DNA from: Bacteroidales bacterium
GTDB taxonomy: Bacteria > Bacteroidota > Bacteroidia > Bacteroidales > UBA932
Direction of reading: 5' to 3'
Assembly: GCA_017550525.1 (NCBI GenBank)
Contig: JAFZOU010000054.1
Location: 1 to 38,157, forward strand
DNA length: 38,157 nt
The number at the start of each line of letters is the position of its first letter. Position 1 is the stretch's first letter. The notes under the pieces were generated by a model that worked only from the letters and a program-made list of their open reading frames with translations, had not been told where the DNA came from and did no database searches. Positions 1 to 38,157 of the stretch are shown in pieces. A program made the translations under genes and the position numbers.

Positions 1-951
1 GAGAGTGATGTTCTTCTGCTTTATGTCGTACTCTGCGGCACGGGCGAAAAAATGGGCCTTTAAACTATCCGTAAGGGCTTCTCCCGTGAAATCAAAATTA
101 ACGGAGCGGCCCTCAATCTTATAGTCATAAAGGTATGAACGGCCCACCAGGCGGTTTTCTTCCACGAAGTCGTGCACATTTCTCTCGAAATTATTCTGGG
201 CCACAAGCCTGAAAGCTGTCCAGAGGCTGGGGATGATAACAATTGCCAGCACTATGGACATAATGCGGTTTCTCTTGACGGAAACTTCTGCCGATATTCC
301 GGTAACCGTGCGGAAACGGAGGTATTTCACCATCAGGAAAGTTGCCAGGGCAATGAATACGCTGTTGATGACAAACAGGTACATTGCGCCAAAGAAGAAA
401 TGCATGTCAAGGTGCGCCAGGCCGTATCCTGCAGTGCAAAGCGGCGGCATGAGGGCCGTGGCAATTGCTACGCCGGAAAGCACGGTCCCGCGTTCCTTGC
501 GGCTGTTTTCAAGGATGCCGGCAAGGCCGCCGAAAAGGGCTATGAGGACGTCGTAGATGGTGGGGGAGGTGCGGGCCTCAAGCTCCGTGGGATTCACAAG
601 GGACAGCGGGGACAGAAGGAAAAACACCGTTGAAGCCAGAAGGGATATGCCCACCATCACCAGGAGGTTCTTTACGGCCGATTTAAGGAGGTCCGTGTCA
701 TTTGTGCCAAGGGCAAGGCCGGTGCCGATGATAGGGCCCATAAGGGGGGACACAAGCATTGCGCCGATGATTACGGCCGTAGAGTTGACATTTAGGCCAA
801 CGGAAGCAAGTACAATGGCGAAGGCAAGGATCCAGGCGTTGGGCCCCTTGAACCAGATGGAGGATTTGATTCTCTCTGCTGCGGAATCAGTGTCTATCTG
901 GTCATATATATAAGTGTACTGACGAATTCTCTTTTTTATATCTTCCCACAT
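1..951 (-). CDS. DUF389 family membrane protein (partial, 3' end outside window)
   Basis: The minus strand reads open from an ATG at 951 to the left window edge (317 codons, no stop), so the C-terminus is missing. The protein begins MWEDIKKRIRQYTYIY and then has a series of hydrophobic segments. The segment with IIGAMLVSPLMGPIIGTGLA (about residues 60-80) and the later GVAIATALMPPLCTAGYGLA are hallmarks of the DUF389 (TIGR00341-type) integral membrane family, whose function is not established. About five or six membrane segments are visible in the first 230 residues, followed by a soluble region rich in charged residues. No good TAnnTTTG box was found upstream. The gene is divergent from the flavodiiron gene, with starts only 66 bases apart. 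Confidence 0.85.
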   Translation of the reverse strand, partial: MWEDIKKRIRQYTYIYDQIDTDSAAERIKSSIWFKGPNAWILAFAIVLASVGLNVNSTAVIIGAMLVSPLMGPIIGTGLALGTNDTDLLKSAVKNLLVMVGISLLASTVFFLLSPLSLVNPTELEARTSPTIYDVLIALFGGLAGILENSRKERGTVLSGVAIATALMPPLCTAGYGLAHLDMHFFFGAMYLFVINSVFIALATFLMVKYLRFRTVTGISAEVSVKRNRIMSIVLAIVIIPSLWTAFRLVAQNNFERNVHDFVEENRLVGRSYLYDYKIEGRSVNFDFTGEALTDSLKAHFFARAAEYDIKQKNITL

Positions 952-988
952 ACGCGTGTAATTTCCCGCAATGTACGCATTTTTTTCG

Positions 989-996
989 TATCTTTG
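989..996 (+). promoter_or_regulatory. -7 box TATCTTTG of the flavodiiron gene
   Basis: TATCTTTG matches the Bacteroidetes TAnnTTTG element. It lies 22 bases before the ATG at 1018 and overlaps an upstream in-frame TTG (994), which argues that the TTG is not the real start. Confidence 0.7.
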
Positions 997-1017
997 TATG
1001 AGTTAGAATCACATTTT

Positions 1018-2187
1018 ATGAAAGAAATAGCAAGCGGTATCCGCTATATCGGCGTAGATGATCTGGACCTGGACCTTTTTGAGAGTCAGTATGTTATCCC
1101 GGAGGGAATGTCTTACAATTCCTACCTTATCCTGGATGATAAGGTGGCAATTTTGGACACAGTTGATGCCCGTAAGGCCGAAGTTTGGCTGGAAGGCCTC
1201 GGGGAGGCCCTTCAGGGCAGGAAGCCTGATTACCTCATAGTGAACCATATGGAGCCTGACCACTCCGGGGCTATCGGCCTTCTTACGCAGCGTTATCCGG
1301 ACATCACAATTGTTGCAACCGCAATGGCAATAAAGTTCCTGGGCCAGTTCAATCCCGGAAAAAGCTTCAAGACTCAGGCAGTGAAGGAAGGGGACACCCT
1401 TGACCTTGGCGTGAAATCCCTTCGCTTTTTCACCGCCCCCATGGTGCACTGGCCGGAGGTAATGGTGACCTTTGAGGATACTACAGGCACGCTTTTCAGC
1501 GCAGATGCCTTTGGTAAGTTCGGAGCTATCTCCAAGACTGCTTTCTGGGCCGATGAAGACGACTGGGCCTGCGAAGCCCGCCGCTACTATTTCAACATCT
1601 GCGGCAAATATGGCCCGCAGGTGTCGGCCCTTCTTAAGAAACTTCCCGCAGTGAAGCTGATTGCTCCGCTCCATGGTCCTCTTATGAGAAATGACCTGAC
1701 GCAATACCTTAATCTATATAAGATATGGAGTGCCTACGATGTTGAGTCGGAGGGCGTTATGGTGGCCTATGCATCCATCCACGGCGGCACTAAGGCAGTG
1801 GCAGAGCATTTTGCACAGCTTCTGAAGGCGCAAGGCTGCCCCAAGGTAGTTCTCACAGACCTCACCCGCGACGACCGAGCTGAGGCCATAGAGGATGCTT
1901 TCCGCTACGGAACGCTTGTCATGGCTGCCGCAAGTTATGACGCCGGGCTCTTCACACCCGCGTATGATTTCCTTCACTCGCTCCAGATGAAAGGCTGGCA
2001 GAAACGCCGCGTGGGCCTCATAGAAAACGGCACCTGGGCACCCACCGCCGGCCGCGTGATGAAGGAAATGTTCGGTGCAATGAAGGACATCACCCTGGTT
2101 GGTGACCTTGTCACCATCAAGAGCGTAATGACTCCGGCCGATGAATCTGCTTTAGAGGCCCTGGCTAAGGCCGTTATTGCTTCTTAA
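1018..2187 (+). CDS. fprA: A-type flavoprotein / flavodiiron protein (O2 or NO reductase)
   Basis: Cytoplasmic 389-residue enzyme of the flavodiiron family, which reduces O2 to water and/or NO to N2O and protects anaerobes. The N-terminal beta-lactamase-like domain carries the full diiron ligand set: H77-x-E79-x-D81-H82, H144 (in MVHWPEV), D163 (in SADAF) and H219 (in PLHGP). A C-terminal flavodoxin domain starts near residue 245 with VMVAYASIHGGTKAVAE, the FMN-phosphate loop region. Length fits a two-domain class A protein with no extra rubredoxin domain. Start set at ATG 1018 because the promoter box overlaps the upstream TTG. It is a single gene; its stop overlaps that of rmuC on the other strand. 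Substrate preference (O2 versus NO) cannot be read from sequence. Confidence 0.93.
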   Translation: MKEIASGIRYIGVDDLDLDLFESQYVIPEGMSYNSYLILDDKVAILDTVDARKAEVWLEGLGEALQGRKPDYLIVNHMEPDHSGAIGLLTQRYPDITIVATAMAIKFLGQFNPGKSFKTQAVKEGDTLDLGVKSLRFFTAPMVHWPEVMVTFEDTTGTLFSADAFGKFGAISKTAFWADEDDWACEARRYYFNICGKYGPQVSALLKKLPAVKLIAPLHGPLMRNDLTQYLNLYKIWSAYDVESEGVMVAYASIHGGTKAVAEHFAQLLKAQGCPKVVLTDLTRDDRAEAIEDAFRYGTLVMAAASYDAGLFTPAYDFLHSLQMKGWQKRRVGLIENGTWAPTAGRVMKEMFGAMKDITLVGDLVTIKSVMTPADESALEALAKAVIAS

Positions 2188-3431
2188 TCTATCTCCGGAA
2201 GCGGTTTCTTTGGGTTTTTGGGAACGCCAAGCTTTAGGAGCTGATGGGCGCTAACAAGTATGGACTGGCCTGAATCTGAGATTTTGGCCGATACTCTGTC
2301 ATATTCATCCTGAGCCGCCTTGAGCTTGGCACCCATGGCTGCATGTGCGCTGGCGAAATCGGCCACACGGTCTATCATGGCCTGGGCGGCCTTGATGATC
2401 TTCTCCTGGTTGCGGGCCTGCTCGTAGTTGGTCCAGGCAACGCGTATCATCCTGAGGAAGGGCATAAGGGTCTCTTCAGTTGTGAGGAGGACGCCCTGCT
2501 GGTAGGCCTCCTGGAAGATGCCGGGAACAAGGGTTTTGGCAAGTTGGAGGGCTCCGTAGTTGGGGATGAACATTATTACGTAGTCAAGGGTTTTGTAGCC
2601 GTCCCTGATGTAATCCTGATAACGCTTGGTGGAGAGGCTCTTGATTTGGGCGCGGATGGCCTGGAGATTGCGGCGGGCCGCGTCTTCCTTCAGGGCCGGA
2701 TCCTGGGCCGAATACCAGTCTGAGAGCGCTTCCATTGAGGTTTTTGCGTCTATGATAACCTCCGTGCGGTCCGGGTAATGGAGGATATAGTCCGGCCTCA
2801 TGCGCTTGCCGCTGTCCTCGTTGAGGACAATGGACCCCTGCGCGTCACGGAGGGTTTCCTCACGGTCAAAGTCACGGCCTTCCTCCATACCCTCGTTGAC
2901 AAGGATATTGTAGAGGATCATTTCACCCCATGTACCCGTCATCTTGTTCTGGCCCTTGAGGGCCTGGGCAAGGTTATCGGCCTTGGTGCCAATTGCCTGG
3001 GTCTGGTCCTGAAGGTGCTTCACGGCCTGCTCTACGGCGGTTTTGAGGGTTGCGGTGCCCTCACTCTGGGAGCGCTTCTGGGCCTCGAAACTCTCCTGCA
3101 TCGCCTTCAGATTCTGGCCAAGGGGCCCTGCAAGGGCCTTGAAGGTTTCCTCCGCCTTTTTCTGGAGGGCTTCCTCACGCTGTTTCAGTAGCTGTTCCGT
3201 TTCTGCGGTGAGTTGGCTTTTCACAAGTTCCAACTGGCTGTCAAAGGACTCCTGCTGCAGTTCCCTGAGTTTTTCTGCGTTCTCCAGAGCTGCTTTTGCC
3301 TGGATAAGGTCATTCTCAAGGACATTGCACGCCTTAACCTCATGGGCGTGCATGATGAGGTATGTGATTACGGCGGTAAGGACTACCGCTGCCAGCGTTA
3401 TGATAATTATGATTGCCGTTGTATTATCCAT
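2184..3431 (-). CDS. rmuC: RmuC family DNA recombination protein
   Basis: 415 residues. One N-terminal membrane anchor (about residues 5-27, very Ile/Val rich) is followed by a long coiled-coil region rich in Glu, Gln and Lys (about 30-150). The conserved RmuC domain follows, with GTWGEMILYNILVNEG, RPDYILHYPD, VIIDAKTSMEALSDW and DYVIMFIPNYGA. RmuC proteins limit inversions and recombination at short inverted repeats; the domain has a PD-(D/E)xK-like nuclease fold, and the D-x(n)-DAK pattern is visible here. The ORF stays open further upstream, but ATG 3431 lies directly before the anchor and just after the stop of the flavoprotein gene, so it is preferred. It is the last gene of a four-gene minus-strand operon. 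Confidence 0.93.
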   Translation of the reverse strand: MDNTTAIIIIITLAAVVLTAVITYLIMHAHEVKACNVLENDLIQAKAALENAEKLRELQQESFDSQLELVKSQLTAETEQLLKQREEALQKKAEETFKALAGPLGQNLKAMQESFEAQKRSQSEGTATLKTAVEQAVKHLQDQTQAIGTKADNLAQALKGQNKMTGTWGEMILYNILVNEGMEEGRDFDREETLRDAQGSIVLNEDSGKRMRPDYILHYPDRTEVIIDAKTSMEALSDWYSAQDPALKEDAARRNLQAIRAQIKSLSTKRYQDYIRDGYKTLDYVIMFIPNYGALQLAKTLVPGIFQEAYQQGVLLTTEETLMPFLRMIRVAWTNYEQARNQEKIIKAAQAMIDRVADFASAHAAMGAKLKAAQDEYDRVSAKISDSGQSILVSAHQLLKLGVPKNPKKPLPEID

Positions 3432-3433
3432 GC

Positions 3434-4654
3434 TCAAATATACGAAAAACTTTTCAGAATGCTGCGGGCGCATACATAACCGGTGCTCCAGGCGGCCTGG
3501 AGGTTGAATCCGCCCGTTATTGCGTCTATGTCAAGGACCTCTCCGGCAAAGAAAAGCCCGGGGTACTTCTTGCTCTCAAGGGTGCTTAGGTCTATGTTTG
3601 AAAGGCCGATACCACCCGCCGTAACAAACTCCTCCTTGAATTTTCCCTTTCCGGAAACGGGGTAGGAGTCCTGGGTAAGGGCGGCGGTAAGGCGGTTGAG
3701 CCCCTTGGATCCAAGTTCCGCCCAGCGTATATCCGGCCTCAGGCCAGCCTTGGAGATGAGATGCTCCCAAAGCCTCTGCTGAAGGAGGGGAGTGTTGGAA
3801 ATCTGCTTCTGGGGGTTCTCCAAGGCCGATTCTCGGAGCATTTCACGCACCTCATTCTCATTTCTGTCCAGCCAGTTTATGGCCACCGTGGCTTTGTACT
3901 GATGCTCTGCAAGGTAACGGGCCGCGTATGATGAGAGTTTCAGCGTTGCCGGGCCGCTGACTCCCCAGTCCGTTATGAGTAGGGGACCTGAGGCCTTGAA
4001 CGCTGTCCCTGGAATACTTATGGATGCGTCCACCACAAGGCCCATAAGGGTTGTGAGGCTCTTGTCCGGGATATTCAGCGTGAAAAGGGAGGGGACAGGA
4101 GGCACTATCTCAAGGTCCAGGCCTTCAAACATTGAGGTCCCTCTGCTCATTCCTCCGGTTGTGACGACAACGTAGTCAAAACTATCTCCGTTTACTTTCA
4201 GACCCCCGATCACGTCGGGGGTGACGTCATTGCCGGCTTGACCGGTAATCTCTTTGACTGGAGTACCAACCCGGATATCGGCCCCGTCCATAGCGCGGAG
4301 AAGGCAGCGGACAATGTCCATTGCGTCCTGGCTGCATGGGAACCAGCAGTGGTCTTCCTGAAGGGTGCAGGGGACGCCGCGTTCCGTGAACCAGCGGATG
4401 GTGTCCTCATTGGAAAATGCCTTCAGGGCACGTTTCATAACGCGTTCCCCGCGGGGGTAGGCATCGGAGAGGGAACGTATGCCCTCAAAGTCATTTGTGA
4501 GGTTGCACCTGCCGCCGCCGGTTATTGCAAGCTTTGCCATCGGCCTTGAGCTGGCTTCAAACACCGTTACGGACAAATCCGGAGCGCAACGCCTCAGCTC
4601 CGCGGCGCAAAAGCACCCCGCAGCTCCGGCTCCTATGATTGCAACCGTTTTCAT
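3434..4654 (-). CDS. BaiN/HI0933 family NAD(P)/FAD-dependent oxidoreductase
   Basis: 406-residue flavoprotein of the HI0933/YhiN/BaiN group. The N-terminus has a dinucleotide-binding motif (VAIIGAGAAGCFCAAEL, glycines 8, 10, 13). Family signatures follow: GGGRCNLTN near residue 47, a VVVTTGG segment near 160, and a C-terminal FAD-contacting LFFAGEVLDIDAITGGFNLQ (split here: GEVLD..GGFNLQAAW). The physiological substrate is unknown for most members; in gut clostridia BaiN acts on bile acids, but that cannot be inferred here. Residues 136-151 (ITGQAGNDVTPDVIGG) are encoded exactly by a pair of REP-like palindromes and lie in what is a short variable loop in relatives. Its ATG overlaps the stop of the YgjP-like gene by 4 bases. 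Confidence 0.88.
   Translation of the reverse strand: MKTVAIIGAGAAGCFCAAELRRCAPDLSVTVFEASSRPMAKLAITGGGRCNLTNDFEGIRSLSDAYPRGERVMKRALKAFSNEDTIRWFTERGVPCTLQEDHCWFPCSQDAMDIVRCLLRAMDGADIRVGTPVKEITGQAGNDVTPDVIGGLKVNGDSFDYVVVTTGGMSRGTSMFEGLDLEIVPPVPSLFTLNIPDKSLTTLMGLVVDASISIPGTAFKASGPLLITDWGVSGPATLKLSSYAARYLAEHQYKATVAINWLDRNENEVREMLRESALENPQKQISNTPLLQQRLWEHLISKAGLRPDIRWAELGSKGLNRLTAALTQDSYPVSGKGKFKEEFVTAGGIGLSNIDLSTLESKKYPGLFFAGEVLDIDAITGGFNLQAAWSTGYVCARSILKSFSYI
3435..3442 (-). promoter_or_regulatory. Possible -7 box TATATTTG directly before rmuC
   Basis: Read on the minus strand, TATATTTG ends 3 bases before the rmuC ATG. It coincides with the last codons and stop of the upstream flavoprotein gene, so it may be chance. 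If used, the rmuC message would be leaderless. Confidence 0.35.
4202..4249 (-). repeat. Inverted pair of REP-like palindromes inside a coding gene (16 codons)
   Basis: Two hairpin units face each other. The plus-strand unit has arms ACCCCCGA/TCGGGGGT, loop TCACG and tail GACG (4202-4226). The minus-strand unit has arms ATTACCGG/CCGGCAAT (one mismatch), loop TCAAG and tail GACG (4249-4225). The two tails overlap in GACGTC. The pair is exactly 48 bp, starts and ends on codon boundaries, and encodes ITGQAGNDVTPDVIGG. Units with the same design occur at 6177-6201 and 12031-12055. Confidence 0.75.
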
Positions 4655-5064
4655 TTGATTCTGTATTCCTTCATCCGGCGGGCAAGTTCCCTGTGTCCGG
4701 GACAGACGGACTCCAAAAGGGCATGAAACTGAGGGCCGTGGTTAAGGTACTTCAGGTGACAGAGCTCATGGAGCATTACGTAGTCCTGAAGTTCCTGAGG
4801 CAGGGTCACAAGCCGTAAATTCAAATTGATATTCTTAAGGGAGGAGCAACTGCCCCAGTTGCTCAGATTGTTCTTTATGAATACCTTGTTGTACTTGAAT
4901 CCGTGAATTGCGGCAAGCTGTGCAAGACGGGGTGGGAGTTCTTCCTTGGCCTGAGCCCGAAGACGCTCAACCTCAGCATTCACCGGGGCTTTGCGTTTGG
5001 GCCTTGCTTTGATGCGGAAAAAAAGACCGGTTATAGGGTTGAAAAAGATCCTCCTACTCATCAT
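4651..5064 (-). CDS. YgjP-like (DUF45/M48-type) zinc metallopeptidase domain protein, short form
   Basis: 137 residues, shorter than the usual 200-240 of YgjP/DUF45 proteins, because the N-terminal half is missing. The C-terminal core is intact: NWGSCSSLKNINLNLRL (about 69-85) followed by the zinc-binding motif HELCH (99-103) and LKYLNHGPQFH (third ligand probably H109). The N-terminus is basic (RIKARPKRK). The biological substrate of this family is not established. The start codon lies within the last 11 bases of the CNNM gene, and the stop overlaps the flavoprotein start (ATGA), so translation is probably coupled in this operon. Either of the two consecutive Met codons (5064 or 5061) could be the start. 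Confidence 0.82.
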   Translation of the reverse strand: MMSRRIFFNPITGLFFRIKARPKRKAPVNAEVERLRAQAKEELPPRLAQLAAIHGFKYNKVFIKNNLSNWGSCSSLKNINLNLRLVTLPQELQDYVMLHELCHLKYLNHGPQFHALLESVCPGHRELARRMKEYRIK

Positions 5065-6115
5065 CCTCTTCCGGAAGCACTATCTGCTTGTACTGGTTCT
5101 TGCGCTTGAGCCAGCGCTCACGTGCATACTGCTGCATATCTGTGATAGTGTCGTTCTCGTCGATGATCTCCATTCCAAGGATGGTTTCCATGATGTCCTC
5201 CAGCGTGATGATGCCCTGGAAGCAGCCGTAGTCGTCAATAATGCAGGCAATCTGGTCCTTGGTCTTGAGGAGGCTTTCCCAGATGTCACTCACCGTTGTT
5301 TCCTCGTGGAAGGCCGCAATCTTGCGCTTGATGGTTTTAAGGCGCATATCAAACTTGTCCTCTGCAAGATTCTCAAGGGCGTCGTACCTGAGGATATATC
5401 CAGTGATGAATTCAGGGGAGTCTGAGTATACGGGGATGCGGGAGTTATGGGAGAGCTCTTCCTGCTTGTAGAACTCCTTGAGAGTCATTGATTCAGGGGC
5501 TATGGCGGCCACAACGCGGGGCGTCATGACGTCATAGGCCTTAATGTCGTCAAGCTTTATGATGTTCTGGATGACCTTGTTCTCACTGTTATCCAGGACG
5601 CCTTCTTCCTCTCCCATATTTGCCATTGCCGATACTTCCTCCCTGGAAATGCCAAGGTCCGGATCCTCATCTGAAATTGTGTTATGGAGCTTGTCAATGA
5701 GCCACACGATGGGGAAGAGGAGATACACCAGGAAGTTCATAACGCGGGAGAGCCAGAGGAGGTCTTTCCAGTGGGATGTGCCTATGGTTTTAGGGACAAT
5801 CTCTGAGAAGACCAGGATGAGGATGGTCATTATGGCCGATATTATCCCGAACCAGTGGTCTCCGGTGAGGAGGGTGGCCTGGTGGCCCACCGCCGCGGCG
5901 CCAAGGGTGTTTGCAATGGTATTGAGGGACAGGATGGCCGACAGGGGGCGGTCAGGGTCCTGCTTGAATTTCATAAAGAGGGCTGCATTCTTGTCTCCTT
6001 CGTCTTCCTTCATTGTGATGTAGGAGATAGGAGTGGACATAAGCACGGATTCCAGCAGCGAGCACAGGAACGAAATGCCCATTGTGAGAAGGAGATATAA
6101 TATCAGTAAGCCCAT
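5054..6115 (-). CDS. CNNM/CorB-type transporter (DUF21 + CBS pair), lacking CorC_HlyC domain
   Basis: 353-residue membrane protein, first gene of the operon. An N-terminal DUF21 region contains about four hydrophobic segments (starting GLLILYLLLTMGISFLC), with the small-residue/Glu segment SLLESVLMSTP and the later VFSEIVPKTIG that mark the CNNM/CorB Mg2+ transport family. A CBS pair follows from VMTPRVVAAIAPE to IDDYGCFQGIITLEDIMETILG. The protein ends soon after in a charged tail (LPEEDDE), so the C-terminal CorC_HlyC domain of many homologues is missing. Likely role is divalent cation (Mg2+ or Co2+) export or homeostasis; the ion is inferred. Start is ATG 6115; the ORF could open at TTG 6121, which is less likely. 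Confidence 0.88.
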   Translation of the reverse strand: MGLLILYLLLTMGISFLCSLLESVLMSTPISYITMKEDEGDKNAALFMKFKQDPDRPLSAILSLNTIANTLGAAAVGHQATLLTGDHWFGIISAIMTILILVFSEIVPKTIGTSHWKDLLWLSRVMNFLVYLLFPIVWLIDKLHNTISDEDPDLGISREEVSAMANMGEEEGVLDNSENKVIQNIIKLDDIKAYDVMTPRVVAAIAPESMTLKEFYKQEELSHNSRIPVYSDSPEFITGYILRYDALENLAEDKFDMRLKTIKRKIAAFHEETTVSDIWESLLKTKDQIACIIDDYGCFQGIITLEDIMETILGMEIIDENDTITDMQQYARERWLKRKNQYKQIVLPEEDDE

Positions 6116-6132
6116 TTTCAAGTTTTAACTTA

Positions 6133-6140
6133 CAAAAATA
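6133..6140 (-). promoter_or_regulatory. -7 box TATTTTTG of the CNNM-YgjP-BaiN-rmuC operon
   Basis: Minus-strand TATTTTTG, 17 bases before ATG 6115. It sits back to back with the serB promoter box at 6153-6160. Confidence 0.6.
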
Positions 6141-6152
6141 CGGATTTTTCCG

Positions 6153-6160
6153 TACATTTG
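6153..6160 (+). promoter_or_regulatory. -7 box TACATTTG of serB
   Basis: TACATTTG, 49 bases before the serB ATG. The leader it would create contains the REP-like hairpin at 6177-6201. Confidence 0.65.
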
Positions 6161-6176
6161 CATAAATATTTTTTAG

Positions 6177-6201
6177 ATTCCCGGTCAAGCCGGGAATGAC
6201 G
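6177..6201 (+). repeat. REP-like palindrome in the serB leader
   Basis: Perfect 8-bp arms ATTCCCGG and CCGGGAAT around the loop TCAAG, followed by GACG. It matches one half of the pair at 4202-4249 in 23 of 25 bases. It lies between the promoter box and the start codon, so it would form a hairpin in the mRNA leader. Confidence 0.75.
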
Positions 6202-6209
6202 CAATAGAT

Positions 6210-7448
6210 ATGAAGCAAGAACAGATATTAATAAGGATTTCCGGTAAGGACCGCGTAGGGCTTACCGCGGAGATAATGGCCATCCTGGCAAAGTACGACG
6301 CCCAGATCCTGGACCTTGGCCAGGCCGTGATTCACAACACCCTTTCTATGGGTATCCTCATAAGGATAGACGAACCCCACTCCGGCCAGGTGATGAAGGA
6401 TCTCCTTTTCAAGACCACCGAACTTGGGAATATAAGCATTGGCTTTGCTCCCATCTCCGACGACGACTACGAGGCCTGGGCCGGCCGCCAGGGACGTAAC
6501 CGCTACATCCTTACCATTATCGGCCGAAGCCTCAGCGCCGCCCAGATTCAGGCTGCAACTGACGTTATAAGCCGTTACGGGCTTAACATAGACGCCATCA
6601 AGCGCCTCACGGGCCGTATGAGCATAATGCATCCTGAGCACAACGTACGCGCGTGCGTGGAGTTCTCCGTCCGCGGCTTTTTATCGGCCGATGACAAGAG
6701 CGCCATGCAGAAGGACCTTATGACAATGAGCTCCGAGGCGGGGATGGACTTCTCTTTCCAGAAGGACGACATGTACCGCCGTATGCGCCGCCTCATCTGT
6801 TTTGATATGGATTCCACCCTCATCCAGGCAGAGTGTATAGATGAACTTGCAAGGCGTCATGGCGTTTATGACAAAGTGGCCGCAATCACTGAGCGCGCAA
6901 TGCGCGGTGAGATAGATTTCAAGGAGAGTTTCACGGAGAGGGTTGCCCTGCTTAAGGGCCTGGATGTGTCTGTGATGCAGGATATTGCAGAGCATCTTCC
7001 CATAACTGAAGGCACAGACCGCCTTATGTCCGTCCTCAAGACCTGCGGCTACAAGATTGCTATCCTCAGCGGCGGTTTCACCTTCTTTGGAGAGTACCTC
7101 CAGAGGAAGTACGGCATAGACTACGTTTACGCAAATGAACTTGAGATAGGGGAGGACGGAAAACTCACCGGAAGGTATCTTGGAGAGGTTGTAGACGGCC
7201 GCAGGAAGGCCGATCTACTTAAGCTGATCGCCCAGACGGAGCACGTGAACCTTGCCCAGACAATTGCCGTTGGAGACGGCGCCAATGACCTCCCTATGCT
7301 CAATGAGGCAGGCCTTGGAATTGCCTTCCACGCAAAGCCGCGCGTGAAGGAAAGCGCCCGCCAGAGCATCAGCACAATAGGCCTGGACGGCGTTCTGTAT
7401 TTCATCGGATTCAAGGATTCCCACCTTGGAGAACAAGGTAAACTTTAA
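6210..7448 (+). CDS. serB: Phosphoserine phosphatase with N-terminal ACT domains
   Basis: 412 residues. Catalyses the last step of serine synthesis, phosphoserine to serine, in the cytoplasm. N-terminal ACT domain (ILIRISGKDRVGLTAEIMAIL, residues 6-26) and a second ACT-like region (YILTIIGRSLSAAQIQAA, about 105-125) are followed by a HAD phosphatase domain. Motif I is D199-M-D201-S-T; the capping segment is IQAECIDELARRHG; motif II is the Ser of ILSGGF; motif IV is the GDGANDLPML around D356. Full length for the two-ACT form common in Bacteroidetes. The stop overlaps the start of the exporter gene by one base (TAATG), so the two are probably co-translated. The ACT domains suggest serine-type feedback, inferred from the family. 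Confidence 0.95.
   Translation: MKQEQILIRISGKDRVGLTAEIMAILAKYDAQILDLGQAVIHNTLSMGILIRIDEPHSGQVMKDLLFKTTELGNISIGFAPISDDDYEAWAGRQGRNRYILTIIGRSLSAAQIQAATDVISRYGLNIDAIKRLTGRMSIMHPEHNVRACVEFSVRGFLSADDKSAMQKDLMTMSSEAGMDFSFQKDDMYRRMRRLICFDMDSTLIQAECIDELARRHGVYDKVAAITERAMRGEIDFKESFTERVALLKGLDVSVMQDIAEHLPITEGTDRLMSVLKTCGYKIAILSGGFTFFGEYLQRKYGIDYVYANELEIGEDGKLTGRYLGEVVDGRRKADLLKLIAQTEHVNLAQTIAVGDGANDLPMLNEAGLGIAFHAKPRVKESARQSISTIGLDGVLYFIGFKDSHLGEQGKL
6683..6692. repeat. Palindromic form ATCGGCCGAT of the over-represented heptamer
   Basis: One of two places (the other is 20493-20502) where two copies of ATCGGCC overlap to form a perfect 10-bp palindrome. See the finding on this motif. Confidence 0.8.
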
Positions 7449-8725
7449 TGGAAAAGCCTGATTTTGCTGAAGTTCTGGAGGTTGCCTCCGAAGCCGGGCA
7501 CATTCTTCTTGAGAACGGCGCGGAGATTTCCCGCGTAGAGGATATCATGGGAAGGATCGCCACGCATTTTGGCGTGAGCTCCAGCAATTTCTTCGTGCTC
7601 TCCAACGGCATTTTCACAACAGGTCAGGCAGAGAAAGTTTCCAAATCCGGCGGCCAGGCTTCCACTTATGCAAACGTTGCGTTCATCCCCATCAGGAGCG
7701 TCCAGCTTTGCAAGGTGACTGCCGTGAACCGGCTGAGCTATGATATATCGGCCGGAAAATGCACTCTTCAAGAGGCTAAGGAAAGGATTGCCCGTATCAA
7801 GAATATGCCCGCAAAGCCCTTCTGGGAGCAGTTTGTGGCTACAACCTTCAGCGCAGCGGGCTTTTCTGCAGTGTTTGGTGGCGGTTTCCTGGACTGCACT
7901 GCGGCAGGTATTGCCGGGGCCATCCTTTTTCTCTTCATGTCCTTTGTGAGTTCCAGGTACCTCTCAAAGATTGTTGGCGGAATCTGCAACGCCCTTCTTG
8001 TGACTCTGGTCTCCATCCTTTGCTGGAGAGCGGGTATCGGCATATGCCTCAGCAATATCATCATAGGCGCAGTGATGCCGCTTATTCCCGGGGTGCCTTT
8101 CACTAACGGCGTGCGGGACCTGGCAAATTCAGACTACCTTGCGGGCATAACCCGAATGACGGACGCTATGCTGGGCTTTTTCTGCATAGCCATGGGCGTT
8201 GCGGCAGCCTTCCTTCTGGACGGAGCCGTCTTTGGCGGTATGCTTAAACTTACCGGTTATGAGCCTAATCCTCAGACTCAGAGTTATCTGGCGCAGGCAA
8301 TTGCCTCATTCATTGGAACCGTTGGTTTTGCTGTGCTTTACGGAATAGACAGGCCGCAGTATCTTACGGCAGGCGCCATTGGCGTAATTGGCTGGCTCAC
8401 GTATCTTGTGGCATTCAGGATACTTGGCGTGGGAGCCCCTGTTTCCGCTATGTTTGCGGCTCTTATGGTGTCCCTGCTGTCACGTTTCAGCGCGGTTCCT
8501 ACCCGCTGCCCGGCCCAGATATTCATCATTTGCGGTATCTTTACCCTGGTTCCCGGCGCCGGCATTTTCTGGTTCTCATATTATCTCACATCCGGGGACC
8601 TCCTTCTGGCTGTCGGAAGCGGCTTTATGGCCATAAAAGTAGCAGTTTCAATAGTCCTTGGGATCATCCTTGCCATGGAAATTCCACAGCGGCTTTTCTC
8701 ACATCACACTCATAAGGTACACTGA
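7448..8725 (+). CDS. Threonine/serine exporter, fused ThrE (DUF1212 + DUF3815) type
   Basis: 425-residue inner-membrane protein. The soluble N-terminal segment has the family signature AGHILLENGAEISRVEDIM followed by FFVLSNGIFTT. About ten hydrophobic segments follow. The first set (from FWEQFVATTFSAAGFSAVFGG, with LIPGVPFTNGVRDLANSDY) is the DUF1212/YjjP part, and the set after about residue 290 (ending in the Pro-Gly loop LVPGAGIFWFSYYL) is the DUF3815/YjjB part. Such fused proteins export threonine, serine or small dicarboxylates. Placement one base into serB suggests control of the serine pool, an inference from context. Confidence 0.88.
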   Translation: MEKPDFAEVLEVASEAGHILLENGAEISRVEDIMGRIATHFGVSSSNFFVLSNGIFTTGQAEKVSKSGGQASTYANVAFIPIRSVQLCKVTAVNRLSYDISAGKCTLQEAKERIARIKNMPAKPFWEQFVATTFSAAGFSAVFGGGFLDCTAAGIAGAILFLFMSFVSSRYLSKIVGGICNALLVTLVSILCWRAGIGICLSNIIIGAVMPLIPGVPFTNGVRDLANSDYLAGITRMTDAMLGFFCIAMGVAAAFLLDGAVFGGMLKLTGYEPNPQTQSYLAQAIASFIGTVGFAVLYGIDRPQYLTAGAIGVIGWLTYLVAFRILGVGAPVSAMFAALMVSLLSRFSAVPTRCPAQIFIICGIFTLVPGAGIFWFSYYLTSGDLLLAVGSGFMAIKVAVSIVLGIILAMEIPQRLFSHHTHKVH

Positions 8726-8727
8726 CG

Positions 8728-9678
8728 ATGGTCCTCCTTCTTGGCGCGACCGGCCTTCTGGGCCGAAACGTCCTCCAGGTGCTTCTGGAGAGGGGAATTG
8801 CTGTACGCGCGCTGGTTCGTTCCGCGCTTGATGTGCCCGGGGTGGAAGTCGTGAAGGGGAGCATCCTCTCCCGGGATGACCTTCTGAAGGCGGCGGGTGG
8901 CTGTGATGCCATAATCAACTGCGCCGGGACAACCGATATGAAACTCCCGTCTCTGGAGGATTTCCTTCCCGTGAACAGGGACCTTCCGGCAATGCTGTGT
9001 GATGTGGCAACACTATCCGGAGTCAAGGTTCTTGTGCATACCAGCACGGCAAATACCATTGTTACAGGTACATCAGAGCGGCCTTCTGATGAATCGGCCC
9101 CCTTTGGCCCCCCTTATGACAAGTCTCTTTATGCCATAAGCAAGAAGGCAGGGGAGGACGTGCTCCTTGCTTATGCCTCTGAGCACCCTTCACTGCGCAT
9201 AGTCATTGTGAATCCCGGCTTTATGCTGGGGGCGTATGACTCAAAGCCTTCATCCGGCCGGATGGTGCTTCTTGGATGGAAAAAGCCCCTTGTTTTTGTT
9301 ACCCGCGGCGCAAAGTCCATACTTCACGTGAGGGATGCAGCTACAGCTATTGTCAATGCCCTGGACCGCGGTGAGGGCAGGTACCTTCTCACCGGTGAAT
9401 GCATCTCCCTGAAGGAGTTCTTCCGCATTCAGGCTGGTGTTGGAGGGTATCGGCAACTTTGTATCGCCCTTCCGGACTGGGTGGCCGATGTCCTTGGCTG
9501 GATAGGCGCCGCCCTTAAGTTCCTTGGAATAAGGACTGATATCTATCCTCACAACGTCCGTCAACTGGTGTATAGGGAGTGGTATGACTGCTCCCGCGCC
9601 CGCCGTGAACTGGGATATACGCTAACTCCTGTAGAGTCGGCCATCCGTGACTTCATAGAGTGGCGTGGAGTTAAGTGA
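8728..9678 (+). CDS. NAD(P)-dependent epimerase/dehydratase, extended SDR family
   Basis: 316 residues, cytoplasmic. N-terminal Rossmann motif LLLGATGLLGRNVLQVLLERG (GxxGxxG at 6-12), an NCAGTTD segment near 65, and the catalytic Y135-x-x-x-K139 (YAISKKAGE). The NPGFMLGAYDSKPSSG stretch is typical of dihydroflavonol-4-reductase-like atypical/extended SDRs. The substrate is not predictable. The C-terminal third contains a hydrophobic segment (WVADVLGWIGAALKFLGI) common in this group. Starts two bases after the exporter stop, so it belongs to the serB operon; I see no metabolic link with serine. Confidence 0.85.
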   Translation: MVLLLGATGLLGRNVLQVLLERGIAVRALVRSALDVPGVEVVKGSILSRDDLLKAAGGCDAIINCAGTTDMKLPSLEDFLPVNRDLPAMLCDVATLSGVKVLVHTSTANTIVTGTSERPSDESAPFGPPYDKSLYAISKKAGEDVLLAYASEHPSLRIVIVNPGFMLGAYDSKPSSGRMVLLGWKKPLVFVTRGAKSILHVRDAATAIVNALDRGEGRYLLTGECISLKEFFRIQAGVGGYRQLCIALPDWVADVLGWIGAALKFLGIRTDIYPHNVRQLVYREWYDCSRARRELGYTLTPVESAIRDFIEWRGVK

Positions 9679-9693
9679 TTGCCCTTTTTTTAC

Positions 9694-9701
9694 TATCTTT
9701 G
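9694..9701 (+). promoter_or_regulatory. -7 box TATCTTTG of the DUF3467-kdsC-maf operon
   Basis: TATCTTTG after a T-rich run, 16 bases before ATG 9718. It settles the start of the DUF3467 gene, whose ORF is open further upstream. Confidence 0.65.
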
Positions 9702-9717
9702 CATAAATTTTTCAGAT

Positions 9718-10059
9718 ATGGATAACAACCAACCCAAACCCCAGAATCAGCTTAGCATAGAGCTTAATCCCCAGACCACAAAGGTGTCATATTCAAACCT
9801 TGCAATCATATCCCATTCACGCAGTGAGTTTGTCCTGGATTTTGCAACCACTCTTCCCGGCCTTCCCAAAGCCATGGTGAGTGACCGCATCATCATGACT
9901 CCGGAGCACGCAAAACGTCTTATGAACGCCCTCTTTGACAATGTCTCAAAGTATGAGGCCCAGTTTGGCGTGATTGATCTTGGCGGCAAGGGCCCCCAGC
10001 AGGGCGGCGGCACCTTCAATCTGGCCGATTTCGGTCCCTTCGGCGGCGGCAAGAACTAG
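9718..10059 (+). CDS. DUF3467 domain-containing protein
   Basis: 113-residue soluble protein of unknown function. After a polar start (MDNNQPKPQNQLSIELNP) it has the DUF3467 pattern: YSNLAIISHSRSEFVLDF, then DRIIMTPEHAKRLMNALFDNVSKYEAQFG, then a Gly-rich tail. The family is short, widespread and uncharacterised. Start chosen at 9718 because the promoter box lies just upstream; the longer reading from 9679 would begin inside the promoter. The stop is one base before the kdsC-like start (TAGTATG), so it is the first gene of a three-gene unit. Confidence 0.85.
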   Translation: MDNNQPKPQNQLSIELNPQTTKVSYSNLAIISHSRSEFVLDFATTLPGLPKAMVSDRIIMTPEHAKRLMNALFDNVSKYEAQFGVIDLGGKGPQQGGGTFNLADFGPFGGGKN

Positions 10060-10060
10060 T

Positions 10061-10582
10061 ATGGATTTATCAAATATCAAGGCATTTGCCTTTGACATAG
10101 ACGGGGTGGCCACTGACGGCGGCGTGTTCTGCTTCAGTGACGGTGACCTTCTTCGCACCTACGACGCAAAGGACGGCTTTGCCATAAGGATGGCCGTAAT
10201 GAACGGCTATCCCGTTGCGGTTATTACCGGCGGCAGTTCCGAGAGCATCCGTAAACGTATGATTACAAGCGGAGTAAAGCCGGAAGACGTATTCCTTCAC
10301 TGCCGTGACAAGAGGGAGCAGTTTGGGCAGTTTGCTCAGCGTTATGGCCTGGACCCTTCGGAGATTATGTACTTTGGAGACGATGTCCCGGATATAGACT
10401 GTATGCAGTTGAGCGGCTGCGGAGTATGCCCTTCGGATGCCGTGGATGAGGTTAAGGCCGTTGCCGATTACATTACCTCACGTCCCGGCGGCAGGGGATG
10501 CCTCAGGGAGGCCATTGAAAGGACTCTCAGGGAGCAGGGCAAATGGGAGTTCAACGCCCGAACTTACAAGAAACTGTTCTAG
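10061..10582 (+). CDS. kdsC: KdsC-like HAD phosphatase (3-deoxy-D-manno-octulosonate 8-phosphate phosphatase family)
   Basis: 173 residues. Small C0-type HAD without a cap: FAFDIDGVATDG (nucleophile D12, acid D14), YDAKDGFAIRMA, VITGGSSESIRKRM (motif II Ser/Thr region) and MYFGDDVPDIDCM (motif IV DD). This layout is typical of KdsC, which makes Kdo for lipopolysaccharide as a tetramer. Motif I has Ala in place of the usual Leu or Val after Gly-Val, a minor change. Relatives that act on other sugar phosphates look similar, so the exact substrate is likely but not certain. Start taken at ATG 10061, one base after the DUF3467 stop. Confidence 0.85.
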   Translation: MDLSNIKAFAFDIDGVATDGGVFCFSDGDLLRTYDAKDGFAIRMAVMNGYPVAVITGGSSESIRKRMITSGVKPEDVFLHCRDKREQFGQFAQRYGLDPSEIMYFGDDVPDIDCMQLSGCGVCPSDAVDEVKAVADYITSRPGGRGCLREAIERTLREQGKWEFNARTYKKLF

Positions 10583-10585
10583 GAA

Positions 10586-11182
10586 ATGGACCTTCACGGC
10601 AAGCGTATAATCCTTGGAAGCGGCTCCCCCAGAAGGCGGGAGCTGCTTAAGGGTTTAGACATTGATTTTACGGTAGATACAGGAAATAACTTCAAGGAAT
10701 ACTTTAGGCCTGATACCCCCGCCGAGGAAGTGCCCGTCCTGATGTCTGAAGGGAAGTCTGCGGGGTTCCATCGGCCCCTTGAGGATGATGAAATCCTCAT
10801 CACCGCCGACACCATGGTTATCCTACCTCCGGAGGGCGGCCGTCCCGGGGAAATTCTTGGTAAACCTAAGGATGCAGCGGATGCCGCCCGTATGCTCCGT
10901 GACCTTTCCGGCCGGAAGCACCACGTAACCACCGCCGTCACCATCCGCTCCAATGCCCTGAAGGACACCTTCACGGCCACAACGGAGGTCTGGTTCAAGC
11001 CTCTTTCAGAAGAAGAAATCTCCTATTACATAGAAACTTACAAACCATTTGACAAAGCCGGGGCCTACGCCATCCAGGAGTGGATCGGCCACATTGGCAT
11101 CACCCGCATAGAGGGCTCCTATTTCAACGTAGTGGGCTTCCCGGTCCAGAGGGTCTGGGAGCATCTGCAGGCGTTTTTGTAA
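10586..11182 (+). CDS. maf: Maf-like nucleotide pyrophosphatase
   Basis: 198 residues. Family signature at the N-terminus: IILGSGSPRRRELLKGL, followed by ADTMVI near residue 75, GKPKDAADAARMLRDLSGR (about 92-110) and the C-terminal GAYAIQEWIGHIGITRIEGSYFNVVG (Gln/Gly-rich substrate loop and the conserved Glu-Gly-Ser). Maf enzymes hydrolyse dTTP/UTP or modified nucleoside triphosphates to monophosphates. The Bacteroidetes members are usually of the dTTP/UTP (YhdE) type, which I cannot confirm by eye. Follows the kdsC-like gene by three bases. Cytoplasmic. Confidence 0.92.
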   Translation: MDLHGKRIILGSGSPRRRELLKGLDIDFTVDTGNNFKEYFRPDTPAEEVPVLMSEGKSAGFHRPLEDDEILITADTMVILPPEGGRPGEILGKPKDAADAARMLRDLSGRKHHVTTAVTIRSNALKDTFTATTEVWFKPLSEEEISYYIETYKPFDKAGAYAIQEWIGHIGITRIEGSYFNVVGFPVQRVWEHLQAFL

Positions 11183-11194
11183 GCATGGGCTAGT

Positions 11195-11875
11195 TTACCC
11201 CATCTCCCTATAGTCCTCTTCCATATCCCAGTCCCGTTCCTGCTCCACGCCCTCGGCCTCAGGGATGTCGAACTCCTGGACAGGGGAGAGCAGCTCCGAT
11301 GATGTCATCTCTTCTACAATCTCCTGAAGATGCGAAGGGAGTTCAGGGAAGAAATCATATCCCGTCATATGCTCCAGCCGGTTGACACTCATTGAGTAGC
11401 GGTAGATGCTGATGCCCTTGACAACTCCCCCTTCCGGGATGAGGAAGCTGATGGATTTCCAGCCAAGACTCTTGGTTGATTTCCTGCAAAGCGCCACGTA
11501 AGTACCCCTCCATAAAGGCCCGAAAACGACAGAGAGTCTGCCCTTGGGACTCTCCGAGAGCCACTGCAGACAGATTTCCGCGACCTCTCCTGGGACACCT
11601 GCCGGAATCATACTCCCCGGTCTAAGCTCACACATATTCCAGTTGGGTGTGGCTTTTACATCCTCCCTTCCTGTCCATATCGGGATGTCATATCTGATGA
11701 GCCTGTCAATGCCGCCGTCGGCCCTTCGTGGAAGACCAAGGGAGGGGAGATACCGCCGCGCTCCTTTGGCTTCTATCCTCGAGGCCTTCAGAGTCTCCTG
11801 AGCCTGCGAGGGAGAGGCCGACAGCAGAGCTGTCAGCAGCAGGAGTGAAAGGATATGTAACCTCTTGACAGACAT
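11195..11875 (-). CDS. Secreted protein resembling a degenerate DNA/RNA non-specific endonuclease (NUC1-like)
   Basis: 226 residues from ATG 11875, with an N-terminal signal peptide (RLHILSLLLLTALLSA, cleavage likely after SQA). The C-terminal part, SMSVNRLEHMTGYDFFPELP, matches the end of NUC1/endonuclease G proteins (sVdeIE-x-lTGldFFp pattern). GRLSVVFGPLW and KSISFLIPEG correspond to the middle strands. The catalytic DRGH motif is not present: the nearest segment is LRPGSMIPA, where family members have YDRGHMAPA, so the general base His appears to be Ser and the segment with the metal-binding Asn is shortened. The tail is acidic. The reading frame continues upstream of 11875 but has no promoter there. 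Family assignment is tentative. Confidence 0.6.
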   Translation of the reverse strand: MSVKRLHILSLLLLTALLSASPSQAQETLKASRIEAKGARRYLPSLGLPRRADGGIDRLIRYDIPIWTGREDVKATPNWNMCELRPGSMIPAGVPGEVAEICLQWLSESPKGRLSVVFGPLWRGTYVALCRKSTKSLGWKSISFLIPEGGVVKGISIYRYSMSVNRLEHMTGYDFFPELPSHLQEIVEEMTSSELLSPVQEFDIPEAEGVEQERDWDMEEDYREMG

Positions 11876-11883
11876 TGAGGTTA

Positions 11884-11891
11884 CAAAAATA
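11884..11891 (-). promoter_or_regulatory. -7 box TATTTTTG of the NUC1-like gene
   Basis: Minus-strand TATTTTTG, 8 bases before ATG 11875, implying a very short leader. It supports 11875 as the true start. Confidence 0.6.
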
Positions 11892-12009
11892 TAAAATAAT
11901 AAGGAATAATCCTTCTTTGCGTTTTGGGTTTTAAGCGGCGGCTGCAGAGAGTATGATGATGTGTCAAAGATAGATAACTCTTCCACTTGTAATCCACGGA
12001 AAAAATCGC

Positions 12010-12017
12010 TATTTTTG
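12010..12017 (+). promoter_or_regulatory. -7 box TATTTTTG of the valS operon
   Basis: TATTTTTG, 85 bases before the valS ATG at 12103. The leader contains the REP-like hairpin at 12031-12055. Divergent from the promoter at 11884-11891. Confidence 0.6.
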
Positions 12018-12030
12018 TAGGATAAATGAG

Positions 12031-12055
12031 ATGCCCGATCAGGTCGGGCATGACG
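12031..12055 (+). repeat. REP-like palindrome in the valS leader
   Basis: Perfect 8-bp arms ATGCCCGA and TCGGGCAT around the loop TCAGG, followed by GACG. Same architecture as 6177-6201 and both halves of 4202-4249. It makes a spurious in-frame extension of valS starting MPDQVGHDV. Confidence 0.75.
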
Positions 12056-12102
12056 TAGGGAAGGGAGCCGGGAAAGAAAGAAGAGAAACCAGAAAACAAG
12101 AT

Positions 12103-14754
12103 ATGAAAGAACTTGCCGCAAAGTACAGCGCAGCACAGGTGGAGGACAAGTGGTATGCCTATTGGCTGGACCATAAGTTCTTCCACAGTGAACCTAATGA
12201 AAAACAGCCTTATACCATAGTGATTCCGCCGCCCAACGTGACGGGAATCCTCCATATGGGCCACGTGCTCAACAATACTCTCAACGACGTCCTTATCCGC
12301 AAAGCCCGTATGGACGGCAAGAACGCCTGCTGGGTGCCGGGAACGGACCATGCCTCAATTGCCACAGAATCAAAGGTTGTGGCAAAACTTAAGGCAATGG
12401 GTATCAATAAGGAGGACATCGGCCGTGAGGAGTTCCTCAGGCACGCCTGGGAGTGGAAGGAGGAGCACGGAGGAATCATCCTCCAGCAGCTTCGTAAGCT
12501 TGGCTGCTCCTGCGACTGGGACCGCACCCGCTTCACCATGGAGCCCGCCCTTAGCGAGGCCGTTATCAATACCTTCGTGTATTTCTACAATAAGGGCTGG
12601 ATCTACAAGGGCGTAAGAATGGTCAACTGGGACCCCGAGGCTCTTACCGCCGTCTCTGACGACGAAGTAATCCACAAGGACACCAAGAGCCATTTCTATC
12701 ACCTGAGGTACTTTATCTCAGACGGAAACGGAAATCCCACTGACAAGTTCCTCATCATAGCCACAACGCGTCCTGAGACCATTATGGCCGATGCAGCCAT
12801 ATGCGTGAACCCCAAGGACGAGCGTCATTTCTGGCTCAAGGGGAAGAAGGTTCTCATCCCTCTTATCAACCGTGAGATCCCCGTCATTGAGGACGATTAC
12901 GTGGAGATGGACTTTGGAACCGGTTGCCTGAAGGTTACCCCGGCCCATGATGTCCATGACTACGAGATAGGCCTGAGGCATAACCTCCCCGTGCTGGAAA
13001 TCATAGACGACCACGGAAAACTCAACGAGAAAGCCCAGATCCTTGTGGGCGAGGACCGTTTTGTTGCCCGTAAGAAGATAGTGAAGATGCTGGAAGAGGC
13101 CGGAAACCTTGTGAAGGTTGAGGATTACACCAGCCCCGTGGGATATTCAGAGCGCACGGACGCCGTCATTGAACCCAAGCTCAGCGCGCAGTGGTTCCTC
13201 AGGATGGAGGATCTTGCAAAGACCGCCCTTGAAACCGTTGAGAGCGGCCGTACCAAGTTCACCCCTGAGAAATATGTGAATACCTACCGTCACTGGATGG
13301 AGAACGCCCGTGACTGGTGCATCTCCCGTCAGCTGTGGTGGGGACAGCGCATTCCCGCATACTATCTGCCGGATGGCTCATACGTGGTTGAAGCTACCCC
13401 TGAGGCAGCCCTGAAGGCCGCTCAGGCAAAGAACCCCGCCCTTACTATGGCAGACCTTAAGCAGGACGAGGACGTGCTTGACACCTGGTTCAGTTCCTGG
13501 CTCTGGCCCATCTCGGTATTTGACCCTGAAAAGCCCGGCCATCCGGACCATAAACCCAACAAGGACCTTGCATACTACTATCCCACCAACGACCTTGTGA
13601 CAGGCCCGGACATTATCTTCTTCTGGGTGGCCCGCATGATCATGGCAGGTGAGGAGTTCATGGGAAGGGAGCCCTTCTCCAACGTGTACTTCACGGGTAT
13701 CGTGAGGGATAAGATCGGCCGTAAGATGTCAAAGACCCTTGGCAACAGCCCCAACCCTCTTGACCTAATTGAGAAATACGGGGCCGATGCAGTGAGAATA
13801 GGCATGCTCCTTTGCTCCAGCGCCGGCAACGACATCTTCTACGACGAAGCCCAGATCCAGCAGGGCGCCGCATTCTGCAACAAGATATGGAACAGTTACC
13901 GTCTTGTGAAAGGCTGGGAGGTGGATGCCTCCGAAGCCCAGGGAGCATCGGCCCGCCTTGCGGTAGAATGGTTTGCCGCAAAACTCTCCGACACAATTGC
14001 AGCCGTAGAGGACCATTACTCCAAATTCCGCATCTCGGATGCCCTGATGACCATTTACAAGTTATTCTGGGACGACTACTGCTCCTGGTATCTTGAGGCA
14101 ATCAAGCCCGCATACGGAAAGCCCATTGACCCTGAAACCAAGAAGGCCACCCTTGAGTTCTTTGAGGCCCTCCTGAAGCTCATCCATCCCGTCATGCCCT
14201 TCATCACGGAGGAACTGTGGCAGGACATTGCAGAGCGTAAGGAAGGGGAGACCATCATGTATGCTCCCACTCCCAAGGCTGCCGCATTCAGCTCCGCAGT
14301 CCTTGAGAACTTTGCCCTTGCCCAGGAGGCAGTGAATGGCGTCCGTGGCGTACGCAGCCAGCGTAACATTGCCCCCAAGGAGGTCATGAAGCTCCATATC
14401 AAGGGCGCCGGATTCCCTCAGGAGGTCATTCCTGTAGTGGAGAAACTTGCAAACGCAGAAGTGTCTGTGGTAGACGCATTTACGTCCCAGGGCATTGGCT
14501 TTATGGTACGCACCATAGAGATGCAGGTGGAGATGGAAGGTCTCATTAACGTTGAGGAGGAACTGGACAAGGCCCAGAAGGAACTGGAACACCAGGAAAA
14601 GTTCCTTGCAGGCGTACGCGCAAAGCTTTCCAACGAGCGTTTTGTGAATAACGCCCCTGCGGCCGTGGTTGAGGTTGAGAGAAAGAAGGAGGCCGATTCC
14701 CTTTCAAAGATTGAAAGCCTCAAGGCAAAGATTGAGGCCCTCAAAAACAACTAG
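12103..14754 (+). CDS. valS: Valyl-tRNA synthetase
   Basis: 883 residues, class I aminoacyl-tRNA synthetase that charges tRNA-Val in the cytoplasm. The HIGH-type motif is HMGH at 51-54 within PPNVTGILHMGHVLNN. The editing (CP1) domain covers about 190-330 with TTRPETIMAD. The second catalytic motif is KMSK at 541-544 (IGRKMSKTLGNS). The anticodon-binding domain follows, and the last 70 residues form the Val-specific coiled coil rich in Glu and Lys. Full length for the family. ATG 12103 is chosen over the in-frame 12031 because the latter lies in the REP-like repeat and the family N-terminus aligns with KELAAKYSAAQVEDKWYAYW. Five bases separate it from the thioesterase gene. Confidence 0.97.
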   Translation: MKELAAKYSAAQVEDKWYAYWLDHKFFHSEPNEKQPYTIVIPPPNVTGILHMGHVLNNTLNDVLIRKARMDGKNACWVPGTDHASIATESKVVAKLKAMGINKEDIGREEFLRHAWEWKEEHGGIILQQLRKLGCSCDWDRTRFTMEPALSEAVINTFVYFYNKGWIYKGVRMVNWDPEALTAVSDDEVIHKDTKSHFYHLRYFISDGNGNPTDKFLIIATTRPETIMADAAICVNPKDERHFWLKGKKVLIPLINREIPVIEDDYVEMDFGTGCLKVTPAHDVHDYEIGLRHNLPVLEIIDDHGKLNEKAQILVGEDRFVARKKIVKMLEEAGNLVKVEDYTSPVGYSERTDAVIEPKLSAQWFLRMEDLAKTALETVESGRTKFTPEKYVNTYRHWMENARDWCISRQLWWGQRIPAYYLPDGSYVVEATPEAALKAAQAKNPALTMADLKQDEDVLDTWFSSWLWPISVFDPEKPGHPDHKPNKDLAYYYPTNDLVTGPDIIFFWVARMIMAGEEFMGREPFSNVYFTGIVRDKIGRKMSKTLGNSPNPLDLIEKYGADAVRIGMLLCSSAGNDIFYDEAQIQQGAAFCNKIWNSYRLVKGWEVDASEAQGASARLAVEWFAAKLSDTIAAVEDHYSKFRISDALMTIYKLFWDDYCSWYLEAIKPAYGKPIDPETKKATLEFFEALLKLIHPVMPFITEELWQDIAERKEGETIMYAPTPKAAAFSSAVLENFALAQEAVNGVRGVRSQRNIAPKEVMKLHIKGAGFPQEVIPVVEKLANAEVSVVDAFTSQGIGFMVRTIEMQVEMEGLINVEEELDKAQKELEHQEKFLAGVRAKLSNERFVNNAPAAVVEVERKKEADSLSKIESLKAKIEALKNN

Positions 14755-14759
14755 AAGGT

Positions 14760-15176
14760 ATGGCCGTTTTCAAGACTACATTCCCCGTAAGGTACTATGA
14801 GACAGACCAGATGGCCGTTGTCCATCACTCCAACTATATCCGCTACTTTGAACTGGCGCGCGACGAGATGATGGTCCAGCTGGGTTTTCCCATTGAGAAG
14901 TGCGAGGCAGAACTTGGCGTTCTTGTTCCCATAGTATCTGTAGAATGCCATTTCAGGCATCCTGCAAGGATGGGGGACATCCTTACTGCATCGGCCGAGG
15001 TAAATAAAGTTCCTATGGCCAAGATGCGCATCCACCAGGAAGTTGTGAATCAGGACGGCGTGCTGTGCGCGGAAGGAGAGGTGGTCCTTGGCTTCCTGGA
15101 CAGGAAGACTTTCACCCCGGTGAGATGCCCTGAGGTGATCTGCGACCTTTTTGAAAAATACACTCAAAACAACTAA
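14760..15176 (+). CDS. Acyl-CoA thioesterase, 4HBT/YbgC-FadM family
   Basis: 138 residues, single hotdog domain. The N-terminus has the 4HBT active-site signature: [22 protein letters not shown], with Asp near residue 17 as the catalytic acid and the His-Ser-Asn-Tyr helix start. Homologues hydrolyse short or aromatic acyl-CoA; YbgC is associated with the Tol-Pal envelope complex, but no tol genes are nearby here. It sits between valS and tatA with very short gaps, probably in one transcript. Substrate unknown. Confidence 0.88.
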
Positions 15177-15183
15177 TACTACT

Positions 15184-15378
15184 ATGCTTCCTCTTGTTAT
15201 AGGTCATTGGGAGATAATAGCCATAGTGCTTGTAATCCTTCTCATTTTTGGCGGAAAGAAGATTCCCGAACTTATGAAGGGCCTTGGAAAAGGCGTAAAG
15301 AGCTTCAAGGAAGGGGTGAATGAGGTGGAGAAGGAGATAGACTCTGCTTCCAAGGACAAACCGGAGACCAAGGAATAA
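15184..15378 (+). CDS. tatA: Twin-arginine translocase subunit TatA/E
   Basis: 64 residues from ATG 15184. One N-terminal membrane helix ([16 protein letters not shown]), the [16 protein letters not shown] hinge and amphipathic helix typical of TatA, then a charged tail ([14 protein letters not shown]). TatA multimers form the translocation passage for folded proteins. An in-frame ATG at 15151 would overlap the thioesterase and add a non-family N-terminus, so 15184 is preferred. It is directly followed by tatC. Only one TatA-type gene is visible, consistent with a minimal TatAC system. Confidence 0.95.
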
Positions 15379-15379
15379 A

Positions 15380-16117
15380 GTGGCCTCCGGGGACAATGAA
15401 ATGTCCTTCTGGGACCACCTTGAGGCACTGAGAGGCACTATATGGCGCTCGGTGCTTGGTGTTCTGCTGGCTTCTACCGCATTCCTCTGTTTCCCAAAGG
15501 CGCTTTTCCGCGCCGTTCTCTGGCCCACTCAGCCGGATTTCCCGCTTTACAGGCTTCCGGGCCTGGACTTCTCTATGGAACTCATAAACATAGAATTGTC
15601 GGCCCAGTTCTTCGTGTACCTACGTGTGTCTGTCCTCTGCGGCCTTGTGGTGGCGTTTCCTTTTGTGGTGTGGGAGATATGGAAGTTTGTGGCTCCTGCC
15701 CTGTATGAGAATGAAAAAAAGGCTGTGAGAAGGGCTTTCTCCCTGTCATCGGCCCTATTCTACCTTGGAGTGGCGGTGGGATACTTTGTGGTGCTCCCGG
15801 TGTGCCTTGTGTTCTTTGTGAACTTCTCCGTGAGCGATGCAATCGTGAACACCATCTCCCTGAGCTCATACATGTCCCTTTTCACCTCCATGGTGTTCCT
15901 CATCGGCATTCTCTTTGAGTTCCCGTCGGTGATCCTGGCCCTTTCTACAATCGGCATTATTAACCGATCGCAGTTAAAGAAATGGCGGAAATATGCATTT
16001 GTGGTGGTGCTTATCCTTGCCGCCCTCATCACGCCCAGCGACCCTTTCTCCATGTTTGTGCTGGCCATACCGCTTTACGGCCTCTTTGAACTCTCTGTCC
16101 TTCTTTGTAAGAAATGA
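15380..16117 (+). CDS. tatC: Sec-independent protein translocase TatC
   Basis: 245 residues with six predicted membrane segments. TatC recognises twin-arginine signal peptides. Family hallmarks: MSFWDHLEALRGTIWRS near the N-terminus, the FFVYLRVSVLCGLVVAFPFVVWEIWKFV stretch (about 73-100, quoted in part), PALYENEKK, and the conserved Glu in GILFEFPSVI. Starts either at GTG 15380, one base after the tatA stop, or at ATG 15401 within MSFWDH; the second fits the family N-terminus equally well. The last four bases overlap the ABC-F start (ATGA). Confidence 0.94.
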   Translation: MASGDNEMSFWDHLEALRGTIWRSVLGVLLASTAFLCFPKALFRAVLWPTQPDFPLYRLPGLDFSMELINIELSAQFFVYLRVSVLCGLVVAFPFVVWEIWKFVAPALYENEKKAVRRAFSLSSALFYLGVAVGYFVVLPVCLVFFVNFSVSDAIVNTISLSSYMSLFTSMVFLIGILFEFPSVILALSTIGIINRSQLKKWRKYAFVVVLILAALITPSDPFSMFVLAIPLYGLFELSVLLCKK

Positions 16118-18039
16118 TATCGGTTAATAACGTCACGGTATCCTTCGGGAGTTTCAACCTTCTTGACTGCATAAGCTTTCACATAAGCGAGCAGGACAAG
16201 ATAGGTCTTGTGGGTAAGAACGGGGCGGGGAAGAGCACCCTTATGAAACTGATTACGGGGGAGCAGTCTCCTACCTCCGGAAGCATTGAGAAGCCTTCCG
16301 GGATCAATATAGGCTATCTTCCCCAGATAATGGAGCATCACAAGGGGCGCAGCGTGATTGAGGAGGTTATGACGGTATTTGACCACCTTCACGCAATGGA
16401 GGAGGAACTGGCCGATATCACTGAGAAGCTTGGGGAGAGGACGGATTATGAATCGGCCTCATACGCGGCCCTTATTACCCGCCTTAATGAACTCAACGAC
16501 CGCCTGGCCCTGGAGACCGGCGAATCCCCTCTGGTACAGGCTCAAAAGGTGCTTTACGGCCTTGGATTCAAGGATGAGGAGCTTGACCGCAATACGGAAA
16601 CTTTCAGTCAGGGCTGGAATATGCGTATTGAACTTGCCAAAATCCTTCTTTCCAAGCCCGATGTCCTTCTTCTGGACGAGCCCACCAACCACCTTGACAT
16701 AGAATCCATAGAGTGGTTTGAAGACTATCTGAAGGCCTTCCACGGCTCTCTTATGATGGTTTCCCATGACAGAAAGTTCCTGGATAACGTAACTACCCGC
16801 ACTGTGGAGATACTTCTTGGGCATATTCACGACTATAAGGTGCCGTACAGCCAGTATGTCACGCTTCGCGCGGAGAGGATCGCCCAGCAGACTGCCGCCT
16901 ATGAGAACCAGCAGCGCATGATAGAGAAGACGGAGGATTTCATAAACCGGTTCCGTTACAAACCCACCAAGAGCAACCAGGTTCAGTCCCGCATAAAGGC
17001 CCTTGAGAAACTGGACAGGATAGAGATAGATGAGACGGAAAACGCTTCCATAAACCTTAAGTTCCCGCCTGCCCAGCGCTCCGGAGACGTTGTTTTCAAG
17101 GCCACGGGCATCACTGTGGGATACCCTCAGAAGGTTGTTTTCAGGAATGCCGATATTGAAATCAAGAGGGGAGAGAAGGTTGCGTTCATCGGCCGGAACG
17201 GAGAAGGCAAGACCACCCTTATGAGGGTGATAATGAAAGAACTCTACCCTCTGGAGGGAGAGGCCAAGACTGGCCATAACGTAAATATTGGCTACTATGC
17301 CCAGAATCAGGAGGATATCCTGGACCCGTCGGAGACAGTTTTCGGGACCCTTGACAGGATAGCGGTTGGAGATATAAGAACCCGCCTCAGGGATATTCTG
17401 GGGGCGTTTCTCTTCAAGGGAGAGGACATAGATAAGAGGGTGTCCGTGCTAAGCGGCGGGGAGCGGGCAAGGCTTGGAATGGCCAAGCTCATGCTGTCCC
17501 CGTACAATGTCCTTGCGCTTGACGAACCCACCAACCATATGGATATCAGGTCAAAAGATATCCTCAAGGAGGCCCTCCGGTCATTTGACGGTACGCTTAT
17601 TGTTGTATCCCATGACCGTGACTTCCTTGACGGCCTTGTGGACAAACTCTACGAGTTCCGGGACGGAAAGGTAACGGAGCACCTTGGTACGGTGGCCGAT
17701 TTCCTCCGAAGGCGCAAACTGGAGAGCCTTCAAGAACTTGAAAGAAAGGCCCCTCAGCAGGAAAAAGCTCCTGCCCGGGAGGCGTCGGAAGGGGTGAAGG
17801 AATTCCGGAAGATGAAGGCCGTGTCAAAAGAGGAGAGGAAGTTACGTAACAGGATAGATTACCTGGAGAAGCAGATATCGGCCCATGAGGAGAAGATGGC
17901 GGAAATAGAGAAAATCCTTGCTAATCCGGGAAATAATGACGATATTTTGGACCTCACAAGGGATTATCTGGAACACAAGAGGACTATGGATGAGCAGACG
18001 CTGGAGTGGACATCCCTTATGGAACAAGTAGATAATTAA
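16114..18039 (+). CDS. ABC-F family ATPase (ribosome-associated, Uup/EttA-like)
   Basis: 641 residues, two ABC ATPase domains and no membrane segments, as in ABC-F proteins that bind the ribosomal E site. Walker A motifs are GKNGAGKS (34-41) and GRNGEGKT (360-367). The first signature is the variant FSQGWNMR and the second is the canonical LSGGERARL. Walker B segments LLLDEPTNHLD and LALDEPTNHMD are both intact. The inter-domain arm is rich in Arg and Gln (about 250-320). A C-terminal coiled coil (about 565-641) resembles Uup. It could be a housekeeping translation factor or an antibiotic-protection protein; the long C-terminal coil favours the former. Overlaps tatC by four bases. Confidence 0.92.
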   Translation: MISVNNVTVSFGSFNLLDCISFHISEQDKIGLVGKNGAGKSTLMKLITGEQSPTSGSIEKPSGINIGYLPQIMEHHKGRSVIEEVMTVFDHLHAMEEELADITEKLGERTDYESASYAALITRLNELNDRLALETGESPLVQAQKVLYGLGFKDEELDRNTETFSQGWNMRIELAKILLSKPDVLLLDEPTNHLDIESIEWFEDYLKAFHGSLMMVSHDRKFLDNVTTRTVEILLGHIHDYKVPYSQYVTLRAERIAQQTAAYENQQRMIEKTEDFINRFRYKPTKSNQVQSRIKALEKLDRIEIDETENASINLKFPPAQRSGDVVFKATGITVGYPQKVVFRNADIEIKRGEKVAFIGRNGEGKTTLMRVIMKELYPLEGEAKTGHNVNIGYYAQNQEDILDPSETVFGTLDRIAVGDIRTRLRDILGAFLFKGEDIDKRVSVLSGGERARLGMAKLMLSPYNVLALDEPTNHMDIRSKDILKEALRSFDGTLIVVSHDRDFLDGLVDKLYEFRDGKVTEHLGTVADFLRRRKLESLQELERKAPQQEKAPAREASEGVKEFRKMKAVSKEERKLRNRIDYLEKQISAHEEKMAEIEKILANPGNNDDILDLTRDYLEHKRTMDEQTLEWTSLMEQVDN

Positions 18040-18054
18040 TTAAAGTATTGTAAT

Positions 18055-19056
18055 ATGAAAGCACTGATTAACAAGATGTTGGTTCTTGCTATTGCAAGTA
18101 TCGCTTTACTTTTGACAATGCCCGTTGCACATGCCCAGTATACCTCTCAGCTGGAAGAAAAGACCATTCCTGTAGGAGATTTCTCCGGTATTGAGGTGGC
18201 CGATGACTTTGAGGTAACGCTTTCAAGCGGCCCCTGCATTGCCAAGGTAACCGTAGACAAGATGCTGTCTCCTTACGTACAGGTATATGTGCGTGGAAAG
18301 GTGCTTCACATTACTTATGACAGCAAGGCCGTTCCCAAGGATGTAAGGCAGCTCTATAAGGGCAGGAATGCACCAAAGCCCGTTTTCAGGGCCAGTATTA
18401 CCATGCCGGAACTCTCTTCCGTGTCCCTTGGAGGCAATGCCATCCTTAACTGTGGGGATGTCCTTGAGTGCAAGCTCACCACAGATATCGACATCCAGGA
18501 CAAAGCCCAGCTCAAGAACCTCAATATCAAGGCCGGATCTGTCAATGTGAATATGAAAAAACAGGCCCAGGCGGCCCTTAGCATAGAGGCTGTGAACAAG
18601 GCCGAACTAAGGACGGAGGGTAATGCGAACCTTAGGGCCACGGTTGATGCCCATGATATAGTATCCTCTGCGGTGGGTTCATCGGAGATAGCCATCACTT
18701 CCAAGGGAGAGACTGCAACCATTTCAGGTGCAGGCAGTTCCAAGAGCGTGGTTACCTTCGAGGGAGAGAAGGCCGTGATCAATCTGGAAGGATCGGCCAT
18801 CCTTAACCTTTCAGGCAAGGGTGAGGCCCTTTCCGTACGTGGCGGAAAGAACTCCAACCTTGAGGCTGCCGCTTTTGACACCAAGGCAGCAACTGTAGAC
18901 CTTAACGGTTCTGTCAAAGCCAATGTCACCGTCTCAGAGAACCTGGATGCCAATCTTGTTGGCGGAAGCACGCTATACTACACCGGAGATCCAATCTTCA
19001 AAATTGGCAAGATTGTCCGTTCAACCCTTGCTCCTTACGGCTCAAGTTCAAGATAA
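18055..19056 (+). CDS. Secreted GIN-domain (DUF2807) protein
   Basis: 333 residues with a signal peptide (MLVLAIASIALLLTMPVAHA, cleavage probably before QYTS). The start of the mature part, IPVGDFSGIEVADDFEVTLSSG, is the head-GIN signature. The rest is a repetitive beta-rich pattern (LSSVSLGGNAILNCGD, LRTEGNANLRATVD, INLEGSAILNLSGKG) that would form a right-handed beta helix. Function is unknown; such proteins are common in Bacteroidetes envelopes. It is followed by the dipeptidase with a one-base overlap (TAATG). No clear TAnnTTTG box lies in the 15-base gap after the ABC-F gene, so it may be read from upstream. Confidence 0.88.
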   Translation: MKALINKMLVLAIASIALLLTMPVAHAQYTSQLEEKTIPVGDFSGIEVADDFEVTLSSGPCIAKVTVDKMLSPYVQVYVRGKVLHITYDSKAVPKDVRQLYKGRNAPKPVFRASITMPELSSVSLGGNAILNCGDVLECKLTTDIDIQDKAQLKNLNIKAGSVNVNMKKQAQAALSIEAVNKAELRTEGNANLRATVDAHDIVSSAVGSSEIAITSKGETATISGAGSSKSVVTFEGEKAVINLEGSAILNLSGKGEALSVRGGKNSNLEAAAFDTKAATVDLNGSVKANVTVSENLDANLVGGSTLYYTGDPIFKIGKIVRSTLAPYGSSSR

Positions 19057-20147
19057 TGATTTACGATTCCCATATGGATACCCCTTCCCAGCTGCTAAGG
19101 CTGAGGAATGTGGACATTGATAACAGATACGGCCACGTAGACTTCCCTAAACTCACAAGAGGGGGAGTAGACGGGGCTTTCTTTGCGCTTTATACCCCGC
19201 CCAAGATGGCCCCGGATGCAGCAACACGTTATGCGCTGGAGATGCTGTCGGCCACTTATGACGCCGTAGAACGCAATTCAGAGCTTGCGGCAATTACATT
19301 CAGCCCGGAGGAGGCCGCCAAGAACCGCAAAGATGGCCTTATATCAATATTTATAGGTATGGAGAACGGATCTCCCATCCAGGAGAATCTGTCTCTTCTA
19401 AGGACTTTCTACCGCCTTGGCGTGAGTTATGTCACCCTTACGCATAATGGGGACAATGCCATTGCCGATGCAGCCTCCGAGGGCAAAAAGTGGAACGGGC
19501 TCAGCCCCTTTGGCCGGGAAGTCATTGCGGAGATGAACCAGCTGGGAATGATGATTGACCTTTCACATGCCTCGGACAAGACTTTCTGGGACTGCATAGA
19601 GGCCTCAAAGGCGCCCATCATAGCATCACATTCCTGCTGCCGCAGCCTTTGCGGCCACAGGCGCAACCTCACGGACGATATGCTCAAGGCACTGGGGGAG
19701 AAGGACGGATATGTTGGTATAAATTTCTATCCGGCTTTCCTCAGTGACCGCTTTGGAGCAGAACCGGCAGAGGCCGCCCTTCTTGATGAAGCGGAGAAAA
19801 CTGACCAGTACTGGCGGCTGTGTCCTTCAGATCCTGAACGCACTGAGGCCTGGCACAAAATACAGGACCGCTTGAAGACAGAGATATGGCGTCCCGGTGT
19901 GAAGGAAGTGGTGGACCATATAGATTATGCAGTGAAACTGGCCGGCATAGATCACGTTGGACTTGGCTCCGATTATGACGGAATCTGCGTGGGCCCGGAG
20001 TGCCTTGAAGACGTGTCCAAGATGAGGCTGGTAGGTGAGGAAATGCGCCGTCGCGGGTACTCTCAGGAGGACATTGACAAGGTTTCCGGCAAGAATCTTA
20101 TGAATGTATTCCAAAGAGTTGTAAACTGCTCGGAATTAGAGTATTAG
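19056..20147 (+). CDS. Dipeptidase, M19 (renal/membrane dipeptidase) family
   Basis: 363 residues, TIM-barrel zinc peptidase. Metal-binding pattern H6-x-D8 near the N-terminus (YDSHMDT), bridging Glu in FIGMENG, and His residues in THNGDNA and MIDLSHASD. The later SHSCCRSLCGHRRNLTDDM and GLGSDYDG are family signatures. M19 enzymes cleave dipeptides, including D-amino-acid and some beta-lactam substrates. No signal peptide or lipobox is visible, so a cytoplasmic location is likely despite the co-translation with the secreted GIN-domain protein. Ends just before the long hairpin at 20151-20197. Confidence 0.93.
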   Translation: MIYDSHMDTPSQLLRLRNVDIDNRYGHVDFPKLTRGGVDGAFFALYTPPKMAPDAATRYALEMLSATYDAVERNSELAAITFSPEEAAKNRKDGLISIFIGMENGSPIQENLSLLRTFYRLGVSYVTLTHNGDNAIADAASEGKKWNGLSPFGREVIAEMNQLGMMIDLSHASDKTFWDCIEASKAPIIASHSCCRSLCGHRRNLTDDMLKALGEKDGYVGINFYPAFLSDRFGAEPAEAALLDEAEKTDQYWRLCPSDPERTEAWHKIQDRLKTEIWRPGVKEVVDHIDYAVKLAGIDHVGLGSDYDGICVGPECLEDVSKMRLVGEEMRRRGYSQEDIDKVSGKNLMNVFQRVVNCSELEY

Positions 20148-20150
20148 ACA

Positions 20151-20197
20151 TAAAAGTAACAAAGATGTTAGTAACTATAACACCTTTGTTACTTTTA
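20151..20197. terminator. Long hairpin between convergent genes, probable bidirectional terminator
   Basis: Perfect 14-bp outer stem (TAAAAGTAACAAAG with CTTTGTTACTTTTA), one A/C mismatch (20165/20183), then a 5-bp inner stem TGTTA/TAACA and a 7-base loop. It fills most of the 63-base gap between the dipeptidase and cinA stops. The stem is AT-rich rather than GC-rich, so it may have another role; position fits a terminator for both strands. Confidence 0.55.
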
Positions 20198-20210
20198 TTG
20201 ATTATCAGTG

Positions 20211-21452
20211 CTATAACCGATTTTCTATGTAAAGCCTCAGGAAGTTGAGTGCAGAGGCCGCGAAGCGTTCAATATTACGCGCGCGGTCATTTTTGTAACC
20301 GTACTTTACGGTGCGTGTACCACGCGGTCCGCTCACTCCAATCCACACAGTTCCGCCAGGATTTTTGCCGTCTCCGTCTTTGTCGGCAAGGCCGGTGGTG
20401 GCGACGGAATATGTGCTGCCGGTAAGACGCCTCACACCCTCCGCCATAGCAGCTGCAACCTCTGAACTGACCACTCCGTTCTCTGTGATTATATCGGCCG
20501 ATACCCCGAGGACCTTCTCTTTTACTGAAACGGCATAGGATGTGACTGACCCCAGGAAGTAGGCCGATGATCCGGAAACAGACGTGATAAGATGAGCTAT
20601 CTCTCCGCCCGTGCAGGACTCTGCTGCGGACACCGTTTCCCCGCGTTCCTTGAGTAGTTTTCCCACGGCCGCTTCAAGGGTTGTGTCCTCCGATGCATAT
20701 ACCAGGGGGCCAAGAAGGCCCTTAAGCGCTTCCAATTGTGCTTCAAGGCTCTTTTCATCACCACCATATGAAGATAACCTGAGCCTTATTCCAGTAAGGG
20801 TATTGGGAAGATATGCAAGGTGCATATTGGAGGGAAGGGCATCTTCCCAGGGCGCAATCTTTTCAGAAAGGGCCGATTCCGCCATTCCGTACACCATAAT
20901 ATTACGGTGAATTATTCTGCCTGGCTTGAAATGGGCCAGAATGTCCTCTAAAATGGCCGGAATTGCGCCCACAGCCTCGTGGGGTACTCCGGGAAGGGCA
21001 TAAAGCGTAGCCTTGTCAAGAAGGCCTCTGAACACCATTATGGGTGCGGTGCCAAGTTTATTCACAATGACCTCTGCCTTTTCCGGCACCTGCGCTTGCG
21101 CAAGATTGATAGGAAGCACGTCAAGGCCCCTTCCGCGGAGGATCTTATGAACCATTTCAAGCTGCCCCGGGTCCTCCCGGTAACCGTTACTGCCGGAAAA
21201 ACGGGCCAGGACGGCCTTTGTAATATCGTCCTTAGTGGGCCCCAGGCCTCCTGTAGTAATGACAATGTCACTGAGGCCGATTTCCCGCCTCAGGGCATCC
21301 TCAATGGCATCAGGGGCATCTCCAACAGATACCATGCTCCTGACATGGATTCCGGCCTCTTCAAGGGCACGGGCGATATTGCCTGAATTGGTATCCGTAA
21401 CCTGGCCGATGAGGATTTCATCGCCAATAGTGCATATACTTGCAGTAAGCAT
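20211..21452 (-). CDS. cinA: CinA family protein (MoaB-like domain + nicotinamide-nucleotide amidase)
   Basis: 413 residues. N-terminal MoaB/MogA-like domain: ICTIGDEILIGQVTDTNSGNIARAL and TTGGLGPTKDDITKAVLARF (the latter at about 65-85). C-terminal CinA domain: ETVSAAESCTGGEIAHLITSVSGSSAYFLG and ATTGLADKDGDGKNPGGTVWIG. The family splits nicotinamide mononucleotide (PncC activity) and, in some bacteria, ADP-ribose; the old name refers to competence-inducible expression in streptococci, which need not hold here. Starts one base after the stop of the DHOD-like gene, so the two are co-transcribed. Confidence 0.95.
   Translation of the reverse strand: MLTASICTIGDEILIGQVTDTNSGNIARALEEAGIHVRSMVSVGDAPDAIEDALRREIGLSDIVITTGGLGPTKDDITKAVLARFSGSNGYREDPGQLEMVHKILRGRGLDVLPINLAQAQVPEKAEVIVNKLGTAPIMVFRGLLDKATLYALPGVPHEAVGAIPAILEDILAHFKPGRIIHRNIMVYGMAESALSEKIAPWEDALPSNMHLAYLPNTLTGIRLRLSSYGGDEKSLEAQLEALKGLLGPLVYASEDTTLEAAVGKLLKERGETVSAAESCTGGEIAHLITSVSGSSAYFLGSVTSYAVSVKEKVLGVSADIITENGVVSSEVAAAMAEGVRRLTGSTYSVATTGLADKDGDGKNPGGTVWIGVSGPRGTRTVKYGYKNDRARNIERFAASALNFLRLYIENRL
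20493..20502. repeat. Second palindromic form ATCGGCCGAT of the over-represented heptamer
   Basis: Two overlapping copies of ATCGGCC make a perfect 10-bp palindrome within cinA, as at 6683-6692. Confidence 0.8.
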
Positions 21453-21453
21453 A

Positions 21454-22107
21454 TTATTTGTTCAGTGATTTTAGTATCCTTACGCGCTGGATTTGCCCCA
21501 GAGACGTTTCAACGGGGATTCCGCGGCTGCAGAAATCAAGCGCCTCCTGGGGAGAATCCGTGTTGAAGATAAGCGGAAGCCTTCCTTGAGTGGCACTATT
21601 CACATATTCAAAGCGTTTAACCCCATGGATGATAACTCCATCAATTCCGGACAGACGGCAATAATCAAGCAGGGGACCTATTTCATCCTTTGTGAGACCG
21701 TCCGTTATTCGCACAAGTATGCGAGTGTAGCGCTCATAGCACAGCCTTAGGCTTAGGAGTTCATCAAGAAGTACGGTAATATCCGGAACTTCCTGAGTGC
21801 CTTCTTCCCAGCCGGTATCTATGATGAGGAAGTCCACAAAGTCATAGAGAAGGGCAAATGAGCGCTGGGTGTCACGCTTGAGATTGACGGCAAGTACGGT
21901 TTCCTTCCTAAGAGACTGCAGGCCGGAGATCCATTCCAGGATTCCGTCCTTTGGTGGAGTAAGGGTAAGAAAACCGGGAGCGGGATGGGGGATTCTGTAT
22001 GATTTAGAGCTGTTTACACCTTCATAAGCCCCAAGTGGATTCCCAAGTGTAACGCCTGAGAATTCAATTTTGGGGACTTTGTCCAGTTTTTTCTTGAAAA
22101 ACAGCAT
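21454..22107 (-). CDS. Dihydroorotate dehydrogenase-like TIM-barrel protein, short and degenerate
   Basis: 217 residues against about 310-340 for PyrD. The order of segments follows PyrD: GVTLGNPLGAYEGVN (PyrD: NPvglAaG), GFLTLTPPKDG (vtp-x-P), VLAVNLKRDT (vNi), then ILVRITDGLTKDEIGPLLDY and SGIDGVIIHG (PyrD: GiDGiiatN). The C-terminal FMN-phosphate-binding strands are reduced, and I cannot find the catalytic Ser/Cys loop or the usual Asn residues. It is probably not a working dihydroorotate dehydrogenase. Its place ahead of cinA, with a one-base gap, suggests a nucleotide-related role, which is an inference. ATG 22107 is supported by the box at 22132-22139. Confidence 0.6.
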   Translation of the reverse strand: MLFFKKKLDKVPKIEFSGVTLGNPLGAYEGVNSSKSYRIPHPAPGFLTLTPPKDGILEWISGLQSLRKETVLAVNLKRDTQRSFALLYDFVDFLIIDTGWEEGTQEVPDITVLLDELLSLRLCYERYTRILVRITDGLTKDEIGPLLDYCRLSGIDGVIIHGVKRFEYVNSATQGRLPLIFNTDSPQEALDFCSRGIPVETSLGQIQRVRILKSLNK

Positions 22108-22131
22108 CCTTCTCTATAATCTATACGGATG

Positions 22132-22139
22132 CAAAAATA
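22132..22139 (-). promoter_or_regulatory. -7 box TATTTTTG of the DHOD-like/cinA operon
   Basis: Minus-strand TATTTTTG, 24 bases before ATG 22107, squeezed between that gene and the stop of the XRE regulator at 22145. Confidence 0.65.
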
Positions 22140-22144
22140 ATAAA

Positions 22145-22492
22145 TTATTCTTCAGGATGGAACTCCTCAAAGGTATTGTCAGAATAAAAAACCAGGATTC
22201 TATTCACTTTACGTCCGTTATTAGCAGTTTTTTGGGGGAACAGATCCATCATTATGCTGCCCTCAGCGTCCTCAGAGGCCGCTTCCTTGTACATTTTACC
22301 CCTTCCGGTAAGAAGCCATTCAAGATTCAGTGCGGGGTAGTGAAGCATCAGGCTCTCCAGAAAATCGTACCCAGGCTTGTTGCGGCCGGACAGAATATGG
22401 GAAACGCTGCCGCGTGCAACGGAGAGAGTGTCCGCAAACTGAGTCTGCGTGAGATTTTCTGCCTGCAAAAACTGTAAAAGACGCCGATTCAT
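22145..22492 (-). CDS. XRE-family helix-turn-helix transcriptional regulator
   Basis: 115 residues from ATG 22492. N-terminal HTH: LLQFLQAENLTQTQFADTLSVARGSVSHILSGRNKPGYDFLESLML, with the recognition helix around VARGSVSHIL (quoted in part). The following NLEWLLTGRGKMYKE is a segment common at the end of the DNA-binding domain in Bacteroidetes XRE regulators. The C-terminus (VNRILVFYSDNTFEEFHPEE) has no recognised effector or peptidase domain. Palindrome-like TCACA/TGTGA sites near its own promoter and near queA are candidate operators. Start chosen by the promoter box at 22513-22520; the frame opens earlier, at 22543, upstream of the box. Confidence 0.88.
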   Translation of the reverse strand: MNRRLLQFLQAENLTQTQFADTLSVARGSVSHILSGRNKPGYDFLESLMLHYPALNLEWLLTGRGKMYKEAASEDAEGSIMMDLFPQKTANNGRKVNRILVFYSDNTFEEFHPEE

Positions 22493-22512
22493 ATTCCTGA
22501 ATTTTGTTGTCA

Positions 22513-22520
22513 CAAATATA
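22513..22520 (-). promoter_or_regulatory. -7 box TATATTTG of the XRE regulator gene
   Basis: Minus-strand TATATTTG, 20 bases before ATG 22492. The box runs directly into GTGACAA and is preceded by TTTCACATATTGTG, giving TCACA/TGTGA half-sites on and next to the promoter, a layout that suggests autoregulation. Confidence 0.65.
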
Positions 22521-22936
22521 TACACAATATGTGAAACATCCAAATGTGGTTTCTGAGGAACACAAGGGAAAGGGCAGTAGTCTGGACGGAAATATTAACC
22601 TAAAATTAGATTGAATTAAATACGTATAAATATCTGATTATATATGAATTAATAAATAGATATATACGCCATTTCAGGGGAATTGGAGGGTTATGTCTTT
22701 TGGGACCTTAGTTTTACTAAAGTAATATTAGATATAAATATACATAAAATACTGATTTTCCGTAAGATAATGCAAAATCAAGTTAAAGCGTGGAACACTT
22801 TTGCAAGAAAGTATCAGTGTAATTTCAAGATGTTAAACCCGTGACATAATTTTTACAAATGTAGACATATGCGTAATTTACATCGTTTCACATTTGTACA
22901 TTCGGAGAGCATGGTGAAACTGTTTCTGTCCAGATT
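22521..22936. other. AT-rich gene-free stretch
   Basis: Clearly more AT-rich than the rest of the window and free of the ATCGGCC heptamer. I see no convincing gene. It holds a minus-strand TACATTTG box (22856-22863) with nothing obvious downstream, a T/A-rich core (about 22610-22760), and one tiny reading frame (ATG 22693, ten codons) behind a GGAGGG sequence. It separates the XRE gene from queA. Confidence 0.6.
22856..22863 (-). promoter_or_regulatory. Orphan -7 box TACATTTG pointing into the gene-free stretch
   Basis: Minus-strand TACATTTG with no coding gene for 370 bases downstream, until the XRE start. Could drive a small RNA or a long leader for the XRE gene, or be chance in AT-rich DNA. 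Confidence 0.3.
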
Positions 22937-22949
22937 TCACAATTTGTGA
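22937..22949. promoter_or_regulatory. Palindrome TCACAATTTGTGA, candidate operator at the queA promoter
   Basis: Perfect 6-bp arms TCACAA/TTGTGA around one central T, ending 9 bases before the queA -7 box. Related half-sites occur at about 22886 (TTTCACATTTGT) and at the XRE promoter. A binding site for the neighbouring XRE protein is an inference. Confidence 0.5.
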
Positions 22950-22958
22950 TTAATAGTG

Positions 22959-22966
22959 TAACTTTG
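22959..22966 (+). promoter_or_regulatory. -7 box TAACTTTG of queA
   Basis: TAACTTTG, 19 bases before the queA ATG at 22986. The short leader leaves no room for a preQ1 riboswitch. Confidence 0.65.
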
Positions 22967-22985
22967 CCGTGAAAAATGAATTCTG

Positions 22986-24194
22986 ATGATACCTGAGATT
23001 CATATAGAAGATTACAATTATGGCCTGGATGACTCCAGGATTGCGAAATACCCTCTTCCGGAGCGTGACGCCTCAAAGCTCCTCCATTACAAGAATGGAG
23101 AGGTTTCTCATACTGTTTTCCGCAATTTACCAGATCTTCTCCCTGAAGGAGCAATGATGGTATTCAACGAGACCAAGGTTGTACCGGCCCGGCTCCATTT
23201 CAGACGTGAAAGCGGTGCGCATATAGAGATCTTCTGCCTGGAACCCATTTCACCGGTTGAATATAACCTGGCCTTTGCTGCTACTTCTGAAACCACATGG
23301 AAATGCGTTATCGGCAATGCGAAAAAATGGAAAGAAGATGTCCTGAGGCTGTACAATCCCAATGATGACGCCGTGATCTGCGCCATGGACCTGAGGGCAG
23401 AACTTATCGGCAGAGATGGCCAGACAGGGCAGGTGAGATTCACCTGGAAGGACAGTAGCCCGTTCTCAAGGGTACTTGAAGTTGCCGGAACCGTTCCAAT
23501 TCCACCGTACCTTAACAGGGAATCAGAGGCTATTGATGTGCAGCGGTATCAGACCCTATATGCACGCATCAGGGGCTCCGTAGCAGCACCTACGGCCGGT
23601 CTCCACTTTACCGACAGGGTACTTGAGGGAATCAAGGCAAAGGGTATAGATATGGAGAAAGTGTGCCTCCACGTAGGCGCAGGTACTTTCCTTCCGGTCA
23701 AGAGTTCCCTGGTTTCAGAGCATCCCATGCACCGTGAACCGTTTGTGGTCACAAGGGATCTTCTTGTGAAGCTCAGGGACAGGAAAGCGCCCCTTATTGC
23801 CGTAGGAACTACCTCGGTCAGGACACTTGAATCCCTTTACTATGTAGGCGTAAGCTGCATTGAGGATGGAGAGCCCCGTGACGTAGCCCAGTGGGCTCCG
23901 TATGAGAGGGAATACTCCTATTCAACACAGGAAGCCCTTCAGGCCATCATAGACAGGTTGGACAAAACCGGCATGAGGGAGATCAGTGCCGGAACCCGCA
24001 TAATCATAGTTCCGGGCTTCAAATTCCGCATTGTGGACCTTCTGGTAACAAACTTCCATCAGCCGGAGAGTACACTCATCCTTTTGGTATCGGCCTTTGT
24101 AAACGGCAATTGGAGAGCCATTTACAACTATGCCCTGGAAAATGATTTCCGATTTCTCAGCTACGGAGACTCTTCTTTGCTTGAAAGGGCGTAG
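22986..24194 (+). CDS. queA: S-adenosylmethionine:tRNA ribosyltransferase-isomerase
   Basis: 402 residues. Converts preQ1 in tRNA wobble position 34 to epoxyqueuosine using the ribosyl part of SAM. Family blocks seen: YPLPERDASKLLHY (about 20-33), MMVFNETKVVPARL, a central PTAGLHFT with the following DRVLEGIKAKGI, VCLHVGAGTFLPV, and the C-terminal TNFHQPESTLILLVSAF. Longer than the roughly 350 residues of the E. coli enzyme by about 50, as is common in Bacteroidetes. No other queuosine gene is in the window. The ATG at 22986 follows the promoter directly. Confidence 0.95.
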   Translation: MIPEIHIEDYNYGLDDSRIAKYPLPERDASKLLHYKNGEVSHTVFRNLPDLLPEGAMMVFNETKVVPARLHFRRESGAHIEIFCLEPISPVEYNLAFAATSETTWKCVIGNAKKWKEDVLRLYNPNDDAVICAMDLRAELIGRDGQTGQVRFTWKDSSPFSRVLEVAGTVPIPPYLNRESEAIDVQRYQTLYARIRGSVAAPTAGLHFTDRVLEGIKAKGIDMEKVCLHVGAGTFLPVKSSLVSEHPMHREPFVVTRDLLVKLRDRKAPLIAVGTTSVRTLESLYYVGVSCIEDGEPRDVAQWAPYEREYSYSTQEALQAIIDRLDKTGMREISAGTRIIIVPGFKFRIVDLLVTNFHQPESTLILLVSAFVNGNWRAIYNYALENDFRFLSYGDSSLLERA

Positions 24195-24214
24195 GTAAAT
24201 CCAAAAATTTGGCT

Positions 24215-24222
24215 TATTTTTG
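24215..24222 (+). promoter_or_regulatory. -7 box TATTTTTG of the acyltransferase gene
   Basis: TATTTTTG, 19 bases before ATG 24242. It lies inside the longer reading that begins at 24209, which rules out that start. Confidence 0.65.
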
Positions 24223-24241
24223 TAGGAGAATTGATTTGAGT

Positions 24242-25393
24242 ATGGACCTCACTGAATATATGGACATAGCTCCTTTCAATGACGAGGAAGCATCGGCCGC
24301 CCTTACGCGCCTGTCCAATCATCCAAATACCAAATGGATTTCCAAGAGGATATTCCCGGACCAGCCGGACAACCTTCTTGGGGAGATTCTCCGTAACATC
24401 CACACAGTGGACGAATTCCAGTCCATAGTCATGTCCAAGGCCATCCAGTGGGTCATAGACCATTCCGTGAAGGAATTCACCTATGACGGCCTTGAGAATC
24501 TCACTTCCATTGAGGGGAAGTACCTCGCAATGTCCAATCACAGGGACATTATCCTGGATCCTGCTTTCCTCCAGCTCATTCTCCTAAAGAACGGCCTTCC
24601 GGACACCCAGATCTGCGTAGGGGATAACCTCCTCAAGCAAAAGAGCGTGGAACTTCTTATCCGCTCAAATCGTATGATAAAGGTCATCAGGGGAATATCG
24701 GCCCGTGAACTTTACCTGTCTTCGCAGCTTCTTTCCAAATACATCCGTGAGGTCATTACATCCGGCACCAGTTCCGTCTGGATTGCCCAGCGTCAGGGCC
24801 GCACAAAAGATGGCCTGGATACCACGGAACAGGGGCTTCTGAAGATGTTCGACATGTCCGGAACCAAGGATTTCACGGAAAATTTCAAGGAACTCAATAT
24901 CATTCCCATAAGCATCTCCTATGAGTATGAGCCCTGTGATATCCTGAAGGCCAGGGAAATCCTCATCTCCCGCACCCAGAAGTACGTGAAATCGGAGACC
25001 GAGGACCTTGAGAGCATTATCCAGGGCATCATGCAGCCCAAGGGCAATGTCCACATCCAGTTTGGAAAACCCCTTACGGAGGATGAAATCCGTGAAGCCT
25101 CCCTCTGTGACAAGAATGACCGTTATCAGAGCATCCGTCACGCTATGGACGTGAGGATCATAGAAGGTTACAAACTATGGAAGACCAATTATATGGCCTA
25201 TGACATAGTGAACGGAAGTTCCAAATACTCATCGGAGTACACTGAAGATGAATTGACGGCTTTCAAGGGATACATAGAGGTCCTTCTTGGAAAGGTGGAG
25301 CCGGAACTTGACAAAGATGAGCTGAGGGATATCCTCCTTCACATCTACAGCAATCCCGTCCTATCAAATGAAAACCTTACAGATTCACAATAA
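24242..25393 (+). CDS. Glycerol-3-phosphate/1-acylglycerol-3-phosphate acyltransferase-like protein
   Basis: 383 residues. The PlsC-like motif I is here SNHRDIILDPAF (H100 to D106), the NHRD form seen in Bacteroidetes. VWIAQRQGRTKDGLD (about 178-192) corresponds to the motif around the conserved Gly-Arg that binds phosphate. LNIIPISISYEYEPCD follows as the later conserved strand. No clear membrane helix is visible, so association with the membrane surface is likely. Probable role is acyl transfer in phospholipid or lipid A metabolism; the acceptor is not known. The 3' end overlaps the exporter gene on the opposite strand by 17 bases. Confidence 0.82.
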   Translation: MDLTEYMDIAPFNDEEASAALTRLSNHPNTKWISKRIFPDQPDNLLGEILRNIHTVDEFQSIVMSKAIQWVIDHSVKEFTYDGLENLTSIEGKYLAMSNHRDIILDPAFLQLILLKNGLPDTQICVGDNLLKQKSVELLIRSNRMIKVIRGISARELYLSSQLLSKYIREVITSGTSSVWIAQRQGRTKDGLDTTEQGLLKMFDMSGTKDFTENFKELNIIPISISYEYEPCDILKAREILISRTQKYVKSETEDLESIIQGIMQPKGNVHIQFGKPLTEDEIREASLCDKNDRYQSIRHAMDVRIIEGYKLWKTNYMAYDIVNGSSKYSSEYTEDELTAFKGYIEVLLGKVEPELDKDELRDILLHIYSNPVLSNENLTDSQ

Positions 25394-26333
25394 GCCAGGC
25401 CATATAGCCGGCCCAGAGAAGAAGGAACAGCGAACCGTCAAGGCGGTCAATGCTGTTCTTTTTTCCTATGAAGCAGCTTGTAAGAAGTGCCAGTGCGCTC
25501 ACAAGGAGGATTCCAAGGTCAATATAGGAAATATCGGCAAAACTAAGCGGATTGATAAGGGCCGATCCTCCAAGGATAAGCAGGACGTTGAAGATATTTG
25601 AGCCGATGATATTGCCAAGAGCGAGCTGGCCTTTCTTTTTAACTGCCGCAGCAACGCAGGTGGCGAGTTCAGGCATGGATGTGCCGCCCGCAAGGATGGT
25701 GATGGCTATGAATTTGTCGCTGACACCCAGCGTGTGGGCAATTGACACGGCGGAATTCACAAACAGCCGGCCGCCGAAGATAAGGGCTGCTATGCCTCCT
25801 ATAATGAAAAGAAGGGCCAGCCATATACTGAGCTTCTTTGTCTCTGACGTAGAATTATCATCGGGGGAGGAGAACTTGAAACTGCTCCACATATAGCCTG
25901 CGAAAAGTGCAAGGAGAATACCTCCGTCAAGACGGGACAGGCCGTCGGTGCCCACTCCAAAGATGGTGTGCTCCAGTCCCAGGAGTATAAGGATTACCAC
26001 CGTCACTATGTTCATGGGGATGTCCCTGCGCCTGTTTTCCTTAGTTATGGCCATTGGGAGGATGAGGGCGGTGATACCAAGGATGAGGAGGGTGTTGAAG
26101 ATGTTGGACCCTACCACGTTGCCAAGGGCGATATCGGCATTACCCTGCGCGGCTCCAATGAAACTCACAACCATTTCCGGGGCCGATGTCCCCATGCCAA
26201 CAATTGTAAGGCCGATTACAAATTCACTGAGGCCGAACCTCCTGGCAACGGCTGAGGCGCCTTCCACAAGGTAATCTGCGCCAAACACCACAAGGGCGAG
26301 ACCCACAAGGAACAATATGATTTGAAGGATCAT
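25377..26333 (-). CDS. Calcium/sodium antiporter (CaCA family, YrbG-like)
   Basis: 318 residues, about ten membrane segments in two inverted repeats. Each repeat has the ion-binding alpha motif: GMGTSAPEMVVSFIGA (46-61) with GNVVGSNIFN (71-80), and AGGTSMPELATCVAAA with GNIIGSNIFN in the second half (about 216-250). These Glu and Asn residues are those that coordinate ions in the family. Length fits bacterial YrbG-type exchangers. Single gene with its own promoter box; convergent with the acyltransferase. Confidence 0.93.
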   Translation of the reverse strand: MILQIILFLVGLALVVFGADYLVEGASAVARRFGLSEFVIGLTIVGMGTSAPEMVVSFIGAAQGNADIALGNVVGSNIFNTLLILGITALILPMAITKENRRRDIPMNIVTVVILILLGLEHTIFGVGTDGLSRLDGGILLALFAGYMWSSFKFSSPDDNSTSETKKLSIWLALLFIIGGIAALIFGGRLFVNSAVSIAHTLGVSDKFIAITILAGGTSMPELATCVAAAVKKKGQLALGNIIGSNIFNVLLILGGSALINPLSFADISYIDLGILLVSALALLTSCFIGKKNSIDRLDGSLFLLLWAGYMAWLIVNL

Positions 26334-26351
26334 TATCTCTTAATTTGCACA

Positions 26352-26359
26352 CAAAATTA
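26352..26359 (-). promoter_or_regulatory. -7 box TAATTTTG of the antiporter gene
   Basis: Minus-strand TAATTTTG, 18 bases before ATG 26333. Confidence 0.6.
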
Positions 26360-26380
26360 GCAATTATATCCTATTTTTAC

Positions 26381-26388
26381 TATTTTTG
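26381..26388 (+). promoter_or_regulatory. -7 box TATTTTTG of the lipoprotein/M6 protease operon
   Basis: TATTTTTG, only 10 bases before ATG 26399, so the leader would be a few bases long. It is the only promoter seen for the four-gene unit reaching 32152. Confidence 0.65.
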
Positions 26389-26398
26389 TTAACTAAAG

Positions 26399-26851
26399 AT
26401 GACTGTGAAAAGCCACATATCAGTGTCTTTGCTTGCCATGGCGTTGGTATTATCATGCATTCCCAAGACGCCTGACAGGCCTACTCCGCCTGCTCCCAAC
26501 CCTCCCGTTCCGGATGATCCGGATCCCATAACTATGATTACTACTCCTGGTGCATACGGGGTGGAGGGCGGAGACGTCATATACGATATTTCCTCAGATC
26601 AATTAAGTGTCCTGGAGTATTCCGGCGGATGTTCATACCGCATCTATAATCCGGCAAAGCTTTCCGTGATAAGCGTTTCCGGCCTCCCAAGAGTCCTTGA
26701 GGAGGGCCAGAAGGTATCGTTCCTTTACAGGGTTCAGGAACAGGGGCACAGCGTCGTTAGCGTGAGATACAATATGACTGTGCTTCAGCTGAGGGACGGC
26801 AAGGCCTGGCTCAAGCAGGATGACAACACATTCTTTGTGATAGCCCTATGA
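26399..26851 (+). CDS. Small lipoprotein paired with M6 protease (copy 1)
   Basis: 150 residues with a lipoprotein signal (SLLAMALVLSC, lipid-modified C20). A proline/aspartate-rich linker (about 22-45) leads to a domain of about 100 residues with no family I recognise. It is clearly related to the lipoprotein at 29070: both have C20, a linker, then a TT-x-G-x-Y-x-V-x-G-x-D pattern, a YS block, a NP/DP block with V-x-S-x-SG, a GQ, and a final WLK with a Phe-Val near the end. The stop overlaps the protease start by four bases (ATGA). Probable location is the periplasm or outer membrane. Role unknown; an inhibitor or chaperone of the protease is a hypothesis. Confidence 0.82.
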   Translation: MTVKSHISVSLLAMALVLSCIPKTPDRPTPPAPNPPVPDDPDPITMITTPGAYGVEGGDVIYDISSDQLSVLEYSGGCSYRIYNPAKLSVISVSGLPRVLEEGQKVSFLYRVQEQGHSVVSVRYNMTVLQLRDGKAWLKQDDNTFFVIAL

Positions 26852-29073
26852 TTGCGGCCCTCATACTGTCTGCAGTTCTCAGCACCTGGACGGCCCTGGA
26901 CACCCTCAGGGTGCCCTGCGTCCTTGTGGAATTCTCCGATGTTAAGTTTGTAAATGGAGGGGAAACCGTAAACTACTTTGACACCATACTTAATGAAGAG
27001 GGCTGTTCTGAAGGCCTTGTGAATGGCTCTGTGAGAGATTATTTCCAGGACAACTCACTTGGCGCCTTCACTCCGGTCTTTGACGTATATGGACCTGTCA
27101 CCCTCTCCAGATATCGTGCATATTACGGCAGGGATGTGATTGTAGATGGAGTAAGGGCTGATTTTGCGGCCGATGAGGCTCTTGCCGAAGCTTGTATGTC
27201 ATTGGATGATGAAGTGGATTTCTCAAAGTATGACTCCAATGAAGACGGAGTCCTTGATATGATCCTTTTCATATATGCAGGGCCGGACCAGTCCCAGGGT
27301 GCTCCTCAGGATGCAATCTGGGCCCATCACTGGGAGATGTCAAAGTCCTCCAATCCCGAACTCCGGGAGGTTATCCTGGATGGAATAATGCTGGACAGCT
27401 ATTTCTGTGCTTCCGAGCTAAGAGGGAAGGATGGTAGTGACCTTTGTGGAATAGGACTTATATCTCATGAATTCTGCCATGCTCTTGGCCTTCCGGACTT
27501 TTATGACCAGGTGTCTTCCGGCAGCGCCAAGGCACAGGATCCAGGAGTATTCTCCCTGATGTGCAGCGGATTTTCCAACAACTTCGGTTTTACCCCGCCT
27601 TTCCTTGGCGCAGAAGAAAGGATCATGCTGGGCTGGATGGACAGGGAAAGCCTTCAGGAACTTCAGCCAGGAAGACAGGTGTTATCGGCCATCCATAATA
27701 ACACGGCCTATATTATTCCAACTGAGACGGAAGGGGAGTACTTCATTCTGGAGTACAGGGATTCCAAGGCCTGGGATGCACCTCTTCCTGAGGGCCTGGT
27801 TATCTACCACGTAGACAGGTCGGAAGCTTTTGCTCCAAGGTGGGACAATTGGTTTACCCCAGGATCCGGCATCAATGATGACAGGTCCCATCCGTGTTAT
27901 TATATCCTCCCTTCATATGATGGCGTAAGGGAGGCCGGAAATATGGTGTTCCCCGGGATTTCGGAGACAACTTCCATTGAACCGGTAGGCTGGGACGGGA
28001 ACTATGTATCTTGCCAGATTACTAACATAGAGCGAACTTCAGATGGTGTGAGTCTGTATGCGCAGTTTGACTGTGGACCTAATGTAAATGGCTATGTTAG
28101 AGATGTATATGGCTATGCAATTGAGGGAGCATCGGTGTCTGTAGGAGAGAAAGAGGGCGTTTCCAGCCCCGACGGCCATTTCTTTGTAGGGCTGGATGAG
28201 GGTTTTGAAGAATCGGCCATTCTTAAGATATCGGCCCCCGGATACAGGCCTTTCAGCACCCGGGTGTCATTTGAAAAATCCAGGGTTGTCTCTGTTCCAG
28301 TTATACTCAGGAGGGAATCGGAGGGAGATGACAATACCCTTTCAAAGTACAATGCCCAACTGAGCCGCGGTTATTACAATAAGCCCGGTATCGGCGCGGT
28401 ACGTTTCACTCCCACGGAACTTGCCCCCTATGCCGGCAGCCTTCTCAAGGAGATAGTCTTTTATCCATACCTTCTGAACTCCTTCCAGGGAGAGATATAT
28501 GTTACCGTGGATATCGGCCGGGAAAGGGTCCTGACTAAACTCCTGGAAACGCCCGTCTATGGCCTCTATTTCAAGAATTCTGTAGATGTGAGTGACGCTG
28601 GGATAGTGATTCCGGATGGGGAGGACGTGTATATCGGATATGGCAGCTCAGATAGCTCTGACGGCAGTTTCTTCCTTGGGACAGTCTATCCCGGAGAGGC
28701 GCGCAACAGCTACTGGTCTCCATTCCGGGAAGGAAACTCTTCATGGAGTCCAATGTATGTAGAAAGGGCCGATATAACCATGAATCTTATGCTGGAGGCG
28801 CAGGTCCAGGAGCAGATAGGTGTCAAGGATCTATCGGACCTTGGCTGTTTCTATATTAACCCCGGAAAAGGATCCTGGCAGGAAGGAGACAGTTTCAGCC
28901 TTAGTCTTGTGAGACCTGAAAATGGACCGAAGGTTGATGTCAAGTGGTTCTTTGACGGAAGCGAGGTCCGTGGTAATGTAATCCTCAGGAGCGGCCACCA
29001 TATCCTTGAGGCCGTGTTGGATTACAATTCAGGTGTAAAGGAAACAATTAGAAAGGAATTCAATATACAATGA
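26848..29073 (+). CDS. M6-family metalloprotease without propeptide (copy 1)
   Basis: 741 residues. The start is a short hydrophobic segment (MIAALILSAVLSTWTA) that may serve as a signal peptide, followed at once by the catalytic domain (VPCVLVEFSDVKF, GSVRDYFQDNSLGAF). Zinc site HEFCHALGLPDFYD with H207, E208, H211 and probably D217. After EERIMLGWMD and LPEGLVIYHVD comes a carboxypeptidase-regulatory-like beta domain (about 412-480, VNGYVRDVYGYAIEGASVSV), then a lectin/jelly-roll-like region and a C-terminal Ig-like domain with VKWFFDGSEV. No T9SS C-terminal signal seen. The N-terminal propeptide found in copy 2 is missing. Substrate unknown. Overlaps both neighbours by four bases. Confidence 0.88.
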   Translation: MIAALILSAVLSTWTALDTLRVPCVLVEFSDVKFVNGGETVNYFDTILNEEGCSEGLVNGSVRDYFQDNSLGAFTPVFDVYGPVTLSRYRAYYGRDVIVDGVRADFAADEALAEACMSLDDEVDFSKYDSNEDGVLDMILFIYAGPDQSQGAPQDAIWAHHWEMSKSSNPELREVILDGIMLDSYFCASELRGKDGSDLCGIGLISHEFCHALGLPDFYDQVSSGSAKAQDPGVFSLMCSGFSNNFGFTPPFLGAEERIMLGWMDRESLQELQPGRQVLSAIHNNTAYIIPTETEGEYFILEYRDSKAWDAPLPEGLVIYHVDRSEAFAPRWDNWFTPGSGINDDRSHPCYYILPSYDGVREAGNMVFPGISETTSIEPVGWDGNYVSCQITNIERTSDGVSLYAQFDCGPNVNGYVRDVYGYAIEGASVSVGEKEGVSSPDGHFFVGLDEGFEESAILKISAPGYRPFSTRVSFEKSRVVSVPVILRRESEGDDNTLSKYNAQLSRGYYNKPGIGAVRFTPTELAPYAGSLLKEIVFYPYLLNSFQGEIYVTVDIGRERVLTKLLETPVYGLYFKNSVDVSDAGIVIPDGEDVYIGYGSSDSSDGSFFLGTVYPGEARNSYWSPFREGNSSWSPMYVERADITMNLMLEAQVQEQIGVKDLSDLGCFYINPGKGSWQEGDSFSLSLVRPENGPKVDVKWFFDGSEVRGNVILRSGHHILEAVLDYNSGVKETIRKEFNIQ

Positions 29074-29555
29074 AAAAGATATCCTACTTACTGGCCTTGG
29101 CTTTCCTCGGCTTGATGACTTACGGCTGTCAGATTGTCATTCCATCTGGACAGACTGAAAAGGAGGAACCTCAGGAGCAGGAAGAGAAACCTGGTTCCCA
29201 GACAGATCCAGAAGCGGATCCAGCCCTTAAGGTCACTACCTTTGGGATGTATGCAGTGGATGGGGAAGATTATGTGTACAAAAGAGGGGAATGGCAGATA
29301 TCCAGAAATTATTCAAGAGATGGCAGGAGTATCACTTTCAACATGGTGGATCCTAAAAACAAGGTGGTTTATTCTCTCTCCGGGATCAAGTCAACGGTCT
29401 CGGCGGAAGGGCAGAATATATATGTTACTCTATCTGTAAGGACCCCTGAGGAGGAACTTAAAAAAATTGCCTCAAGCGCAAAGGTGATGAAAGTAAGCGG
29501 AGACAGTCTCTGGCTTAAGACCACTGCCGGACCATATTTCCTTGTTAAGATGTAG
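29070..29555 (+). CDS. Small lipoprotein paired with M6 protease (copy 2)
   Basis: 161 residues. Lipoprotein signal with C20 (LGLMTYGC), a linker rich in Glu, Gln and Pro (about 28-52), and the same C-terminal domain as the protein at 26399 (VTTFGMYAVDGEDYVY, SLSGIKSTVSAEGQ, DSLWLKTTAGPYFLVKM). Starts in the ATGA overlap with protease copy 1 and ends five bases before protease copy 2. No known domain recognised. The pairing with a protease in both copies points to a shared function. Confidence 0.82.
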   Translation: MKKISYLLALAFLGLMTYGCQIVIPSGQTEKEEPQEQEEKPGSQTDPEADPALKVTTFGMYAVDGEDYVYKRGEWQISRNYSRDGRSITFNMVDPKNKVVYSLSGIKSTVSAEGQNIYVTLSVRTPEEELKKIASSAKVMKVSGDSLWLKTTAGPYFLVKM

Positions 29556-29560
29556 ATGCC

Positions 29561-32152
29561 ATGAAAAGAAGACTTCTTGCGCTTATTGCCTTTGCATTCA
29601 TAGCTCTTACAGCAAATGCAGTTCCCGCTAAGCCGGGTTTCCGCACCTTTACCCAGCCCGATGGAAAAACTCTGCTTCTTGAGCAGAGAGGAGACGAATG
29701 GGGAAGCTGGTTCACGGATAAGTCCGGGGCCAGGTACATCATGGACGGGAAAGGGTATTTCCTCCCCATAACGGAGAGCCAGCTTGGATCTTTGAAGCGT
29801 AGGGCGTCTAAAAGACGTGCCAGCGCAAACAGCTTACGATCCAGATCAGTTTTCAAGGACCTGACTCACGGCACCAGGCACATCCTGGTGGTGCTTGTCC
29901 AGTTTACGGACGTCAAGTTCAAGACAGACAATCCTCTGGCCAGTTTTGACGCGCTTCTCAATGAGCCGGGTTACAACGGGTATGGAGGTGCCGGCGCAAG
30001 CGGATCCGTAAGGGATTTCTATCTGGATAATTCCCATGGTGCCTTTGACCCCACATTTGATGTCTATGGGCCGGTAACGCTTGATAACCCAATCAAGTAT
30101 TATGGAGAGCAGACATTCAGTTCCGACGGCACAGTTGACGATGAAGACAAACAGCCTGAACTTGCGCTCTATGATGCCTGCCTGAAAATTGACGACTACG
30201 TGGATTTCTCCCAGTACGACTCTGACGCTGACAACCTGGTGGACATGATCCTTTTCTACTTTGCAGGCGGTTCTCAGGCCGAAGGCTGGCCGGCCGATTA
30301 TATCTGGCCTCATTCCTGGTCCATACAGGGATCCACCCAAAAAGATGTGCGTGATCACTTGTTTGACGGTAAAAAACTTGCCAATTACTTCTGCTCTGCA
30401 GAACTCAAGGGGGCTCCCAAGTTCAGCAGGATGTGCTCAATAGGTGTTACCTGTCATGAATTCGGTCATTCGCTGGGCCTCCCCGATTTTTATGACGTAG
30501 ACTATGAGGAGAACGGTTTGAACGAGGGGCTGTACATTTTTTCTACGATGTGCGATGGAGCATATAATGACGACTCCCGTACTCCGCCTTATTTCAACGC
30601 TGAAGAAAGGATAATGCTGGGCTGGATGGATGAGAGTGACGTGAAGCCCGTTGCAGCAGGAGATAATGTCCTGGAATTCATAGACGCGAATGTAGCCATG
30701 AGATCGGAGGCTACTGCAGAAGGAGAGTATTTCCTGTATGAGAAAAGGGGAGGAAGCGGGAATAAATGGGATTCCTTCCTTCCGGAGGGCCTTGTGGTGT
30801 ATCATGTGGATAAATCCCCGTCCCATTTGATTGGGGGTGGATATACGGCCGAAGGTATCTGGAGGACAAACAGTATCAACCGTTTTGGAGGTCATCCCTG
30901 TTTCACGGTTGTGCCTCCCATGGCTCCGGAGTCTACGGATTACGCCAACGAAAAGGTGGATTATTCAGACCTTGTACTTCCTGGTTTCCACGGGATAGTA
31001 TCTTTCGCTCCGCCGGCAGACTGGGATGGAAATGAGTCTGAACTGAGTCTGACCAATATCCGTCTTGACGGCAACCAGATCCTTTTCACCGCTCAGTTTG
31101 ACTCTGCCGGCCGGCTCCTTGAGGGAACCGTAAGAAATACGGCAGGGAACCCTCTGGAGGGGGTAACGGTTGCAATCAATCCTTATGCCGATGCTGCCGT
31201 GAGCGGTATGGTAAGGATAAGGAAACTCCTCTCTTCCGGAGCGCAGGAATGCATTACCGGTCCGGATGGCAAGTACTCGTTTGAGATTTCCTCTGATGCG
31301 CCTTCGGATTATTCGCTGAGCGCGGCCATGGAGGGTTATGTGGGGCAGTCTGTTACCGTGCGTCTCACAAAGAAGGTGAGCACTGTTGATTTCTCCCTGA
31401 GATCTGTGGGAGAGTTCGGAGCCACCGGGGAGTTCCCGTTCTATACGATGAACCCCGAAGACTCGTATGGTGGAGTGGGTGCCCTGAAGGACAAGTCAAT
31501 GATGGCTGCAGCAAAGTGCACAAGGAATGTCTGGGGCGCATATGAGGGCCTTCTTGTCAAGAAGGTGCAGTTCCCCACATACTTTGGCGCCGAAGCCTAT
31601 TATTTTATCCTGGATTCCCAGGATGGTATATCTGCCGTAAAATCTCCGGTGATAGATGAGAGGCGAATGGTGTCATTTGATATCTCGGATAAGGGAATCC
31701 ATATCCCTTCCGGGGATTTCCATATTGGTTATGCCGTGGAGAATGTAGCGGATAATCAGTACAATTGCCTGATGGCTCTGGCACCGGGAGTTGGCTGCTA
31801 CACATCCTCTCTGACCCTTGACGGACATGGCTCCTGGGATTATCAAAGTGGTTATGATGTCCCTCTTGTCATTACCCTAAGCGACGAATCTTATGTCCTT
31901 GGGCTGCCGGATATCGGCTATCCTTACATAGACATCGCAGCCGGTGCTTTCCATTCAGGGGATAAGGTACAGTTTATACTGGCAACTTCGCCTGATTTGT
32001 TCATCGCCAGCGTTTCATGGATATTTGACGGAACAAGTGTTCCTGACGGCACCACTGTCGAACTCCAGAAGGGATGGCACACTGCATGTGTCACCATAGA
32101 GTACAAAGACGGCCAGAAAGATATTATAGAGAGGGAGATAGAGGTTATCTAA
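29561..32152 (+). CDS. M6-family metalloprotease with propeptide (copy 2)
   Basis: 863 residues. Signal peptide (LLALIAFAFIALTANA), then an N-terminal propeptide (about 22-105: GFRTFTQPDGKTLLLEQRGDEWGSW, quoted in part, then a basic KRRASKRRAS segment that could be a processing site). The catalytic domain starts at ILVVLVQFTDVKF. Zinc site HEFGHSLGLPDFYD with H299, E300, H303 and probably D309. Then EERIMLGWMD, LPEGLVVYHVD, a regulatory-like beta domain (about 520-610), and a C-terminal Ig-like domain with VSWIFDGTSV. Same domain order as copy 1 throughout, so the two arose by duplication. Ends overlapping rlmD by 8 bases on the opposite strand. Confidence 0.9.
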   Translation: MKRRLLALIAFAFIALTANAVPAKPGFRTFTQPDGKTLLLEQRGDEWGSWFTDKSGARYIMDGKGYFLPITESQLGSLKRRASKRRASANSLRSRSVFKDLTHGTRHILVVLVQFTDVKFKTDNPLASFDALLNEPGYNGYGGAGASGSVRDFYLDNSHGAFDPTFDVYGPVTLDNPIKYYGEQTFSSDGTVDDEDKQPELALYDACLKIDDYVDFSQYDSDADNLVDMILFYFAGGSQAEGWPADYIWPHSWSIQGSTQKDVRDHLFDGKKLANYFCSAELKGAPKFSRMCSIGVTCHEFGHSLGLPDFYDVDYEENGLNEGLYIFSTMCDGAYNDDSRTPPYFNAEERIMLGWMDESDVKPVAAGDNVLEFIDANVAMRSEATAEGEYFLYEKRGGSGNKWDSFLPEGLVVYHVDKSPSHLIGGGYTAEGIWRTNSINRFGGHPCFTVVPPMAPESTDYANEKVDYSDLVLPGFHGIVSFAPPADWDGNESELSLTNIRLDGNQILFTAQFDSAGRLLEGTVRNTAGNPLEGVTVAINPYADAAVSGMVRIRKLLSSGAQECITGPDGKYSFEISSDAPSDYSLSAAMEGYVGQSVTVRLTKKVSTVDFSLRSVGEFGATGEFPFYTMNPEDSYGGVGALKDKSMMAAAKCTRNVWGAYEGLLVKKVQFPTYFGAEAYYFILDSQDGISAVKSPVIDERRMVSFDISDKGIHIPSGDFHIGYAVENVADNQYNCLMALAPGVGCYTSSLTLDGHGSWDYQSGYDVPLVITLSDESYVLGLPDIGYPYIDIAAGAFHSGDKVQFILATSPDLFIASVSWIFDGTSVPDGTTVELQKGWHTACVTIEYKDGQKDIIEREIEVI

Positions 32153-33551
32153 GCTCCAGGGCTACAACGTTCTCCACGTGCATGGTGTGGGGGAACATAT
32201 CCACGGGCTGCACGGCAGTTATGCGGTATTTCTCAGAGAGAATTGCAAGGTCCCTGGCCTGTGAGGCAGGGTTACAGCTCACATACACCATTCGGCCCGG
32301 GGCGGCACCAAGGATTACCTTTGCTACGTCAGGGTGGATACCTGCTCGGGGCGGATCCAGGATTATTACATCCGGCCTTCCGTGTTTAGAGATAAACGCC
32401 TCATTCAGAACATCTTTCATATCTCCGGCAAAGAAGCTGCAGTTGGTGATTCCGTTACGTTTGGCGTTGTCCTTTGCGTCTTCAATAGCCTCCGGGACAT
32501 ACTCAATTCCAACTACTTTGGCAGCCTTGCCGCTCACAAACTGGGCAATTGTGCCGGTGCCGGTATAGAGGTCATAGACAACCTCATTACCGGTAAGTGC
32601 CGCAAAGTCCCTTGCCACGCTGTAAAGCCTGTAAGCCTGCTGGGAATTTGTCTGATAGAAGGATTTAGGGCCGATTTTAAAGCTAAGTCCTTCCATGGTC
32701 TCGTATATGGCATCTTCTCCCTTGTAAAGGATAGGGGACTGGTCTGAAATAGAGTCGTTGAGCTTCTCGTTGACTATGTACCAGAGGCTGGAAATCTGGG
32801 GGAAACGGGCACTGAGAGCGTCCAGAAGGGCTTTTATATCCTCTATCCTTGGCTCTGCGAAGCAGAGGATCAGCATGACGTCACCCTTGTCGTTTGTCCT
32901 TACGAACATATTGCGGAAAAAGCCCCTGTTTTCCCGGATATTGTAAAACTCATAACCGTGCTCGAGGCAGAATTGCTTCACGAAGAGTCGGATGGCGTTT
33001 GAGGGCTCTTTCTGGAGATGGCACTCCTTGATATCCAGCACTTTATCAAAGAATTTACTGACGTGGAAGCCAAGGCCCACGCGTTCATCGGCCGTCAGTG
33101 CATCAGGATTCTCTCCGTTAAGGATCCAGCGTGATGCTGAAGCGCTGAATTCCAGCTTGTTACGATAATATCTGGTTTCAGGAGAGGGGAGTGTAGGCCT
33201 TATTCCTGGAACATCCAGGTGGCCGATACGGATAAGCTGGTCTTCCACCTGCTGCCGTTTAGCCTGAAGCTGCATAGTGTAAGGCAGTGGCTGCCATCGG
33301 CACCCTCCGCACACGCCAAAATGCGGGCAGAATGGCTCCAGACGGTCTTTTGAAGGCTTCACAATGCGTTTTATCCAGCCTTCCATGTAATTTTTCTTCT
33401 TTTTGAAGACCTGGATGTCTACAACGTCTCCGGGAACGGCGAAATCTACAAAGACAACTATTCCGTCCACATGGGCAAGAGCCTTGCCCTCGGCCGCCAC
33501 GGCCTCTATTGTTACGTTCTCCAATAGGAGATCAACTCTTTTTCTTGACAT
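32145..33551 (-). CDS. rlmD: 23S rRNA (uracil-C5)-methyltransferase, RlmD/RumA family
   Basis: 468 residues. N-terminal TRAM domain (about 8-65), 4Fe-4S cysteines C75, C81 and C84 plus a fourth in DIKECHLQ, then the SAM-dependent domain: DLYTGTGTIAQFV, IILDPPRAGIH and the catalytic Cys in VYVSCNPASQARDL, ending TMHVENVVAL. Methylates U1939 or U747 of 23S rRNA, or tRNA U54 in some relatives; the exact target cannot be set from sequence. The only promoter box lies so close to the ATG that the mRNA may be leaderless. Confidence 0.93.
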   Translation of the reverse strand: MSRKRVDLLLENVTIEAVAAEGKALAHVDGIVVFVDFAVPGDVVDIQVFKKKKNYMEGWIKRIVKPSKDRLEPFCPHFGVCGGCRWQPLPYTMQLQAKRQQVEDQLIRIGHLDVPGIRPTLPSPETRYYRNKLEFSASASRWILNGENPDALTADERVGLGFHVSKFFDKVLDIKECHLQKEPSNAIRLFVKQFCLEHGYEFYNIRENRGFFRNMFVRTNDKGDVMLILCFAEPRIEDIKALLDALSARFPQISSLWYIVNEKLNDSISDQSPILYKGEDAIYETMEGLSFKIGPKSFYQTNSQQAYRLYSVARDFAALTGNEVVYDLYTGTGTIAQFVSGKAAKVVGIEYVPEAIEDAKDNAKRNGITNCSFFAGDMKDVLNEAFISKHGRPDVIILDPPRAGIHPDVAKVILGAAPGRMVYVSCNPASQARDLAILSEKYRITAVQPVDMFPHTMHVENVVALELR

Positions 33552-33555
33552 GTCA

Positions 33556-33563
33556 CAAAATTA
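33556..33563 (-). promoter_or_regulatory. -7 box TAATTTTG of rlmD
   Basis: Minus-strand TAATTTTG ends 4 bases before ATG 33551. With transcription starting a few bases after the box, the message would begin at or next to the start codon. Confidence 0.5.
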
Positions 33564-33690
33564 GTCAAAAAAGAGAGGGGAGACAAATTTATTTCCACAA
33601 CTTAACATAATATAAATTGTATAACATAGTGCAAAATAACCATTTCTAGCATTTTTACGATTTGCAGCAACGTTTTATGAAAAAAATGCA

Positions 33691-33698
33691 TATATTTG
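33691..33698 (+). promoter_or_regulatory. -7 box TATATTTG of the envelope-protein gene
   Basis: TATATTTG, 27 bases before ATG 33726, in a T/A-rich intergenic stretch of 174 bases. Confidence 0.65.
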
Positions 33699-33725
33699 TA
33701 GAGTTAGTAAAAATCAACACTACCT

Positions 33726-34712
33726 ATGAAAAAGACTTTTGCCCTTTTCCTTGCACTTACGGCTTTTGCCTTTATCAGCGCCAAAGCCCAGGAAATTGAC
33801 CCGGTAGAACCGTCCCAGGACTCTGTTATCGTTGCAGAGCCAGCCACCGTCATGGAAGAACCCCTTCCTCTCTACACAGAGGCTCCCAAGGAAGACAAAC
33901 AGATTTTCAACCACATCGCTGCTGGTATTCCCATTGACTTTCCTATTCTTCCTGACGGAATCGGCATAATTGAAGTTGCAACAACCTGCACTCCTTTCCT
34001 TCAGTTCCGTCTGGGATATTCTCTTTCTCTTTTGGATGTAATGCCCGGCTTTACTGTAAATGAACTCTCAGGTATTATTTCACAGTTCTCTCCCGGAACA
34101 ACTATTCCAAGCACCGTCGAGATCAACGATGGCAAATCAATCAATATCGGAGACAGTAAATTTGACTTTGGAACCAATATCGGCGGCCTGAAATTCCTCA
34201 TGGATGTTTTCCCTGGCAAAAGAACCGGTTTCCACTTCACATTTGGTGCATTCTTCAATCCTGGTAACCTTGACAATATCTTTGAGATTAATGCAGATTT
34301 AGCAACTGCCCTCAAGGATGCCGGCTTCACGCCCGGGAAATACAATGAGGTTTATTTTGGTTTTAATGATGATGATCCCAAATTCCGCATTTCTCCCAAC
34401 AAAGACGGTAAACTCACCGTGGGTATTAAGGCATGGCCTGTGCGCCCGTATGTAGGAATTGGTTTCGGCCGTGCTGTCAGGCCCGACAAAAGGGTTTGCG
34501 TAACATTTGATATGGGTGCATTCTTCTGGGGTACTCCCGTCCTTGTCGGATATGACTATTCCATTGATCCCAATGGTACAGCCGTAGGATTCTCCCCTGA
34601 AAGAGTTTCCAAGAGCCAGGACCTTCAGGGATTGGCACAGCCTCTGGAAATCCTTGGCAAGATTCCCGCTTATCCTGTTATGAAGCTTAACATCTTTATT
34701 CGTATTATCTAG
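33726..34712 (+). CDS. Unrecognised envelope protein with signal peptide, probable outer-membrane beta-barrel
   Basis: 328 residues. Signal peptide KKTFALFLALTAFAFISAKA, followed by a Pro/Glu-rich segment. The rest consists of alternating strands with Gly and aromatic residues (FLQFRLGYSLSL, FHFTFGAFFNPG, VRPYVGIGFGRAV, VTFDMGAFFWGTPVLVGYDY) as in outer-membrane barrels, ending MKLNIFIRII. I do not recognise a family. It is 26 bases ahead of a lipoprotein gene with no promoter between, so the two are probably one unit, ended by the terminator at 35625. Lower GC than the neighbours and no ATCGGCC heptamer. Confidence 0.75.
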   Translation: MKKTFALFLALTAFAFISAKAQEIDPVEPSQDSVIVAEPATVMEEPLPLYTEAPKEDKQIFNHIAAGIPIDFPILPDGIGIIEVATTCTPFLQFRLGYSLSLLDVMPGFTVNELSGIISQFSPGTTIPSTVEINDGKSINIGDSKFDFGTNIGGLKFLMDVFPGKRTGFHFTFGAFFNPGNLDNIFEINADLATALKDAGFTPGKYNEVYFGFNDDDPKFRISPNKDGKLTVGIKAWPVRPYVGIGFGRAVRPDKRVCVTFDMGAFFWGTPVLVGYDYSIDPNGTAVGFSPERVSKSQDLQGLAQPLEILGKIPAYPVMKLNIFIRII

Positions 34713-34738
34713 GCTAAAATATTTAAAATCAAATAATT

Positions 34739-35605
34739 ATGAAAAAATTCTTCATCTATGCAGCTATCGCTGCCCTCGTAATCCCCTTTGTATCTTGCAA
34801 CAACAAGATTGACTACGGCGGAAATGGCCCTCAGGCTAAGATCGAAAAGGCTAAGAATGCAGATAACGCCAAGAAAATCACCATTCAGCAGGGTACTGCA
34901 AAAGACAAAGGTATTAAGGAAATTGAATTCACGGACGGCGGCCTTTATATCGTAACCCGCGAAAAAACTAAGGCCGATGACAATACCGAAGTCATTACCG
35001 GTACTTATACTCTGGAGAATCTTGTCTATATTCTCCAGAATTTTGGTTCAGTGTCATTTGATGGCAACGGTAACGTTACTATTGAACTTCAGGGCGGAGA
35101 GACCGTAACCGCTACTTATCAGGAAGAGGACAAACTCCCTGAGTCAGATTTCTCCAATAGCATCGCCCATACCTGGAGAATTGACAAAGTTGACATCAGC
35201 GTAGTTGCAGATGGCAAGAACATTGGTTTTGTAAAGGATGGCTGCGACCTTGAGCTGATTGGAAAGGATATCGTAGAGCAGGCAAAATCCCTTGGCGCCG
35301 ATGTCAATGTTAATCTTGATCAGCTCAAAGGATATAATGTCAAGTCCCTCAGCTTCACATCTTCCAATACCTTTATCGTTGAGTTCACAGGTGCTCCTGT
35401 ATTCAAGGCAAATGTGAGCGGAATCAACCTCAACTCCTATAAGTTCACTTATAAGCTCGAAGCTGGCGTTGACAACGAACTTCTTAATGCAGAGGCAGAA
35501 TGCGAGTTTGCTCCTCAGACCGAAAAGACCGCATGGCTTACTGTTAAGGTAAATGCCGATGACTTCTCCGGAAGAGTTATCTTCATGATGACTGTAATTG
35601 ACTAG
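34739..35605 (+). CDS. Unrecognised lipoprotein
   Basis: 288 residues with a lipoprotein signal (IAALVIPFVSC, C20). A Lys/Asn-rich segment (about 35-60) leads to a beta-rich body: GLYIVTREKTKADD, VSFDGNGNVTIELQGGETVTATYQ (quoted in part), then HTWRIDKVDISVVADGKNIGF and VKSLSFTSSNTFIVEF. The pattern of a trailing lipocalin-like HTWRID segment is common in Bacteroidales lipoproteins of unknown function. Second gene of the pair with the envelope protein at 33726. Confidence 0.8.
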   Translation: MKKFFIYAAIAALVIPFVSCNNKIDYGGNGPQAKIEKAKNADNAKKITIQQGTAKDKGIKEIEFTDGGLYIVTREKTKADDNTEVITGTYTLENLVYILQNFGSVSFDGNGNVTIELQGGETVTATYQEEDKLPESDFSNSIAHTWRIDKVDISVVADGKNIGFVKDGCDLELIGKDIVEQAKSLGADVNVNLDQLKGYNVKSLSFTSSNTFIVEFTGAPVFKANVSGINLNSYKFTYKLEAGVDNELLNAEAECEFAPQTEKTAWLTVKVNADDFSGRVIFMMTVID

Positions 35606-35619
35606 GGGCCTCTCCCCTA
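35603..35619 (+). other. Small hairpin at the stop codon of the lipoprotein gene
   Basis: Arms TAGGGG/CCCCTA around CCTCT, with the TAG stop as its first bases, just upstream of the main terminator. Confidence 0.4.
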
Positions 35620-35624
35620 TCCTT

Positions 35625-35655
35625 AAAACCGCGCTCATTTGGGCGCGGTTTTTTT
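35625..35655 (+). terminator. Rho-independent terminator
   Basis: Stem AAAACCGCGC/GCGCGGTTTT with an 8-base loop, followed by a T run. The clearest terminator in the window; ends the 33726-35605 unit. Confidence 0.88.
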
Positions 35656-35675
35656 ATGTTTCCGTAAAAAATTGC

Positions 35676-35683
35676 TATATTTG
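35676..35683 (+). promoter_or_regulatory. -7 box TATATTTG of the GNAT-rarA unit
   Basis: TATATTTG just after the terminator and 27 bases before ATG 35711. Confidence 0.65.
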
Positions 35684-35710
35684 TAATTACGTTTATTAAA
35701 GCCTTAACCA

Positions 35711-36844
35711 ATGTCTGTAATTGTAAAGACAGTAAATACCAAAAAGGAACTGAAAGCCTTTGTGAAGTTCCCGCTTGAACTATACAAAAACTGTCCCTAT
35801 TATGTTCCAGGGCTGTTTCTTGATGAAATGGCCACTCTGGATCCAGCAAAGAATCCAATGTCCAAGTATGCCAAATTCAGGCTTTTCCTGGCATACAAGG
35901 ACGGAAAGATAGCCGGCCGTGTGGCAGCTATCATCAATGAGATTGCAAACCGCAACTGGCAGCACCAGGAGGTTCGTTTTGGCTGGATAGACTTCATAGA
36001 CGATATGGAGGTTTCCAAGGCCCTCATAGATGCAGTATCGGCCTATGGAAAGGAAATGGGCATGACCCAGGTTACCGGCCCCCTTGGCTTCACTGATTTT
36101 GACAACGAAGGCTGCGTAGTGGAAGGCTTCGACCAAATTTCCACCTATGCCCTCAGGTTCAACTATGAATACTACGGCCGCCATTTTGAAGCTCTTTCAA
36201 TGACAAAGGCCAATGACTGGCTGGAGTACAGGATTTACGTGCCTGAGGCCCTTCCTGAAAAGGTAACACGCATAGCAAACCTCATCAGCCAGCGTTATAA
36301 CCTCAGCGTCAAGAAACTCTCCAAGCGTGACGTTACAAAGGGAGGCTACGGCCAGAAACTCTTTGACCTTGTAAACCGCACATACAACCAATTGTATGAT
36401 TTCACGGTCCTTCCGGAGGATGTTATGGACAAGTACGTGGACTCATATCTGGGCCTTCTGGACATGGATTATGTCACTGCCATAGAGGATGCAGAAGGTA
36501 AGCTTGTAGCCCTTGCCGTTGCTATGCCTTCTATAGCCAAGGCTGTTCATAAGTGCCGCGGTTACCTGTTCCCGTTCGGGTGGTGGCACCTTGTAAAGGC
36601 AATGTATCTGAAACACGACCCTGCAATTGAGCTTATGCTCATCGGCGTAGACCCTGAATACCGCAACAGGGGCGTCCATGCAATGCTTTTCAACCAGTTC
36701 ATAGGGAATCTCATAAAGGGCGGCTTCAAATACGGCGAATCCAACGCTGAGATGGAGACCAACACCTCCGTCCAGAATATCTGGAACGACTACGAGAAAG
36801 ATTTCGTACGCCGCAGAAGAGTCTTTTCTAAACCAATAGAATAG
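35711..36844 (+). CDS. GNAT-like protein, N-acetyltransferase fold
   Basis: 377 residues, soluble. The C-terminal region has a GNAT acetyl-CoA-binding pattern, LIGVDPEYRNRGVHAML (V-x-P-x-x-R-x-x-G), near residues 310-330, followed by FNQFIGNLIKGGF. The N-terminal half contains a second GNAT-like set of strands (LFLAYKDGKIAGRVAAII, about 55-72; MTQVTGPLGFTDFDNEG). The family is common and uncharacterised in Bacteroidetes. Four bases separate it from rarA, so they are co-transcribed; I see no functional link. Confidence 0.75.
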   Translation: MSVIVKTVNTKKELKAFVKFPLELYKNCPYYVPGLFLDEMATLDPAKNPMSKYAKFRLFLAYKDGKIAGRVAAIINEIANRNWQHQEVRFGWIDFIDDMEVSKALIDAVSAYGKEMGMTQVTGPLGFTDFDNEGCVVEGFDQISTYALRFNYEYYGRHFEALSMTKANDWLEYRIYVPEALPEKVTRIANLISQRYNLSVKKLSKRDVTKGGYGQKLFDLVNRTYNQLYDFTVLPEDVMDKYVDSYLGLLDMDYVTAIEDAEGKLVALAVAMPSIAKAVHKCRGYLFPFGWWHLVKAMYLKHDPAIELMLIGVDPEYRNRGVHAMLFNQFIGNLIKGGFKYGESNAEMETNTSVQNIWNDYEKDFVRRRRVFSKPIE

Positions 36845-36848
36845 ATAG

Positions 36849-38150
36849 ATGAGTGCATCTTCCGTAATGCTCCCTCCCCTCCCGGAGAGAATGAGACCAA
36901 GGACGCTGGATCAGTATGTGGGCCAGCGTCATCTGGTTGGTGAGGGATGCGTGTTAAGGAAGATGATAGAAAGCGGAAATCTCTCCTCTTTCATACTCTG
37001 GGGCCCTCCCGGAGTGGGTAAAACAACACTTGCGCATATAATTGCAGAAACCCTGGACAGGGATTTCTATACGTTAAGTGCGGTTACTGCGGGCGTAAAG
37101 GACGTGAGGGATATCTTTGAAAAGGCCAGCAAGTCCTCTCTCTTCAACCAGAAAGGCGCTCCAATCCTCTTTATTGATGAGATCCACCGCTTCAACAAAG
37201 CCCAGCAGGATGCCCTCCTTGGTGCCGTTGAAACGGGCACCATAGTCCTTATCGGCGCAACTACGGAAAACCCCTCCTTTGAGGTTATCACTCCCCTTTT
37301 GTCCCGCTGCCAGGTTTTTGTCCTTAAATCCCTTGAGCAGAATGATTTGCAGGCTCTTCTGGACCGCGCTCTAAGGGAAGATGTCCTCCTGAAGGACAAA
37401 AAGATTGAGGTCAGGGAAACCCAGGCTCTCATGCGTTACAGCGGCGGAGACGCCCGCAAGCTCCTTAATGTGCTGGAACTGGTCATAGACGCCCAGCCGG
37501 GAAACTCCCCTATCGTCATAGATAATGCTACTGTTACCTCCTCAATCCAGGAGAATATGGCTATCTATGACAAAGACGGGGAGATGCACTATGATATAAT
37601 ATCGGCCTTTATTAAGAGCATAAGGGGCTCGGATCCCAATGCCGCCATTTATTATCTGGCAAGAATGATTGACGGCGGAGAAGACCCTCTTTTCATTGCC
37701 CGGAGGCTGTGCCTAAGCGCATCTGAAGATGTGGGGCTGGCAAATCCCAACGCTCTTTTACTTGCCAACGCCTGTTTTGAGGTAGTGTCCAAAATCGGCA
37801 TGCCGGAAGGAAGGATTCCTTTGGCGGAAACTACCGTCTACCTTGCCTCATCTCCCAAGAGCAACGCCTCGTATATGGCCATAGAAAAGGCCCTGGCCGA
37901 GGTTAAGGAGAGCGGCAACCTTCCGGTCCCCCTCCCCATCAGAAACGCTCCTACTCAGCTTATGGAGGAGCTTGGCTACAGTGACGGCTACAAGTACGCC
38001 CACGATTATCCGGGCCATTTTGCCGATATGGAATTTATGCCGGAAGCCCTGAAGGGCAAGGTTTTCTACGAGCCCGCCTCCAATAAGCATGAGAACGTTC
38101 TCAAAGCCTATCTTGAGGCCTGCTGGCCCAAATACTATCAGAAAGGATAA
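36849..38150 (+). CDS. rarA: Replication-associated recombination protein A (AAA+ ATPase, RarA/MgsA)
   Basis: 433 residues. N-terminal clamp-loader-like motif LPERMRPRTLDQYVGQRHLVGEG, Walker A GPPGVGKT (52-59), Walker B FIDEIHRFNKAQQDALL, sensor 1 in IGATTENPSFEV, arginine finger region PLLSRCQVF, and sensor 2 in GDARKLLNVLEL. The C-terminal tetramerisation part holds the RarA-specific SAFIKSIRGSDPNAAIYYLARM and EDVGLANPNALL. RarA acts at stalled replication forks with RecA and SSB. Complete gene; only seven bases follow it in the window. Confidence 0.96.
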   Translation: MSASSVMLPPLPERMRPRTLDQYVGQRHLVGEGCVLRKMIESGNLSSFILWGPPGVGKTTLAHIIAETLDRDFYTLSAVTAGVKDVRDIFEKASKSSLFNQKGAPILFIDEIHRFNKAQQDALLGAVETGTIVLIGATTENPSFEVITPLLSRCQVFVLKSLEQNDLQALLDRALREDVLLKDKKIEVRETQALMRYSGGDARKLLNVLELVIDAQPGNSPIVIDNATVTSSIQENMAIYDKDGEMHYDIISAFIKSIRGSDPNAAIYYLARMIDGGEDPLFIARRLCLSASEDVGLANPNALLLANACFEVVSKIGMPEGRIPLAETTVYLASSPKSNASYMAIEKALAEVKESGNLPVPLPIRNAPTQLMEELGYSDGYKYAHDYPGHFADMEFMPEALKGKVFYEPASNKHENVLKAYLEACWPKYYQKG

Positions 38151-38157
38151 CCTACTC

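Follow-up and report, generated by a model that had tools for sequence, protein, structure and literature searches.

Why does one heptamer, ATCGGCC (GGCCGAT on the opposite strand), recur so often in a stretch of Bacteroidales DNA, and what keeps it there? The window analyzed here is the whole of contig JAFZOU010000054.1 (positions 1..38157; 38,157 nt) from the Bacteroidales bacterium assembly GCA_017550525.1. A sequence-only reading had reported about 62 copies on both strands where base composition predicts about five; exact counting gave 62 copies, 31 per strand, against Markov expectations of 4.8, 5.8, and 4.2 at orders 0, 1, and 2. Its example positions were accurate within 2 bases, and its three long gaps (21.4-24.1, 30.3-32.7, and 33.2-35.0 kb) and two overlapping pairs (6683/6686 and 20493/20496, as ATCGGCCGAT) were recovered. 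The one-base variants, put at about six each, are indeed rare for GTCGGCC (7) and ATCGGCG (8), but ATCGGCA occurs 20 times and is itself enriched. High-order Markov models had been proposed as a possible refutation; orders 3, 4, and 5 do predict 11.8, 29.9, and 62.1 copies, but the bulk of the word is already built into those models. Called open reading frames (ORFs) contain all 62 copies; when synonymous codons were shuffled in the window's 32 ORFs (500 shuffles), the word occurred 6.8 times on average and never more than 16 times. The copies, and the depletion of CGA/TCG described below, are as follows.

676..682, − strand, ATCGGCC
1273..1279, + strand, ATCGGCC
1548..1554, − strand, ATCGGCC
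2136..2142, − strand, ATCGGCC
2286..2292, − strand, ATCGGCC
2358..2364, + strand, ATCGGCC
2976..2982, + strand, ATCGGCC
3604..3610, − strand, ATCGGCC
3824..3830, − strand, ATCGGCC
4277..4283, + strand, ATCGGCC
4539..4545, + strand, ATCGGCC
5834..5840, − strand, ATCGGCC
6519..6525, + strand, ATCGGCC
6683..6689, + strand, ATCGGCC, first half of overlapping pair ATCGGCCGAT
6686..6692, − strand, ATCGGCC, second half of that pair
7208..7214, − strand, ATCGGCC
7747..7753, + strand, ATCGGCC
9093..9099, + strand, ATCGGCC
9483..9489, − strand, ATCGGCC
10023..10029, − strand, ATCGGCC
10770..10776, + strand, ATCGGCC
11084..11090, + strand, ATCGGCC
12418..12424, + strand, ATCGGCC
12786..12792, − strand, ATCGGCC
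13714..13720, + strand, ATCGGCC
13782..13788, − strand, ATCGGCC
13947..13953, + strand, ATCGGCC
14691..14697, − strand, ATCGGCC
14990..14996, + strand, ATCGGCC
15748..15754, + strand, ATCGGCC
16410..16416, − strand, ATCGGCC
16452..16458, + strand, ATCGGCC
17188..17194, + strand, ATCGGCC
17694..17700, − strand, ATCGGCC
17877..17883, + strand, ATCGGCC
18198..18204, − strand, ATCGGCC
18792..18798, + strand, ATCGGCC
20493..20499, + strand, ATCGGCC, first half of overlapping pair ATCGGCCGAT
20496..20502, − strand, ATCGGCC, second half of that pair
20562..20568, − strand, ATCGGCC
20871..20877, − strand, ATCGGCC
21275..21281, − strand, ATCGGCC
21404..21410, − strand, ATCGGCC
24089..24095, + strand, ATCGGCC
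24292..24298, + strand, ATCGGCC
24697..24703, + strand, ATCGGCC
25560..25566, − strand, ATCGGCC
26181..26187, − strand, ATCGGCC
26210..26216, − strand, ATCGGCC
27168..27174, − strand, ATCGGCC
27684..27690, + strand, ATCGGCC
28212..28218, + strand, ATCGGCC
28230..28236, + strand, ATCGGCC
28513..28519, + strand, ATCGGCC
28767..28773, − strand, ATCGGCC
30292..30298, − strand, ATCGGCC
32669..32675, − strand, ATCGGCC
33087..33093, + strand, ATCGGCC
33221..33227, − strand, ATCGGCC
34972..34978, − strand, ATCGGCC
36037..36043, + strand, ATCGGCC
37601..37607, + strand, ATCGGCC
1..38157, no strand, CGA/TCG depletion outside the motif (ORFs: 349 observed, 1089 expected from synonymous shuffles, 0.32)

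The enrichment extends well beyond the window. The 2.38-Mb genome contains 3,596 copies (1800 + 1796 by strand), i.e., 1 per 0.66 kb or about 1500 per Mb, compared to 108 + 119 for the reversed word, which is a poor control. In a 376,137-nt coding sample of this genome, ATCGGCC was the top-ranked 7-mer against synonymous shuffles, with 600 copies compared to 85 in 30 shuffles (range 73-99). Two codon registers, G-GCC-GAT (258) and A-TCG-GCC (192), hold the majority of these copies, as would be expected if the excess came from translation effects or from a preference for certain codons or codon pairs. However, the shuffles preserve codon use, the word is raised 3.6-32-fold in five of six registers (1.3-fold in the sixth), and both the word (1.6/kb in ORFs; 26 copies in 27.6 kb outside them) and the CGA deficit are present between genes; codon usage as the main cause is refuted by the shuffles and the intergenic signal, and such an origin is extremely improbable. 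The encoded dipeptides have normal frequencies, and the earlier claim that one amino-acid pair is insufficient to explain the word holds. The ATCGGCC excess and the CGA deficit are a property of the DNA, not of amino-acid or codon choice.

Placement of the word is even-handed. Skew and spacing had both been named as informative checks. No strand bias was observed over 28 readable stretches (320:307, with ori/ter placement not available), the most uneven of the long copy-rich stretches being 14:22 and 19:12. Within genes, there was no one-orientation bias (522 sense, 482 antisense) and no gene-end bias, with counts by gene fifths of 103-111-108-109-91 (sense) and 82-119-106-97-78 (antisense). 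GGCCGAT shows no special preference for palindromic extension (next-base ratios 5.9, 8.7, 10.8, and 6.7, with 8.7 for the palindromic base). Spacing is near random, with a spacing of 3, the overlapping 10-mer, in 14 of 599 cases; it does not demand one site per fragment, a point against the explanation we favor below.

The sequence-only reading correctly described a genome-wide oligonucleotide excess, but overlooked that the core of the word, CGA, is depleted elsewhere in the genome. This depletion is the most telling fact about ATCGGCC. Outside motifs, CGA/TCG is the most avoided trinucleotide, at 0.32-0.39 of expectation (0.39 for the host when motif-poor segments are left out), and with motif copies counted in it is still the lowest of 32 trinucleotides in samples from G000 and two sisters, G019, G124, and G271. 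The deficit is present in all codon positions and in intergenic DNA, where the ratio was 0.60 in G000 and 0.80 in G019 compared to 0.96 in motif-poor genomes. Across the 256 NNNCGAN contexts, the median observed/expected ratio was 0.34, and only GGCCGAT (7.25), TGCCGAT (2.73), and GGCCGAA (1.34) exceeded 1. In almost every context CGA/TCG is down to roughly one third, whereas GGCCGAT is enriched and retained, and TGCCGAT, which also contains CGA, is enriched and retained more weakly. Depletion and retention both act on DNA rather than protein and without strand preference. A CGA close to a motif gains no local relief (native genes 0.28-0.45 at every distance), which also tells against the explanation favored below.

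Comparison with sister species, likewise suggested earlier, revealed strong conservation. Fourfold sites agreed in 172 of 182 cases (95%) inside motifs compared to 5141 of 7880 (65%) outside, with no trend in conservation across twelve bins of distance from the motif. In three pooled pairwise comparisons, motif codon pairs were conserved in 82 of 103 cases and the same dipeptides in other codons in 61 of 160. Substitution counts in four sister species, from genes totalling about 86 kb, showed that CGA gains are suppressed 2.4-11-fold on all nine substitution routes and CGA losses are raised 1.3-1.8-fold. Deamination decay therefore does not explain the deficit, the substitution counts arguing against simple decay of methylated bases. 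Losses seem to have risen less than expected under simple selection this strong, another point against the explanation favored below.

Across 70 related loci, motif excess and CGA exclusion rise together (Spearman -0.70, no tree correction). The two effects also occur apart: CGA is excluded with little motif excess in G290 (0.59; 13 copies vs. 8.9 expected) and with no or little excess in L057, and a signal-poor sister group of nine loci has motif ratios of 0.2-2.9 and CGA ratios of 0.87-0.98. Therefore, motif enrichment and CGA exclusion may be separate forces, which also weighs against the explanation favored below. The deficit extends to the single resident Mu-like phage (0.52, z -10), which lacks motif enrichment; its 95% relative L264 is at 0.45, and 20 of 23 more distant relatives are at 0.83 or above.

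Our best reading is that a clade of uncultured rumen Bacteroidales carries a genome-wide word that belongs, broadly, with HIP1 and uptake sequences, and that DNA words in these genomes are constrained in two opposite ways, the enrichment being one of them. Tentatively, we propose that this HIP/DUS-class iterated word is maintained by a putative CGA-reading DNA activity, since ATCGGCC is kept better than its surroundings while CGA is thinned elsewhere and in the phage. The cell would possess a sequence-reading DNA-processing activity with CGA as its core recognition, perhaps an enzyme of repair or recombination, or one that nicks or cleaves DNA. Action at stray CGAs would be costly, such that new CGAs would be purged from the chromosome and resident phage, and GGCCGAT would be retained as the context where the activity is tolerated or works properly, e.g., as a permitted site for nicking or stopping at intervals of a few hundred bases. 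The search turned up no candidate enzyme for such an activity, the tested families being patchy.

Selection or repair-driven biased conversion, which leaves the same footprint, could underlie both effects. HIP-type or very-short-patch-type repair, in which mismatch repair or conversion favors GGCCGAT and disfavors CGA and leaves the word as a functionless by-product, is a possible explanation, if a less probable one. It matches Elhai's proposal for HIP1, predicts both the suppression of all routes into CGA and the conserved motif fourfold sites, and accommodates a density close to the 1 per kb discussed for HIPs (PMC4390886). A single transition turns the motif into GGCTGAT, and this word is depleted to 0.46 in both G000 and G019, as Vsr-like correction would cause, but not in G124 or G271. 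In G000, genes for Vsr and a C5 methyltransferase lie near each other on one contig, but the distribution of Vsr is patchy, with a weak match in G019 and matches also in five motif-poor genomes, and G019 has no match to the C5 methyltransferase family. Moreover, two HIP1-rich cyanobacterial plasmids put through the same test had a 15-25-fold HIP1 excess but weak CGA exclusion (0.80-0.82; GATC outside HIP1 was 0.40 in one and 0.94 in the other), and the phage excludes CGA without motif excess. The phage and G290 speak for avoidance alone, where a host nuclease or other defence reads CGA, GGCCGAT is the context in which CGA is protected or modified, and the excess of the heptamer is a secondary effect. 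This is doubtful: mere protection predicts a motif ratio near 1, whereas the heptamer occurs at 7 times shuffle expectation (a restriction-modification target would be under-represented in its host or fully modified). Known restriction targets are also far longer than a trinucleotide; the phage may simply be adjusting to its host, and motif-poor, possibly recently acquired segments vary in CGA from 0.21 to 0.87.

Two further accounts are less likely. If ATCGGCC were what a resident methyltransferase recognizes, whether an orphan or part of a restriction-modification system, this would parallel the tie between HIPs and methyltransferases (PMC4390886), and several methyltransferases do occur in single genomes. 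However, none of PF00145, PF01555, PF02384, and PF07669 was found in all motif-rich genomes searched, whose assemblies are incomplete; G019 had zero matches to the first three and G000 matched only PF00145 among them. Strong PF07669 hits (500-514 aa) were present in four of the 12 motif-bearing genomes of that search and differ from one another in their middle part, presumably the region that reads DNA. An orphan methylase of HIP type from these four families is disfavored, and the methyltransferase account as a whole is unlikely. Slightly less likely still is a DNA uptake sequence, whereby GGCCGAT-bearing DNA is preferentially taken up or recombined and spreads by molecular drive. The word resembles DUS in its density, its occurrence on both strands, its strong conservation, and its rarity in certain segments, and the Neisseria DUS requires a 3-base core for function (PMC3630211). 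Conversely, type II/IV secretion ATPases (PF00437, the one family used for the pilus/competence search) did not exceed the family cut-off in any of the 10 motif-enriched genomes covered, and of all 18 genomes searched three gave strong hits, each of them motif-poor; the bias to gene ends (Pasteurellaceae) or to one orientation in reading frames that uptake sequences show (PMC2346458) is lacking; and DUS theory gives no reason for CGA exclusion.

Returning to the putative CGA-reading activity, a bolder and speculative extension is a two-word code for self DNA, in which CGA would be the signal for host machinery to act and GGCCGAT the licence. If so, the chromosome purged CGA and studded itself with GGCCGAT while the resident phage only purged CGA, and we would be dealing with a novel type of system for genome-wide surveillance or repair guidance, neither a HIP nor an uptake sequence. 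What iterated words like HIP1 do has been hard to settle because enrichment alone is visible; ATCGGCC adds a second, opposite footprint, core depletion, that can be scored in any genome by synonymous shuffle. The clade and its neighbors include lineages with both effects, mainly one, or neither; therefore, the responsible gene should be findable by presence/absence, and short DNA should allow in vitro tests of the mechanism.

Restriction-site avoidance also keeps a word rare in both chromosome and phage, but the avoided word here has three bases and is enriched within one heptamer. Chi sites of RecBCD/AddAB are likewise short over-represented words that could mark self DNA, but the density of E. 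coli Chi is several times lower, and ATCGGCC differs from Chi and KOPS in lacking strand bias. Uptake sequences of Neisseriaceae and Pasteurellaceae are conserved and occur on both strands in hundreds to thousands of copies, similar to the 3,596 here; the differences are the lack of pilus-type ATPases in the motif-enriched genomes searched, the even placement in genes, and the depleted core. With no pilus-type ATPase in the ten motif-enriched genomes searched, no strand or gene-end bias, and none of the four methyltransferase families in every motif-rich genome searched, classical uptake sequences, Chi, and methylase-tied HIPs fit badly: the sequence-only reading rightly left open the choice between HIP1, uptake, Chi, and methylation, but each is disfavored in its classical form. 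ATCGGCC resembles HIPs in topping the over-represented words (here among 7-mers), at a density close to 1 per kb, both within and between genes. HIP1 and alternate HIPs reach 500-2500 copies per Mb and are replaced or lost in some lineages, as this word is, with a shared bias against deviation at certain positions (PMC4390886). HIP1 is palindromic and linked to methyltransferases of matching specificity, whereas ATCGGCC is not palindromic, is tracked by none of the four tested methyltransferase families, and is set apart by the depletion of its core trinucleotide elsewhere in the genome.

The heptamer ATCGGCC and its reverse complement GGCCGAT each occur 31 times in the window (38,157 bases, 51% G+C), where four to six motifs in all would be expected from base composition or from Markov models of order 2 or lower. 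When synonymous codons were permuted within each of the 32 open reading frames (ORFs) of the window, preserving every protein and its codon use, the mean was 6.8 motifs and the maximum 16 (500 runs). The enrichment extends over the 2.38-Mb genome (136 contigs), which contains 3,596 copies, or one per 662 bases. Sampling 402,653 readable bases from this genome gave 600 copies in ORFs versus 85 expected, and a further 26 copies in 27.6 kb of DNA outside ORFs. These counts and all later ones exclude 13 of 41 stretches of this genome that consist only of N; reading frames were assigned with a simple rule that takes the longest ORF, not with a gene finder. Motifs were shared between the two strands (320 vs 307) and their spacing was near random; regular spacing was rejected, given that, among eight segments, a single one had clearly more even spacing than random and another had less even spacing. 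Adjacent motifs lay on opposite strands in 491 cases and on the same strand in 394, overlapping pairs excluded.

The same shuffles show that the core trinucleotide of the motif is avoided elsewhere. No other of the 32 trinucleotides is avoided as strongly as CGA (counted as CGA or TCG), whose observed-to-expected ratios, motifs included, are 0.45 in the genome of the window and two sister species, 0.60 in G019 (same genus), 0.67 in G271 (a further motif-enriched genome), and 0.75 in G124 (same family). Outside motifs, the ratio falls to 0.32 in the window and is 0.39 in the own-genome sample excluding motif-poor segments. TCGA, which presents the CGA word on both strands, has a ratio of 0.22–0.23 in the own genome. 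The deficit is alike at the NNC|GA, NTC|G, and NCG|A codon junctions, and it reaches intergenic DNA, where CGA stands at 0.60 of the dinucleotide expectation compared to 0.96 in motif-poor relatives; in tRNA genes, which are too few to be informative, counts did not differ (13 vs 11). Across all 256 NNNCGAN contexts, the median ratio is 0.34 and only three exceed 1, i.e., GGCCGAT (7.25), TGCCGAT (2.73), and GGCCGAA (1.34). The context A-TCG-GCC alone holds 221 of 719 TCG serine codons (approximately 31%), compared to 15 of 1,574 in motif-poor genomes. The dipeptides concerned occur at normal frequency, indicating that proteins are not bent to fit the words; on this result and the synonymous shuffles, codon use, codon pairs, and dipeptides were rejected as the cause. 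In G271 (loci L205–L209), CATG and GATC are also scarce, at 0.24 and 0.25 of the shuffle expectation.

Comparison with three sister-species loci (L029–L031) shows that motif sites are unusually stable. Between 80 and 82% of motif sites in the window were unchanged, compared to 43–48% of all 7-mers. The three main codon pairs were kept in 82 of 103 cases in their motif version, and the dipeptides they encode in 61 of 160 cases when written with other codons (Fisher p = 2e-11; the three comparisons are pooled and shared ancestry is uncorrected). Fourfold sites agreed at 172 of 182 positions inside motifs and 5,141 of 7,880 outside; the outside agreement ranged without trend from 55% to 71% over twelve distance bins, and thus nothing spreads into the motif flanks. 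CGA outside motifs was the least conserved trinucleotide (0.55).

We then asked how CGAs arise and disappear, using genes totaling approximately 86 kb, each present in three or all of four sister species; the majority state among these species, without an outgroup, set the direction of each substitution, and rates of new CGAs were compared with the identical base change in other contexts (pooled controls). New CGAs were suppressed on all nine routes. Gain of C before GA was suppressed 2.9-fold from T, 2.4-fold from A, and 3.9-fold from G; gain of TC before G, 4.0-fold from TT, 5.7-fold from TA (a single event in 104), and 11-fold from TG (three events); and gain of CG before A, 6-fold from CT, 6.5-fold from CA, and 5.5-fold from CC. 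Loss of existing CGAs rose by 1.3- to 1.8-fold; an earlier, smaller run that included motif sites gave the same result for gains and no increase in losses. The C before GA was replaced by A, G, and T. Mutational decay, e.g., by deamination of methylated cytosine, is disfavored, since it would give the reverse pattern of gains and losses, and deamination at CpG or TCG was rejected on the suppressed gains, the little-raised losses, and the range of replacing bases. The pattern fits either selection or a repair process that rejects new CGAs.

Relatives of the window's valine-tRNA ligase gene (valS) place the own genome within uncultured Bacteroidales, many from the rumen or other ruminant stomachs, and the two effects are patchily distributed among them. 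Within the genus (25 genomes counted), the own genome and G019 carry approximately 1.5 motif copies per kb and several members are at background. Only G124 besides the own genome exceeds 0.6 per kb among 249 genomes of the family, and none of 295 genomes of the order (completeness at least 90) exceeds about 0.42 per kb beyond the own genome, densities being based on rounded genome sizes. Six further genomes, found through neighbor loci, have 1.2–1.65 copies per kb. In a valS tree of 81 rows, a quick tree with 24 open forks, one clade holds most of the signal (23 of the 29 rows below a CGA ratio of 0.75, a cut of our own choice). Adjoining it is a signal-poor sister group of nine loci (motif ratios 0.2–2.9; CGA 0.87–0.98), and a second, separate signal surrounds locus L098, which comes from a genome with counts identical to those of G124. 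The starred branches require at least five label changes, implying more than one gain or loss of the trait. Genome counts of the reversed heptamer proved a poor control for such surveys: genus g32 appeared approximately 3-fold enriched by this measure and G003 contains 1,571 motif copies, yet neither effect was seen by shuffle in G107 of that genus or in a 44-kb coding sample of G003. Two other word biases were observed. ATCGGCC is nearly absent (0–10 copies) from six Bacteroidales genomes (G033, G059, G060, G065, G318, and G345) that contain the reversed word more often, a pattern that restriction of a site within ATCGGCC, e.g., GGCC, would produce. In some relatives (e.g., loci L033, L034, L070, and L086), the 7-mer most enriched over synonymous shuffles is TCCGGAA, probably through a codon-junction preference.

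Motif enrichment and CGA exclusion are coupled, with exceptions. Across 70 loci (those with less than 9 kb of coding sequence were excluded from 80), the correlation between motif enrichment and CGA ratio is −0.70, without tree correction; among 34 10-kb segments of the own genome, fewer motifs go with weaker exclusion (−0.52). Every one of the 81 valS rows with at least 4-fold motif enrichment has a CGA ratio of 0.82 or below. Exclusion occurs nearly alone in G290 (CGA 0.59; 13 motifs vs 8.9 expected in 61 kb, in which no alternative heptamer is prominent), and locus L057 combines CGA near 0.49 with an approximately 2-fold motif ratio. Local shielding of CGA by a nearby motif was rejected, as no effect was seen in native genes; exclusion weakened more than 1 kb from a motif only in genes lacking relatives in the compared stretches.

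A resident phage separates the two effects. On contig C50 of the own genome (positions 1–14863; 14.9 kb), genes for a transposase, ATPase, terminase, portal, and head match phage families and mark the contig as a portion of a Mu-like transposable phage. Its ORFs contain 2 motifs versus 2.3 expected and have a CGA ratio of 0.52 (z = −10), i.e., exclusion extends to the phage and motif enrichment does not. We scored every one of the 24 terminase relatives found. The nearest, a viral metagenome contig whose terminase is 95% identical, has a CGA ratio of 0.45 and lacks the motif; of the 23 more distant, 20 are at or above 0.83, and the others at 0.78 (two) and 0.64 (one, with 35% G+C). No viral relatives of the transposase were confirmed. 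From this one phage, CGA may be what the cell acts against, or of two adjustments CGA loss may be the one that proceeds faster.

The observations on both words and how they are coupled, on substitution direction, and on the neutrality to strand and protein are best accounted for by a proposed sequence-reading DNA activity, with CGA as its core and GGCCGAT as its preferred site, that would act on all DNA in the cell. Such an activity would carry a cost at stray CGAs, whereas at GGCCGAT it would be useful or do no harm, with sites sorted by selection or by repair.

Candidate machinery was sought by profile searches. PF00145 matched 6 of 20 genomes (not G019), PF01555 9 of 20 (neither the own genome nor G019), PF02384 11 of 18 (not the own genome, G019, G293, G295, or G296), and PF07669 14 of 20 above cut-off (not G288, G293, or G296); single absences from the own genome and G019 are weak at 91% completeness. 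Vsr was found in 8 of 20 genomes, five of them motif-poor. C5, N4/N6, type I, and Eco57I methyltransferases and Vsr were rejected as the cause, none being present in all motif-rich genomes searched. A strong, 500–514-aa form of PF07669 is confined to the own genome, G019, G124, and G291; this Eco57I-type locus was set aside because the strong form is missing from 8 of the 12 motif-bearing genomes covered by the PF07669 search and its middle region varies between species. At the four loci (L247 in the own genome; L245, L246, and L248), a 213-aa ORF precedes it in three, and the first part of the protein is nearly identical across species while the middle is highly divergent, a pattern resembling a swap of target modules. 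The window itself encodes a 468-aa ORF (32145–33551) whose residues 308–451 match the PADLOC model mad2 (mads_2; E = 1.5e-20). It also encodes two large ORFs that lie next to each other (26848–29073 and 29561–32152), each with an M6-family metalloprotease domain.

Among known systems, an uptake sequence of known kind is disfavored, since no type II/IV secretion ATPase scored above its family cut-off in ten genomes (the own genome, G019, G124, G271, G291–G293, G295, G296, and G299) and no motif bias toward gene ends or orientation was found. The absence of strand bias likewise argues against a conventional Chi or KOPS. Within the PMC literature, no paper was found with GGCCGAT or ATCGGCC as a whole word, and titles and abstract openings there on iterated or avoided words, over-represented heptamers, and Bacteroidetes uptake sequences gave no report of the pair. 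The iterated palindrome HIP1 of cyanobacteria was scored by the same shuffle in two HIP1-rich plasmids, with counts of 107 vs 7.0 and 48 vs 1.9 expected; outside HIP1, these plasmids have CGA ratios of only 0.80 and 0.82, and their GATC ratios are 0.40 and 0.94. The core trinucleotide is thus strongly depleted in the system described here and, in a comparison covering plasmids rather than chromosomes, not in these two HIP1 plasmids.
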